Of a stretch of DNA of 52,144 nucleotides, positions 1-52,144 are shown piece after piece. The notes under the pieces are model-generated. The model ran no database searches, was not told where the DNA came from, and worked only from the letters and a program-made list of their open reading frames with translations. This DNA is from Phreatobacter sp. (GTDB lineage Bacteria; Pseudomonadota; Alphaproteobacteria; Rhizobiales; Phreatobacteraceae), in NCBI RefSeq assembly GCF_030691135.1, contig NZ_JAUYFA010000034.1, positions 1 to 52,144 on the forward strand, written 5' to 3'. A program made the position numbers and the translations under genes. Numbering within the stretch: position 1 is the stretch's first letter; every line of letters begins with the position of its first letter.

Positions 1-1619
1 GCGGCGGGTGGCGCTTGTCGCGCGGCGGGCTGCGCGGCTGTGGGCGCTGGCCGATACGGCTCGTATTGCGGCACGGCGGCCGGCACCGGACGGCTGTCGG
101 TGGAGCCTTCCATGATGGGCTGCTTGGTCATGGGAATGCGAAGGGTTCCCGCCGGCAATGTCTCGGTCGGTTGCCCGGTCCGGGTCTCCGGCCGGTTGAT
201 GCGGCCGTTATCGTCGATGGGCGTCGCCGGGATCAGCGCGCGGGCGCCGCCGCCACCGGTCAGGGAGGACTGGCGTCGCGCCTCGTCGGACAGCGGCCAT
301 CCCGCCTTTTCCGCCACGACCTGCACGCATTCGATCAGCGCCGTGTTGGAGGCCACGCGCCGATGCGCCTTCATGTCGCCGTCGCGGTAGGCGTTGAGGA
401 TGCGGAATTCCATCGGGTCCATGCCGCAGGCTTCGGCGCCCTTGTCCATGTGGACCTCGAGCGCGAAATCGACCGCGGTGATTCCGAAACCGCGCATGGC
501 GGTCGAGGGGCAGCGGTTGGTGTAGGCGACATAGATGTCGGCGCTGACATTGGGGATCGTGTAGGGCCCCGGCAGATGCGCGGTGCATTTGATCGCGGCG
601 TAGCTCGACAGCCGCGTATAGGCGCCGGCGTCGAAATAGCTGCGGATGCGGCGGGCGACGATGCGGCCGTCGCGCATGATGCCGTCCTTGATGTAGATGC
701 GCTCGGCACCGCGCGGCGAGCCGTAGAGCATCTCCTCCTCGCGATCGAGGACATAACGGACCGGCTGGCCGGTCATCATGGCGCCGAGGATCGACAGGGG
801 TTCGGTGAGGGAATCGACCTTGCCGCCGAAGCCGCCGCCGACCGTGCCTCCGACGAAATGCAGGCGGTTGGACTCCAGCTTGAGGATCTTGGCCGCCGTG
901 CCCAGCGAGAAGAACAGGCCCTGCGCGCAGGAATGCACGACGAAGCGGTCGTTCTGCTCGGGCGCTGCGATCGAGCCGTTGGTCTCGGTCGGCGCGTGTT
1001 CGATGGGCGACATCTGATAGCGGTCGTCGACGATGAACTCGGCACCGGCGAAGGCCTTCTCGACGTCGCCGAAACGCAGCTTCGAATGATCGTAGCGGTC
1101 GTGATACTCGAAGTAATTGTTCGGATAGGTCTCGTTGACGACGGGCGCGCCGGGCTTCAGCGCCTCCTCGACGTCGAAGACATGAGTCAACACCTCGTAG
1201 TCGACGCGCACGAGCGCCCGCGCGGCCATCGCCTGCTGCTCGGATTCGGCGATGATCGCCACCACCGGTTCGCCCTTGTAGGAGACCTTGCCGACGGCCA
1301 GCGTCGGCTCGTCGTCCTTGCCGAAATTGATCAGGCTCAGGAGGGTGTTCTTGTTCAGCGGCACGTCGGCGCCGCGCAGGATGCGCTTTACGCCCGGCGC
1401 CCGCTCGGCGGCGGTGGTGTCGATGGAGCGGATGCGGGCGTGGTGATGGGGGCTGCGCACCACCTTCAGATGGAGCAGCCCCTCGAAGGCGTGATCGTCG
1501 AAGAAGGGCGAGCGGCCGGTGACGTGGCCGGGCATGTCCTGGCGCTGGGCGCCCTTGCCGACAATGTTGAGATTGTCGTCGCGCTCGGCGGCGAACAGAT
1601 CCTTGCGGAATTCCAGCAT
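1..1619 (-). CDS. Xanthine dehydrogenase-family molybdopterin-binding (large) subunit, partial
   Basis: Catalytic subunit of a three-subunit molybdenum hydroxylase (FAD, 2Fe-2S and Mo subunits encoded in that order). It would hydroxylate a C-H or aldehyde group of an unknown substrate in the cytoplasm. The start is ATG at 1619, 11 bases after the iron-sulfur subunit. The reading frame stays open to the window edge, so 539 N-terminal residues are visible and the C-terminus is missing. The molybdopterin motif GGGFGGK lies near residues 261-267, and an AMRGFG motif follows. The CO dehydrogenase form I motif AYXCSFR is not seen, so this is not a typical CoxL. From about residue 455 the conserved fold gives way to a long Pro/Ala/Gln/Arg-rich stretch that runs to the edge without rejoining the conserved second half. 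The family is certain; the substrate is not. Confidence 0.9.
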   Translation of the reverse strand, partial: MLEFRKDLFAAERDDNLNIVGKGAQRQDMPGHVTGRSPFFDDHAFEGLLHLKVVRSPHHHARIRSIDTTAAERAPGVKRILRGADVPLNKNTLLSLINFGKDDEPTLAVGKVSYKGEPVVAIIAESEQQAMAARALVRVDYEVLTHVFDVEEALKPGAPVVNETYPNNYFEYHDRYDHSKLRFGDVEKAFAGAEFIVDDRYQMSPIEHAPTETNGSIAAPEQNDRFVVHSCAQGLFFSLGTAAKILKLESNRLHFVGGTVGGGFGGKVDSLTEPLSILGAMMTGQPVRYVLDREEEMLYGSPRGAERIYIKDGIMRDGRIVARRIRSYFDAGAYTRLSSYAAIKCTAHLPGPYTIPNVSADIYVAYTNRCPSTAMRGFGITAVDFALEVHMDKGAEACGMDPMEFRILNAYRDGDMKAHRRVASNTALIECVQVVAEKAGWPLSDEARRQSSLTGGGGARALIPATPIDDNGRINRPETRTGQPTETLPAGTLRIPMTKQPIMEGSTDSRPVPAAVPQYEPYRPAPTAAQPAARQAPPA

Positions 1620-1630
1620 CGTCGCCTCCG

Positions 1631-2116
1631 TCAATATGCGCGCGTCGCCTGGCCGCCGCGGGCGGCGGCCAGGATGGCCTCGATAATGGCGTCGTAGCCG
1701 GTGCAGCGGCAGATGTTGCCGGAGATGCCGTCGATCACCTCCGCACGGGTCGGGTTCGGGTTCGCCGTGAGAAGGGCTTTGGCCGCCGTCAGCATCCCCG
1801 GCGTGCAGAAGCCGCACTGGGCCGCGAAATGGTCCATGAAGGCTTGTTGGAGCGGATGCAGGACGGGGCCCTCGGCCATGCCGGAGACGGTCTCGACATG
1901 CTTGCCCTCGCAGGTGGCGGCCAGTGTCAGGCAGGACAGCTGCAAGTCGCCGTCGACCAGCACGGTGCAGGTGCCGCAGGTTCCCTGGCCGCAGCCGTAT
2001 TTGGGGCCGAAATCGTTGAGGCCGCGGCGAAGCAGCGTCAGGAGATTATCGGAGGGGCCGACGAAGGCGGCGCGGTCAGAGCCGTTGAGACGGAACTGGA
2101 CGGGAATCTTGGCCAT
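1631..2116 (-). CDS. (2Fe-2S)-binding small subunit of molybdenum hydroxylase
   Basis: 161 residues, the usual length for CoxS/XdhC-type small subunits. It carries electrons from the molybdenum centre to FAD. The plant-ferredoxin-type cluster is formed by YGCGQGTCGTC plus a downstream Cys. The second cluster is formed by CGFCTPGM and CRCTGY in the helical C-terminal half. I chose ATG at 2116 because GGAGG stands just before it. An upstream start in the same frame would overlap most of the start of the neighbouring FAD gene's 3' end and has no support. The gene sits 10 bases after the FAD subunit and 11 bases before the large subunit, so co-translation of the complex is likely. Confidence 0.95.
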   Translation of the reverse strand: MAKIPVQFRLNGSDRAAFVGPSDNLLTLLRRGLNDFGPKYGCGQGTCGTCTVLVDGDLQLSCLTLAATCEGKHVETVSGMAEGPVLHPLQQAFMDHFAAQCGFCTPGMLTAAKALLTANPNPTRAEVIDGISGNICRCTGYDAIIEAILAAARGGQATRAY

Positions 2117-2126
2117 GGGTGCCTCC

Positions 2127-2945
2127 TCAGTCCTGGCCCGACAGGAGCCGGGCCAAATGCACCGGCAGGACCTCGCGCCGGTACCATTCGCTGGCGATGG
2201 CATCAGTGACAGGCCGAATGCCCTCCGCTGCCGCGGCCCGGGCGGCGGTGATGGCGGCGGCATCGAGCGCCTTGCCCTCCAGCACGCGCTCCACCGCCTT
2301 CGCGCGCATCGGCACCGGCGCCATGGCGCCGAATGCGACCCGCGCGCCGCTCACCCGGCCGCCCGACATGGGCAGGTGCGCCGCAATCGTCAGGACGGCG
2401 AGGCCCTTGGGCTTGACCCGGCTCACCTTGCGGAAACGGAAGTCGGCGGCATTCTGGGGCGGGGCGAACTGGACCGCCGTCACGAGCCCCTGGCCGCCAC
2501 GCGAGCGGCCGGCGAGGAACTCCTCCAGGGGAACGGCGCGCGGGGCACCAAGGCCCTGCATGACCATGACCTGCGCATCGAGGGCCAGCAACGCGACCGT
2601 GAAGTCGCCATAGGGAGTCTCGGCGAAGAGGTTGCCGCCGATACTGGCCATGTTGCGCACGGCCGGTCCGCCGATGGCCTGCGCCGGAGCATGCAGGTAG
2701 GCGAGCTCGCGGCGCTTCAGGATCGCGGCCATGGTGACGCCGGCACCGAGTTCGACCCGGCCCGACAGTGAGATCTGGCGGTAGGCCGGATCGACGATGC
2801 GCAGGATCAGCCCGTCGGTGAGCCGCCCCTCGTTGATGTCGCGCATGATCAGCGTTCCGCCCGACAGGAGCCGCGCGCTGCGGTCGCCCGCGATGAGGCC
2901 TGCAGCGTCCGAAAGCGTCGATGCGGTGCGGAACTCGAAGGGCAT
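2127..2945 (-). CDS. FAD-binding subunit of molybdenum hydroxylase
   Basis: 272 residues, matching the CoxM/XdhB medium subunit (FAD-binding domain of molybdopterin dehydrogenase followed by the CO dehydrogenase flavoprotein C-terminal domain). The FAD contacts are visible as LLSGGTLI near the N-terminus and as AVRNMASIGGNL around residues 100-112. Its role is to pass electrons from the 2Fe-2S subunit to an external acceptor. It starts 2 bases after the stop of the first SRPBCC gene and precedes the small subunit by 10 bases, so the SRPBCC genes and the hydroxylase appear to be one transcription unit. Confidence 0.93.
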   Translation of the reverse strand: MPFEFRTASTLSDAAGLIAGDRSARLLSGGTLIMRDINEGRLTDGLILRIVDPAYRQISLSGRVELGAGVTMAAILKRRELAYLHAPAQAIGGPAVRNMASIGGNLFAETPYGDFTVALLALDAQVMVMQGLGAPRAVPLEEFLAGRSRGGQGLVTAVQFAPPQNAADFRFRKVSRVKPKGLAVLTIAAHLPMSGGRVSGARVAFGAMAPVPMRAKAVERVLEGKALDAAAITAARAAAAEGIRPVTDAIASEWYRREVLPVHLARLLSGQD

Positions 2946-2947
2946 GG

Positions 2948-3400
2948 TCAGGGCGCTCCACCTTGGAGTTCGGGGAGTTGGCGGACAGCCTCCATCCCGG
3001 CGGAGTAGACGTCGTTGCCGACCGTCTCCGCCAGTTCCGCCTCGCGGCCCGGGGGCGTGGTGAAGCGGCTTTCCCAGTGCCAGAAGCTGCGGTTGCCGTC
3101 GGTCACCGGGAGCAGCCGGATATGGGCGACGTAGTTGAACAGTGGGATCGGCGTGTCGAGAAGGCAGTAGCTGCAGGTCATTTCCAGGTCCGACAGTGAC
3201 AGCAGCTGTTCGCGCAGCTCGCTGCCGTCCTGCAGGGTGAACCTGCGGACGCAGCCGATCCGGTCCGAGGCATGACCACGCTCGATCGCGCTGGCGGCGA
3301 CGATCGGGTGATACTGGTCGTGGCCGTTGAAGTCGCGCAGGACAGCCCAGAGGGCGTCGACCGGCGCGTTGATGATGGTGCTGCGGACGACCTTGGGCAC
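2948..3400 (-). CDS. SRPBCC family protein (copy 2)
   Basis: 150 residues with the START/Bet v 1-like pattern: an N-terminal strand with VRSTIINAPVDALWAVLRDF, a middle segment IGCVRRFTLQDGSELREQLL, and a C-terminal long helix. These folds bind hydrophobic ligands in a cavity. CoxG of CO dehydrogenase clusters belongs to this superfamily and serves membrane docking or quinone transfer, but CoxG has a C-terminal membrane tail that is absent here. The start is GTG at 3400, one base after the TGA of the preceding copy, with GGAGGG placed six bases upstream. The two copies are clearly paralogous. Ligand unknown. Confidence 0.85.
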   Translation of the reverse strand: MPKVVRSTIINAPVDALWAVLRDFNGHDQYHPIVAASAIERGHASDRIGCVRRFTLQDGSELREQLLSLSDLEMTCSYCLLDTPIPLFNYVAHIRLLPVTDGNRSFWHWESRFTTPPGREAELAETVGNDVYSAGMEAVRQLPELQGGAP

Positions 3401-3401
3401 A

Positions 3402-3839
3402 TCACCCTCCGAACGCGCGCTTGAGCGAGTCGAACCCCGCCTGGAACACGTTGGTGCCGATGTTCGAGACGAGGTCCTGCTCCCGCTCCGGCGCGCAGTC
3501 GAACTCGGCGGACCATTCGACGAAGGTGCGATCCTGATCGGTGATCGGGGTCAGCCGCAGCGTCGCCACGTATTCCGTCAGCGGCATGGGGCTGTCGAGG
3601 ATCGAATAGGTGCAGAACATGTCGAAGTCGGACAGGCCCAAAAGCTTCTCGCGCAGCTTGTCGCCGTTGCGCAGCGAGAAGGCCCTGACACAGCCCACCT
3701 TGTCGGCGGGCTCGCCGTTCTCGATCCGGCTCTCCGCCACGGCGGGGACCCAGTTGGGCAGACCGTTGAAGTCGCGCACCCGGGCCCAGACCCGGGCTGC
3801 GGGGGCATTGACGACACTGGAGACATAGACGCGGGCCAT
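3402..3839 (-). CDS. SRPBCC family protein (copy 1)
   Basis: 145 residues, a polyketide-cyclase/dehydrase-like SRPBCC protein with VVNAPAARVWARVRDFNGL at the N-terminus and VGCVRAFSLRNGDKLREKLL in the middle. It aligns over its whole length with the next gene, so the pair arose by tandem duplication. It begins 11 bases after the flotillin stop. Possible roles are binding the hydrophobic substrate or product of the adjacent molybdenum hydroxylase, or a CoxG-like link to membrane electron carriers. The genes are close enough to be translationally coupled. The role is inferred from context only. Confidence 0.85.
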   Translation of the reverse strand: MARVYVSSVVNAPAARVWARVRDFNGLPNWVPAVAESRIENGEPADKVGCVRAFSLRNGDKLREKLLGLSDFDMFCTYSILDSPMPLTEYVATLRLTPITDQDRTFVEWSAEFDCAPEREQDLVSNIGTNVFQAGFDSLKRAFGG

Positions 3840-3850
3840 GATCGTCTGCC

Positions 3851-6466
3851 TTACTTCTTCTCGCCGTCATCTTTGGGCTTGGGCGGCTGGGCATCCTTGG
3901 CCACCCGCTGCATGTCGGACGCCTCGCGCATGAGCCCGCCCATCTTGGCGAGGCTGCCGCCCTCGATGCCGATCTCCTTGAGCACCTGGTCGATCAGCGG
4001 CGCCTGGACGCGGTAGCGCAGGGCCGAATCGATCACCTCGTCGGTCGGCGTGCGCGACGATCCTCCCCCGCCACTGCCAGTGCCCTGCAGGCCGTCGACA
4101 TGGAGGATGCGGATGCCCTCGATCTTCTCCATGGGCTTGACGCTTTCGCGCACGATGCCCTCGATCCGGTCGAGCAGACGGCGACGGAACAGCCCGTAAC
4201 GGGCGCCGTCGGTGAGCACGTTCTCCGCCTCGTAGAGGAGCTTCTGGGCCTCGGCGTCGACGGCCTTGCGCAGTTTGTCGGCCTCGGCGGCGATGCGCAC
4301 CTCCTCGGCGGCCCTCTCGGCGTTGATCACCTCGACGGTCTTGCGGCGCTTGGCAGTCTCGCTCTCCTTCACCGTCTGGACGAGTTCGGCCGCCTCGACG
4401 GCCTTGGCTCTGGCCATCTCGGCCTTCACGGCCGCCGCGCTCTCCTCGAGAGACTTGGCGTAGAGGGTGATCGCCTTGTCCATGGCGGCGTCTTCCACGT
4501 CGCGCTCGCGCTGGATCTCGAGCTTGCGCAGGTCGCGCTGGCGACCGACACGGGCCTCGTCCAGACCACGGTCGGAGGCGATACGGGCGCGCTCCACCTC
4601 TTCGTTGGAGGCAATCTGCGATTCCTGCAGCGCTTGGGCGCGGGCGACCTCGAGTTGCTCGATGGCCCGGCGCCGTTCCAGCCGTGCCGCTTCCAGCGCC
4701 TGCTCGCGCGCGACATCAGCCTTCTCGACCTCCTGCTTGGCGATGATCTCGGTCTGCCGAAGTGTCTTGTCGGCACCCGTGCGCTCGGCGCGCTTGGCGG
4801 CCATGACGATGGCGCGGTCCTCTTCGGCCACCTCCACCGCCTTCTTCTGTTCGATTTGCAGCACTTCGCGGGTCTGCGACGAGGAGATCCGGTCCTCCTC
4901 GATCTTGAGCTCCGCTGCGATGCGCTGCCGCTCGACCGCGTCGCGGCGCTTGATCTCCGCCGCCTCGAGCTGTTCGGTGCTGTTGATCTCCAGTTGCCGG
5001 GTGGCGAGTGCGGAGGCGATACGTTCGGCCGCGGTCGCCTTCTCCTGAGCGATCCGGATGGCCTCGATCGCCTCGCGCGCCGCGATCTCGGCTTCCTCGA
5101 TCGTGCGGTTGCGAGCGATCTCCAGCTTGCGCCTGCCCTCGTCGGAGGCGATGCGATCGGCGGTGAGCGCGATGTCCTGGGCGATCCGGGCCTTCTCCAC
5201 CGCTTCGCGGGCTGCGATCTCAGCCTCGTCGAGCGCCTTGTTGCGTGCGATCTCGAGGTTCTTGATCTCCTTCTCGCGATCGATGCGGTCGGCGCTCACC
5301 TGCGCCTCCTGCGCGATCTTCGAGCGCTCGACCGCCTCCCTCGCGCCGATCTCGGCCTGCTCCAGCGATTTGGTGCGCTCGATTTCCTGGTGGCGGATTT
5401 CGCGGTCCGACGCGATGCGGGCGGCCTGGATAGCCTGATCATTGGCGATCCTGGCGGTCTCGATCTCCTCGCGAGCGGCGATCTCGGCTCCCTCGACGGC
5501 TTTGGTCCTGGCGATTTCCTGCTGGCGAATGTCGCGGTCGGAGGCGATGCGCGCCTCGCTGATCGCCCGCTCATTGGCGATCTTGGCCTTCTCGATCTCC
5601 TCACGGGAGACGATCTGGGCCTGTTCCGCCTCGGTGTCGCGGGCGGCGCGCTCACGGGCGATCTCGGTCCGCTGCACAGCACGCCTGATTTCGATCTCCC
5701 GCTGCTGTTCGAGCCGTGCCGATTCGCTTTCCCGCTCGATGTCGAGCGCCTGGCGCTCGGCCTCCAGATTGCGGGAGCGGATCTTGATCATCGACTCCTG
5801 TTCGATGTCGTTGCGGAGTTTCCGCTTTTCCTCGATCTCCTCGATGATGCGGGTCAGACCCTCGGCGTCGAAGCGGTTGGACGGGTTGAAGTACTGGAGG
5901 TCTGTCTGGTCGAGGTCGGTGATTGCCACCGATTCCAGGACGAGGCCGTTCTGGTTGAGGGCCTCGGCCGCGGCCTCCTTTACGCGCTGGACATAGACGC
6001 CGCGCTGCTCGTGCATCTCCTCCATCGACATCGCCGCGGCGACGGTTCGCAGCGACGAGATGAACTTGCCCGACAGCAGGGTGTTCAGCTGGTCTGGCTG
6101 CAGCGTGCGCCGGCCGAGCGTGGCGGCGGCGATGGCCACCGAGGGCTTGTCCGGCCTGACCCGCACATAGAACTCGGCGTCGATGTCGACCCGCATCCGG
6201 TCGCGGGTGATCAGGGCGGTGTCCTTGCTGCGCGTCACCGCCATCTGCAGGACGTTCATGTTGACCGGGGTGACGTCGTGGATGATCGGCAGGACGAAGG
6301 CGCCGCCGTTGATCACCACCTTCTCGCCGGAGAGGCCGGTGCGGACGAACGACACTTCCTTCGACGATCGCCGGTAGAGCCAGTTGACGAGATAGACGAT
6401 GATCGCAATGGCGATCACGGCGACGATCAGCCAGAGGATCAGGGCTCCGATGAGCTGTCCGGTCAT
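3851..6466 (-). CDS. Flotillin-family protein with long 44-residue repeat coiled coil
   Basis: 871 residues, against roughly 500-560 for typical flotillins. Residues 4-30 form one N-terminal membrane helix. Residues 35-210 are the SPFH domain. Residues about 205-745 are a charged Ala/Glu/Arg coiled coil. The end is a YGLFRRRLLDRI segment, a Gly/Ser linker (793-805) and a Lys/Pro-rich tail. Six consecutive 44-residue units occupy residues 283-546, and two more copies fit at 572-615 and 616-659. Each unit is four 11-residue steps. SPFH proteins assemble into membrane-attached cages or microdomains. No NfeD-like partner gene lies beside it. Here it stands between a TIM-barrel enzyme gene (54 bases upstream) and the SRPBCC pair, so it may scaffold the pathway at the membrane. 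Confidence 0.9.
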   Translation of the reverse strand: MTGQLIGALILWLIVAVIAIAIIVYLVNWLYRRSSKEVSFVRTGLSGEKVVINGGAFVLPIIHDVTPVNMNVLQMAVTRSKDTALITRDRMRVDIDAEFYVRVRPDKPSVAIAAATLGRRTLQPDQLNTLLSGKFISSLRTVAAAMSMEEMHEQRGVYVQRVKEAAAEALNQNGLVLESVAITDLDQTDLQYFNPSNRFDAEGLTRIIEEIEEKRKLRNDIEQESMIKIRSRNLEAERQALDIERESESARLEQQREIEIRRAVQRTEIARERAARDTEAEQAQIVSREEIEKAKIANERAISEARIASDRDIRQQEIARTKAVEGAEIAAREEIETARIANDQAIQAARIASDREIRHQEIERTKSLEQAEIGAREAVERSKIAQEAQVSADRIDREKEIKNLEIARNKALDEAEIAAREAVEKARIAQDIALTADRIASDEGRRKLEIARNRTIEEAEIAAREAIEAIRIAQEKATAAERIASALATRQLEINSTEQLEAAEIKRRDAVERQRIAAELKIEEDRISSSQTREVLQIEQKKAVEVAEEDRAIVMAAKRAERTGADKTLRQTEIIAKQEVEKADVAREQALEAARLERRRAIEQLEVARAQALQESQIASNEEVERARIASDRGLDEARVGRQRDLRKLEIQRERDVEDAAMDKAITLYAKSLEESAAAVKAEMARAKAVEAAELVQTVKESETAKRRKTVEVINAERAAEEVRIAAEADKLRKAVDAEAQKLLYEAENVLTDGARYGLFRRRLLDRIEGIVRESVKPMEKIEGIRILHVDGLQGTGSGGGGSSRTPTDEVIDSALRYRVQAPLIDQVLKEIGIEGGSLAKMGGLMREASDMQRVAKDAQPPKPKDDGEKK
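4829..5620 (-). repeat. Six in-frame 132-bp tandem repeats inside the flotillin gene
   Basis: These encode six 44-residue units (protein residues 283-546). Each starts A-(E/Q)-I and has the pattern AREEIEKARIA, then RIASDREI, then LEIARNKALDE. All six are exactly 44 residues long with no insertion or deletion, so the register is under constraint. The units differ by many substitutions, which points to an old duplication rather than a recent expansion. Confidence 0.85.
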
Positions 6467-6520
6467 GTCATGTTCCTCCCGACGTTTCTGTGCTGGTCTC
6501 GTCGTGTTGGGTGGGCCGTG

Positions 6521-7351
6521 TCAGCGGCTGATGGCCTTGAAGGCGCGGGTTTGATCGCGGATCGCCACCTCGACCGGGAGGCGCTCCATCGAGGAGGCTC
6601 CGTAGAAGCCGTGGCAGTGACGCGTGTTCCTGAGAATGAACTCGGCATCGGCGGGCGTGGCGACAGGGCCGCCGTGGACTAGGATGACGGCGTCCGGCTT
6701 CACCTCCAGGGCCGCGGCCGCCCAGGCGTCGACGATGGCGGGGCAGTCCTTCAGCTTCAGCGCGGTTTCCGCGCCGATCGAACCGCCGGTCGTCAGGCCG
6801 AGATGGCAGACGATGATGTCGGCGCCGGCGCCCGCCATCCGCCGGGCATCGTCCTGCGAAAAGACGTAAGGCGTCGTCAGCATGTCCTTGGCGTTGGCGA
6901 GGGCGATCATGTCGACCTCGAGGCCGTAGCCCATGCCCGTCTCTTCGAGATTGGCCCGGAAGACGCCATCGATCAGTCCGACGGTGGGGAAGTTCTGCAC
7001 GCCGGCAAAGCCGATGCGCTTCACCTCGTCGAGGAACACGTCCATCTGGCGGAACGGGTCGGTGGCGCAGACGCCGGCGATGACCGGCGTCTTCGTCACC
7101 ACCGGCAGGACCTCGCCCGCCATCTCCATGACGATCTGGTTGGCGTCGCCATAGGGCATCAGCCCCGACAGCGACCCGCGGCCGGCCATGCGGAAACGGC
7201 CGGAATTGTAGATAACGATCAGGTCGATGCCGCCGGCCTCTTCGCATTTGGCTGACAGGCCGGTTCCGGCGCCGCCGCCGACGATCGGCTCGCCACGGGC
7301 GACCATGGCCCGGTAGCGGTCGAGGAGTTCGGACCTGGAGAAACGCGGCAT
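6521..7351 (-). CDS. Phosphoenolpyruvate hydrolase-like TIM-barrel protein
   Basis: 276 residues resembling the TIM-barrel family named for phosphoenolpyruvate hydrolase (related to the PEP mutase/isocitrate lyase superfamily). Visible features are the N-terminal [19 protein letters not shown], the central [22 protein letters not shown] around residue 185, and [13 protein letters not shown] near residue 225. In many bacteria this family is encoded beside, or fused to, Tm-1-like UPF0261 proteins, as here: the fused ATPase/Tm-1 gene ends 3 bases upstream. The true reaction is not known, and the hydrolase name should be treated as a family label. Confidence 0.85.
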
Positions 7352-7354
7352 GGG

Positions 7355-9580
7355 TCAGGTCCTTCTGCGCGCGGCGCCGCGGCGGCCCTGGTGCAGCGCG
7401 AGGAACTCACGGACCAGGGCCTGGGCGAAGGCGGGATCGTTGATGTGATGCGGCAGCCGGATCAGCTGCCGGTTCGTCGTGATGCGGACGGTCTCGGCGA
7501 GGGCCTTGAAGAGAGCGGCATCGGCTTCCGGATCGAAGAACGGCTTGCCCGGCGCATCGAGAGACGAGACCCCGCCTTCGGGAATGAGGAACCGCACCGG
7601 CCCCTCCATGAGGTTCAGCTTTTCGCCGATCCAGCGCCCGATGCGGAGATTTTCGTCGACGGTGGTCCGCATCAGCGTGACCTGTGGATTGTGGGGATAG
7701 AGATTTCGGCCGCGATAGTGCTGCGGGACCGTGTCCGGCGCGGCGAAATTGACCATGTCGAGGGCGCCGACCGAGCCGACATAGGGAAGCCTGGTGCGGA
7801 TGATCGCGCCGAAACGGTCTTCGGTCGCCGGCAGGATGCCGCCCATCAGCATGTCGCAGACCTCGGTCGTCGAGACGTCGATGACGCCCTGTAGCAGCCG
7901 TGAGTCCACCAGCTTTTCCATCGAGCGCCCGCCGACGCCGGTGGCATGGAACACGAGCGGTTCCCATTCGGCGCCGATGAGCTTGGCGACCTGCTGGACG
8001 CAGGGCGTCGTCACCCCGAACATCGTCAGGCCGACGAGGGGCCGGTCGCGCAGCGGATCCGGCCGGGGGCTCGCCAGATGGGCCTTGGCCATGGCGGCCA
8101 TGGCATGCGCCGCGTTGCCGAGGACGGCGCGCGAGATGCGGTTCAGCCCCTGAACGTCGGTGACCGAATGCATCATCGTGATGTCGGTGGAGCCGACATA
8201 GTGCGCGACATTGCCGGCGGCCATGGTCGAGACCATGATCTTGGGCACACCGATCGGCAGCATCTGCATGGCGGCGGTCGCGATCGCCGTGCCGCCCGAG
8301 CCGCCCGCCGAGATCAGGCCGAGCACGTCCTGCTGCCCGGCGGTCCAGGTCGCGAAAGCCTCCGTCATCGCCGCGACCGCGGCGCCGCGATCGCCGGAAG
8401 CGAGGCCGGGGAGTGCGCGCGGGGATGCGAGCGCCACCTCCTGCGCCGATACGTCGGCCCCGTGATTGCGTCCCTGGGTCGAGACGTCGACCAGCCGGGT
8501 GCGCAGCCCCGCCGCCTTGATGATGTCGCGGACGAACCGCATCTCCTCGCCCTTGGTGTCGAGCGTCCCGGCGATGATGACATGGGGCTCGCTCGGTCCA
8601 CGGGCGGCCAGGGCAGAAGTGTCGCCGATCACGCGGCCGTCGATGGTGGCGAGCGTCGGGCGCGAGACTGTGCGGGCCGAGGCTTCGATCTGGGCTGCCG
8701 GCACATCCTTCGACCAGCGTGTCGGGGTGACGGGATTGGCCATGTAGATCCGGATCGGCCCCTGGCCGACCGGCGCCGGCACAGCACCCTGCGGCACGCC
8801 CGGCCCCGCCTCCTGACCTCCTGCGTCGGTATCGTCATGGCCGTGTCGGCCGACGCCAAGCAGACGCTGCTGCAGGTCGCGGTCCGCTGCCAGCGTCGCC
8901 GATGCGATGACGCGGTTGATCCGCCCGTTGACCATGATCGCCACCGGGTCGGACATCTGGGTGGCGACACCGATGTTCTGCTCGATGACGAGGATGGACA
9001 CGTCGCCGTCGGCGGCGAGACGGACCAGCGTCTCCTCGACATGGGCGACGATGACGGGGGCCAGCCCCTCCGTCGGCTCGTCCATGATCAGGAGGCGCGG
9101 GTTCATCAGCAGTGCGCGGCTGATGGCCAGCATCTGCTGCTCGCCGCCGGACAGCTGCGCGCCGCCGTTGTTGCGCCGCTCCGCCAGCCGCGGGAACACC
9201 TCGTAGATTCGCTCCGGCGTCCATCGCCCCTTCGGCTTGGACATCAGCCGCAGGTGCTCGTGCACGGTCAGCGAGCGCCACAGCCGGCGGCCCTGCGGCA
9301 CGTAGCCGACGCCGAGCCTGGCGATATCGGCCGGCGCCAGGCCGCCAATCTCCTCGCCCATGAACCGGATCGAGCCCGATGACATCGGCACAAGGCCCAT
9401 GATGGCCTTGCACATGGTGGTCTTGCCCATGCCGTTGCGGCCGACCACGGAGAGCACGCCCGACTGAAGCGTCAGGTCGACGCCCTGAACGGCATGGCTG
9501 CGGCCGTAGAAAACATTGACGCCCTGCAACTGCAGGACCGGAGTTCCGGCCTTCGCAGGGACGGGGAAGCGCTCAGCCAT
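7355..9580 (-). CDS. LivF-type ABC ATPase fused to a Tm-1-like (UPF0261) domain
   Basis: 741 residues with two recognisable parts. Residues 15-245 are a branched-chain-type ABC ATPase: Walker A GRNGMGKT (47-54), signature LSGGEQQ (143-149), Walker B LLIMDEP (163-169). Residues 248-330 are a linker rich in Gly, Pro and Asp at its start. Residues about 332-730 are a Tm-1-like ATP-binding domain beginning [13 protein letters not shown], with [11 protein letters not shown] and [18 protein letters not shown] further on. There is no stop or frame change between the parts. It supplies the second ATPase of the neighbouring LivHMG transporter, so the enzyme-like domain would be held at the membrane. 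It overlaps the end of livG by 8 bases. Confidence 0.9.
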
Positions 9581-10361
9581 GCCCGCCTCCCAGATAGAGT
9601 TCCTGGACCTCCGGATCGTCCTCGATCTCGCTCGGCTTGCCCTCCTTGAAGACCCGTCCGTTGTGCATCATCGTCACGCTCTCGACGACGCGCAGCGCCA
9701 CGTCCATGTCGTGCTCGATGACGATGTAGCCGATATGGGCTGGCAGGGAGGTCAGGATGGTGACCAGATCGCGGCGCTCGGTCGGCGACAGGCCGGCCGC
9801 CGGCTCGTCGAACAGGATGAAGCGGGGAGCGCCCGACATCGCCAGGGCGATCTCGAGCTGCCGCTGCTGGCCATAGGCGAGCTCGCCGACCAGGCGGTCC
9901 TTCACCGCCGTGAGGTGAACAGCCTCCACCAGCATCTCGGCGGCATGGACGAGGGCATCGTCGCTGCGCGGCCGCAGGAGCGAATAGCGGTTCCGCGAGA
10001 CGCCGCGGCAGGCCAGGTAGACATTGTCGAGGACACTGAGGCCGGCAAAGAGCGAGGAGATCTGGTAGGTGCGGCGCAGGCCGCGGCGGATGCGCTCATA
10101 GGGCGGGAAGGCCGTCACGTCCTCGCCGAAGAAGCGGATGATGCCGGAGGTCACCGGGAAATCGCCGGTGATGCAGTTGAACAGGGTGGTCTTGCCCGCA
10201 CCGTTGGAGCCGAGCACCGCACGCCGCTCGCCCGGACGCACCGAAATGGTCACATCGGCGATGGCGGCGAGAGCGCCGAACATCTTGGTGATGCCGCGCA
10301 GTTCAAGCGCATTGCCCGCGTTCATCTGCCCCGGGCGCTCGTTGACGGTGGAGAGGCTCAT
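9573..10361 (-). CDS. Branched-chain-type ABC transporter ATP-binding protein (LivG-like)
   Basis: 262 residues, the normal LivG length. Walker A is GSNGAGKTT, the signature region is [12 protein letters not shown], and Walker B is [16 protein letters not shown] transporters of this class import amino acids, amides, urea or aromatic acids. I chose ATG at 10361 because it overlaps the TGA of the LivM gene by four bases (ATGA). A longer open frame continues upstream but only crosses livM in another frame. It partners with the fused ATPase encoded next. Confidence 0.93.
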
Positions 10362-11434
10362 CGCGGCTGCCCCGTCAGGGGATCGACCCGTCGGCCGGTC
10401 CGGGCGCGCCAGCGGTCCCAGAGGCCGAGCACGCCGTCGGGCGAGAACAGCACCACGGCCAGGAAGCCGATGCCGATGATCAGCTTGAAGCGCTCGGCCG
10501 AGAAGCCGAAGGCGCCGAGGATGTCGGGCGAGAAGGTCTGGAGCATGACGTAGATGAAGGCGCCGACGAAGGCGCCGAGCGGGCGACGCATGCCGCCGAC
10601 GACCGCCACGACCAGCACGTCGATGGCGGAGGATATGCCGATCGTTCCGGGTGCGATCTGGGCATTCTGCCAGACCAGCAGGATCCCGCCCATGGAGGCG
10701 AAGATGCTGGCGAAGGCATGGGCGGCGACACGGTGGGCGGTGACGTTGAATCCGAGGGCCGCCATGCGCCGGGGATTGTCGCGCACGCCCTGCAGCGCGA
10801 GGCCGAAGGGCGAGCGGGAGACATAGACGACGGTGCCGTAGCACAGCGCGGCACACCCCAGGCACAGATAGTAGAATGCCGTGGGATCGCGCCAGTCGAC
10901 GCCGAAAAGCCGGGGCGGCAGAACCAGGTTGAAGCCTGAATAGCCGTTGAAGATCGTGTAGTTCTGGCGGGTGAAATAGAAGAACGCCGCGGCGATCGCC
11001 AGGGTGATCATGATCGTGTAGATGCCCTCGGTCCTGACCGCGAGTGCACCCGACAGGGTGGCGAAGATCGCCGCGATCAGGAAGGCCGCCGGCAGCACGA
11101 TCCACCAGGACAGGCCGAGGCTGATCGACGTCGTTCCCGACGGACCGAGGATGGCCACCATGTAGCCGGCGAGGCCGGCAATGCTCATCTGCAGCAGGCT
11201 GACCATGCCGCCATAGCCGGCGAGGAAGGTCAGGCTGACCGCGATCATGCCGAGGATGAAGGTCCAGCCCATCACCTGGAACAGCCAGAAATTGTTGGCC
11301 ACGAGAGGCATCGCGAGGAGAACCAGGGCGGCGGCCCACCAGGCCGGCGGTATCCGCTCGATCCATGATGTCGGCCCGGCGGTTTTGGTGATGCCCGCGC
11401 TTGCCCGGGGCCCGGCCTGATCAGCCAGCGACAT
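10358..11434 (-). CDS. Branched-chain-type ABC transporter permease (LivM-like)
   Basis: 358 residues, an inner-membrane permease with about ten hydrophobic segments. The first 35 residues are a polar N-terminal extension. The conserved LivM stretch VRDNPRRMAALGFNV lies around residue 220, followed by GGMRRPLGAFVGAF and the C-terminal FSPDGVLGLWDR. It forms the membrane channel with the LivH-type permease, whose gene ends 3 bases upstream. Confidence 0.93.
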   Translation of the reverse strand: MSLADQAGPRASAGITKTAGPTSWIERIPPAWWAAALVLLAMPLVANNFWLFQVMGWTFILGMIAVSLTFLAGYGGMVSLLQMSIAGLAGYMVAILGPSGTTSISLGLSWWIVLPAAFLIAAIFATLSGALAVRTEGIYTIMITLAIAAAFFYFTRQNYTIFNGYSGFNLVLPPRLFGVDWRDPTAFYYLCLGCAALCYGTVVYVSRSPFGLALQGVRDNPRRMAALGFNVTAHRVAAHAFASIFASMGGILLVWQNAQIAPGTIGISSAIDVLVVAVVGGMRRPLGAFVGAFIYVMLQTFSPDILGAFGFSAERFKLIIGIGFLAVVLFSPDGVLGLWDRWRARTGRRVDPLTGQPR

Positions 11435-11437
11435 CGC

Positions 11438-12454
11438 TCACCGCCCCGCGCCCAGAAGGCCCTGTGGCCGGAAAGCCAGGACCGCCGCCATGATCAGGAA
11501 GGTGAAGACCACCGAATAGGTCGGCGCATAGACCAGACCCATCTGTTCGGTGACGCCGATGATGATCGCGCCGATGGCGGCGCCGACGATCGAGCCCATG
11601 CCGCCGACGATCACCACGACCAGACTGGCGAGGAGAAACCGCGTGTCCTCACCCGGCGACAGGGACTGGAATGTGCCTCCGATGATCCCGGCCATCCCGG
11701 CCAGGCCGGCGCCGAAGACGAAGACCGCGAGAAAGACCAGCTGGATGCGCACACCGGAGGCGGCGAGCATCTCGCGATCGTCGACGCCGGCACGGATCAC
11801 CATGCCGAGCGAGGTGCGGTTCAGCACCAGCCACATGGCCAGGCCGATGACGATCGCGGCGACGAGGATCCAGACGCGCACCGCGGGATAGCGGATGTAG
11901 ATGGCTTCGCCGCTGGTCGGATTGATCGACGAGATGATGGGCAGTTCGAGCGGGCCGCGCAGCAGGGCCGGCGCGAGCGTCGTGTAGGATTGGCCGCCCC
12001 AGTACCAGAGCATCAGATCCGCCAGCACGATCGACAGGCCGATGCTGACCAGCGTCTGGCGCAGTTCCTCGCCTTCCATATGGGAGAAGATGAAGCGCTG
12101 CATCATGAGGCCGACGAGACCGACGACGACGAAGACGACGGGAAAGGCGAGGAGCCAGGACCCCGAATAGGTGGCGACCTCGTAGCCGATGTAGCCGCCG
12201 AGCAGGAACAGCGAGCCATGGGCGAGGTTGACGGTCCGCATGAGCCCGAAGATCAGCGTGAACCCCGAGGCGACGAGGAAATAGAGCGCACCGAGCGTCA
12301 CACCGCCGAGCAGGGCGTTCAGAAAGACCCGCTTGCGTCCGACCGCCGCCTCGAGCTCCGCAGGCCATGGCGCGAGGACGAGCCACAGGAAGGCCACCAC
12401 CAGAAGCGCGATCACCAGAGTCCAGAGAGGATGGTTCTTGGCGAACTTTTCCAT
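11438..12454 (-). CDS. Branched-chain-type ABC transporter permease (LivH-like)
   Basis: 338 residues from ATG at 12454. A GTG codon directly before it (12457) could add one residue, and neither has a good ribosome binding site. The protein has an extra N-terminal membrane helix before the usual LivH core. It carries the LivH motifs FGLMRTVNLAHGSLFLLGGY and LVVVIVGGMGSIVGAAIGA and ends FRPQGLLG. It pairs with LivM. It follows the AraC gene after a gap of about 116 bases in which I see no clear promoter. Confidence 0.92.
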   Translation of the reverse strand: MEKFAKNHPLWTLVIALLVVAFLWLVLAPWPAELEAAVGRKRVFLNALLGGVTLGALYFLVASGFTLIFGLMRTVNLAHGSLFLLGGYIGYEVATYSGSWLLAFPVVFVVVGLVGLMMQRFIFSHMEGEELRQTLVSIGLSIVLADLMLWYWGGQSYTTLAPALLRGPLELPIISSINPTSGEAIYIRYPAVRVWILVAAIVIGLAMWLVLNRTSLGMVIRAGVDDREMLAASGVRIQLVFLAVFVFGAGLAGMAGIIGGTFQSLSPGEDTRFLLASLVVVIVGGMGSIVGAAIGAIIIGVTEQMGLVYAPTYSVVFTFLIMAAVLAFRPQGLLGAGR

Positions 12455-12570
12455 CACACCGTCGACACATGAAAGCCCGCGGCACCGTCGCCGCCAGCCC
12501 GACGAAGGCTAGGCCGACCTGCGACAGTCGGCTTTACCGAGGGTCTTTTCTTTCGCGGCCATCACCGGGG

Positions 12571-13407
12571 TCATTGCGCATGGGTCAGGACACTGCGCCG
12601 ATAGGTGCTCGGCGGCACGACGCCGTTGGCGATGAAGAAACGGGAGAAGCTGGCAGGCGTCGAGAAGCCGAGGTCGAGGCCGATATCGGCGACGGTCTCC
12701 TTGCCGAGCGCCAGCCGCTCGATCGCCCGTTCCATGCGCAGCGCGTTCACATAGATGGTCGGTGGCAGGCCGATCTGTTCGCGGAACAGCTTGAAGAAGT
12801 GGGGCCGCGACAGGCCGGCGGCGCGTGACAGGCGCGCCAGATCGACGGGCTCGCCGAGCGCCGCGTCGAGAAGCCGGAGCGCCCGCCGGATGCGGAAGTC
12901 GCGCAGCGGTCTTTCCCGGCCGATGAAATGCTGCCCCTCCGCCGTCCACTGCCAGGTCTGGTCGAAGCAGGCCTGTGTCAGTGCGCTCAGGCGATCCTCG
13001 AAGTCGCCGTCGCTGCCGCGCCTGGCCGACAGGAGCTGGCTGGTATCGGCCAACAGGCGCGCCAGCCTGTCTGAGACTTCGACGCCGACGCGCCCGAAGC
13101 GCAGGATTTCCGAGGCCTGGCAGCTCGCATGGACGAACCAGCCCGGGCGGATGTAGAGCACCAGGGCCAGCACGTTGTCGCCCGCGACGAGCGGCCGGTA
13201 GAAATGCGGCTGCCACGGACTGACCGCCACGGCCTGGCCGGACGACAGCGGATAGGGCCGTCCGTCGACCACGACCTCGGCCGGCGGCCCGTGGATATGG
13301 AAGATCAGATGACCTTCCCGATGCGCATGCGGCGCCATGGCCTTGTCCATCACGTAGAGGCAGACGCGACCAAACACGCCGTGCGCGACAGCGTGAGCAA
13401 CACTCAC
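12571..13407 (-). CDS. AraC family transcriptional regulator
   Basis: 278 residues. The N-terminal half is a cupin-like sensing domain with PHAHREGHLIFHI and SSGQAVAVSPWQPHF. The C-terminal residues about 180-275 hold two helix-turn-helix motifs: LSRAAGLSRPHFFKLFREQ and VADIGLDLGFSTPASFSRFF. It lies inside the catabolic run, on the same strand, between the alcohol dehydrogenase homologue and livH, so it probably controls its own operon in response to the imported compound or a product. Several His residues in the cupin suggest a metal or acid ligand, but this is inference. Confidence 0.92.
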   Translation of the reverse strand: MSVAHAVAHGVFGRVCLYVMDKAMAPHAHREGHLIFHIHGPPAEVVVDGRPYPLSSGQAVAVSPWQPHFYRPLVAGDNVLALVLYIRPGWFVHASCQASEILRFGRVGVEVSDRLARLLADTSQLLSARRGSDGDFEDRLSALTQACFDQTWQWTAEGQHFIGRERPLRDFRIRRALRLLDAALGEPVDLARLSRAAGLSRPHFFKLFREQIGLPPTIYVNALRMERAIERLALGKETVADIGLDLGFSTPASFSRFFIANGVVPPSTYRRSVLTHAQ

Positions 13408-13564
13408 AACGCTCCTCCCTGATGAACGGGCTTGTCTTGTTTTTGTCGCAGCCCTTTTTTCTTGAGCTTAACGCGCGCTTCCGCACTGGCAACGGGCGAT
13501 TCGCCGCGCCTGCCGGTGTTTCTCGCGGCCGTCCGCATCGCCATGCTGGCCTGGCGGCGGCGGC

Positions 13565-14620
13565 TCACCATGCAGCCTCCAGGATGCGCTCGCAGTCGCC
13601 CCGGGTGAGGAGGCGCGGATTGGCGAAAGCGGAGGGATCATCGGCCGCCCTGACGGCGACCTGGGCGAAGCGGTTGGGGTCGGTCGCCGTTTCCCGCAGG
13701 GCCGCGGGCAGGCCGAGGGCACGGGCGAAGGCGGCGAGCTGGATGTCGAGGCCCGTGACCGCGCCGCCCTGGCCCATGGTGTCCGAGAGCGCGCCATAGC
13801 GATCGCCGACGGCCCGGGCGTTGAACCCGACGAAGGCGGCAAGGACGGGCACGTGCAACTCGCCGGGCATCGCCCTTCCCACCAGGTCATCCTCGAGCGG
13901 ATGGGCGAGGGCATCGACGCCGCCGATGCTCTTTTCCATGGCGAGACCGGCGGTCAGGGCTCCTGCGAGCGCCTCGCGCCGTGCCTCTGCATTGTCTGAC
14001 GAGGCGACGGCCAACGGCAGCCACCGGGCGAGGCGGCGGACCGCCTCCAGGGCCAGCCCGTCGGCCGGCGGATTGAAGGACGGGCTGGCATAGGCCTCGA
14101 TGGCGTGGACCAGGATTTCCATCCCCGCCGCCGCCAGCCGTCGCGGCGGAACGTGGGCCAGCGCCGTCGGGTCGGCGATGACCCGGTCGGGCCGCGGGCA
14201 CGACACCGGCTCGCCGTCGCGCGGACGGACCTGCCGGCCGAGGCCGAGGTCGAAAAGGCTGACCGGGATCGCGATGACGGCGCAGATACCGCCGCGCCGG
14301 ACAGCCGCGTCGGCGACGAGGCGCGCCTGACCGATGGCCCCGGCACCGCCGATGGCGATGATGGTCGCGGCTTCGGCGCACTTCAGTTCCTCCGCCACCC
14401 GCGCGATCTCACCGCGCAGCGGCGCGCCGGCACTGACGGTGGTCGTCGCCAGCCGAATGCGCGGCAAGGCGTCCCGGACGCGGGCGAGCGCTTCCGCCGC
14501 TCCGGGTTCGGTGTCGATGAGCACCAGCGCTTTGCCGAGCCGCGAAGCTTCTTCGGGCAGGGCATCGTCGATGGCCCCATCCGCGAACTGGGTTCGCGTG
14601 AGATAGCCGATCAACGTCAT
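13565..14620 (-). CDS. Iron-containing alcohol dehydrogenase/maleylacetate reductase homologue with altered metal site
   Basis: 351 residues, the right length for the family. The N-terminal dinucleotide domain has AIGGAGAIGQARLVADA in place of the usual GGGSxxDxAK. In the metal domain, MEILVHAIEAY keeps one His but has Glu where the family has Asp (Asn in maleylacetate reductases). GVDALAHPLEDDL has Asp where the third metal His normally is, and RAMPGELHVPVLAAF has Pro where the family has the His of HGxxN. Thus at least two of four metal ligands differ. It may use a different metal, no metal, or have another function. The gene follows the substrate-binding protein gene after a stem-loop. Confidence 0.8.
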   Translation of the reverse strand: MTLIGYLTRTQFADGAIDDALPEEASRLGKALVLIDTEPGAAEALARVRDALPRIRLATTTVSAGAPLRGEIARVAEELKCAEAATIIAIGGAGAIGQARLVADAAVRRGGICAVIAIPVSLFDLGLGRQVRPRDGEPVSCPRPDRVIADPTALAHVPPRRLAAAGMEILVHAIEAYASPSFNPPADGLALEAVRRLARWLPLAVASSDNAEARREALAGALTAGLAMEKSIGGVDALAHPLEDDLVGRAMPGELHVPVLAAFVGFNARAVGDRYGALSDTMGQGGAVTGLDIQLAAFARALGLPAALRETATDPNRFAQVAVRAADDPSAFANPRLLTRGDCERILEAAW

Positions 14621-14681
14621 CCGGGCCGCCTTGTCGCCCTGGGTGTCGCCAGGACAATCCGCGAGAGGAACCTGATGGGAA

Positions 14682-14709
14682 AGAGGCCGGCAACGGGGTG
14701 CCGGCCTCT
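14682..14709 (-). terminator. Stem-loop after the substrate-binding protein gene (attenuating terminator)
   Basis: A perfect 11-bp stem (14682-14692 with 14699-14709) with a 6-base loop. On the minus strand it is followed by only a short T run (CTCTTTCCC). It lies 20 bases after the stop of the substrate-binding protein gene. Such a partial terminator would let the binding protein be made in excess over the downstream permeases, which is usual for ABC operons. Confidence 0.7.
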
Positions 14710-14728
14710 CCCAAAGTGTTCCCGTGGG

Positions 14729-15997
14729 TCAGCCGCCGGCGCGCAACCGGGCGCAGTCGACGACGTTGCGGGAGGGCAGTCCGATCGCCCGGTACTGTTC
14801 GGCGGTCATGCCGAGCGTCTGGGTGACGTTGTCGGTCCTGGCGACCATCTTGTTCGTCAGGTTGCCGTCGGTTCCTTCGACGACCTCGTTGATGAAGACG
14901 GTGCCTGTTGCCTGGCGGTTCTCGTTGAGGGTGATCCGGCCGATGGGGCTGTCGAGCTGGATCTTGTTCAGCGCTTCCTTGAAGCGCGCCTGACCGTTGC
15001 TGAGGTCACCGCCGACCGCTTCCAGACCCCGGATCGCGGCGAGGGTGGCGATGTAGTAGCCGAGACCGAAGAGCGAGGGCGTCGGGAAGCGCTGGTTGGC
15101 CGGGAAGCTGTCCTGATAGAGCTTCACATAGGCCTGCCAGGCCGCGTCGGGGTTGTCGACGGCGAAGGGGCCGGAGGTCGGCGTGCCGGTCAGCACTTCC
15201 TTGGCGCGGCCGCGGGCGGTCAGCACCGTCTGGTCGGCCATGATGGTGCCGCCGATGAGCCGCGTGCGCTCGCCGGCCTGCTGGTACTGGTTGAGGAAGT
15301 TGATGGCGTCGGTGCCGCCGAGGCCGAGGTAGATCGCGTCGACGTTGTCGGGCAGCTGGGCGATGATGGCGCCGAAGTCGGCCTGTCCGAGGGGATGCCA
15401 GAAGCGCTGGACGATGTCGCCACCAGCCCGGCAGAAGTCGATCGCGAAGCCCATGAAGTTGGTGTAGCCGAACGAATAGTCGCCGGCGATGCTCACCACG
15501 CGCCGCCAGTTCTTCTGCTTCACCACGTAGCTGCCGAGGCCGAAGCCCCACTGGGCGCCGTCGAGATTGAAGCGGTAGAAATTGGGCGCCGGGTCGACCC
15601 AGGTCGTCTCGAGCGCACCGGAAATGCCGTTGATCACCACATTGCCGGGAATCGTCTTGGCGAAATCGCGCATGGCGATGCCCTCGGAGCCCGACAGGGG
15701 ACCGATGATGATGTCGACGCGATCCTGCTCGATGAGCTTGCGTGCCATGCGGATGGTCGTGTCCGGACGGGTATCCGTCGGGGCGACGACAGTCTCGATC
15801 CGGCGACCGCCGATCGTGCCGTTGATCTGCTTGAGCGCCAGTTCGACGTTGCGGACGCCGTCGGCGCCGCCAGCCGCAAAGGCGCCTTCGAGAGCCACCA
15901 GAATGCCGATCTTGATGGTGCCGCCGCTCTGGGCGAAAGCCGAGCCTGGCAGCAAGATGGCCACGGCGGCAAAAATGGCGAGAATTGTCCTGCGCAT
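14729..15997 (-). CDS. ABC transporter periplasmic substrate-binding protein (branched-chain type)
   Basis: 422 residues with a Sec signal peptide (residues 1-22, cleavage after SAFA). The mature part begins GGTIKIGILVALEGAFAAGG, the common start of the periplasmic binding protein type 1 family that serves LivHMGF transporters. VDIIIGPLSGSEG and GDYSFGYTNFMGFA are family-typical. A good ribosome site (GGGAGGATC) precedes the ATG. It is the first gene of the catabolic run and belongs to the permease and ATPase genes downstream. The ligand cannot be read from the sequence. Relatives bind amino acids, amides or aromatic acids. Confidence 0.93.
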   Translation of the reverse strand: MRRTILAIFAAVAILLPGSAFAQSGGTIKIGILVALEGAFAAGGADGVRNVELALKQINGTIGGRRIETVVAPTDTRPDTTIRMARKLIEQDRVDIIIGPLSGSEGIAMRDFAKTIPGNVVINGISGALETTWVDPAPNFYRFNLDGAQWGFGLGSYVVKQKNWRRVVSIAGDYSFGYTNFMGFAIDFCRAGGDIVQRFWHPLGQADFGAIIAQLPDNVDAIYLGLGGTDAINFLNQYQQAGERTRLIGGTIMADQTVLTARGRAKEVLTGTPTSGPFAVDNPDAAWQAYVKLYQDSFPANQRFPTPSLFGLGYYIATLAAIRGLEAVGGDLSNGQARFKEALNKIQLDSPIGRITLNENRQATGTVFINEVVEGTDGNLTNKMVARTDNVTQTLGMTAEQYRAIGLPSRNVVDCARLRAGG

Positions 15998-16305
15998 TGG
16001 TGATCCTCCCTGTTCGACGTCTCGTCTCGTCTGCAGCTTCCACCGCAGCCGGCGAGGTCTTTGCTCAGTCGTTCATGTCATGCGTTCGATTTTTTGAAGC
16101 GCGATCTGACCCGTCACGCGTTCCGGAAAGGCTGGTGCGAGCGCCGCCCTTGGCCCATACCCAAGCGTCTGCTTTTCGCCGGTTTGACGGGTCGGGGAGC
16201 GGCCTGGCGTTGCCCGGCGCTGCCGACGTTGCAAAGCCTGCCCCCTCTCGCAGTCCTTCTTCGCTTCCGTTATGGTTCGCCCGCTCATTCGCTGAGGATC
16301 TCGCA
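15998..16305. promoter_or_regulatory. Divergent intergenic region, catabolic operon / lptM
   Basis: 308 bases without a gene. It must hold promoters for the leftward catabolic operon and the rightward lptM-lysA genes. I see the ribosome site of the binding-protein gene and a short GTCTC-type tandem repeat at about 16019-16031, but no convincing -35/-10 pair in either direction. Confidence 0.4.
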
Positions 16306-16599
16306 TTGAACCGATCGCTGACCCGCCGCACTGCCCTCCTTGCTGTCCTTGTGGGCGCGGTGGCGCTCGGCGGATGTGGCCGCAGGGGCGGCCTGGAACT
16401 CCCCGGCGAGACACCCTCGCCCATCGGCGGGCCGACACCGCCGAACCTGCCGCCGCGGGCCGAGGTCCCGGCCGATCCCGCAAACCCCGCCCAGCGTCAG
16501 GCGGAACCGGCGGCGCGCCGCGACTATGACCGCAACCGACCCGTCGGCGGCGGCCAGTTGATCCCCTCCGGGCAGTTCATCCTCGATCCGCTGCTCTAG
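16306..16599 (+). CDS. lptM: LptM-like small lipoprotein
   Basis: 97 residues from a TTG start at 16306, with GAGG eight bases upstream. The frame is open further upstream, but the lipoprotein signal sets the start: RSLTRRTALLAVLVGAVALG ending in the lipobox LGGC. The mature part is short, Pro-rich and disordered, ending IPSGQFILDPLL. A small lipoprotein directly before lysA is the conserved position of LptM (formerly YifL), which helps mature the LptD outer-membrane lipopolysaccharide translocon. It is 46 bases upstream of lysA. Confidence 0.8.
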   Translation: MNRSLTRRTALLAVLVGAVALGGCGRRGGLELPGETPSPIGGPTPPNLPPRAEVPADPANPAQRQAEPAARRDYDRNRPVGGGQLIPSGQFILDPLL

Positions 16600-16645
16600 A
16601 CCTGCCCGCCGCAAGGCCGCGACACCGAAGCCGAACACCCCCGCC

Positions 16646-17911
16646 ATGCATCATTTCGCCTATCGCGACGGCCGCCTTCACGCCGAGGACGTGCCGCTCG
16701 AAACCATCGCGGCCGAGGTCGGCACGCCGTTCTACTGCTATTCCACGGCGACGCTGGAACGGCACTATCGCGTCTTCTCGGAAGCCTTCGCCGGCCTCGA
16801 CTTCCTCGTCTGCTATGCGATGAAGGCCAATTCCAACCAGGCCGTCATCAAGACCCTGGCGCGGCTCGGCGCCGGTATGGACGTGGTCTCCGGCGGTGAG
16901 CTGAAGCGGGCGCTGGCAGCCGGGGTCCCCGGGGACCGGATCATGTTCTCCGGCGTCGGCAAGACCGAGGCCGAGCATGCCGCGGCGCTGGAGGCGGGCG
17001 TTTTCTGCATCAATGTCGAGAGCGAGCCGGAGGTCGCGCAGCTCTCCCGCATCGCCACGTCCCTCGGGCGCACAGCGCATGTCTCCTTCCGCGTCAATCC
17101 CGACGTCGACGCCAGGACCCACGCCAAGATCTCCACGGGCAAGAAGGGCGACAAGTTCGGTATCCCCATCTCCACCGCCCGCGAGGCCTATGCCCGCGCC
17201 GCGAAGCTCCCCGGCATTCACATCGCCGGTGTCGACATGCATATCGGCTCGCAGATCACCGATCTGCAGCCCTTCGACGACGCCTATGCCCTGCTGGCCG
17301 AATTCGTCGGAACGCTCCGGGCCGACGGCCATGCCATCGACCATGTCGATGTCGGCGGCGGCCTCGGGATCCCCTATCGCGACGACAACGAACCGCCGCC
17401 CGAGCCCACCCGCTATGCCGAGGTGGTGAAGCGCCATACGGCGAGCCTCGGCGCCAGGGTCATCATGGAGCCCGGCCGCATGATGGTCGGCAATGCCGGC
17501 ATCCTCGTCACCCGCGTTATCTATGTGAAGGAAACCGAGGGCCACACCTTCGTCATCGTCGACGGCGCGATGAACGATCTCATCCGCCCGACGCTCTATG
17601 AGGCCCATCACGAGATCCGGCCGGTGCGTCAGCCCGTCCCCGGTGCGCCGAAGCCAAAGGTGGATGTGGTCGGCCCGATCTGCGAGAGCGGCGACTATCT
17701 CGCCCTCGGCCGCAAGCTTCCCGAGGTCGGGCCCGGCGACCTCCTCGCGGTGATGACGGCCGGCGCCTATGGCGCGGTCCAGGCAGGAACCTACAACACG
17801 CGGCCCTTGTCGCCGGAAGTGCTGGTACGCGGCGCAGACTATGCGGTTGTGCGGCCAAGATTCGACGTCGAGGCGATCATCGCCATGGACAGGCTTCCCG
17901 CATGGCTGTGA
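16646..17911 (+). CDS. lysA: Diaminopimelate decarboxylase
   Basis: 421 residues, full length for LysA, which decarboxylates meso-diaminopimelate to L-lysine using pyridoxal phosphate. The PLP lysine is K60 in CYAMKANSN. The phosphate-binding GGGLG is in VDVGGGLGIPY. EPGRMMVGNAG and the partner-site motif GPICESGDYL are present, and AYG...YNTRP closes the C-terminal domain. It is the second gene after lptM, and its last 10 bases overlap the following glycosyltransferase gene. Confidence 0.97.
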   Translation: MHHFAYRDGRLHAEDVPLETIAAEVGTPFYCYSTATLERHYRVFSEAFAGLDFLVCYAMKANSNQAVIKTLARLGAGMDVVSGGELKRALAAGVPGDRIMFSGVGKTEAEHAAALEAGVFCINVESEPEVAQLSRIATSLGRTAHVSFRVNPDVDARTHAKISTGKKGDKFGIPISTAREAYARAAKLPGIHIAGVDMHIGSQITDLQPFDDAYALLAEFVGTLRADGHAIDHVDVGGGLGIPYRDDNEPPPEPTRYAEVVKRHTASLGARVIMEPGRMMVGNAGILVTRVIYVKETEGHTFVIVDGAMNDLIRPTLYEAHHEIRPVRQPVPGAPKPKVDVVGPICESGDYLALGRKLPEVGPGDLLAVMTAGAYGAVQAGTYNTRPLSPEVLVRGADYAVVRPRFDVEAIIAMDRLPAWL

Positions 17912-18984
17912 CTCCCCGGCCAAATGCCGAGAGGCCACTGGTGAAGGGTGCCGTACCGCAGGTCTCGGTTGTTGCGCCCTGCTTCAACGAGGCAGAGGGT
18001 CTTCGGGAATTCTATCGACGCTGCAGCGCGGCCTGCTCGGACGCGGTTGGCGGGGACCACGAGATCATCCTGGTCGATGATGGCTCGACCGATGCGACCT
18101 GGACATTGATCGAGGCCCTTGCCAACGCCGATGAGCGGGTGGTCGGCCTGCGGCTGCTGCGCAACCATGGCCACCAGTTGGCGTCCTCGGCGGGTCTTGC
18201 GGCAGCCCTCGGCGAGCGCGTACTGCTGACCGACGCCGACCTGCAGGACCCGCCGGAACTGCTGTCATCCATGATGGTCGAGATGGATCAGGGCGCCGAC
18301 GTGGTCTATGGCCTTCGCACCGGACGTGATGGGGAAAGCTGGTTCAAGCGGACCTGCGCGAACCTGTTCTACCGGTCCCTGTCCTGGCTCACCGATACCG
18401 CCATTCCCCGCGACGCAGGGGACTTCAGACTGATGTCGCGCACTGTTGTCGATGCCTTCCTGCTGATGCCGGAGCAGCACCGGTTCATCCGCGGCATGGT
18501 CAGCTGGATCGGCGGCCGCCAGGTCGCAATGCCTTATCGGCGCGAAGGCCGCTACGCGGGAACCACGAAATACCCGTTCCGGAAGATGGTGCGCCTCGCT
18601 GTCGACGCGGTGACGAGCTTTTCCACGCGACCACTCAGGATCGCCACGTGGAGTGGCCTGGTATTCGCATTCCTAGCGCTCGGCATGCTCGGCTACAGCC
18701 TCGTCCAATGGGCCCGCGGCTCTGTTATTGACGGCTGGACCAGTCTTATGGCCGCAACCTCGCTGTTCGCCGGCGTTCAACTGCTGGTGCTCGGCATCCT
18801 CGGGGAATATCTTGGTCGCCTCGTCCAGGAGAGCAAGAACCGACCGCTCTTTCTCGTCGGCGCTGTGAAGCGCGGTGACAAGCTCCATGCCGTCTCGGCC
18901 GAGTTCTCACGGCTCCCGCCATCTCAACAGCATGCGATCCGCGACTCCTGGCGCATTGCCGGCGCGCCACCGGACGGACCCTAG
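17902..18984 (+). CDS. Family 2 glycosyltransferase, GtrB/DPM-like
   Basis: 360 residues. The catalytic GT-A domain comes first, with VSVVAPCFNEAEG, ILVDDGSTD and the nucleotide-sugar/metal site LTDADLQDP (DAD at 111-113). Two C-terminal membrane helices follow (about 240-265 and 285-310), ending GEYLGRLVQESKNRPLFLV. This is the plan of bactoprenol glucosyltransferases (GtrB) and polyprenyl-phosphate transferases such as ArnC. It would move a sugar from a nucleotide to undecaprenyl phosphate on the cytoplasmic side. GtrA-like and membrane-transferase genes follow. Confidence 0.9.
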   Translation: MAVTPRPNAERPLVKGAVPQVSVVAPCFNEAEGLREFYRRCSAACSDAVGGDHEIILVDDGSTDATWTLIEALANADERVVGLRLLRNHGHQLASSAGLAAALGERVLLTDADLQDPPELLSSMMVEMDQGADVVYGLRTGRDGESWFKRTCANLFYRSLSWLTDTAIPRDAGDFRLMSRTVVDAFLLMPEQHRFIRGMVSWIGGRQVAMPYRREGRYAGTTKYPFRKMVRLAVDAVTSFSTRPLRIATWSGLVFAFLALGMLGYSLVQWARGSVIDGWTSLMAATSLFAGVQLLVLGILGEYLGRLVQESKNRPLFLVGAVKRGDKLHAVSAEFSRLPPSQQHAIRDSWRIAGAPPDGP

Positions 18985-18986
18985 CC

Positions 18987-19382
18987 TTGCGCCGCATCGT
19001 CACCTTCGCAGCCGTCGGCGTCGTCAACACGCTGGTCGACATTATGGCGTTCCTGCTGCTCACCCGCTGGTTTGGCGTGGCAGCGCTTCTTGCCAATGTC
19101 GCGAGCTTCAGCCTGGGCGCTGCCAACAGCTATGTTCTCAACCGCCTGGTGACCTTTCCAGATGCCGCGGCACCCCTCGGCTCGGCCGGCACCATCCTGC
19201 GTTTCGCCGCGGTCACGCTGGTCGCTCTCGGCATGTCCTCGGCGACGCTTGCCGCAGGACTTGCCCTCTCCCTCGATGACATTGCAGCCAAGGCGGCCTC
19301 GATCGCCGCGACCTTCGCCGGCTGCTTTGTGCTGAACAGATACGTCGTCTTCCGGCCGGTCAGGCCCTCGGTGAACCGCTGA
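18987..19382 (+). CDS. GtrA family membrane protein
   Basis: 131 residues with four predicted membrane helices, the usual GtrA length. It starts RRIVTFAAVGVVNTLVDI, and has ANSYVLNRLVTF and CFVLNRYVVF, a doubled Asn-Arg motif typical of the family. The start is TTG at 18987, two bases after the preceding stop. GtrA proteins are thought to flip the undecaprenyl-phosphate-linked sugar made by GtrB. Confidence 0.88.
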   Translation: MRRIVTFAAVGVVNTLVDIMAFLLLTRWFGVAALLANVASFSLGAANSYVLNRLVTFPDAAAPLGSAGTILRFAAVTLVALGMSSATLAAGLALSLDDIAAKAASIAATFAGCFVLNRYVVFRPVRPSVNR

Positions 19383-19383
19383 C

Positions 19384-21051
19384 ATGACCGGCACCCGGCG
19401 CATCAACTGCACCATCGAGATGCGCATAGCCCTTGCCGCCGCTGTCTTCGCTGTCCTCGCACCGTCGCTCTTCGTCTCGACCCCGCCCCTTGGCGACTTT
19501 GCCAATCATGCAGCCCGCCTTTGGCTGCTGGCCGGCGGCGCGAACATGCCGCCGCTCGATACAATCTATGAGGTGCGCTGGAGCCAGGCGACCACCAATG
19601 TGGCCGTGGACGCCGTGGCGGTCGCCCTGGGGCGCCTGATCCCCATCTCAATGGTCAGCTCCGCGCTCGTCGCGCTGTCCTTTCTGTTGCCTCCCCTCGG
19701 GGCCGCTCTTCTCAACATCGCGATCTTCCGACGGACTCATTGGTGGCAGGTGCTGATCTTCCTGTTCGCCTGGGGTTTCACATCGGTCCATGGCCTGATG
19801 AACTTTCACATCGGGCTCGGACTTGCCTTGCTGGCGACGGCTCTCGACGTGCGTCTCGATGGGCTCGGCACCTGGGCCAGGCTCGCGCTGCGGATCGCAT
19901 GCGCAGGCCTGCTCTTCTCCGTTCACGCCTTTGCCCTGGCGTTCTATCTGGCCCTCATCGGGGCCCTGGTGCTGGGCCGCGATCTGGCCGCGCTGACAAG
20001 CGTCAGGGGCTTGTGGTCGAGAAGCCTCGCGGCGGCGGTCGCTGTTCTGCCGCTGCTGGCGCTGCCTGTCGCGATGATGCTCGCATCATCGGCCCTGCCC
20101 GGCGCCCATCTCGCAGCCGGCGCGACAGGTGCCCAGGCGCCGCCGGACCAGTTCGGCATCTATTGGGACAATCCCGGCGTCATCGACCGTCTGGGGATCA
20201 TGCTGATCCCGATCAGGACCTATAGCCACTTCGTCGACCTCTTCTTCCTCCTCTGCCTCGCCGTCCCATTCTTTCTTGCCATGGCGACACGGAGGCTCGC
20301 CCTGCATGGCGGCCTCTTTCTCGTCGCACTCATCCTTGTGGCCGCATCGCAGGTCATGCCGTCCGCCGTCAACGGAACGTGGTGGCTTGACAAGCGGCTG
20401 CCCAACATGGCGGCGCTCATGATGGTGGCGTCGCTGCAGCCGCTGGTCGCCTCGTTCGGCCGGCGCGGTCGCATGGCGGTGGCAGCAGCCTTGCTCATCC
20501 TGTCCGCAAGGGCAGCCTGGATCGCACATGCCTGGAACGCGGTGGGGGCCGACACTCTGGCCGTCGAACGCGTGCTGACGCACGTGCCGCCCGGCGCGGC
20601 GCTCCTGTCGATGCAGAACCGTCCCGACCGCCATCAGGCCATATGGCATGGCCCCTTCGGGCGCTTCACCTATGGCGAGCCGGCCTATCGGCATCTCCCA
20701 ACGCTTGCCATCGTCCAGCGCCGCGCATTCGTGCCGACGCTGTTCACCGCCGCCGGCAAGCAACCGGTGACCGTCCGCCGGCCCTGGAGTGAGATCGCCG
20801 TGCCAGAGGGTGACCTTCCCTCACCCTCGGTGCTCCGAGAACCTCGGACCATCGCGTACAACTTTCCCTATCTCGCCTACTGGCGAACACGCTTCGATTA
20901 TCTCCTGCTGCTCAACGCCGACATGGCGGACGGCAAGGGCCAGTTGCCGGACGATCCCGCGCTGACCCTCGTCGCCGACGAGGGCTTTGCCCGGCTCTAC
21001 CGGATCGTCAGGTCCGAGCCACCGGCAGTTCGCCGTTTAACGGCGGATTGA
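19384..21051 (+). CDS. Polytopic membrane protein, candidate GtrC-type glycosyltransferase
   Basis: 555 residues. The N-terminal 400 or so carry about ten hydrophobic segments, and the C-terminal 130 are soluble. An acidic motif in the first loop (PPLGDFANHAARLWLL) is reminiscent of GT-C transferases, which use a lipid-linked sugar outside the membrane. It follows gtrA by one base, so the three genes together look like a gtr cassette that adds a sugar to an envelope polymer. I do not recognise the family more closely. Confidence 0.65.
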   Translation: MTGTRRINCTIEMRIALAAAVFAVLAPSLFVSTPPLGDFANHAARLWLLAGGANMPPLDTIYEVRWSQATTNVAVDAVAVALGRLIPISMVSSALVALSFLLPPLGAALLNIAIFRRTHWWQVLIFLFAWGFTSVHGLMNFHIGLGLALLATALDVRLDGLGTWARLALRIACAGLLFSVHAFALAFYLALIGALVLGRDLAALTSVRGLWSRSLAAAVAVLPLLALPVAMMLASSALPGAHLAAGATGAQAPPDQFGIYWDNPGVIDRLGIMLIPIRTYSHFVDLFFLLCLAVPFFLAMATRRLALHGGLFLVALILVAASQVMPSAVNGTWWLDKRLPNMAALMMVASLQPLVASFGRRGRMAVAAALLILSARAAWIAHAWNAVGADTLAVERVLTHVPPGAALLSMQNRPDRHQAIWHGPFGRFTYGEPAYRHLPTLAIVQRRAFVPTLFTAAGKQPVTVRRPWSEIAVPEGDLPSPSVLREPRTIAYNFPYLAYWRTRFDYLLLLNADMADGKGQLPDDPALTLVADEGFARLYRIVRSEPPAVRRLTAD

Positions 21052-21106
21052 CCGCAGTGCAGCATTGGGGCTAGGCGAAGCGACTCTGCGCCCGAGGAGC
21101 TGTCTC

Positions 21107-21778
21107 ATGCTGCCGCAACGCCTGGTCGACGGCTACGCCGCCTTTCTGGACGGCCGCTTTCCCGAAGTCTCGGAGCGCTATCGCGTTCTTGCCGAAAGCG
21201 GCCAGAGCCCGAAGACCATGGTCGTCTCCTGCTGCGACAGCCGCGTCTCGCCGGAGGTGATCTTCGACGTCGGCCCGGGCGAGCTCTTCATCGTCCGCAA
21301 CGTCGCCAATCTCGTGCCGCCCTATGCACCTGACGAGAGTTATCACGGCACCTCGGCGGCCCTCGAATTCGCCGTCCAGGCGCTGCGGGTCACCGACATC
21401 GTCGTGCTCGGTCATGCCCAGTGCGGCGGCATCCGCGCCTCCGTCGCCGAGGATGCCGAGCCGCTCTCGCCCGGCGATTTCATTGGCCGCTGGATGGGCC
21501 TCGTCGCCCCGGCCATCGACAAGGTCGGGCCGCGCGGCGCGCGGACGATGCAGGACTATCTGCGCCAGCTCGAATTCGCCTCCGTGGCCATCACCCTCGA
21601 CAACCTGCGCACTTTCCCCTGCGTGCGCATCCTCGAGCAGCGCGGCAAGCTGAAGCTTCACGGCGCCTTCTTCGGTGTCGCCACCGGCGTGCTGAGCTGG
21701 CTCGACGAGACCACCGGCACCTTCCACCCGGTGATGGACCGCCCCGGCCGGATCTTCGCCTGCAGCGCGGTGGGGTGA
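21107..21778 (+). CDS. Beta-class carbonic anhydrase
   Basis: 223 residues. It interconverts CO2 and bicarbonate. The zinc ligands are in VVSCCDSRVSP (Cys and the catalytic Asp/Arg pair) and in VLGHAQCGGI (His-x2-Cys). The frame is open 14 codons further upstream, but ATG at 21107 has GAGGAG correctly spaced before it. A TTGACC element overlaps the stop of the preceding gene (21048-21053) with a weak CTAGGC 17 bases on, a possible own promoter. The gene converges with the lysE-type gene 13 bases away. Confidence 0.94.
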   Translation: MLPQRLVDGYAAFLDGRFPEVSERYRVLAESGQSPKTMVVSCCDSRVSPEVIFDVGPGELFIVRNVANLVPPYAPDESYHGTSAALEFAVQALRVTDIVVLGHAQCGGIRASVAEDAEPLSPGDFIGRWMGLVAPAIDKVGPRGARTMQDYLRQLEFASVAITLDNLRTFPCVRILEQRGKLKLHGAFFGVATGVLSWLDETTGTFHPVMDRPGRIFACSAVG

Positions 21779-21791
21779 AGCGAGCCGCGGG

Positions 21792-22373
21792 TCAGCGCAC
21801 GAGCGGCAGGACGATCATCGTCACGGCGAAGGTGCCGATACCGGCGGCCCCGACGCGCGGGATCAGGCGCGCATGGCCGGCCCGGCCGGCAACCACCCCC
21901 AACGTCCGCCCGATGCCGATCCAGGCGAGCGCCACCAGCGCGCAGAGTCCCGCAAACGCGGCGAGATAGGCAATGACGTCTGGCCTGTCGAACGGCACGA
22001 CCGCCACCGCAAAGACGATGGCCTTCGGGTTCAGCAATGTCGTCAGGAACACCTGGGCCGGTGTCACCAGGCTCGCGACACGCGCCACCTCGGTTGCGCC
22101 CGCCTGCCAGAGCCGCCAGGCGACGACCACGAGATAAAGACCGACCGCAACCCTGAGTCCGAGGCCAAGCGCCGGAATCGCGGCGATGACGGGACCGAGC
22201 ATCAGTCCAATCGTGAGGATCGACAGCAGATAGGCGGTGTTCTCGGCAAGGATCAGCCTGAAGGCGCTGCGCCATCCTGATGCCGCGCCGGCCGTCGCCA
22301 GCAGGGTATTGGTCGGTCCAGGCGTTGCGAGAAGGGTCAGTACCATCAGGGCAAAGAGCAGGGGGTCATGCAT
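21792..22373 (-). CDS. LysE/RhtB family exporter
   Basis: 193 residues with six hydrophobic segments, matching LysE-type translocators that export amino acids or other small metabolites. The family start is seen as LLATPGPTNTLLATAGAASG, followed by LLNPKAIVFAVAV around residue 115. The exported compound cannot be deduced. It lies between asd and carbonic anhydrase and is transcribed in the same direction as asd. A 6-bp inverted repeat (22439-22444 with 22452-22457) lies about 65 bases upstream of the start. Confidence 0.88.
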   Translation of the reverse strand: MHDPLLFALMVLTLLATPGPTNTLLATAGAASGWRSAFRLILAENTAYLLSILTIGLMLGPVIAAIPALGLGLRVAVGLYLVVVAWRLWQAGATEVARVASLVTPAQVFLTTLLNPKAIVFAVAVVPFDRPDVIAYLAAFAGLCALVALAWIGIGRTLGVVAGRAGHARLIPRVGAAGIGTFAVTMIVLPLVR

Positions 22374-22508
22374 GGCCAGCCGGGATCCGCGTGTGGGCCC
22401 AAGGCTGATCGGCGATCGACGCTTGGTTCACGCTACCAGAAGGCAGGATCCGCCTTCCGTCCTTGGCCTCGATCAAAGCCTGACGTCGCCATAGCAGGGC
22501 GCCTTGCC

Positions 22509-22530
22509 GGGCGGGCGCTGAGGCCCGCCG
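22509..22530 (-). terminator. GC-rich stem-loop downstream of asd
   Basis: A 7-bp all-GC stem (22510-22516 with 22523-22529) and a 6-base loop, 40 bases after the asd stop. There is no T run, so it is at best a Rho-assisted or processing end. Confidence 0.35.
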
Positions 22531-22569
22531 GGCAGATTGGTTGGAAGAACGCGAACGGGAGGGCTGCGC

Positions 22570-23607
22570 TCAGGCCGCGACCTTGGCCCGGGGCTGGATC
22601 AGCTTGCGGTTGACCAGCACCTCGGCGATCTGCACCGCGTTCAGCGCCGCGCCCTTGCGCAGGTTGTCCGAGACGCACCAGAAGGCGAGACCGTTCTCGA
22701 CGGTCGCGTCCTCACGGATGCGCGAAACATAGGTCGCATCCTCGCCGGCGGCGTCGAGCGGCGTCGCATAGCCGCCGTTCTCCTGCTTGTCGATGACGAG
22801 GATGCCCGGCGCCGCCCGCAGGATCTCGCGGGCCTCCTCGGCGGTGATCGGCTGCTCGCACTCGATGTTGACCGCCTCGCAATGGCCGATGAACACCGGC
22901 ACGCGCACGCAGGTCGCGGTGAGCCGGATCTTCGGGTCGAGGATCTTCTTGGTCTCGACCGTCATCTTCCACTCTTCCTTCGTGTAGCCGTCCTCCATGA
23001 ACACGTCGATGTGCGGGATGACGTTGAAGGCGATGCGGGCCGGAAACTTCTTCGTCTCCGGGTCCTTCATCGAGTAGAGCGCCTTGGTCTGGCGATCGAG
23101 CTCGTCCATGCCGTCCTTGCCGGCGCCGGACACCGACTGGTAGGTCGAGACGACCACCCGCTTGATGCCGAAGCGGTCGTGCAGCGGCTTCAGCGCCACC
23201 ACGAGCTGGGCGGTCGAGCAGTTCGGATTGGCGATGATGTTGCGCTTGGTGAAGCCGGTGATCGCGTCGGCATTCACCTCCGGCACGATCAGCGGCACGT
23301 CCGACTCGTAGCGCCAGGCCGAGGAGTTGTCGATGACGACGCAGCCGGCCGCGGCGATCTTCGGCGACCATTCCTTCGACACCGTGCCGCCAGCCGACAT
23401 CAGGCAGATGTCGGTGTCGGAGAAGTCGTAATTCTCCAGCGCCTTCACCTTCAGCGTCTTGTTGCCGAAGGAGACCTCCTGGCCGAGGGAGCGGCGCGAG
23501 GCCAGCGGCACGACCTCGGATACGGGGAAACCGCGCTCATCGAGGATATTGAGCATTTCGCGGCCCACATTGCCCGTGGCGCCGGCGATCGCGACCTTGT
23601 AACCCAT
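22570..23607 (-). CDS. asd: Aspartate-semialdehyde dehydrogenase
   Basis: 345 residues. It reduces aspartyl phosphate to aspartate semialdehyde, the branch point to lysine/diaminopimelate, threonine and methionine. The NADP site is GATGNVGREML at the N-terminus. The catalytic Cys is C130 in ANPNCSTAQL. The family motif FNVIPHID and the catalytic His in RVPVFIGHCEA are present. The frame runs far upstream, but the ATG at 23607 has AGAGG before it and starts the known N-terminus (MGYKVAIAGATG). The 5' region carries a promoter and a Thr/Lys-rich leader ORF, so attenuation is possible. Confidence 0.96.
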   Translation of the reverse strand: MGYKVAIAGATGNVGREMLNILDERGFPVSEVVPLASRRSLGQEVSFGNKTLKVKALENYDFSDTDICLMSAGGTVSKEWSPKIAAAGCVVIDNSSAWRYESDVPLIVPEVNADAITGFTKRNIIANPNCSTAQLVVALKPLHDRFGIKRVVVSTYQSVSGAGKDGMDELDRQTKALYSMKDPETKKFPARIAFNVIPHIDVFMEDGYTKEEWKMTVETKKILDPKIRLTATCVRVPVFIGHCEAVNIECEQPITAEEAREILRAAPGILVIDKQENGGYATPLDAAGEDATYVSRIREDATVENGLAFWCVSDNLRKGAALNAVQIAEVLVNRKLIQPRAKVAA

Positions 23608-23629
23608 GACTCTGGCCTCTTTGGCTTGC

Positions 23630-23700
23630 AACTCTCCCCCCGGGATCGGGCCCGTCTCCGGGTCCCGTGGCGCCCATCTCCCCGTCGGGGGAGCACCCGG
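23630..23700 (-). promoter_or_regulatory. Candidate attenuator stem-loops between the leader ORF and asd
   Basis: In the minus-strand transcript a 6-bp hairpin with a CGAC loop forms at 23693-23678. A second stem with a GAGA tetraloop lies at 23665-23648. The CTCCCCC arm at 23693-23687 can pair instead with GGGGGAG at 23640-23634, giving two exclusive structures. No run of T follows either, so a classic terminator is not shown. Confidence 0.4.
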
Positions 23701-23716
23701 TTGCGAGGACGAAGCG

Positions 23717-23785
23717 TCAGCCTGCCGTGCCGCCTGTGGCGGCCGGCTTGGTTTTCGTCGTCGTTTTGGTGCGACCGAAAGCCAT
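23717..23785 (-). CDS. Putative Thr/Lys-rich leader peptide of asd
   Basis: A 22-codon ORF, MAFGRTKTTTKTKPAATGGT followed by AG, then TGA. Seven of 22 residues are Thr, three are Lys, and the core is TKTTTKTK. This looks like the E. coli threonine operon leader (ThrL), and asd serves both Thr and Lys synthesis. The ATG is about 36 bases downstream of the predicted transcription start and 110 bases before asd ends the leader. The ribosome site is weak (only GAG five bases upstream). It is probably a cis-acting leader rather than a functional protein. Confidence 0.5.
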   Translation of the reverse strand: MAFGRTKTTTKTKPAATGGTAG

Positions 23786-23827
23786 GGCTCGGAGAGGTGT
23801 CCTCGGCGAAAGTGCCGTGAGGGCAAC

Positions 23828-23856
23828 GAAAAACACCAGGTGCGGCGAAATGTCAA
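23828..23856 (-). promoter_or_regulatory. Predicted asd promoter
   Basis: A perfect TTGACA (-35, 23856-23851) is followed after 17 bases by TTTTTC (-10, 23833-23828). The -10 box is poor. Transcription would start near 23821 and give a leader of about 214 bases before asd. Confidence 0.5.
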
Positions 23857-23956
23857 TCGCGCTAAGGCGGACAGGCTGGCAATGGCACGACGGCGCCCAA
23901 CATTCGCCGGGAATGCCATGCCATGAGGGATGCCCCACCGCCTGCCCGAGAGCCCG

Positions 23957-25540
23957 ATGATCCACACCTTGTCCCGCCGGAACCTCCTGACCATCGCTGC
24001 GGCCGCGGGCCTCGCCCCGGCCCTGCCCGGCGGAGCCACGGCCGCCACCGCTCTGCGCTACGGCCCGGCGGCGCCCTTCTCCTATAACGGCCTGAAGCAG
24101 ATGGCCGAGCAGCGTGCCGGCAAGCCCTATGTCCCGCCGTCGCGGCCGAACCCCCAGGTCGTGCAGCGGATCGACTACGACAATCACGGCAAGCTGCGCT
24201 TCGACAAGGACGTGGCGCTCTTTGCCGAGGGGCGGGGCGCCTATCCCGTCACCTTCCAGCATGTCGGCCAGTTTTTCCCGAAGACGGTCCACATGCACGT
24301 GGTCCAGGGCGAGGCGGCGCGCGAGATCGTCTATGACCCGCGCTATTTCACCATTCTGCCCGACCATCCCGCTGCCGCGCTGCCGCCCGAGCCTTCCGCC
24401 TTTGCCGGCCTGTGGCTGCAGGAGGCGAAATCCGGCCCTTGGAAGACGCAGGAGCCCTGGGCGACCTGGCTCGGCGCCTCCTATTTCCGCGGCGTCGGCG
24501 AACTCGGCCAGGTCGGCCTGTCGGCACGCGGCCTCGCCCTCTCTCCCGGCCAGGCGCCCGGCCCGGAGGAGTTCCCCGATTTCGTCGGTTTCTGGATCGC
24601 GCCCGCCGAGAGCGAGAGCGATCCCGTCACGCTCTATGCACTGATGGACTCGCCGTCGCTGACCGGCGCCTATCGCTTCCTGTGCCGGCGCACGTCAGGC
24701 GTCGTCATGGACATCGAGGCGACGCTGCATTTCCGCCGCCCCGTCACCCATGTCGGCATCGCGCCGCTCACCTCCATGTACTGGTATTCCGAGACGGCGA
24801 GCTCGCGCACCATCGACTGGCGCCCGGAAGTCCATGATTCCGACGGCCTCGCCATCTGGACCGGTCAGGGCGAGCGCATCTGGCGTCCGCTCAACAACCC
24901 GCCGCGCACCATGACCTCGAGCTTCGTCGACCGGACGCCGCGCGGCTTCGGCCTGCTCCAGCGCGACCGCGAGTTCCTGCACTATCTCGATGGCGTCAAA
25001 TACGAGAAGCGTCCGTCTGCCTGGGTCGAGCCGCAGGGTGACTGGGGCCGCGGCGCGGTCCAGCTCGTGGAGCTCAACACCGACGACGAGATCCACGACA
25101 ATATCGTGGCCATGTGGGTGCCGGAGACCCCTGCCGAACCGGGCCGGCCGCTCGAATTCCGCTACCGGCTGCACTGGCTCGCCGACGAGCCCTACCCGAC
25201 CTCCCTCGCCCGTGTCGTGGCGACGCGTCTCGGGCGCGGCGGCCAGCCGGGTCAGCCGCGGCCGCAGGGCGTGCGCAAGTTCCTGGTCGAGTTCAAGGGC
25301 GGGCCGCTCACCAATCTGCCGAAGGGCACGATCCCGAAGCCGGTTCTATGGGCGTCGCGGGGCACCTTCGGGGAGTACCAGTACACGGAAGCCGTGCCGA
25401 ATGACGTGCCCGGCCATTGGCGCACCCAGTTCGACCTCAGGGTCGAGGGCAACGAACCCGTGGAGATGCGCTGCTATCTCAGGGTCGGTGATCAGGTCGC
25501 CTCCGAAAGCTGGCTCTACCAGTACCACCCCGGCGCCTGA
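23957..25540 (+). CDS. Periplasmic glucan biosynthesis protein, OpgG/OpgD family
   Basis: 527 residues, the full family length. OpgG/OpgD proteins act in the periplasm on the backbone or branching of osmoregulated periplasmic glucans. The N-terminus LSRRNLLTIAAAAGLAP is a Tat signal (S-R-R-x-L-L), as in OpgD rather than the Sec-exported OpgG. The mature part starts LRYGPAAPFSYNGLKQMAE, and family stretches include PVTFQHVGQFFP, YFRGVGELGQ and SMYWYSE. I preferred ATG at 23957 over an upstream ATG at 23930, because it places the Tat motif correctly and the earlier one has no spaced ribosome site. Confidence 0.92.
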   Translation: MIHTLSRRNLLTIAAAAGLAPALPGGATAATALRYGPAAPFSYNGLKQMAEQRAGKPYVPPSRPNPQVVQRIDYDNHGKLRFDKDVALFAEGRGAYPVTFQHVGQFFPKTVHMHVVQGEAAREIVYDPRYFTILPDHPAAALPPEPSAFAGLWLQEAKSGPWKTQEPWATWLGASYFRGVGELGQVGLSARGLALSPGQAPGPEEFPDFVGFWIAPAESESDPVTLYALMDSPSLTGAYRFLCRRTSGVVMDIEATLHFRRPVTHVGIAPLTSMYWYSETASSRTIDWRPEVHDSDGLAIWTGQGERIWRPLNNPPRTMTSSFVDRTPRGFGLLQRDREFLHYLDGVKYEKRPSAWVEPQGDWGRGAVQLVELNTDDEIHDNIVAMWVPETPAEPGRPLEFRYRLHWLADEPYPTSLARVVATRLGRGGQPGQPRPQGVRKFLVEFKGGPLTNLPKGTIPKPVLWASRGTFGEYQYTEAVPNDVPGHWRTQFDLRVEGNEPVEMRCYLRVGDQVASESWLYQYHPGA

Positions 25541-25548
25541 GCGGCGCC

Positions 25549-26238
25549 TCACGCCACGTGGCTGCCCATCATCGCCCGGTTGCGGATGCCGACAAGGACC
25601 TCGGCGGCGCTCGGGCTGCGGCGCTGACCTTGCGCTCCGGCGAAAACGCCGGGGAGGGGCGTCGCGGCTGACCGTCCCGGGGCCGGACGGGAGGACAGTC
25701 CCTGCATCTGGCTGCGCCTGAGGCAGACGAGCGTCGCCTCGGCCTCGGCGAGCAGCAGGCCCTCGTCCCCCGACCGGCCGGTCGTCCGTTCACGCAGCGC
25801 CCGGACCGCCTGTTCCGCCATGACGATACGCCGGCCGCGCTCGCAGCGCGCCAGCCTGAGTTCGGCGTCGGCGATCCGCTGCTTCTGCCGCTCGATCTCG
25901 GCCACCAGCACCTTCAGACACTGGGTGCCGACGATGCAATCCGTCGAGATCACCGCGATGTCCGCCGCAGCCTCTTCCGCCATGTCGGCGAAGCCGGCCC
26001 TGACAGCCGCGACGGCGCGGCCGTCGAGAGTTTCCATGCGGCTCTTGAGGTTGCGCAGCCGGTGCGCCTCCGACCGTTCGGAGGCTACCGCCGCCGCGAG
26101 CTCCCGACGCGCCAGGGCGAGATCGCGGCTGGCGACGCGCGTCTGGTGGTCTATCAGCGCCAGCGCGTTGCGGTCATCGACGCAGCCGGCACCGACGCGG
26201 AACTGGCCATGCATGAGCGTGAACATGGACTTGAACAT
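25549..26238 (-). CDS. PspA/IM30-like coiled-coil protein
   Basis: 229 residues. It begins MFKSMFTLMHGQ, the amphipathic start typical of PspA/IM30 membrane-stress proteins, and continues as a long helical coiled coil (RDLALARRELAAAVASE, then LKVLVAEIERQKQRIADAE). The last 60 residues are Arg/Pro/Ser-rich and probably disordered. ATG at 26238 fits the family and has GAAGGGG upstream. An alternative ATG at 26262 overlaps an operator. PspA proteins bind stressed membranes. It is divergent from a tetR gene across three identical operators, so it is probably repressed by that TetR. Confidence 0.7.
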   Translation of the reverse strand: MFKSMFTLMHGQFRVGAGCVDDRNALALIDHQTRVASRDLALARRELAAAVASERSEAHRLRNLKSRMETLDGRAVAAVRAGFADMAEEAAADIAVISTDCIVGTQCLKVLVAEIERQKQRIADAELRLARCERGRRIVMAEQAVRALRERTTGRSGDEGLLLAEAEATLVCLRRSQMQGLSSRPAPGRSAATPLPGVFAGAQGQRRSPSAAEVLVGIRNRAMMGSHVA

Positions 26239-26255
26239 CGGCGACCCCTTCGCTA

Positions 26256-26326
26256 TGAACATTGTTCATGAACGATCTCTAGCAAGGTCGTGAACGGCGT
26301 TCAAGTTGTTTTTTGAACGCTGTTCA
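26256..26326. promoter_or_regulatory. Three TGAAC-N3-GTTCA operators between pspA-like and tetR genes
   Basis: Perfect 13-bp palindromes with the same half-site stand at 26256-26268, 26291-26303 and 26314-26326 (centres 35 and 23 bases apart). The first covers the start region of the pspA-like gene, and the last lies 24 bases before the tetR start. Isolated TGAAC half-sites also occur at about 26219 and 26232. This is the layout of an autoregulated TetR operator region. Confidence 0.8.
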
Positions 26327-26350
26327 TTTTTCTTCGGAGGCGGTATCGCC

Positions 26351-26965
26351 ATGACGACGGACCTGCCGGCCAAGCGTGCCCGGCTGCGCGACGACCTGAT
26401 CCTGGCGGCCGAGGCGGCCATCGCTTCCGGCGGGCTCTCCGCCCTGAAGGCGCGCACGCTCGCGGAGGCGGCGGGCTGCGCCGTCGGCGCCATCTACAAC
26501 GTCTTCCCCGACCTCGATGCGCTGATCTTCGCGGTCAATGCCCGCACGCTGGAACGGCTGGATCAGGTCCTCGCGGCGACGATCCGGCCGGGAACTGATC
26601 CCGAAACCGCCATGCGCCGCCTGGCGCTCGCCTATCACGGCTTCTCGCGCACCGAGCGGCGACGCTGGACGGCCGTCTTCGCCCACCAGATCCCGGACGG
26701 GTCGTCGCCGCCCGACTGGTATCTCGGCGTCGTCGGCAAGCTATTCCGTCACATCGAGGGGCCACTGGCCGAGCTCTTGCCCGATGCCCCGCCGGAGGTG
26801 CGCGGCGGGCTCGCCCGCACCCTGTTCTCGGCCACCCACGGCATCGTCTCGCTGGGGCTCGAGGAGAAACTCGGCCCCGCCCCGGACGAGGTCATCGCCC
26901 AGGCGCTGGTGGTGATGACGCGCAGCTGGGTTCTCGGGCTCCCCGGTGCGGTGGCGCCGCGCTGA
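26351..26965 (+). CDS. TetR family transcriptional regulator
   Basis: 204 residues. The DNA-binding helix-turn-helix is within residues 25-60 (ARTLAEAAGCAVGAIYNVFP), and the C-terminal ligand domain is helical. I chose ATG at 26351 with GGAGG ten bases upstream. An earlier in-frame ATG at 26306 would put an operator inside the gene and has no ribosome site. It is divergent from the pspA-like gene and most likely represses both itself and that gene through the three operators. It ends directly against the pbpC stop. Confidence 0.92.
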   Translation: MTTDLPAKRARLRDDLILAAEAAIASGGLSALKARTLAEAAGCAVGAIYNVFPDLDALIFAVNARTLERLDQVLAATIRPGTDPETAMRRLALAYHGFSRTERRRWTAVFAHQIPDGSSPPDWYLGVVGKLFRHIEGPLAELLPDAPPEVRGGLARTLFSATHGIVSLGLEEKLGPAPDEVIAQALVVMTRSWVLGLPGAVAPR

Positions 26966-29020
26966 CTATTCGACCCTGACCGTCACCGAGGCGCTGCGGC
27001 CCTCGCCGTCCACCACCGAGAGCGTGGTGAAGCCCGGCCCGTCGGGCAGGACATTGGCCTGCCGCTGCGCCCCGAACCGCGCCGCGGGGCGCCCGTCCAC
27101 CAGCACCGTGAAAGGTGGCCGACCGCCTGTCGTGCGCACCACCAACTGCTCCATCTCGCCCCGCGCCGCGCCGAGATCGACGCGCACGCCGTCCGGCGGG
27201 AAGGCGATCTTCAGGTCGCGCGTGTCGCCGCTCTCCTCGCGCGCCGGCCCGAAGCGACGCAGCGGCGCGGGCAATTGCGGATGGGTGAGCGCTGCCGCAG
27301 CCGCCGGCCGGGCCGGCATCGCAGCCGGAGACCCGAGGCGGGCGAAGGCATCGAACAGGATCGGCGCCGCGGCGGTGCGACCGGTGATGCCCGGCACCGA
27401 GGATCCGTCGGGCCTGCCGACCCAGACGGCGACCGTGCGGCGGCCGTCGAAGCCGACGGCCCAGGCGTCGCGGTAGCCGTAGGAGGTGCCGGTCTTGTAG
27501 GCGAGGCGGCCGGTCAGCGCCGCATCGGGGGCCGGCGCTTCGGTCAGGATGTCGCCGATATTCCAGGCCGCCGCCTCGTCGGTCAGCGGTCGACCCGCCG
27601 GCTGCGGTGCGCCCAGCCGCTCGACGAGGTCCGCCATCTCGCCACCGCGGGCGAGGCCGGCATAGAGCGCCGCGAGGTCGGCGAGGCGCAGGCCGACACC
27701 GCCGAGCCCGACCGCCAGCCCCGGCACTTCACCGCGCGGCAGGACGGGGCGGATACCCGACTGCTGGAGGCGCGAGAAGAAACGCTGCGGTCCAACGGCC
27801 TCGAGCAGCGCCACCGCCGGCACATTCAGCGACATCTGCAGCGCCACGCGGGTCGGCACCGTGCCCTGATAGCCACGGTCGAAATTCGTCGGTGCATAGG
27901 TGCCGAAGCGTGACGGACGGTCCTCGATGAGCGTCTCGGGATGGGCGAGGCCGGCCTCGTAGGCCATGGCGTAGATGAAGGGCTTCAGCGTCGACCCCGG
28001 CGAGCGCACGGCGCGGGTCATGTCGATGGCGCCCTGCCGCTCGTGGTCGAGCGGATCGGCGGCGCCGATGCGCGCGATCACCGCGCCGGAGCGATGGTCG
28101 ATGGCAATGAGCGCACCCGACAGGCGCGTGCCGAGCGCCCTGACCCGCTCGCGCAGCAGCGCCTCCAGCGCCTCCTGCGCGGGGCGATCATAGGCCATGC
28201 GGTGGACCCGGATCGCCGGCATGGCGGCAATCGCCTCGCCGCTGGCGTGCCAGGCGAAGGTCGGCATCGCCCGGCGCGCGACGGGGACGCGTTCGGCCTT
28301 GCCGGAGGCCGCCTGTTCGGGCTTCAGCACGCCCGCCGCGAGCATGCGGTCGAGCACCCGGTCACGCGCCCGGCGTGCCGCTTCCGGGTGGCGGTCGGGA
28401 CGCCGCGCTTCCGGCGATTGCGGGATGGCGACAAGCAGGGCCGCCTCGCCCGGCGACAGGCGGCGCGGCTCCTTGCCGAAATAGGCGAGCGAGGCGGCGC
28501 GGATGCCCTCGACATTGCCGCCATAGGGCGCCAGCGACAGATAGAGGTCGATGATCCGCGCCTTGCCGAGATCACGCTCCAGCCTGACGGCGCGGGCCAT
28601 CTCGCGCAGTTTCACGGCGATGGAACGCCCATCCTCGCGCTTGTCGATGAGGCGGGCGACCTGCATGGACAGGGTCGAACCGCCGGAGACGATGCGACCG
28701 CTCGTCGCCCACTGGGCGCCGGCCCGCAGCAGCGCCAGCGGGTCGACGCCGGGGTGGCTTGCAAAGCGGCGGTCCTCGTAGGCGGTCAGCATGCGCAAGA
28801 ACAGCGGGTCGACATCGGCGGTGGCTCCGGGAAAACGCCACATGTCGTCATCGGTCTGGAACGGCCGGAGGAGCCGCCCGTTCCGGTCCACCACCTCGCG
28901 GGAGAACGGCGTCTGCGCCCCGTCCGGCCCCGCGCCGGCCCGGTGCAGGGCGCCGCTGCCGCCGAGTCCGGCGAGCACAAGCCCGCCGGCCGCCAGCGCC
29001 GCGATCCGCGCCTTGCGCAT
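26966..29020 (-). CDS. pbpC: Penicillin-binding protein 1C
   Basis: 684 residues, a bifunctional class A peptidoglycan synthase. After an N-terminal membrane anchor comes the GT51 glycosyltransferase with YEDRRFASHPGVD and SGGSTLSMQVARL. Next is the transpeptidase with its Ser in SPGSTLKPF, the SLN motif in MSLNVPAV, and KTGTSYG. The biglycan-binding-type C-terminal domain typical of PBP1C follows. It starts 10 bases after the stop of the alpha-2-macroglobulin gene, a pairing known from many Gram-negative bacteria. Confidence 0.95.
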   Translation of the reverse strand: MRKARIAALAAGGLVLAGLGGSGALHRAGAGPDGAQTPFSREVVDRNGRLLRPFQTDDDMWRFPGATADVDPLFLRMLTAYEDRRFASHPGVDPLALLRAGAQWATSGRIVSGGSTLSMQVARLIDKREDGRSIAVKLREMARAVRLERDLGKARIIDLYLSLAPYGGNVEGIRAASLAYFGKEPRRLSPGEAALLVAIPQSPEARRPDRHPEAARRARDRVLDRMLAAGVLKPEQAASGKAERVPVARRAMPTFAWHASGEAIAAMPAIRVHRMAYDRPAQEALEALLRERVRALGTRLSGALIAIDHRSGAVIARIGAADPLDHERQGAIDMTRAVRSPGSTLKPFIYAMAYEAGLAHPETLIEDRPSRFGTYAPTNFDRGYQGTVPTRVALQMSLNVPAVALLEAVGPQRFFSRLQQSGIRPVLPRGEVPGLAVGLGGVGLRLADLAALYAGLARGGEMADLVERLGAPQPAGRPLTDEAAAWNIGDILTEAPAPDAALTGRLAYKTGTSYGYRDAWAVGFDGRRTVAVWVGRPDGSSVPGITGRTAAAPILFDAFARLGSPAAMPARPAAAAALTHPQLPAPLRRFGPAREESGDTRDLKIAFPPDGVRVDLGAARGEMEQLVVRTTGGRPPFTVLVDGRPAARFGAQRQANVLPDGPGFTTLSVVDGEGRSASVTVRVE

Positions 29021-29030
29021 CGGCCGGTTC

Positions 29031-32000
29031 CTACCGGGCGCCGGCCGTCACCTCGGTCTGGCCGACCGCGGTGCGGGCCGCACGCTCGGGCCGGTACATG
29101 TCCTCGATGGTGGCGGGAGGCACGAGATAGCGTCCCGGCGTCACGGCGCGGATCATGTAAGCCGCCTGCCAGCTGCCGGCGGCGCCGCTGGTGCGGCTGT
29201 AGGCGGCCATGAATCGGTCGTCGCGGAAGGCCTTGTAGTCGGGCTGGACGGCTTCCGCCGGCAGCCAGCGCAGGGCAGAGGTCTCGGCCGAGGCGATGAG
29301 GCTCGGATTGTCGATCTCGAACCCGGCCGGCAGCCGGTCGACCAGCATGATCTGGCCGAGCTGGGGCTGTGCCTCGGTCACCTGCAGCACCACGACGAGG
29401 CGGGTGCCCTGGGCGATACGGGCGATATCGGCAGGCCTCCCGTCGAGCGTCATGTAACGCCGCTGCAGCGTGAAACCGTTGGCCGCCGCCGGTTCCGGCG
29501 CCGCCGGGGTGCCGGTGACCGACACGACCGCGCGCACCGTCTCCGGCCCGGTATTGCGCAGGGCGAGGCCCGATCCGAGTTCGTCGGACCGGATCGTCCG
29601 CGCCAGCGCGCCCTCATGGGCCGCGCCGCCGACGTCGAGGCGGATGCGCTTGGCATCCTCGATCAGCGCCTGTGCCGCGAGCACGAGCCAGACCTTCTCC
29701 TGGGTCGAGAGATATCGGGTGCGCCCGCGCAGGTCCTCCACCACGCGCTGGGCGTCGGCAACGATGCGGCGGGTGACGCGCGCCTCGACCCCGAGCGCCA
29801 TCAGCGCGGCTGCGTCGCGCAGCCGCGAGCCATAGTCGAAGCGGCCCATATCGGTCTGGCCGCGGGCGGTGAGCATCGTCACCGCCGAGGCCATGACCCG
29901 CTCGGCCCGGCCCATATCGCCCATCAGGGCGAGCGCCGCGCCGAGCTGGCCGCGCGCCACCGGCGTTGCGATCTCGTTCAGCTGGGTGTCGGCGAGCCAG
30001 CGCAGTTCCGAGAGCGAGCCGCGGCCGTTGCGCGCCAGCACGTAATGGGCATAGGCGAGGTCCATGCCCTTGTTGTCGCCGACGCCGTTGGTGGAGACGA
30101 CGAGGGTTCGCAGCCGCTCGATGGCGAGGTTGAAGGCGGTGGTCGGGATGCCATAGCCCTTCTCCTTCGCCCGCGACAGGAAGTCCGTCACATAGGCGTC
30201 GAGCCAGGCGTCCTCGTTGGAACCGGCATTCCACAAGCCGAACGAACCGGAGCCCGAGGACCGCGACAGGATGCGCTCGATCGAATCGCGGACACGGTCG
30301 GCCACCGGCGTCTCGAGGCCGAGCCCCCCTTCCGCCGCGGCGAGCACGTCGAGATAGAGCAGCGGCAGGGCCCGCGAGGTGATCTGCTCGGTGCAGCCGA
30401 AGGGATAGCGGTCGAGCGCGAGGATCAGGCCGGGCACATCGATGGCGGTCGAGGGGCCGACCGAGACGGCGACCCGCGCCGATCCCGCGAGGAAATCGCC
30501 GAGCAGGTCGCTGGACACGGTGACCGACTGGCCCGGCTCCATGGAGAGGACGGTACGACGGGCGATGTCCGGCAGGGCCGGCCTGACGCCGAGCGCATAG
30601 CGCGAGGTGACGTCGAGGCCGTTGGGACCGGTGAGCTGCACCGACAGGTGCCCGACCCCGAGGCCGGAAGCCGAAAGCGGCAATGATACCGAGCCGCGGC
30701 CGCCGGCGGCACCGAGCTGCACCGTCGCCTGCGTCTGCGTCAGCCGCAGCGGGCCTTCCGGCCTGACGGTGACGCGATAGGCGCCGGCTGGGCCCTCGGC
30801 ATTGACGAAGTCGAGCCGCGCCGTGGCGCTGTCGGCATGGCCGAGCACCCGCGGCAGCGTCGCGGTCACCACGACGGGATCGCGGACGATGACATCGCGG
30901 GAGGCCGAGCCGTGCTTCTTCGTCGTCCAGGCCATGGCCATCAGGCGCACGGTGCCGTTGAAGTCGGGGATGTCGAAGACGGCTTCTGCCGTGCCGTCGG
31001 GTCCGACCGTCAGGATACCGGAGAACAGCGACAGCGGCTGCTGTGCCGGCGGAGCGCCCGAGAAGCGGTTCGTCGGCCCGTCGCCGCCGGAGCGGATGGA
31101 GCCGCGCACCGCCGACATGCCGTCGATGAGCAGACCGTAGAGATCGCGGACCTCGGCCGAGAGCCGACGCTGGCCGAGATAGTGCTCGTCCGGCTTCGGC
31201 GGCTGGTAGTTGGTGATGGTGAGGATGCCGAGATCGACGGCAGCCACGGTCACATGGGCCTGCTCGCCGGGCGACAGGCCATCGACCTTGACCGGGACCC
31301 GCAGCGCGGTGCGCGGCGCCATCTTTTCCGGTGCGGTGAGCGTTACCGTCAGGCGGCGCTCGGTCGTGTCGATGCCGAACCAGGCGAGGCCGATGGCGCG
31401 GCCGGGCATGCGCGAGGCCGCGGCATCGAGAGGCCGGCGCATGAACACGGTCGCATAGGCGCCGGCCCCCCAGTCGCGGCCGACCGGGATCTGGACGGTC
31501 GAGCGGCCCTGCGGCACGTCCACCGTGCGCTCGGCCAGAAGACGGTCGCCCATCACGGCCACCGTCGCCGAGCCGGCGAAGCGTGCATTGATCGCGACCG
31601 TCAACGTCTCGCCAGAGCGATAGGACGGCTTGTCGAGACTCATCTCCAGGACATCCGGCGTATCGGCGGTCCCGCCGGCGCCGTAGCCGGATTCGAAGAT
31701 GACTGTGGTCATCGGCCCGGCGACGTCGCCACCGGCCGTGACCTCGAGGCGATACTTGCCCCAGGGCACCGGGGCACCGATGCGCGGCGCGGCGCCCGAG
31801 GCGGTGGCCTGCACCTCGCCGTCGGCGATGCGCCGCGTCGAGACGATGGCCTGGCTCGCCCAGCCGGAAGTGCCCCGCGTCCAGATCCAGCGCGTCTCGA
31901 GACGCAGCAACTGCCAGGTCAGCGTCCCGGTGCGGCGCGTGCGCCCGTCCGGCGCGACGGCGATGAGTTCGAAGGACGCGGTGTCGTTCTCCGAGACGCG

Positions 32001-34394
32001 GTCGCCCTCGAACAGCGGCTTGACGCCGATGAGCGGCGTTCCCGGCAGAACCGGCACCGTCGCGGTGCGTTCGACGGCGCGGCCGCCGGGCTCGGCGACG
32101 CGGACCTGCAGGCGGGCCGAGAGCGGCCGGGTCGTGTCCTCCATGCGTGGCAGGCGGGCGGCAATCGTCGCCTTGCCGGCATCATCGGTCGAGATGCCAT
32201 CGGGCAGGGGCTCGCGGTCGCGCTTCACCTCCTCGTCGCCGAGGCCGAAGCGGAAGCCGGGGAAATCGGGCAGGTTCGGCGTCGTCTCCATGACGACCTC
32301 GCCCTCGACGGCGAGGCCGGCGCCGGGCATGCCGAAGAGATAGCGGGCATCGATGGTGGCGGCGAAGGGATCGCTGCGCGTCAGTCGCTGGGCGCTGGGC
32401 GCCAGCTCGAAGGCGATCCGGTCGGGCACGAAGTCCTCGACCATGAAACGCGCCTCGCCGGCAGTGGGGCTGCGCGGATCGGTGATCGCGCGCACGCGCC
32501 AGGTGCCCGTCGGCGCCGACGAGACGATCGGAATCGGCACGGCGCGGGCGCCGGCCCCCTGGTCCTGCGTCACGATGCGGCGATATTCGACTCCGTCCGG
32601 GCGCTCGACGATCAGCGTCAGCGGCAGGTTCGGCACCGCATCGCCCTTGGCGTCGCGCAGCAGCGCGGTGAGATAGACCGTCTCGCCGGGCCGGTAGATG
32701 CCGCGTTCGGGAACCAGGAAGGCGTCGAGCGGGCCGGTCACCTCGCGGCCGGCCACACCACGATCGGACAGGTCGAAGGCCGGCTGGCGCAGGTTGAGGA
32801 ACGAGTAATCGCCCTGGGCCGTGGCGGCGACGAGCAGCGAGGGGGCCTGCGAACCCTCGCCGCGGGTGAGGCCCGGTGCGAAGCGGACATGGCCGGAGCC
32901 ATCGGTGCGTGCCGTTCCCAGCACCTCGTTGTTGCGGGCGAGCAGACGCACCTCGACATCGGCCAGCGGCTTCGCCGAATTCAGCGAATGGACATAGCCG
33001 TGCACGCCGTCGACGCCGGACAGCGCGGTCAGTCCGAGATCGGAGACGATGAACCACTGGGCGACGCGGCCGTTGCTGCCGTCGTCGTCTTCGCCCCGGC
33101 GCTGGGCATTGGTCGGCTTGGCGGTGACCACATAGACGCCGGGCTCCAGCGTCCGCACCGCCTCGTCCACCGGCAGGGCGGTGGTGACGTCGGCATTGAG
33201 CCGGTTTTCGGTCTCCAGCTGTCCCTTCCAGACGGAAATGCCGCGCTCGGTGATGAGCTGCTGCATCTCGTAGCTTTCCAGCGGCTTGGGGAATTCCTCC
33301 TGGATCGTCTGGGCGATGGAGCGGTCGCCCATGCGGATGATCTCAACATCCACGGACTGCAGGTTGACGGTGACGACCGGCAGGCCGCGCTGGCCGGTGC
33401 GCGGCAGCACGTAGGACCGGCCGCTGAATCGCACCGCGGGCGTGCGGTCGCGCACGTAGACGGCGACGTCGACATTGCGCGTCAGGCTCTCGCTCGGGAT
33501 CACCGAGGGCAGTCCCTCGCGCAGCTGGAACGTGTAGCGCTCGCCATGCCGCAGGCCGTCGACGCATATCTGCCGGTCCTCGACCGTGATCGGCGGGGCG
33601 TTGACACCGGTCTGGCGGATGTAGGGGGCGAAATCGGTACGGCCGGCGCGCAGGTTCTCGCTGAAGACGAAACAGGCGCGCGGCCGCGTCGCGTCTGAAT
33701 CGACCTTGGTCTCGCGGAAGCGGAAGCCGTGCTGGTCGCGCAGCCGGTTATAGGCCTCGCGCGCCTCCGGCGTGTCTCGGGTCTCGACCACGGCGCGGGC
33801 GATGTCGATGGCCGGGCGCCATTGCTGGCGTGCCACCATGATCTGCCGGACATGGGCGAGGGCGAAGGCCTCCTCGTTGCGGTTGGCGGCGCGCTGATAG
33901 GCCATGTAGGCCGAGGCGAGGACGTCGGTCTGCAACTGCTCGCGCTCGCGCCACTCGTTGGTGCGGACGCCTGCGAGCGCCTGCGAATAGCGGACCCAGG
34001 GCGCCGAATCGGTCCCGGAGCGGAGCGCGATGGTCTCCCATGCCCGCGCGGCCGCGCGGAAATCGCCGCGCGTGGCTGCAGCATCGGCATCCCGGCGGAT
34101 ATCGGCGATCGGGCGCATGTCGGTCGCCTGGCGGGAGGCGATCGAGGCCTCGAAGCGGCGCGCCTGCTCGGCGAGGTCGTCGCGCTGGAAGGCACGCAAC
34201 GGCGGCAGGACCTGCGTCGGTGCCCGCTGCGGCTGCGTGGATTCGGGGCGCGGCTGGGGACGCGGCGGCACCTGGGCGATATCGAGGCGGTCGGGTTCGG
34301 CGGTCTGTGCCTTCACCATCTGCGGGCTGGCGAGCCCGAGCAGGGATGCGACCACAAACGGCCCCGCGGCCGCGAAAAGACCCCGGATGCGCAT
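29031..34394 (-). CDS. Bacterial alpha-2-macroglobulin
   Basis: 1787 residues, a large periplasmic or membrane-tethered protease trap. The start is ATG at 34394 (MRIRGLFAAAG), with AAGGAT upstream and a signal peptide ending near residue 30 (MVKAQ). The open frame further upstream is unsupported. A Pro/Arg-rich segment (about 35-60) is followed by the long array of macroglobulin domains. The thioester motif CTEQ is intact at residues 1334-1337 within PFGCTEQITSRALPLLYLD, followed by the helical thioester domain. No lipobox Cys is seen at the N-terminus, so it is probably soluble or held by an uncleaved signal. It is thought to trap foreign proteases while PBP1C repairs peptidoglycan. Confidence 0.94.
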   Translation of the reverse strand: MRIRGLFAAAGPFVVASLLGLASPQMVKAQTAEPDRLDIAQVPPRPQPRPESTQPQRAPTQVLPPLRAFQRDDLAEQARRFEASIASRQATDMRPIADIRRDADAAATRGDFRAAARAWETIALRSGTDSAPWVRYSQALAGVRTNEWREREQLQTDVLASAYMAYQRAANRNEEAFALAHVRQIMVARQQWRPAIDIARAVVETRDTPEAREAYNRLRDQHGFRFRETKVDSDATRPRACFVFSENLRAGRTDFAPYIRQTGVNAPPITVEDRQICVDGLRHGERYTFQLREGLPSVIPSESLTRNVDVAVYVRDRTPAVRFSGRSYVLPRTGQRGLPVVTVNLQSVDVEIIRMGDRSIAQTIQEEFPKPLESYEMQQLITERGISVWKGQLETENRLNADVTTALPVDEAVRTLEPGVYVVTAKPTNAQRRGEDDDGSNGRVAQWFIVSDLGLTALSGVDGVHGYVHSLNSAKPLADVEVRLLARNNEVLGTARTDGSGHVRFAPGLTRGEGSQAPSLLVAATAQGDYSFLNLRQPAFDLSDRGVAGREVTGPLDAFLVPERGIYRPGETVYLTALLRDAKGDAVPNLPLTLIVERPDGVEYRRIVTQDQGAGARAVPIPIVSSAPTGTWRVRAITDPRSPTAGEARFMVEDFVPDRIAFELAPSAQRLTRSDPFAATIDARYLFGMPGAGLAVEGEVVMETTPNLPDFPGFRFGLGDEEVKRDREPLPDGISTDDAGKATIAARLPRMEDTTRPLSARLQVRVAEPGGRAVERTATVPVLPGTPLIGVKPLFEGDRVSENDTASFELIAVAPDGRTRRTGTLTWQLLRLETRWIWTRGTSGWASQAIVSTRRIADGEVQATASGAAPRIGAPVPWGKYRLEVTAGGDVAGPMTTVIFESGYGAGGTADTPDVLEMSLDKPSYRSGETLTVAINARFAGSATVAVMGDRLLAERTVDVPQGRSTVQIPVGRDWGAGAYATVFMRRPLDAAASRMPGRAIGLAWFGIDTTERRLTVTLTAPEKMAPRTALRVPVKVDGLSPGEQAHVTVAAVDLGILTITNYQPPKPDEHYLGQRRLSAEVRDLYGLLIDGMSAVRGSIRSGGDGPTNRFSGAPPAQQPLSLFSGILTVGPDGTAEAVFDIPDFNGTVRLMAMAWTTKKHGSASRDVIVRDPVVVTATLPRVLGHADSATARLDFVNAEGPAGAYRVTVRPEGPLRLTQTQATVQLGAAGGRGSVSLPLSASGLGVGHLSVQLTGPNGLDVTSRYALGVRPALPDIARRTVLSMEPGQSVTVSSDLLGDFLAGSARVAVSVGPSTAIDVPGLILALDRYPFGCTEQITSRALPLLYLDVLAAAEGGLGLETPVADRVRDSIERILSRSSGSGSFGLWNAGSNEDAWLDAYVTDFLSRAKEKGYGIPTTAFNLAIERLRTLVVSTNGVGDNKGMDLAYAHYVLARNGRGSLSELRWLADTQLNEIATPVARGQLGAALALMGDMGRAERVMASAVTMLTARGQTDMGRFDYGSRLRDAAALMALGVEARVTRRIVADAQRVVEDLRGRTRYLSTQEKVWLVLAAQALIEDAKRIRLDVGGAAHEGALARTIRSDELGSGLALRNTGPETVRAVVSVTGTPAAPEPAAANGFTLQRRYMTLDGRPADIARIAQGTRLVVVLQVTEAQPQLGQIMLVDRLPAGFEIDNPSLIASAETSALRWLPAEAVQPDYKAFRDDRFMAAYSRTSGAAGSWQAAYMIRAVTPGRYLVPPATIEDMYRPERAARTAVGQTEVTAGAR

Positions 34395-34533
34395 GGCGGA
34401 TATCCTTGTTGCGGCCCGACGCCCCATCGCCCGCGGAGCCGGACTGTCCCACCCGCTTGCGACAGGAACAATAAGGGCTGATACGTAATTCCCCTGAGCG
34501 GAAGGCGTCGGAATCGAGACGGCAGGAGTCACT

Positions 34534-34697
34534 GAAGGCCCCACCCGCACCCTCCCCGCGCTGCGCGCGGAGAGGGGGGCTACGGCGACGCGTCCCTGAT
34601 CCGACGGGCTGTGCCTGGCGCCACCGTCGACAACGGCGGAAGGCGTCGAAGTCTCCCTCTCCGCGCGCAGCGCGGGGAGGGTGCGGGTGGGGCCTTC
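34534..34697. repeat. Paired 43-bp inverted repeat (REP/BIME-like element)
   Basis: 34534-34576 and 34655-34697 are perfect reverse complements of 43 bases, separated by 78 bases. Each arm is itself nearly palindromic, with CCCCGCGC TG CGCGCGG at its core. It lies in the 320-base gap between the alpha-2-macroglobulin gene start and the E1 beta stop. Nothing else is seen in this gap. It resembles intergenic palindromic repeats that are often present in many copies in rhizobial genomes, and it could also end transcription of the E1 operon. Confidence 0.8.
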
Positions 34698-34714
34698 TTG
34701 AAACGAAGCGCGCC

Positions 34715-35692
34715 CTAAGCCATCGCCGCCTTGGCCGCCGCGACGATCTTCGCCGGCGTCACCTTCACCGCGTCCTCGAGCGGCGGGGAGAAGGGAATGG
34801 GAATGCGCGGTGCGCCGAGCCGGCTGGCCGCCTTGACCCGGGCCGGCCCCAGCGTCTCGACCACGGTCGACACCACTTCGGCGCCGAAACCGGCTACCGA
34901 GACGGCCTCCTGCACCACCAGCAGCCGCCCGGTCTTCTCCACCGAGGCGCAGACCGCGGCCTGATCCCAGGGCCAGAGCGTCCTCAGGTCGATGACGTCG
35001 GCGGCGATGCCCTCGGCCGCCAGCGTTGCCGCCGCCTGTTCCACCGCCGGCATGATCGCCGACCACGAGACGATGGTGAGGTCCCGCCCCTCGCGGGCGA
35101 GGCGCGCCTTGCCGAAGGGGATCGGCTCGATGACGGACGCGACGTCACCCGTCACGGGGAAGAGGTTCTTCGGGTCGAAGAACAGCACCGGGTCGTCCGA
35201 GCGGATGGCACTGACGAGGAGGCCCGCCGCATCCGCCGGCGTCGAGGGCGTCACGACGATGACGCCGGGCAGGTGGACGAACCAGGATTCCAGCATCTGG
35301 CTGTGCTGGGCGGCCGAGTTGCGCCAGATGCCGTGCGGCATGCGCACCACGACCGAGGGTCGCGCCTGTCCGCCGAACATGTAGCGGATCTTGGCGATCT
35401 GGTTCACCAGTTCGTCCATGGCGCACATGACGAAGTCGAAGATGCGCATCTCGATGATCGGCCGGGTGCCGACCAGCGCCGCGCCGAGGCCGGCGCCCAT
35501 GATCGTCGATTCCGAGATCGGCGTGGAGACGACGCGCTCGGCCCCGAATTCGGGCAGGAAGTCCTTGTACTGCCCGTAGAGGCCGCCGCGCGCGACGTCC
35601 TCGCCCATGACCCAGACGGTGGGGTCGCGGCGCATTTCCTGCAGGGCGGCGAGGCGGACGGCCTCGACCAGGGTGACCTGATGCACGCTCAT
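34715..35692 (-). CDS. 2-oxoacid dehydrogenase E1 component, beta subunit
   Basis: 325 residues, the usual length of PdhB/AcoB/BkdB proteins. The conserved N-terminal region is VMGEDVARGGLYGQYKDF followed by TPISESTIMGAGLGAAL. The potassium-site region RMPHGIWRNSAAQHSQ replaces the commoner GGGxxxGPQHSQ. The C-terminal transketolase-type domain contains VIDLRTLWPWD. With the alpha subunit it would decarboxylate a 2-oxo acid or acetoin-like substrate using thiamine diphosphate. The start overlaps the E1 alpha stop by four bases (ATGA). No E2 or E3 gene is near. Confidence 0.92.
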   Translation of the reverse strand: MSVHQVTLVEAVRLAALQEMRRDPTVWVMGEDVARGGLYGQYKDFLPEFGAERVVSTPISESTIMGAGLGAALVGTRPIIEMRIFDFVMCAMDELVNQIAKIRYMFGGQARPSVVVRMPHGIWRNSAAQHSQMLESWFVHLPGVIVVTPSTPADAAGLLVSAIRSDDPVLFFDPKNLFPVTGDVASVIEPIPFGKARLAREGRDLTIVSWSAIMPAVEQAAATLAAEGIAADVIDLRTLWPWDQAAVCASVEKTGRLLVVQEAVSVAGFGAEVVSTVVETLGPARVKAASRLGAPRIPIPFSPPLEDAVKVTPAKIVAAAKAAMA

Positions 35693-36684
35693 GCCGAGAC
35701 TCCCGAAAAGCGGACCGCGCCGACATCCTGCACGTCCTCATAGGCGATGGCCTCGTCGGGCCAGGGGGCGGCCTTTGCGTCGGTGACGGCGGCCTCCATC
35801 TCCTCGAAGGCGGAAAGACGCAGCGCATCGAGATCGGCGGTGGCGACGCCCCGCTCGGCGAGGAGGACGCCGAGCCGGTCGATCGGATCGCGGGCCTTCG
35901 CCGCCGCGACATCGGCCGGATCGCGCCAGGCCGCGGCATCGGTCGAGGTGTGGCCGGTGATGCGGAAGGTCTTGGCATGGAGCAGCCGCGGCCCCTTGCC
36001 GCCGCGCACCTCGGCCACCAGCCTGCCGGCTGCCTCGTCCACCGCCAGGGCATCGTTGCCATCGACGGTCACGCCCGGCACGCCGAGCGACTCGGCCCGG
36101 GCGATGACGCCGGGGCCCGCGGTCACCGTGTCGGTGGCGGTGAAGGCGGAGACGCCGTTGTCCTCGCAGATGAAGAGCACCGGAAGGTTGTAGAGCGCCG
36201 CCCAGTTGAGGCCCTCGAGGAAGGGACCGCGATTGATGGCGCCGTCGCCGAAGAAGCAGACCGCGATGGCGCTGGAGCGCATCATCTTCAGGCCCTGGGC
36301 CGCGCCGACAGCGATGGGAATGCCGCCGGAGACGACACCGTTCGCCCCGAGCATGCCGACGGAGAAGTCGGCAATATGCATGGAGCCGCCCTTGCCGCGG
36401 CAATGGCCGCCCTCGCGGCCGAAGAGCTCGCGCATCATGCCCTGCACGCCGGCGCCCTTGGCGAGGGCATGGCCGTGGCCGCGATGGTTGGAGGTGATGC
36501 GGTCCTCGGTGGTCAGGTTGAGGCAGACGCCGGCCGCGACGCCTTCCTGGCCGATGGAGACATGGAGAGGCCCCGGCACCACACCCTCCTTGTGGGCGTT
36601 CAGCGCGGCGGTCTCGAAGGCCCGGATGCGGCTCATGGTCCGGTAGAGGTCCATGAGCCGTCGGATGTTGTGGGTGGGTTCCAT
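35689..36684 (-). CDS. 2-oxoacid dehydrogenase E1 component, alpha subunit (thiamine diphosphate-dependent)
   Basis: 331 residues. The thiamine diphosphate motif GDG...N appears as FFGDGAINRGPFLEGLNWA. The conserved NHRGHGHALAKG, GREGGHCRGKGGSMH and ITGHTSTDAAAWRD segments match AcoA/PdhA. The family includes pyruvate, branched-chain 2-oxoacid and acetoin dehydrogenases, and I cannot separate these from sequence alone. It is translationally coupled to E1 beta and follows the acyl-CoA dehydrogenase gene by 36 bases. Confidence 0.92.
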   Translation of the reverse strand: MEPTHNIRRLMDLYRTMSRIRAFETAALNAHKEGVVPGPLHVSIGQEGVAAGVCLNLTTEDRITSNHRGHGHALAKGAGVQGMMRELFGREGGHCRGKGGSMHIADFSVGMLGANGVVSGGIPIAVGAAQGLKMMRSSAIAVCFFGDGAINRGPFLEGLNWAALYNLPVLFICEDNGVSAFTATDTVTAGPGVIARAESLGVPGVTVDGNDALAVDEAAGRLVAEVRGGKGPRLLHAKTFRITGHTSTDAAAWRDPADVAAAKARDPIDRLGVLLAERGVATADLDALRLSAFEEMEAAVTDAKAAPWPDEAIAYEDVQDVGAVRFSGVSA

Positions 36685-36720
36685 GTGGATGTCGTTCCCC
36701 GCTGTCTGTCTGGTCTTGGT

Positions 36721-37887
36721 TCAGTAGGATTTCGGCAGGCCGAGGACCTTCTCGGCGATGTAGGAGAGGATGAGCTGCGCCGAGACGGGGGCGAGGCGCG
36801 GGATCCAGGCCTCGCGCAGATAGCGCTCGACATGGAACTCGCGGGCATAGCCCATGCCGCCGAGCGTCATCACCGCGGTCTCGCAGGCGCGGTACCCGGC
36901 CTCCGCCGCCAGGTATTTGGCGGCATTGGCCTGGGGCCCGCAGGGCTCGCCGCGGTCATAGAGGCTGGCGGCCTTCAGCATCATCAGCTCGGCCGCCTCC
37001 AGCTCCATCCAGCGCTCGGCCAGCGGATGCTGGATCGCCTGGTTCCGCCCGATGGGACGGTCGAAGACGACGCGCTCGCCTGCATAGGCGCAGGCGCGCC
37101 GCAGCGCCGCGCGCCCCAGCCCGACGGCCTCCGCCGCGATCAGGATGCGCTCGGGGTTCAGCCCGTGCAGGATGATGTCGAAACCCTGGCCCTCCTCGCC
37201 GATGAGGTCGCTCGCCGGCACCGGCAGGCGGTCGAAGAAGACCTGGTTGGAATCGACCGCCTTGCGGCCCATCTTGGCGATCTCGCGCACCTCCACATGG
37301 GCGCGGTCCAGCCTCGTGTAGAACAGCGACAGCCCCTCGGTGCGCTTCTTCACCGCGGCGAGCGGCCTGGTACGGGCGAGCAGCAGGATCTTGTCGGCGA
37401 CCTGCGCGGCAGAGGTCCAGATCTTCTGCCCGGTGACGAAATAAGTGTCGCCATGCCGTTCGGCCCGCGTCTTGATCTTCAGCGTATCGAGGCCGGCATC
37501 GGGCTCGGTGACGCCGAAGCAGGCTTTCTCCCGGCCGGCGATCAGGGGGGGAAGCATCCGCGCCTTCTGGGCGTCGGTCCCCTTCACCACCACCGGGTTG
37601 AGCCCGAAAATGTTGAGATGGATGGCGGAGGCGCCCGACATGCCGGCCCCGGATGCGGCGATCGCCTCCATCATGATGGCGGCTTCCGTGATGCCGAGAC
37701 CGGAGCCGCCGAAGGCCGGGGGCATGGCGATGCCGAGGAAGCCGGCGCCGGCGAAGGCGGCGTGAAAGTCGTGCGGAAAGCCACCCTCGGTGTCGCGCTG
37801 CAGCCAGTAGGCGTCGGGAAAGCGCGCGCACAGGCGCTCGACCGCCGCATGCAGGGCCTGTTGATCAGCGGTCAGGGAAAAGTCCAT
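36721..37887 (-). CDS. Acyl-CoA dehydrogenase family protein
   Basis: 388 residues, three-domain flavoprotein fold. FAD-binding segments are ACFGVTEPDAGLDT and FVTGQKIWTSAA in the middle domain. The C-terminal helical domain has RPIGRNQAIQHPLAE and TLGGMGYAREFHVERYLRE. The end is IPRLAPVSAQLIL, where medium-chain enzymes have the catalytic Glu of YEGT. A whole branch of the family shows this ending and may place the base elsewhere. It is the first gene of a three-gene operon with E1 alpha and beta, suggesting breakdown of a branched or short acyl compound. Confidence 0.9.
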   Translation of the reverse strand: MDFSLTADQQALHAAVERLCARFPDAYWLQRDTEGGFPHDFHAAFAGAGFLGIAMPPAFGGSGLGITEAAIMMEAIAASGAGMSGASAIHLNIFGLNPVVVKGTDAQKARMLPPLIAGREKACFGVTEPDAGLDTLKIKTRAERHGDTYFVTGQKIWTSAAQVADKILLLARTRPLAAVKKRTEGLSLFYTRLDRAHVEVREIAKMGRKAVDSNQVFFDRLPVPASDLIGEEGQGFDIILHGLNPERILIAAEAVGLGRAALRRACAYAGERVVFDRPIGRNQAIQHPLAERWMELEAAELMMLKAASLYDRGEPCGPQANAAKYLAAEAGYRACETAVMTLGGMGYAREFHVERYLREAWIPRLAPVSAQLILSYIAEKVLGLPKSY

Positions 37888-38145
37888 CCGCCGGTCAGCG
37901 GTGCGGACGGCGCTGCGCGCGCCCGGCCGTAGCCGTCATGTCGTCATCCTCCCGGTCGCCGGTCTGCGCCGGCATTTCGCCCGTCTGGCGGGTCGTTGTC
38001 AGCGAGTGTGGGGACGAGGCCAAAGGTGTCAAGGCGAGGGCGGGCATGACTGGCCTCCGACGAACGGCTTGGCTCGGCGGATTGCCGCCCGCCGCCGGGA
38101 CTGGAACAGTCGCCGGCCCTGCGACAGCCGAACCGGGTCCAAGCC

Positions 38146-38955
38146 ATGCTGCCCCCCATCGTCCTCGACAGCGTCACCCACCTCTCCGCCGATGCGCGCG
38201 GGCGGATCGCCGTCTGTGCTTCCCACGGCGCGGTCTACGCTGCCTGGTACGGGGCGAAGAAGGGGGTCTCCGCCCTCATCCTCAACGATGCCGGCATCGG
38301 CCGGGAACAGGCGGGCATTTCCGGCCTCGCCTGGCTCGATGGCCTCGGCGTGCCCGGCGCGACCGTCTCGCATCACTCCGCCCGCATCGGCTGGGGCGCG
38401 GACATGCCTGAACGCGGGGTCCTGTCCTTCGTCAACGCCGCCGCGGCGAGCCTCGGCCTCAGACGCGGCATGAGCTGCGCCGAGGCGCTCGAACGGCTCG
38501 GCCGCGCCGACCTGGCGCCATCACCTGCACCCGCCGCGCTCGACGAGGCCCGCCATGAGATCACCGAGGCCGGAGGCAGGGGTATCCGCGTCTTCGTGCT
38601 CGATTCCAATGGCCTCGTCGGCAGCGAGGATGCCGGCCACATCGTCGTCACCGCCTCCCATGGCGGCCTGCTCGCCGGCAGGCCGGAGACGGCGGTGAAG
38701 TCCGCCGTCCGGGCGGCCGTCTATGTCGACGCCGACCGCGGCCTCGACGATGCCGGCATCTCGCGCCTGCCCGCGCTGGAAGCGCGCGGCATCGCCGGCG
38801 CGATGGTCTCCGTCTTCTCCGCCCGGATCGGCGACGGCCTCTCGGTCTGGAACGACGGCTATGTCAGTGCCGTCAACGGCATCGCCGAACGCCGTGGCGG
38901 CGCCGTTGGCCAGTCGACGCAGGATTTCGTCGCCGCGATGGTCGCCGCCGCCTGA
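38146..38955 (+). CDS. Protein of unknown function with two tandem copies of one domain
   Basis: 269 residues with a clear internal duplication: residues about 4-120 and 147-265. Each half has VLDS (6-9 and 151-154), ASHGA/ASHGG (25-29 and 170-174), DAGI (48-51 and 202-205) and SARIGWG/SARIGDG (78-84 and 225-231). There is no signal peptide or membrane segment. I do not recognise a function. The repeated Ser-His-Gly and Asp-Ala-Gly motifs look like active or ligand-site residues. It converges with the ring-opening amidohydrolase gene with no base between the two stops, and it diverges from the acyl-CoA dehydrogenase operon. Confidence 0.8.
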   Translation: MLPPIVLDSVTHLSADARGRIAVCASHGAVYAAWYGAKKGVSALILNDAGIGREQAGISGLAWLDGLGVPGATVSHHSARIGWGADMPERGVLSFVNAAAASLGLRRGMSCAEALERLGRADLAPSPAPAALDEARHEITEAGGRGIRVFVLDSNGLVGSEDAGHIVVTASHGGLLAGRPETAVKSAVRAAVYVDADRGLDDAGISRLPALEARGIAGAMVSVFSARIGDGLSVWNDGYVSAVNGIAERRGGAVGQSTQDFVAAMVAAA

Positions 38956-40047
38956 TCAGCCACGTTCCGCGATGACGGCCACCGGCCCGCCGCCGGGCGG
39001 CCCCTGATGCTCGGCACCGCCTGAAACATAGAGATCCGTGCGGCCGACGAGGCCGGCGAGCGCCCCCGCCACGAAGGCGCGCGCATGGCGCGTCGAGGAG
39101 ATGTCGGAATCGTCCAGCATGGTGTGACGCGCACCACGCACCGCCCCGTCCGGCGAGGCCTCCGCCTTGGCGAGCAGCGCCACGAGCCGGGCGCGGGCCG
39201 CAGGTCCGAGCTGGCCGCCGGCGCCGAGACCGAGCCGGGCCAGCGCCGCCCGCACCGGCTCGACGTCGATGGCATCCGCCATTACGGCATGGTCGATCGC
39301 CAGCGGTCCGGACCAGGCCGCCGACATGCCGAGCACGACGATCTCGTGGCCGAGGATCTCGACCCCCGCCGAGGCGCTGGCGCGGCCGGAGAAAAGCGCG
39401 AGGTCTCGCCCGATCGTCGCGTCGGCGAGCGCGTCGGCCGGGATCTCCCCCAGCGCCACCGCCACCCCGAGCGAGGAGGCGCCGCGTGACAGGCCCATCG
39501 ACTTCAGCGTGTCGCGGACGGCGACGGTGGCGCCCCGCGCCTCGGCCTCGCCGATGCGCTGGGCGGTGAGCAACGGGCACTTCACCTGGACGAAATGGAC
39601 GTCGCAGGGATCATCGAGGCCGGCCTGCCGCATGGCCGCCCTGACGCCCGCGGCGACGTCGTCGACCTGGCCCATGCGGCCGAGGTGCTCGGGCGGCAGC
39701 GCCGCCGTATGGACCCGGCCGATGGCGAGCGCCGGGCCGGGGGCGCCCTCGCCCTCGAGCCGCTCGAAAATGGTCCAGTGCGGCGCCATCGCGCCTTCCG
39801 TGCCGCCCGACATCACATAGCAGACGGAGGCGGCGCGCTCCGCCCCGACATGGCGGGCGAGGGCCAGGGTCAGCGACTGGGTGGCGAAGCCGCGGGTGAA
39901 GTCGTTGACGCAGCCGTTGCCCTCGGTCTTGCCGAAGATCGCGAGAATTCCGGCAGGGTCGAGCCGGCCGGCGGCGATCGCCGCCTCGAGGCCGGAGACG
40001 TCGTCGGGTGCTTGCGCGATGATGCGGTGGACACGGGCGATGGGCAT
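38956..40047 (-). CDS. Cyanuric acid/barbiturate-type ring-opening amidohydrolase
   Basis: 363 residues, the exact size class of the AtzD/TrzD/barbiturase family. These enzymes open cyanuric acid or barbituric acid rings through three repeated domains, each with a Lys-Ser pair. The pairs are visible: K40 (FGKTEGNGCVNDF) with S80 (YVMSGGTEG), K156 (VQVKCPLL) with the probable nucleophile S226 (RASASAGVE), and K294 with S342 (YVSGGAEHQGPPGGGPVAV). E296 next to K294 fits the family metal site. I took ATG at 40047; the open frame beyond is unsupported. No atzE/atzF partners are near, so the substrate may not be cyanurate. Confidence 0.92.
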   Translation of the reverse strand: MPIARVHRIIAQAPDDVSGLEAAIAAGRLDPAGILAIFGKTEGNGCVNDFTRGFATQSLTLALARHVGAERAASVCYVMSGGTEGAMAPHWTIFERLEGEGAPGPALAIGRVHTAALPPEHLGRMGQVDDVAAGVRAAMRQAGLDDPCDVHFVQVKCPLLTAQRIGEAEARGATVAVRDTLKSMGLSRGASSLGVAVALGEIPADALADATIGRDLALFSGRASASAGVEILGHEIVVLGMSAAWSGPLAIDHAVMADAIDVEPVRAALARLGLGAGGQLGPAARARLVALLAKAEASPDGAVRGARHTMLDDSDISSTRHARAFVAGALAGLVGRTDLYVSGGAEHQGPPGGGPVAVIAERG

Positions 40048-40096
40048 GCGGCAGGATCCTTTTCGACGTGATGGCGTTCGGCATCGCCGGTTTTGC

Positions 40097-40125
40097 TTGA
40101 CAGGCCCGGGTCCTGTCACTATGCC
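40097..40125 (+). promoter_or_regulatory. rpmB promoter with internal palindrome
   Basis: TTGACA (40097-40102), a 17-base spacer and TATGCC (40120-40125). The spacer is almost entirely a 21-base palindrome (40098-40118) with arms TGACAGG and CCTGTCA, a plausible operator. Transcription would start near 40132, giving a leader of about 70 bases. Confidence 0.7.
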
Positions 40126-40200
40126 GTCGCGTCTCCGAACCGGACCATTTTGTCCAGCGGCCGGCCGACGCCGTCGCATTTTACCTTTGGGATCCGACAG

Positions 40201-40491
40201 ATGTCGCGTCGTTGTGAACTCACCGGCAAGGGTGTTCAGGTTGGCCATCGGGTCAGCCATTCGAACATCAAGACGAAGCACCGCTTCCTGCCGAACTTGC
40301 AGAATATCTCGTTTTCGTCCGACCTGCTCGGTCAGACGGTGTCGCTGCGCGTTTCGACCCACGCCCTGCGCTCGGTCGACCACAATGGCGGGCTCGACGC
40401 CTTCCTGCAGAAGGCGAGCGCCGAGGACCTGTCGCCGAAGGCGCGGCAGCTGAAGTCGGCCATCGCCAAGAAGCGCGTCGAAGCCGCCTGA
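40201..40491 (+). CDS. rpmB: 50S ribosomal protein L28
   Basis: 96 residues, the alphaproteobacterial L28 length. It begins [20 protein letters not shown] and continues [13 protein letters not shown] and [20 protein letters not shown]. Only one Cys is present, so it is the form without the zinc CxxC pairs. The frame is open upstream to 40093, but ATG at 40201 gives the standard N-terminus. It is monocistronic, with its own promoter and a terminator at 40518. Confidence 0.97.
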
Positions 40492-40517
40492 TCGCGTTTC
40501 GGGCTGAGATCTGTGTG

Positions 40518-40549
40518 AACCGGCGAGGGGAAACCATCGCCGGTTTTCA
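40518..40549 (+). terminator. rpmB terminator
   Basis: A 9-bp stem AACCGGCGA/TCGCCGGTT (40518-40526 with 40537-40545) with a 10-base loop, followed by TTCACTTT. It lies 26 bases after the rpmB stop. Confidence 0.75.
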
Positions 40550-40648
40550 CTTTGCCGCTGCGGCATTGTCTCGCGGCGACAGGGTTCCCATATCCTGCTA
40601 TCGTCTTTGCAGCGGCGGCGAACACGCCGTGCCATTCGTGGGGAAACC

Positions 40649-41665
40649 ATGTCGACCAAGACCCTTTTCAGGTCCAAGACTCTCATTCGCGCCTTCGCCG
40701 TCGCCGGCGTCGCCATCATGCTTGGCGGTGTCGTGGCAGAGGCAGCACCCCGCAGTGGCGGCAGCCGCGGTGCGCGCACCGCTGCGCCTCCGCCGACCAC
40801 CAACACCGCACCGACGACCGCGGCTCCCCTGCAGCGCACGACCGCGCCGACCCCGGCACCCGGCATGCAGCAGCCCGGCATGGCGGCCCGCCCCGGCGCG
40901 GCCGCTCCGGCTGCAGCCCAGGGCTCGCGCTTCGGTGGCCTCGGTATGGGTCTCGCCGCCGGCTTCCTCGGCGCCGGCCTGTTCGGCCTGCTCTCCGGCC
41001 AGGGCTTCCTCGGCGGCCTCGGCTCGCTGATGGGCATGCTCGGCTTCCTCTTCCAGTTCGCGCTGATCGCCGGCGTCATCTACCTCGTCGTCCGCCTCGT
41101 GCGCGGCCGCCGCCAGAACAACGGCGAGCAGCAGCCGGCCATGGCCCGCTCAGCCTCCGGCCCGGGCGCCGCTCCCGGCAACGAGCCGATGGGCATGCCG
41201 CAGAACCGCGTCATCCCCGGCATGGCCGGTGGCTCGGTGGCGGCTCCCGCCGGCCCGTCCGACACGATCGGTGTCACCCCGCAGGACTTCGACGCCTTCG
41301 AGCGCCTGCTGGCCCATGTCAACGAGGCTTACTCGCGTGAGGACATGAACGGCCTGCGCGCCATGGCGACCCCGGAAATGGTCGGCTATTTCGCCGACGA
41401 CATGAAGGAAGCCGCCTCCAAGGGTCTCGTGAACCGCATCTCCGATGTCCGGCTGCTGCAGGGCGACCTTTCGGAAGCCTGGCGCGAGCAGGACGGCGAC
41501 TATGCGACGGTCGCGATGCGCTTCTCCCGCACCGACCTGACGATCGAGCGGGCCTCCGGTCGCGTCGTCAGCGGCAATCCGCAGGGCGACGAAGCCGTGG
41601 AACTGTGGACGTTCCGTCGCCCCCACGGCGGTGCCTGGCAGCTCTCGGCGATCCAGCAGGCCTGA
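40649..41665 (+). CDS. Tim44-like domain membrane protein
   Basis: 338 residues. An N-terminal signal or anchor (about 10-35) is followed by a Pro/Ala/Thr-rich stretch. A Gly/Leu/Phe-rich double membrane segment lies at about 95-150 (LGMGLAAGFLGAGLFGLLSG, then GFLFQFALIAGVIYLVVRLV). A C-terminal Tim44/TimA domain covers about 205-338 with DFDAFERLLAHVNEAYSRED and MVGYFADDMKEAASKG. The Tim44-like fold is a lipid or membrane-contact domain in alphaproteobacterial inner-membrane proteins. ATG at 40649 has GGGGAAA before it. The gene ends before a strong terminator. Confidence 0.88.
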   Translation: MSTKTLFRSKTLIRAFAVAGVAIMLGGVVAEAAPRSGGSRGARTAAPPPTTNTAPTTAAPLQRTTAPTPAPGMQQPGMAARPGAAAPAAAQGSRFGGLGMGLAAGFLGAGLFGLLSGQGFLGGLGSLMGMLGFLFQFALIAGVIYLVVRLVRGRRQNNGEQQPAMARSASGPGAAPGNEPMGMPQNRVIPGMAGGSVAAPAGPSDTIGVTPQDFDAFERLLAHVNEAYSREDMNGLRAMATPEMVGYFADDMKEAASKGLVNRISDVRLLQGDLSEAWREQDGDYATVAMRFSRTDLTIERASGRVVSGNPQGDEAVELWTFRRPHGGAWQLSAIQQA

Positions 41666-41691
41666 TCGCCCGCACCCTGGTCGAAACATGC

Positions 41692-41719
41692 AAGCCCCGG
41701 CCTGTGCGCCGGGGCTTTT
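41692..41719 (+). terminator. Terminator after the Tim44-domain gene
   Basis: A perfect 10-bp stem (41692-41701 with 41708-41717) with a 6-base loop CTGTGC and a TTTT run ending at 41719. It is a typical Rho-independent terminator. Confidence 0.9.
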
Positions 41720-41837
41720 GCATGGGTAGGTCGCGGACGGCGCGGCCTGTTGATATTAACCTTTTGTCCATACCTGTTGATGAAGTCTTAACGAAACCGT
41801 TGCGGTGCACCCGCTCTCGTGTTTCCATCCGAGGGCG

Positions 41838-42347
41838 ATGAAGACTTTCACAACAGAAATCCGCCTGGCGCGGAAATCCGACGCCCCGATCGTGGCAGAG
41901 GTCCATGACGAGGCCTGGCGTGCCGCTTATCGCGGCCTGATCCCCGGCGCCGAGCTGGAAAAGCTCATCGCCAAGCGGGGCCCCGGCTGGTGGGACGCGG
42001 CCATCCGCAAGGGCAACCGCATCGCCCTTCTCGGCTTTGGCGACGAAGTGGCCGGCTATGCCAATTACGGCCGCAACCGCGCCAAGGCCCTGACCTACGA
42101 GGGCGAGATCTACGAGCTCTATCTGCGGCCGAAATTCATCGGCATCGGCCTCGGCCGCCGCCTGTTCGAATCGGCGCGCAAGGACCTCGAGGCGCACGGC
42201 CTGGACAGTCTGGTGATCTGGGCCCTGAGCGACAACGACGCCGCCATGCGGTTCTACCGCAGCCTCGGCGGCAAGCCGATCGCAAGGTCCTCCGAGACCT
42301 TCGGCGACCGCGCCCTGGACAAGACCGCCTTCGGCTGGACAGCCTGA
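41838..42347 (+). CDS. GNAT family N-acetyltransferase
   Basis: 169 residues. The N-terminal part IRLARKSDAPIVAEVHDEAW and the acetyl-CoA loop region YELYLRPKFIGIGLGRRLFE (with the Gly-x-Gly-x-x-Leu pattern near residue 120) are typical. AMRFYRSLGG closes the fold. The start could be GTG at 41805 or ATG at 41838. I prefer the ATG because the domain starts there, although GAGGG is very close to it. The substrate is unknown. It is followed by ppa after 96 bases. Confidence 0.88.
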   Translation: MKTFTTEIRLARKSDAPIVAEVHDEAWRAAYRGLIPGAELEKLIAKRGPGWWDAAIRKGNRIALLGFGDEVAGYANYGRNRAKALTYEGEIYELYLRPKFIGIGLGRRLFESARKDLEAHGLDSLVIWALSDNDAAMRFYRSLGGKPIARSSETFGDRALDKTAFGWTA

Positions 42348-42443
42348 ACTCATCTCCCGTGCGGGCGATTTTGCAGTGCGGCACTTGCGGCCGGGGCCCT
42401 GTTGCGGCTAACCAAGCGCCACATTTGTCCGGAGACAGAACCG

Positions 42444-42983
42444 ATGCGTATCGACGCCATTTCGATTGGCAAGAACCCGCCCGACGAGGTCAATGTCATC
42501 GTCGAGGTTCCGGTGGGCGGCGAGCCGATCAAGTATGAGATGGACAAGGACGCCGGCACGCTGGTGGTCGACCGCTTCCTCTACACGTCGATGCGCTATC
42601 CCGGGAATTACGGCTTCATCCCGCATACGCTGTCGGAAGACGGCGACCCCTGCGACGTCCTGATCGCCAACCAGCGCGGCATCGTGCCGGGTGCGGTCGT
42701 CGCCTGCCGCCCCGTCGGCGTGCTGAAGATGGAAGACGAGGCCGGCGGCGACGAGAAGATCGTCGCGGTTCCCGTGCCCCGGCTCACCCGCCGCTACGAG
42801 AACGTCCACGACATCAGGGACCTGCCCGAGATCACGCTGAAGCAGATCGAGCACTTTTTCTCCCACTACAAGGATCTGGAATCCTCGAAATGGGTGAAGG
42901 TCATCGGCTGGGGCGATGCGAGCGAGGCCCGCCGCCTGATCATCGAGGCCATCGACCGCGCGAAGAAGGCCAAGGGCGCCTGA
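42444..42983 (+). CDS. ppa: Inorganic pyrophosphatase
   Basis: 179 residues, a family I soluble enzyme that hydrolyses pyrophosphate to phosphate. The signature is seen in [10 protein letters not shown] (metal-binding Asp residues), with KYEMDKDAG and [19 protein letters not shown] before it and [10 protein letters not shown] near the end. The ATG at 42444 follows GGAGACAGAA. An in-frame codon further upstream at 42402 is not supported. Confidence 0.97.
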
Positions 42984-43041
42984 CAAGCGGCGCCTGAAAC
43001 AGACCCAAGGCAAGCCGATTGAACGGCGTCGCCGGGCCGCC

Positions 43042-43425
43042 TCAGGCCGGGCGCGTCGGACCGGCAGCGAGAGCCTCTGTCACCTTGGCGCGGATGTCGG
43101 CGAGGCTGAAGGGCTTGGTCACCACGTCGTGGACGAGCGCTTCCAGCCCGTGCGCCCGCTCACGCTGGTCGGCATAACCGGTCATCAGGAGGATGACGAG
43201 ATCGGGAAACTGCGGCGCCGCCGCCAGAGCCAGCGCGATCCCGTCCATCAGCGGCATCCGGATGTCGGTCAGCAGCAGGTCGAAGCCGCCTTTCTCGCGC
43301 TCCAGGACGGCGAGTGCCTCGGCGCCATCCTCGGCCTCGGTGACGCTGTGGCCGTCGATCATCAGGGCACGGCAGACGAAGGCGCGCACCGGCGCGTCGT
43401 CCTCGGCGACGAGAATGCGGGCCAC
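43042..43425 (-). CDS. cpdR: CpdR-like single-domain response regulator
   Basis: 127 residues from GTG at 43425, a lone receiver domain. The acidic pocket is AEDD (E8-D10), the phosphate-accepting Asp is D54 in LLLTDIRMP, the Thr is in LLMTGYADQRE, and the Lys is in VTKPFSLADIR. The stretch MTGYADQRERAHGLEALVHD is almost diagnostic of CpdR. In Caulobacter unphosphorylated CpdR recruits ClpXP to degrade CtrA and other cell-cycle proteins, and the CckA-ChpT relay phosphorylates it. The gene starts 5 bases after the hpt stop, a pairing common in rhizobia. Earlier in-frame starts would overlap hpt. Confidence 0.9.
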   Translation of the reverse strand: MARILVAEDDAPVRAFVCRALMIDGHSVTEAEDGAEALAVLEREKGGFDLLLTDIRMPLMDGIALALAAAPQFPDLVILLMTGYADQRERAHGLEALVHDVVTKPFSLADIRAKVTEALAAGPTRPA

Positions 43426-43430
43426 TCCCG

Positions 43431-43961
43431 TCAGTCCCCGATCACGCCGACGAAGGGCAATTGCCGCCATGCATGGGCGACGTCCATCCCATAGCCGACG
43501 ACGAAGACGTCGGGGCAGGTGAAGCCGACATGGTCGGCGACGAGATGCACCGCCCGCTTGCCCGGCTTCTCGAGAAGCACGCAGATGCGCACCGACCGCG
43601 CGCCGCGCGCCATCAGGAGGTCCTTGGCATAGGTCAGGGTGCGGCCGCTTTCGAGGATGTCGTCGACCAGCAGGATGTCGCGTCCCTCGACCGGGCTCTC
43701 GACATCGTGCAGCACATTGACCTGGCCGGTGGAGACCGTGCCGTCGAGATAGGACGACAGCGACATGAACTCCACCTCGGGCGCCATGCCGGCGGCGTCC
43801 ATCGAGCGGATCAGGTCGGCGGCGAAAACGAAGCTGCCCTTCAGCACGGCGACCACCAGGAGCCGTTCAGGCCTGGTGCCGGCAATCTCCTGGACCAGGG
43901 CCTTGTTGCGCTCGGCAATGGCCTCGGCGGAGAACAGAACGCGGATGTTGTCTCGGTTCAT
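43431..43961 (-). CDS. hpt: Hypoxanthine phosphoribosyltransferase
   Basis: 176 residues. It salvages hypoxanthine and guanine with PRPP. The PRPP loop is ILLVDDILESGRTL. VLKGSFVFAADLIR and the C-terminal base-contact region PDVFVVGYGMD are present. I chose ATG at 43961, with GGAG eight bases upstream, because it begins close to the domain. A longer frame runs to 44234. It leads an operon with cpdR. Confidence 0.95.
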   Translation of the reverse strand: MNRDNIRVLFSAEAIAERNKALVQEIAGTRPERLLVVAVLKGSFVFAADLIRSMDAAGMAPEVEFMSLSSYLDGTVSTGQVNVLHDVESPVEGRDILLVDDILESGRTLTYAKDLLMARGARSVRICVLLEKPGKRAVHLVADHVGFTCPDVFVVGYGMDVAHAWRQLPFVGVIGD

Positions 43962-44070
43962 CGATCGGACTCCGACGGTTCCCGTCGCGCGAGACCCGTT
44001 CGTCGAGGTGTACTCCGCCATGCGTCCGCCGTCACCACGTATCAGCTTTCCGCAGTTCGCCCTCCGGCGT

Positions 44071-45015
44071 TTACCGGCCGGCGGCGTCCAGACGGGTGAA
44101 GAACCGCACCTCGACGCTTGCGCCATCGGGCGGCGGCGAGGCGAGGCGCGACCGGAAAGGCGAACTGCCACCTGGCCCGAGACGGGCGGTCGGCGGCGTC
44201 GCGGTCCAGGTGTAGATCTCCTTGCCGCCGGCATCGCGGACGGCGAGGCGCAGCCGGGGCAGATCCACGCTCTGCCCGGAAATATTGACCAGCTGGCCTT
44301 CGACGACGAGGACCACGACGCCGTCGACGATCTCGTTGGCGCCCTTCACGTCGCGGAACTCGACGCCGCGCAGGTTCACCGGCAGCCCGATGCTCTCGTA
44401 GACCCCGGCGGAATCGGGAACGGTGCGCACCACATGTTCCCGGCCGAACAGCAGGCTGGCGAGAATGGCCGAGCCCACGAGCAGGATGAACATCGGCGGC
44501 GACACCCGGATCGACTGGCCCCTCGGTCGGGTGAAGGTCGGGCGCAGACGCCGGCGGGTCGGCTCCGGCGTCGATGAGCCTCGTCCGCCGCTGCGCACCG
44601 GCGGCTCGTCGTCTGGATTCCTCGCGCGGGCGGGAAGCGCCGGAACCTCGCTGTCGGGCTGCAGCGAGGGCGATGCGGCCTGCGGCATCGCGGTCTCGGC
44701 GAAAAGATCGGCGTCGGTATTACCGGCGTCCCGGTTGCCGCCGTTATCGTCGCCTTTGCCGTCGCCTTTGCTCTCGGCCTCTTCGGCGAAGGCCGCGCCC
44801 CAGTCGGCATCGTCGTCGACCTGGTCCTGCGGCGCGCTCGCGGCCCCTGCCGCAGCCGCCCCGGCGGGCGCCATCGCGGGTTCCTCGATCGCGCTCTCCG
44901 GCGTCGCCAGCCACACGGTCCGGCACTGGGCGCAGCGAACCTGCCGGCCGGCATCACCGAGGACGGATTTCGTGACCTTGAAGGCCGTCGCGCAGGAGGG
45001 GCAGACGATCAGCAT
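44071..45015 (-). CDS. MJ0042-type zinc-ribbon membrane protein
   Basis: 314 residues. The N-terminal 40 hold a zinc ribbon: MLIVCPSCATAFKV and VRCAQCRTVWLA (two CxxC pairs). An acidic Ala/Asp/Gly-rich linker (about 50-160) is followed by a Pro/Arg-rich basic stretch and a single membrane helix (FILLVGSAILASLLF near residue 185). The end is a periplasmic DUF3426-like beta domain (VVEGQLVNISGQSVDLPRL). ATG at 45015 puts the zinc ribbon at the very start. It is divergent from ftsE across a CtrA-type box. Function unknown. Confidence 0.88.
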   Translation of the reverse strand: MLIVCPSCATAFKVTKSVLGDAGRQVRCAQCRTVWLATPESAIEEPAMAPAGAAAAGAASAPQDQVDDDADWGAAFAEEAESKGDGKGDDNGGNRDAGNTDADLFAETAMPQAASPSLQPDSEVPALPARARNPDDEPPVRSGGRGSSTPEPTRRRLRPTFTRPRGQSIRVSPPMFILLVGSAILASLLFGREHVVRTVPDSAGVYESIGLPVNLRGVEFRDVKGANEIVDGVVVLVVEGQLVNISGQSVDLPRLRLAVRDAGGKEIYTWTATPPTARLGPGGSSPFRSRLASPPPDGASVEVRFFTRLDAAGR

Positions 45016-45068
45016 GGGTTGGGTGCCTTGGGACGGTTGTCCCTCCACACCACCTTTACCCAGCGTGG

Positions 45069-45083
45069 TTAATTGGCGGTTAA
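45069..45083. promoter_or_regulatory. CtrA-type binding site TTAA-N7-TTAA
   Basis: An exact match to the CtrA consensus, TTAA (45069-45072), seven bases, TTAA (45080-45083). It lies in the 130-base gap between the zinc-ribbon gene and ftsE, 63 bases before the ftsE start. TTAA is rare in this GC-rich DNA. Confidence 0.65.
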
Positions 45084-45145
45084 GTCGCCGGCCGTGGCAT
45101 GATCATGCGGGCCGAATCGCCGGCCGACAGAGGGAAGACGACGCC

Positions 45146-45832
45146 TTGGTCCGGTTCGAGAATGTCGGTTTGCGCTACGGGCTGGGTCCCGAAGTGCTGA
45201 AGGACCTCTCCTTCGGCATCGAACCGCATTCGTTCCAGTTCCTCACCGGCCCGTCCGGGGCCGGCAAGACGAGCCTCCTGAAGCTGCTTTTCCTGTCGCT
45301 GCGCGCGACGCGCGGCATCGTCACCGTCTTCGACCACGACACCTCGCGCCTCTCCAAGGACGAACTGTCGGTCCTGCGTCGCCGCATCGGCATCGTGTTC
45401 CAGGATTTCCGGCTGCTGGACCATCTGACGACCTACGAGAACGTCGCGCTGCCGCTGCGCGTCCTCGGCAAGGACGAGGCGAGCTACCGCTCCGAAGTCG
45501 TCGACCTCCTCGAATGGGTCGGCCTCGGCGAGCGCATCGACGCCTATCCGCCTATCCTGTCGGGCGGCGAGAAGCAGCGGGCGGCGATCGCCCGTGCCGT
45601 CATCGTGCGACCTGAGATGCTGCTGGCCGACGAGCCGACGGGCAATGTCGATCCGCCGCTGGCCAAGCGGTTGCTGCGGCTCTTCGTCGAGCTCAACCGC
45701 ACCGGTACGGCCGTGCTCATCGCCACCCACGACCTGTCGCTGCTGGAACAGGTGGAGGCGCGCCAGCTCGTCATCCGCGACGGCAGCCTGACGATCAGCG
45801 ACCCCCATCACATGGAGGCGGGCGGGTGGTGA
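45146..45832 (+). CDS. ftsE: Cell division ATP-binding protein FtsE
   Basis: 228 residues from a TTG start at 45146 (AGGGAAG about 11 bases upstream). The start is fixed by the usual N-terminus VRFENVGLRYGLGPEVLKD. Walker A is GPSGAGKTS, the signature is LSGGEKQ, and Walker B is LLADEPTGN. With FtsX it forms an ABC-type complex that activates peptidoglycan hydrolases at the division site. A long open frame extends far upstream (to 44423) but crosses the divergent gene. It overlaps ftsX by four bases. Confidence 0.95.
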   Translation: MVRFENVGLRYGLGPEVLKDLSFGIEPHSFQFLTGPSGAGKTSLLKLLFLSLRATRGIVTVFDHDTSRLSKDELSVLRRRIGIVFQDFRLLDHLTTYENVALPLRVLGKDEASYRSEVVDLLEWVGLGERIDAYPPILSGGEKQRAAIARAVIVRPEMLLADEPTGNVDPPLAKRLLRLFVELNRTGTAVLIATHDLSLLEQVEARQLVIRDGSLTISDPHHMEAGGW

Positions 45833-46812
45833 CCGGAACCCGCCGCAGCGCGTCCCTGCGCCACTGGCTGGCGAGCCGTGAGCAGGACCCGGAGACGGGC
45901 AGGGCCGCGTCGCGCCCGCGTGGGGCCTCCCTCGTGCCGCCGTCATCCATCGCCGGCCGGGCCCTCGCCGTCATCATCGCCATCATGACCTTCCTCGGTT
46001 CGCTCACCGTGGGCAGCGTCGACCTCGTCCGCACCGCCGCGGCGGACTGGACGTCCTCCATCGTCCGGGAGGCGACGATCCAGGTCCGGCCGGTCGCCGG
46101 GCGGGACCTGATCGCCGACGTGGCGCGCGCCACCGAGATCGCCGTGCGCTTCCCCGGCGTCGCCGATGTCTCGCCCTACACCGCCGAGGAGACGCGCCGC
46201 ATGCTGGAGCCCTGGCTCGGCACCGGCCTCGGCGCGGAGGATCTGCCGATCCCGCGGCTGATCGTCGTCAAGCTCGCGGATGATCGCCGCACCGACATGG
46301 AGGCCTTCCGGCGGGTGCTGACCGCCGAGGTTCCCTCCGCCAGCCTCGACGACCACCGCCAGTGGTTCGACCGCCTCAGGGCGATGGCGCGGGCGGTGAT
46401 CGTCGTCGGCCTCGTCATCGTCGCGCTGATGATCGCCGCGACGGGCCTGTCCGTCGTCTTCGCCACCCGCGCAGCGGTCGAGACAAACCGGCCCGTGGTC
46501 GAGGTGCTGCATTTCGTCGGCGCCCGCGACGCCTTCATCGCCGGGGAGTTCCAGCGACATTTCCTGTGGCTGGCGCTGAAGGGCAGCCTCGCCGGCGGGC
46601 TCGCGGCGCTCGGCGCCATCATGCTGTCCGGCTTCATCGCCGCGCGCTGGCGGGCGACCGCCGGCGGCGACCAGATCGAGGCGCTGTTCGGATCCTTCGC
46701 CCTCGGGCCGACCGGCTATGCCGCCATCGCCCTGCTCGTCGTGCTGGTCACGGCGGTCGCCGCCCTTACCTGCCGCTGGACGGTGGTGAGGACGCTCGGC
46801 GCCATCGACTGA
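45829..46812 (+). CDS. ftsX: Cell division protein FtsX
   Basis: 327 residues from GTG at 45829, overlapping the ftsE TGA (GTGA). The GTG at 45826 is an alternative. The protein has a cytoplasmic N-terminus of about 45 residues, a membrane helix (RALAVIIAIMTFLGSLTVGS), a periplasmic loop that contacts hydrolases or their activators (about 70-180), and three C-terminal membrane helices. Sequence conservation is low in this family, but position and topology are decisive. It converges with the lolA-like gene 9 bases away. Confidence 0.92.
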   Translation: MTGTRRSASLRHWLASREQDPETGRAASRPRGASLVPPSSIAGRALAVIIAIMTFLGSLTVGSVDLVRTAAADWTSSIVREATIQVRPVAGRDLIADVARATEIAVRFPGVADVSPYTAEETRRMLEPWLGTGLGAEDLPIPRLIVVKLADDRRTDMEAFRRVLTAEVPSASLDDHRQWFDRLRAMARAVIVVGLVIVALMIAATGLSVVFATRAAVETNRPVVEVLHFVGARDAFIAGEFQRHFLWLALKGSLAGGLAALGAIMLSGFIAARWRATAGGDQIEALFGSFALGPTGYAAIALLVVLVTAVAALTCRWTVVRTLGAID

Positions 46813-46821
46813 GCCGCCGCG

Positions 46822-47667
46822 TCATTCCAGCAGGCGCTGGTAGTTGATGCGGAAGAGCCGCTGGTCCGGCCGGGTGCGCGGATCGAGATTGTGCAGCGCC
46901 ACCGAAGTCTCGTAGCCCTGGGCGTCGTAGACCGTCCATTGGCGCAGCGTCATGTCGGCGGCGTTGAACAGGACCATCAGCCGGTTGGTGCCGCCGAGCG
47001 CCTGACGCTCCTCCAGCATGACGATGACATATTCCGGGTCGCGCGTGACCGAAGTGACGTTGGCGTCGCGCAGGATGTCGACCCGGTCCGACAGGAGAAA
47101 GCGCAGCGGCGTCTGCGACAGCGGGTAGATGTCCTGCGTGTTGAGCCGGCGGTCGCGCACCGCCACCGACTGGCCGTCGGCGATGACCTCCACCGGGCTC
47201 GGCGGGTTGTACTGGAAGCGGATCTTGCCGGGCTTGTCGAGATAGAGCCGGCCGGTGGTGCGGCGGCCGTCGGGGCCGACCTGGACGAAATCGCCCTGCA
47301 TGAACCGGATGCCGTTGAAATAGGCGTTGACCTGCTGGGCAATGTCGCGGGAATCCGCGTCGACGCCGCGGGCGGCGCGCGGCGCGGGGCGGCGCACCGG
47401 CGGCGACAGGGGAGCGCTGCCGGCAGGGACTGCCGCAGCGGCCGCTGGCGGGGCGGGCGACGCGGAGGGGGCGCCACGCGGCGGCGCAGAGCCTCCGGGA
47501 CCGATCTGAAGCGGCGCACCCTGCTGGGCGAGGATGAACGGTCGCTCGCTTGCCGCAGCCGGCATGGCGGCGACCGCCAGGGCGATGCCGAGCACCGCTG
47601 ACAGCGCCGTCCGCCGCGACACCGCGAGGTTCGGCCGGCGATGGTTCGCGCAGGGCGTGGCGGTCAT
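46822..47667 (-). CDS. LolA-like outer-membrane lipoprotein carrier
   Basis: 281 residues. A signal peptide (about 12-45, with AVSRRTALSAVLGIALAVAA; the twin Arg could direct it to Tat) is followed by a Pro/Ala-rich spacer and a LolA domain from about residue 105. That domain contains QQVNAYFNGIRFMQGDFVQV, GRLYLDKPGKIRFQY and LPLSQTPL-type repeats. LolA carries lipoproteins through the periplasm. ATG at 47667 has GAGGACAG upstream. The gene follows ftsK by 86 bases, a common arrangement. The Pro/Ala spacer is longer than in E. coli LolA. Confidence 0.9.
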   Translation of the reverse strand: MTATPCANHRRPNLAVSRRTALSAVLGIALAVAAMPAAASERPFILAQQGAPLQIGPGGSAPPRGAPSASPAPPAAAAAVPAGSAPLSPPVRRPAPRAARGVDADSRDIAQQVNAYFNGIRFMQGDFVQVGPDGRRTTGRLYLDKPGKIRFQYNPPSPVEVIADGQSVAVRDRRLNTQDIYPLSQTPLRFLLSDRVDILRDANVTSVTRDPEYVIVMLEERQALGGTNRLMVLFNAADMTLRQWTVYDAQGYETSVALHNLDPRTRPDQRLFRINYQRLLE

Positions 47668-47753
47668 CGTCTGTCCTCGGAGCGGCTCGGTCATCGGGAT
47701 CATGGTGAAGGGCAGATAGGTAGCCGGTGGGGCGATTTCGAGGCGGGAGCCCG

Positions 47754-50444
47754 TCAATCCGCTGCCTCCGGCATCAGGATCTCGCGCTTTCCCGCATGGT
47801 TGGCCGGGCCGACCAGGCCCTCGCGCTCCATCCGCTCGATGAGCGAGGCGGCGCGGTTGTAGCCGATCTGCAGGCGGCGCTGGATATAGGAGGTGGAGGC
47901 CTTCTTGTCGCGGAGCACGACCTGAACGGCCTTGTCGTAGAGGTCGGCCGGCTCCTCGCCGAAGGCGCCCTTGTCGAAGACGGCGCCGTCGTCGCCATCG
48001 CCTTCCACGCCGTCGTCGTCGTCGGTGGTGACGGCGTCGAGATAGTCGGGCGAGCCCTGCATCTTCAGGTGACCGACGATGCGCTCCACCTCCTCGTCGG
48101 AGACGAAGGGGCCGTGGACGCGGCTGATGCGCCCGCCACCGGCCATGTAGAGCATGTCGCCGCGGCCGAGGAGCTGTTCGGCCCCCTGCTCGCCGAGAAT
48201 GGTGCGGCTATCGATCTTCGACGTCACCTGGAAGGAGATGCGGGTCGGGAAGTTCGCCTTGATCGTGCCGGTGATGACGTCGACCGAGGGGCGCTGCGTC
48301 GCCATGATCAGGTGAATGCCGGCGGCACGGGCCATCTGCGCGAGGCGCTGGATGGCGCCCTCGATATCCTTGCCGGCCACCATCATCAGGTCGGCCATCT
48401 CGTCGACGATGACGACGATGTAGGGGATGGGTTCGAGGCCCATTTCCTCCTGCTCGTAGATGGCCTCGCCGGTCTCGCGGTCAAAGCCGGTCTGCACCGT
48501 GCGGGTCAGCACCTCGCCCTTGGCCTTGGCCTGTGCCATCCGGGCGTTGAAGCCGTCGATGTTGCGGACGCCGAGCTTCGACATCTTCTTGTAGCGCTCC
48601 TCCATCTCGCGGACCGCCCATTTCAGCGCCACCACCGCCTTCTTCGGATCGGTGACGACGGGGGTCAGCAGATGGGGAATGCCGTCATAGATGGAGAGTT
48701 CCAGCATCTTCGGATCGACCATGATCAACCGGCACTGGTCCGGCCGGAGCCGGTAGAGCAGCGACAGGATCATGGTGTTGATGGCGACCGACTTGCCCGA
48801 GCCGGTGGTGCCGGCGACGAGCAGATGCGGCATTTTCGCAAGGTCGGCGATGACCGGATCGCCGCCGATTGTCTTGCCGAGCGCGATCGGCAGCTTCTCC
48901 TTGGCGGTGATGAAGTCCTGGCTCGCCAGCATCTCGCGCAGGAGCACGTTCTCGCGCTTGGCGTTCGGCAGCTCGATCCCGATGGCGTTGCGTCCGGCGA
49001 CCAGGGCGACGCGCGCCGAGATCGCCGACATCGAGCGGGCGATGTCGTCGGCGAGGCCGATGACGCGGTTGGAGCGCGTGCCGGGGGCCGGTTCCAGTTC
49101 GTAGAGCGTGACGACCGGGCCGGGACGCACGTTGATGATCTCGCCGCGGACGCCGAAATCGTCGAGCACGGAGGCGAGCGTCGTGGCGTTGTCCTGCAGG
49201 ACCTCCATCGACATGGAGGCGTCACGTTCGGAGGGCTTGGGTTCGGTCAGGAGATCGAGCGGCGGCAGCTCGTAGGTGTGATCGGCACCGTCCGGTGGCG
49301 GGAGCGGCAGTTTCTGCTGGATCGCGGCGGGGCGCGGCGCGGGGGCTGGCGCATGGATGCGCGGGCCGGCGACGGGCTTCGGCGTCACGCCCGAGGGCAG
49401 CGGCATGTCGTCGTCGGGCTCGTGGGCCGGTGCGATGCGCGGAGCTTCCATCGCCACAGGCTCCTCGGGAACGGGCCGCTCGGACAGCGGGGCGTGGTAG
49501 GTGCGCGGCTGACGGTCAGGTGCGGCGGCCTCGATGACGGGTTCGCGGCGGACGCCGGAGGTCTTCCGCGCCACGGGCATGCCGTCGTCGTCCGGTTCGG
49601 TGAAGAAGGCCTTGGCGCGGGCGGTGAGCCCCGGACCGGCGGGAGCCGCGGCTTCGGCCGGCGGCGCACCGGCCGCGGCGCGGGCGGTCTGCGGCGCCTC
49701 CGCCACCATGCGGGCGAGGCGGGCCTTGGTCGACAGCACGCCATGGGCGACGGCGCCCACCGCGCTCGACACCATGCCGCCGACGACGCCGGGCTCATGG
49801 TCGTCGTCCGCCGGACGCCGCGCCTTGGGCGCGATACGCTCGATCTCCTCCTCCGGCGTCTCGGCCTCAGGCCGCAGCACCAGTCCGATGGCGGCGGCGA
49901 ACAGGAAGAGACCGACGAGGCCGGTCACCGCCAGCGCCACGATCCGCGACAGGCCGGTCATGCGGCCGAAGACGGCGGAGATGACGGTCAGCCCGCCGTC
50001 GCCGATCACGCCGCCGATGCCGGTCGGCAGCGGCCAGCCGGACGGGGAGGGCAGCAGCGAGGCGCCGACCGCCAGGATCATCGCCGCGCCGATGCCCAGC
50101 GGCACGCGCAGGCCCTCGCGGTCGAAGGGGCGGGCGCGCAGCATCAGCCAGCCCCAGACGGCGGCGATCGCCAGGAGCACGACGGCGGCGAGGCCGAAGA
50201 GCTGCATCAGGAGGTCGGCGAGGATCGCCCCCGGCCGCCCGATCCAGTTCTTCACCGGCGCATTGGTTGCGTGGCTCAGCGAGGGATCACCGGCGGTCCA
50301 GGTCAGCATGGCGACGGCGGCGACCAGCACGGCCACCAGGATGCCGAGACCTGCGAGCCGGCGCAGCTGGCGCCGCATGGCGCCGCCCAGACCGTCGGGA
50401 ACCAGCGAAGGTCCGGTGTGCCGGCGCACCACTGCCATCGTCAT
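47754..50444 (-). CDS. ftsK: DNA translocase FtsK
   Basis: 896 residues. Four N-terminal membrane helices (about 20-190) anchor it at the septum. A Pro/Ala/Glu-rich linker (about 195-400) is followed by the hexameric RecA-like motor with Walker A in [12 protein letters not shown] and Walker B in [14 protein letters not shown]. The C-terminal winged-helix gamma domain ([19 protein letters not shown]) reads the KOPS sequences. It moves DNA to resolve chromosome dimers during division. The start is ATG at 50444 with GGATGGA upstream. A second ATG two codons on is an alternative. Confidence 0.97.
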
Positions 50445-50625
50445 TCCATCCCATGCGAGCGAGGACCCGCGGCGGGACGGCCCTGCGGCGCGCCCTCCCC
50501 GGCAGGCCCTCCGGTTCAGGAGCGAACCTTAGCGAGGCAACGGTTGACGTGGGATTAACCATCGCCGGGCGTCGACGACCGCCGGTCGTCGGGCACTCAG
50601 GTGTCGGCCCGCGCCAATCGCCAAC

Positions 50626-50654
50626 AAAAACCCCGGCGCATTGCTGCGCCGGGG
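50626..50654 (-). terminator. amt terminator
   Basis: A perfect 10-bp stem (50631-50640 with 50645-50654) and a TTGC loop. On the minus strand a TTTTT run (50630-50626) follows at once. It lies 29 bases after the amt stop and is a classic Rho-independent terminator. Confidence 0.93.
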
Positions 50655-50682
50655 GAGTGTGAAGCCTGAAGGAGGGCAGGCG

Positions 50683-52144
50683 TCAGAGGTTGTAGGCGCG
50701 CTCGCCGTGCTCGGCGAGGTCGAGACCCTCGCGCTCACGGTCCGCCGTCACCCGCAGGCCGATGATCACATCGACGATCTTGAAGATGATGAAGGAGCCG
50801 ATTCCGGACCAGACGATGGTGAAGAGCACGCCCTTCGTCTGCGCCCACATCGCCGTCCCGAACTCGTAGGCGCCGGCAACGAGTTCGCCCGGCTTCGATT
50901 CGTAGTCGGGGATGCCGGCGCCGCCGAGGGCGGTGTTCACCAGGACGCCCGTGGCGAGGGCGCCGATGATGCCGCCGACGCAGTGGATGCCGAAGACGTC
51001 CAGCGTGTCGTCGTAACCGAAGGCGTTCTTCACCGTCGAGCAGAAGATGAAGCAGACGCCACCGGAGACGAGGCCGAGGACGATGGCACCCATCGGACCG
51101 GCGAAGCCTGCCGCCGGCGTCACCGCGACGAGGCCGGCAATGGCGCCCGAGACGGCACCGAGCAGCGACGGCTTGCCCTTGGCGGCCCATTCGACGAAGA
51201 GCCAGGACAGGGTCGCGGCACCGGTCGCGACATAGGTGTTGATCGCCGCCATGGCGGCGGTGCCGTTGGCCTCGAGGTTGGAGCCGGCATTGAACCCGAA
51301 CCAGCCGACCCAGAGCAGGGCGCCGCCGATGAGCGTCATGACCAGCGAGTGGGGAGGCATCAGTTCCTTGCCGTAGCCGATGCGCTTGCCGATCACGAGG
51401 CAGCCGACGAGACCGGCAATGCCCGCATTGATGTGGACGACGGTGCCACCGGCAAAGTCGAGGGCGCCCCACGAGAAGAGGAGACCCGCATCAGCCTTGA
51501 CCTCGGCGAGCTTCGCCTCGGCCGCAGCCTTGGCCGCCGCGTCGGAACCGGCGGCAGCGACCGCCTTGACGGCATCGGCGATGGCGTCGGGGCCGGCCCA
51601 GTACCAGACCATGTGGGCCATCGGGAAATAGATGAAGGTGACCCAGAGCACGGTGAAGAGCAGCAGCGCCGAGAACTTCACGCGCTCGGCGAAGGCGCCG
51701 ACGATGAGGGCCGGCGTGATGCAGGCGAAGGTCATCTGGAACAGGATAAAGGCATATTCCGGAATGACGACGCCGTTGGAGAAGGTCGGGACGTTCTTGG
51801 TGGCGTCGACGCCCATCAGGAAGGCCTTGGAGAAGCCGCCGACGAAGGCGTTCAGCCCGCCGCCCGAGGTGAAGGACAGCGAGTAGCCGTAGATGACGTA
51901 GATGATCGACACGACCGCGACGATCACGAAGACCTGCGTCAGCACCGACAGCATGTTCTTGGCACGGACCAGGCCGCCGTAGAAAAGCGCCAGGCCGGGG
52001 ATGACCATCAGCAGGACCAGGTAGGCGGAGAAGAGGACGAAGGCGGTGTCGCCCGCGGTCGGCTTCGGCGGGGTTGCGGCCGGCGCCTGCGCGAGGGCGG
52101 GCTCGGCGAGGGCCGCGGCGAAGCCCGCCAGCGCCAGCGCGCCG
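50683..52144 (-). CDS. amt: Ammonium transporter, 5' end outside the window
   Basis: The frame is open to the right edge, so 486 residues are visible and the start is missing. The visible N-terminus ends a signal peptide (LALAGFAAALAEPALAQAP), followed by a short periplasmic part and about eleven membrane helices. Amt hallmarks are present: VIPGLALFYGGLVRAKN, MTFACITPALIVGAFAERV, DFAGGTVVHINAGIAGLVG and DVFGIHCVGGIIGAL. The pore His residues fall in HINAG and GIHCVGG. It imports ammonium; a glnK gene is usual upstream, which would be outside this window. Confidence 0.95.
   Translation of the reverse strand, partial: GALALAGFAAALAEPALAQAPAATPPKPTAGDTAFVLFSAYLVLLMVIPGLALFYGGLVRAKNMLSVLTQVFVIVAVVSIIYVIYGYSLSFTSGGGLNAFVGGFSKAFLMGVDATKNVPTFSNGVVIPEYAFILFQMTFACITPALIVGAFAERVKFSALLLFTVLWVTFIYFPMAHMVWYWAGPDAIADAVKAVAAAGSDAAAKAAAEAKLAEVKADAGLLFSWGALDFAGGTVVHINAGIAGLVGCLVIGKRIGYGKELMPPHSLVMTLIGGALLWVGWFGFNAGSNLEANGTAAMAAINTYVATGAATLSWLFVEWAAKGKPSLLGAVSGAIAGLVAVTPAAGFAGPMGAIVLGLVSGGVCFIFCSTVKNAFGYDDTLDVFGIHCVGGIIGALATGVLVNTALGGAGIPDYESKPGELVAGAYEFGTAMWAQTKGVLFTIVWSGIGSFIIFKIVDVIIGLRVTADREREGLDLAEHGERAYNL

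What the first reader, a model, noticed from the sequence alone, without database searches (positions are those of the whole stretch)
1..15997. A 16-kb one-direction catabolic locus combining a transporter, flotillin, SRPBCC pair and molybdenum hydroxylase
All genes from 15997 to the left edge lie on one strand, many with gaps of 2-11 bases or overlaps. The set is unusual: LivHMG with an enzyme-fused ATPase, a degenerate Fe-type dehydrogenase, an internal AraC gene, a PEP-hydrolase-like barrel, a giant flotillin, two SRPBCC proteins and a three-subunit molybdenum hydroxylase. Known: CoxG, an SRPBCC protein, links CO dehydrogenase to the membrane. Inference: the flotillin and SRPBCC proteins may hold the hydroxylase near the transporter or the quinone pool, so uptake and oxidation are joined in one membrane assembly.
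Basis: partly seen in the sequence, partly recalled or inferred. Interest (0 to 1): 0.78.

Follow-up and report, generated by a model that had tools for sequence, protein, structure and literature searches.

The report
Flotillin-bearing catabolic operon with tailed hydroxylase
This is one end of a conserved bacterial nutrient-breakdown operon that packages an uptake pump, a membrane-scaffold protein and a molybdenum enzyme, and comparative evidence suggests the parts are physically tied together at the membrane.

Summary
The 14 window genes are the front of an operon of about 20: the window stops at a contig end, and the rest (second Mo-subunit half, CoxD- and CoxE-like genes, three hydrolases) opens contig C110. 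Of 80 named loci 59 carry the hydroxylase version; all 48 with full flanks hold the core. The large hydroxylase subunit is split, as in nicotinate dehydrogenase. The coupling idea is partly supported, because several traits go with the flotillin. LivF is fused to UPF0261 (98 of 100 loci with flotillin; 3 of 26 without, all on contigs that end before the flotillin's place). A second SRPBCC type appears, and in a sister operon lacking the hydroxylase it is fused to a quinone-reductase-like enzyme (16 of 16). The Mo subunit ends in a Pro-rich tether and basic peptide (72 of 72 with flotillin, 0 of 11 without; strict RFSSxxGxRRR in 55 of 72). The flotillins are long, and their coils differ mostly by multiples of 11 residues. 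Against it: the SRPBCC proteins match no CoxG model, the s1 type occurs without hydroxylase, the tail arose once, and its partner and the substrate are unknown.

The parts
14729..15997 (-). periplasmic binding protein of a Liv-type ABC transporter (Peripla_BP_6), first gene
   Evidence: orthologue in 47 of 48 full type I loci
13565..14620 (-). iron-ADH-like protein with altered metal ligands (E, H, D, H where D, H, H, H is recalled as canonical)
   Evidence: orthologue detected in 25 of 48 full type I loci
12571..13407 (-). AraC-type regulator, same strand, inside the operon
   Evidence: 46 of 48 full type I loci
11438..12457 (-). LivH permease
   Evidence: orthologue annotated as branched-chain amino acid ABC permease; 48 of 48
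10358..11434 (-). LivM permease
   Evidence: orthologue annotated likewise; 48 of 48
9573..10361 (-). LivG ATPase
   Evidence: orthologue annotated ABC ATP-binding protein; 48 of 48
7355..9580 (-). LivF ATPase fused to UPF0261 (Tm-1-like ATP-binding) N and C domains
   Evidence: fusion in 98 of 100 flotillin loci and 3 of 26 without detected flotillin, those three on contigs that end right after PEP-hydrolase
6521..7351 (-). PEP-hydrolase-like TIM barrel (PF09370), presumed partner of UPF0261
   Evidence: 48 of 48
3851..6466 (-). elongated flotillin (Band_7 + Flot), coil with 11/33/44-residue periodicity
   Evidence: 48 of 48
3402..3839 (-). SRPBCC protein s1 (Polyketide_cyc2)
2948..3400 (-). 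SRPBCC protein s2 (Polyketide_cyc2); in the loci compared, the type seen only with the flotillin
2127..2945 (-). FAD subunit of the molybdenum hydroxylase
   Evidence: 48 of 48
1631..2116 (-). [2Fe-2S] subunit of the molybdenum hydroxylase
   Evidence: Fer2_2 match; 48 of 48
3..1619 (-). N-terminal half of the split Mo subunit plus start of its Pro-rich linker; cut by the contig end. Its C-terminal tail, the second half, CoxD- and CoxE-like genes and three hydrolases lie on contig C110 (L160:1-6529), outside the window
   Evidence: orthologue against solved structures

Best explanation
The locus is the front of one catabolic operon. Shown by sequence: it encodes a Liv-type importer whose ATPase LivF is fused to UPF0261, the PEP-hydrolase-like TIM barrel, an operon-type long flotillin, two SRPBCC proteins, a four-subunit Mo hydroxylase with split large subunit, CoxD/CoxE-like factors, and an amidohydrolase, a metallo-lactonase-like protein and an SMP-30-isochorismatase fusion. 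Inferred pathway: a heterocycle, lactam or cyclic hemiacetal is imported, hydroxylated at a ring carbon or oxidised by the Mo enzyme, ring-opened by the lactonase-like hydrolases, de-amidated by the isochorismatase domain, and a semialdehyde is oxidised by the ALDH that some loci carry. Inferred architecture: the flotillin, seated in the inner membrane, is the scaffold. The hydroxylase is held to it, or to UPF0261/PEP-hydrolase beside the importer, by its Pro-rich tether with a conserved basic end peptide, and s2 serves the oxidoreductase (hydroxylase in type I, a fused quinone-reductase-like enzyme in type II). Uptake, oxidation and perhaps electron transfer to quinone are thus kept together.
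For: Conserved set: 48 of 48 full type I loci hold the core; nine marker genes lie in order on one strand in 47 of 48 (the exception L090 looks like an overextended ORF call). Downstream hydrolases recur: SMP-30 + isochorismatase in 14, amidohydrolase in 13 and MBL protein in 12 of 15 downstream stretches. Split Mo subunit: each half of the Bradyrhizobium orthologue (L154) has its 3hrd chain as best solved structure; the presumed catalytic-Glu motif is in 82 of 82 second halves. Tail: 72 of 72 complete first halves with flotillin + U/P end in Pro-rich linker + R(R/K)R, 0 of 11 without (one, L214, broken), of which 7 have CoxD; strict RFSSxxGxR(R/K)R 55 of 72, an SRFxSGxRRR-like variant 10; last 12 residues 65% identical on average, preceding 60 only 21%. 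LivF-UPF0261 fusion tracks flotillin. SRPBCC-QOR fusion in 16 of 16 type II loci. Flotillin lengths: type I median 961 aa, type II 686, others 567; 791 of 918 coil gaps are multiples of 11. Precedents: flotillin cage (PMC11260169, passages); CoxG-like anchor of another oxidoreductase (PMC11962113, passages).
Against: No interaction, localisation or transcript data. Tail-bearing subunits form one clade, so the tail was gained once and its link to the flotillin is one event, not 72. Flotillin, U/P, the F-U fusion and s2 come together in the hydroxylase loci that have any of them, so presence and absence cannot name the tail's partner. Flotillin length and hydroxylase presence are likewise confounded by ancestry. 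The SRPBCC proteins match no CoxG model. The quinone-reductase part scores 276.8 bits against a cut-off of 348, so it is QOR-like only. In the class sample 7 of 17 PEP-hydrolase genomes have no flotillin beside it. Substrate and the chemistry of UPF0261/PEP-hydrolase are unknown.
Confidence: 0.45

Rival explanations
1. The operon is an ordinary catabolic operon; the flotillin only stabilises the importer or the membrane, and the SRPBCC proteins are ligand-binding or catalytic pathway proteins with no anchoring role.
For: SRPBCC proteins nearer s1 occur beside UPF0261/PEP-hydrolase without hydroxylase or flotillin and with Liv genes, MBL and SDR only (51.0% to s1, 44.7% to s2). Single SRPBCC domains outside flotillin operons are nearer s1 in 7 of 7 type 0 loci where one was found and in 7 of 8 minimal-locus domains, the eighth without a hit; some margins are small. 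In the sister operon the flotillin is kept while the hydroxylase is absent.
Against: Does not explain the tail limited to flotillin operons, the flotillin-linked LivF-UPF0261 fusion or the SRPBCC-QOR fusion.
Confidence: 0.3
2. The SRPBCC pair works as CoxG does: s2 carries or presents quinone so that the Mo hydroxylase (type I) or the QOR-like enzyme (type II) exchanges electrons with the membrane quinone pool; the flotillin is secondary.
For: SRPBCC fused to a QOR-like enzyme in 16 of 16 type II loci; CoxG described as menaquinone-binding and feeding the quinone pool (PMC13240472, passages citing Kropp et al. 2025; the Kropp paper itself was not held); CoxD- and CoxE-like genes in the operon.
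Against: Both SRPBCC proteins match Polyketide_cyc2 and no CoxG model at E up to 0.01; they are only 145 and 150 aa. In Sulfolobus the CoxG-like proteins anchor but are not needed for quinone reduction (PMC11962113, passages). QOR-family enzymes also act on enones (recalled).
Confidence: 0.2
3. The hydroxylase tail is a docking site for the maturation factors CoxD/CoxE rather than for the scaffold.
For: The tailed loci also carry CoxD- and CoxE-like genes (48 and 46 of 48).
Against: 7 of 11 tail-less hydroxylase loci also carry CoxD (6 intact, one broken).
Confidence: 0.05

Closest known systems
Nicotinate dehydrogenase, split Mo subunit (PDB 3hrd)
   Same: Mo subunit split in two polypeptides; each half of an orthologue (L154) finds its 3hrd counterpart as best solved structure
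   Different: The 3hrd large chain is 425 aa and aligned up to its residue 415, leaving no room for such a tail; here CoxD/CoxE-like genes, SRPBCC and flotillin are in the operon
Aerobic CO dehydrogenase cox cluster (coxMSLDEFG)
   Same: M-S-L order, CoxD- and CoxE-like genes, SRPBCC protein near the enzyme
   Different: No AYRCSFR motif in 86 distinct first halves (motif recalled); large subunit split; SRPBCC proteins match no CoxG model. A CoxF gene was not searched for
[quoted passage not shown]
   Same: Mo hydroxylase with a CoxG homologue proposed as anchor (one sentence in PMC11962113; all else recalled)
   Different: No flotillin, UPF0261 or tail known to me (recalled, not tested)
Flotillin / SPFH cages
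   Same: Band_7 + Flot domains, long periodic coil
   Different: Coil about 490 aa in the range analysed against a 186-residue helix in the human structure (PMC11260169, passage); tied to a catabolic operon; coil differences mostly multiples of 11
Plant Tm-1-like protein (UPF0261 + TIM barrel)
   Same: Same two domain families; co-evolution of the two reported (PMC5028733, passages)
   Different: Here on two proteins, with UPF0261 fused to an importer ATPase

Membership tests
Xanthine oxidase-family Mo hydroxylase | Mo-, FAD- and [2Fe-2S]-binding domains | tested here: met
   presumed catalytic-Glu motif (recalled) in 82 of 82 second halves
Aerobic CO dehydrogenase (CoxL form I) | AYRCSFR active-site loop (motif recalled) | tested here: not met
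   0 of 86
CoxG | match to a CoxG family model | tested here: not met
   only Polyketide_cyc2 and Polyketide_cyc at E up to 0.01
CoxG | quinone binding and membrane recruitment of an oxidoreductase | not testable with these tools
   needs biochemistry
Flotillin | SPFH/Band_7 plus Flot domain and a long coil | tested here: met
   domains; periodicity
Flotillin | cage assembly on a membrane | not tested
   a monomer structure job failed and could not be repeated; no solved chain matched by sequence at E 0.001
Split-subunit nicotinate dehydrogenase type | Mo subunit as two adjacent genes | tested here: met
   adjacent in relatives; in the own genome the two halves are known from two contigs
AttKLM/BlcABC lactone module | curated AttM-type lactonase and 4-hydroxybutyrate dehydrogenase | tested here: not met
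   lactonase 39.7 bits against 390 for AttM; Fe-ADH-like 141.3 against 500
NADPH:quinone reductase (type II SRPBCC fusion) | curated model PRK10754 | tested here: not met
   276.8 bits against cut-off 348; best match but below cut-off (one protein)

The most novel reading that the evidence does not exclude
The operon builds a dedicated membrane-seated flotillin compartment for one catabolic enzyme. The split Mo hydroxylase carries a cargo peptide (Pro-rich tether + RFSSxxGxRRR-type end) that loads it into a flotillin cage, whose wall is lengthened in whole 11-residue units to fit the cargo, next to an importer whose ATPase is fused to the next pathway protein. It would be an encapsulin-like cargo system built from an SPFH cage.
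Probability: 0.15. Interest if true: 0.9.

Novelty: new variant of a known kind. Interest (0 to 1): 0.62.

Why it matters
Bacterial flotillins are usually treated as general raft organisers with few defined clients (recalled). Here one flotillin clade is tied to one kind of operon, with a concrete candidate client and a short candidate docking peptide, so the question of what a flotillin holds becomes testable in a non-pathogenic soil bacterium. It also gives UPF0261 and PEP-hydrolase-like proteins, whose families are also the two parts of plant Tm-1, a pathway setting, and adds a tailed, split class of Mo hydroxylase.

Tried and rejected
Chance neighbourhood: rejected (48 of 48). CO dehydrogenase: rejected. 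CoxG proper: not met. s1 touches the Rv0910-family toxin model at 17.8 bits against a cut-off of 100: disregarded. CoxD docking of the tail: made unlikely. AttKLM/Blc lactone module: suggestive mix of Fe-ADH, ALDH and MBL protein, but the models are far below cut-off. Tail peptide in other proteins: among ORFs of loci L038-L156 a tail pattern matched 67 ORFs, all of them Mo subunits; whole genomes were not searched. Solved-structure match for the flotillin by sequence: none at E 0.001. Promoters: no sigma-70-like site in 1-16800 (1.2 expected), which says little at this G+C. Literature: ten searches. No paper holds flotillin + SRPBCC + xanthine dehydrogenase, 'Tm-1-like ATP-binding' gave none, and none of the 20 listed of 33 holds flotillin. 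I take from this only that I did not find the system in that open-access library. My note says the tail is RFSSxxGxRRR in 72 of 72; the recount gives 55 of 72 for the strict form, and the report uses that. The words 'contig end near' were a fixed label; one search shows the coordinates.
Full report
WHAT IS THERE. The window is contig C72 of a genome of 4.2 Mb in 116 contigs; the nearest named relatives are Phreatobacter MAGs with 90-97% identity in the PEP-hydrolase protein. Fourteen genes run leftwards from 15997 to the contig end. Gaps from LivH onward are -8 to 54 bases; the three before it are 108, 157 and 113.

THE OPERON CONTINUES. A search of the own genome with the second Mo half of a relative (L078) found a 98% match at the start of contig C110. 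That contig (L160) begins with the end of the first Mo half (QHGAVRFSSVFGTRRR), then the second half (MoCoBD_2), a CoxD-like AAA protein, a CoxE-like VWA protein, an Amidohydro_2 protein nearest L-fuconolactonase, an MBL-fold protein nearest 4-pyridoxolactonase, AiiA and AttM models (all far below cut-off), and an SMP-30 + isochorismatase fusion. The break falls in the Pro-rich linker, a likely assembly hazard (inference).

CONSERVATION. Of the 80, 59 are type I (flotillin + hydroxylase), 7 type II (flotillin, no hydroxylase, with FAA hydrolase, alpha/beta hydrolase and amidohydrolase, 7 of 7 each) and 14 unclassed. Twelve of those 14 are short or cut contigs (one of them, L130, shows a hydroxylase but fell below the threshold); L151 and L155 are the other two. 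In the 48 type I loci with both 10-kb flanks, LivH, LivM, LivG, LivF, UPF0261, PEP-hydrolase, flotillin, SRPBCC, all hydroxylase subunits and CoxD are in 48 of 48; binding protein 47, AraC 46, CoxE 46, Fe-ADH-like 25, ALDH 8; two SRPBCC domains in 47 and three in one. Nine marker genes were tested for order and strand: 47 of 48 agree, and L090 looks like an overextended ORF call. Of 20 further stretches, 15 lie downstream in type I loci: SMP-30 + isochorismatase in 14 of 15, amidohydrolase in 13, MBL protein in 12; one stretch ends at a contig end, and whether the other misses are real or ORF-call misses was not checked. The two type II stretches show none of the three. Yoonia sp. SS1-5 carries the type I set on a plasmid, with two SDRs and a further FAA hydrolase after it (some genes lack annotation there but were found by profile). 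Variovorax paradoxus VAI-C has a type II operon. In an even sample of 190 genomes of the class, PEP-hydrolase (E up to 1e-60) is in 17, and the flotillin is in the same stretch in 10 of these 17 (in G227 about 5 kb away): 4 type I, 6 type II-like, 7 without. Of 12 genomes of the genus (own included), six have a PEP-hydrolase near the window's in score, one (G003) a distant one, five none.

MODULES. Three simpler arrangements show how the set may have been built. Type 0: split hydroxylase without flotillin or UPF0261, 11 loci (L197-L199, L205-L209, L214-L216), of which 7 have CoxD and 7 an SRPBCC; two are from Nonomuraea and the haloarchaeon Salinigranum. Minimal: UPF0261 + PEP-hydrolase + one SRPBCC, without hydroxylase or flotillin (Azospirillum, Bosea). 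Transporter-only: Liv genes, SDR, MBL and SRPBCC in Roseomonas marmotae. SRPBCC domains outside flotillin operons are nearer s1 than s2: 7 of 7 type 0, 7 of 8 minimal (the eighth, from L055, had no hit and is doubtful), and R. marmotae; some margins are small. Domains nearer s2 (94) all lie in loci with the flotillin.

LINKS SPECIFIC TO THE FLOTILLIN OPERONS. (a) LivF is fused to UPF0261 in 98 of 100 distinct loci with flotillin; the two exceptions start at a contig end (L067, L132). Without detected flotillin it is fused in 3 of 26, and these three contigs end 0 to 87 bases after PEP-hydrolase, before the flotillin's place. (b) In all 16 distinct type II loci the second SRPBCC is fused to a zinc-binding-dehydrogenase-family enzyme; one of them, scanned, is nearest NADPH:quinone reductase. 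(c) Of 86 distinct first Mo halves, three are incomplete and were dropped. Of the 83 complete, 72 of 72 from flotillin loci end in a Pro/Ala-rich linker and R-(R/K)-R; 0 of 11 from type 0 loci do (one, L214, is broken), although 7 of the 11 have CoxD. The strict end RFSSxxGxR(R/K)R is in 55 of 72 and an SRFxSGxRRR-like variant in 10; the rest are near variants, and G at position -5 is in 69 of 72. The last 12 residues average 65% identity, the preceding 60 only 21% ungapped. Tailed subunits form one clade with support 1.0, so this is one gain, presumably kept by selection. (d) The operon flotillins form one clade (support 0.91, rooted on L229) that includes 1 of 14 other flotillins sampled, L223. 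Their lengths are 862-1170 aa in type I (80 loci, some genomes fetched twice), 551-784 in type II (17) and 531-675 elsewhere (13); seven unclassed loci (526-1254) are left out. The coil repeats at 11, 33 and 44 residues, and 791 of 918 internal coil gaps of 5 or more are multiples of 11, in 456 pairs at 65% identity or more out of at most 1500 random pairs tried (pairs not independent).

HOW IT PROBABLY WORKS. Import by the Liv system, ring hydroxylation or aldehyde-type oxidation by the Mo enzyme, hydrolytic ring opening, de-amidation, and oxidation of a semialdehyde is inferred from the families; the ALDH of some loci is nearest 2-oxoglutaric semialdehyde dehydrogenase models, below cut-off (one protein). 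UPF0261 and the TIM barrel have no activity known to me; their co-evolution is reported (PMC5028733, passages). For architecture I infer that the flotillin is the scaffold and that the tether ties the hydroxylase to it or to the importer-side pair. SRPBCC proteins as adaptors have precedent: CoxG-like proteins bring a glycerol-3-phosphate dehydrogenase to the membrane in Sulfolobus (PMC11962113, passages); a coxG mutant of Oligotropha grows more slowly on CO, and CoxD and CoxE serve its enzyme's maturation (PMC4240915, abstract and passages). But s1 and s2 match no CoxG model, so this is 'works like', not 'is'. Human flotillin is a 44-subunit cone-shaped cage with a 186-residue helical wall (PMC11260169, passages); the coil here (about 490 residues in the range I analysed) is much longer.

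LIMITS. No transcripts, interactions or substrate. The tail partner cannot be separated among flotillin, UPF0261, PEP-hydrolase, LivF, s1 and s2, because they co-occur in the tailed loci. The structure job for the flotillin failed and could not be repeated. The Fe-ADH-like protein shows altered metal-ligand columns in the window (E, H, D, H); over 40 sequences the canonical residue is at the four columns in 20, 28, 13 and 22 (ligand positions recalled), so 'degenerate' is supported, and it may be dispensable.

Noticed in passing
window 38956-41079 (-): Ring-opening amidohydrolase of the AtzD/TrzD (barbiturase, cyanuric acid hydrolase) family at residues 350-704, about 23 kb from the operon; link to it unknown.
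   Followed up: no
window 26966-35066 (-): Bacterial alpha-2-macroglobulin next to a penicillin-binding protein with transglycosylase, transpeptidase and BiPBP_C domains, a common pair ('common' recalled).
   Followed up: no
L147:513-2264: PEP-hydrolase domain fused to a weak AAA region and a Fis-type HTH upstream of a type II operon: the TIM barrel may serve as a metabolite sensor in a regulator.
   Followed up: partly
L215 and L216: Split Mo hydroxylase relatives without tail in an actinomycete (Nonomuraea) and a haloarchaeon (Salinigranum).
   Followed up: partly
window 13565-14620 (-): Fe-ADH-like gene diverges fast across loci and often lacks metal ligands, as if kept for another role or decaying.
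   Followed up: partly
L223 / L232 (G284:C100): One flotillin of the operon clade in a genome where the class sample found no close PEP-hydrolase, beside other genes.
   Followed up: partly
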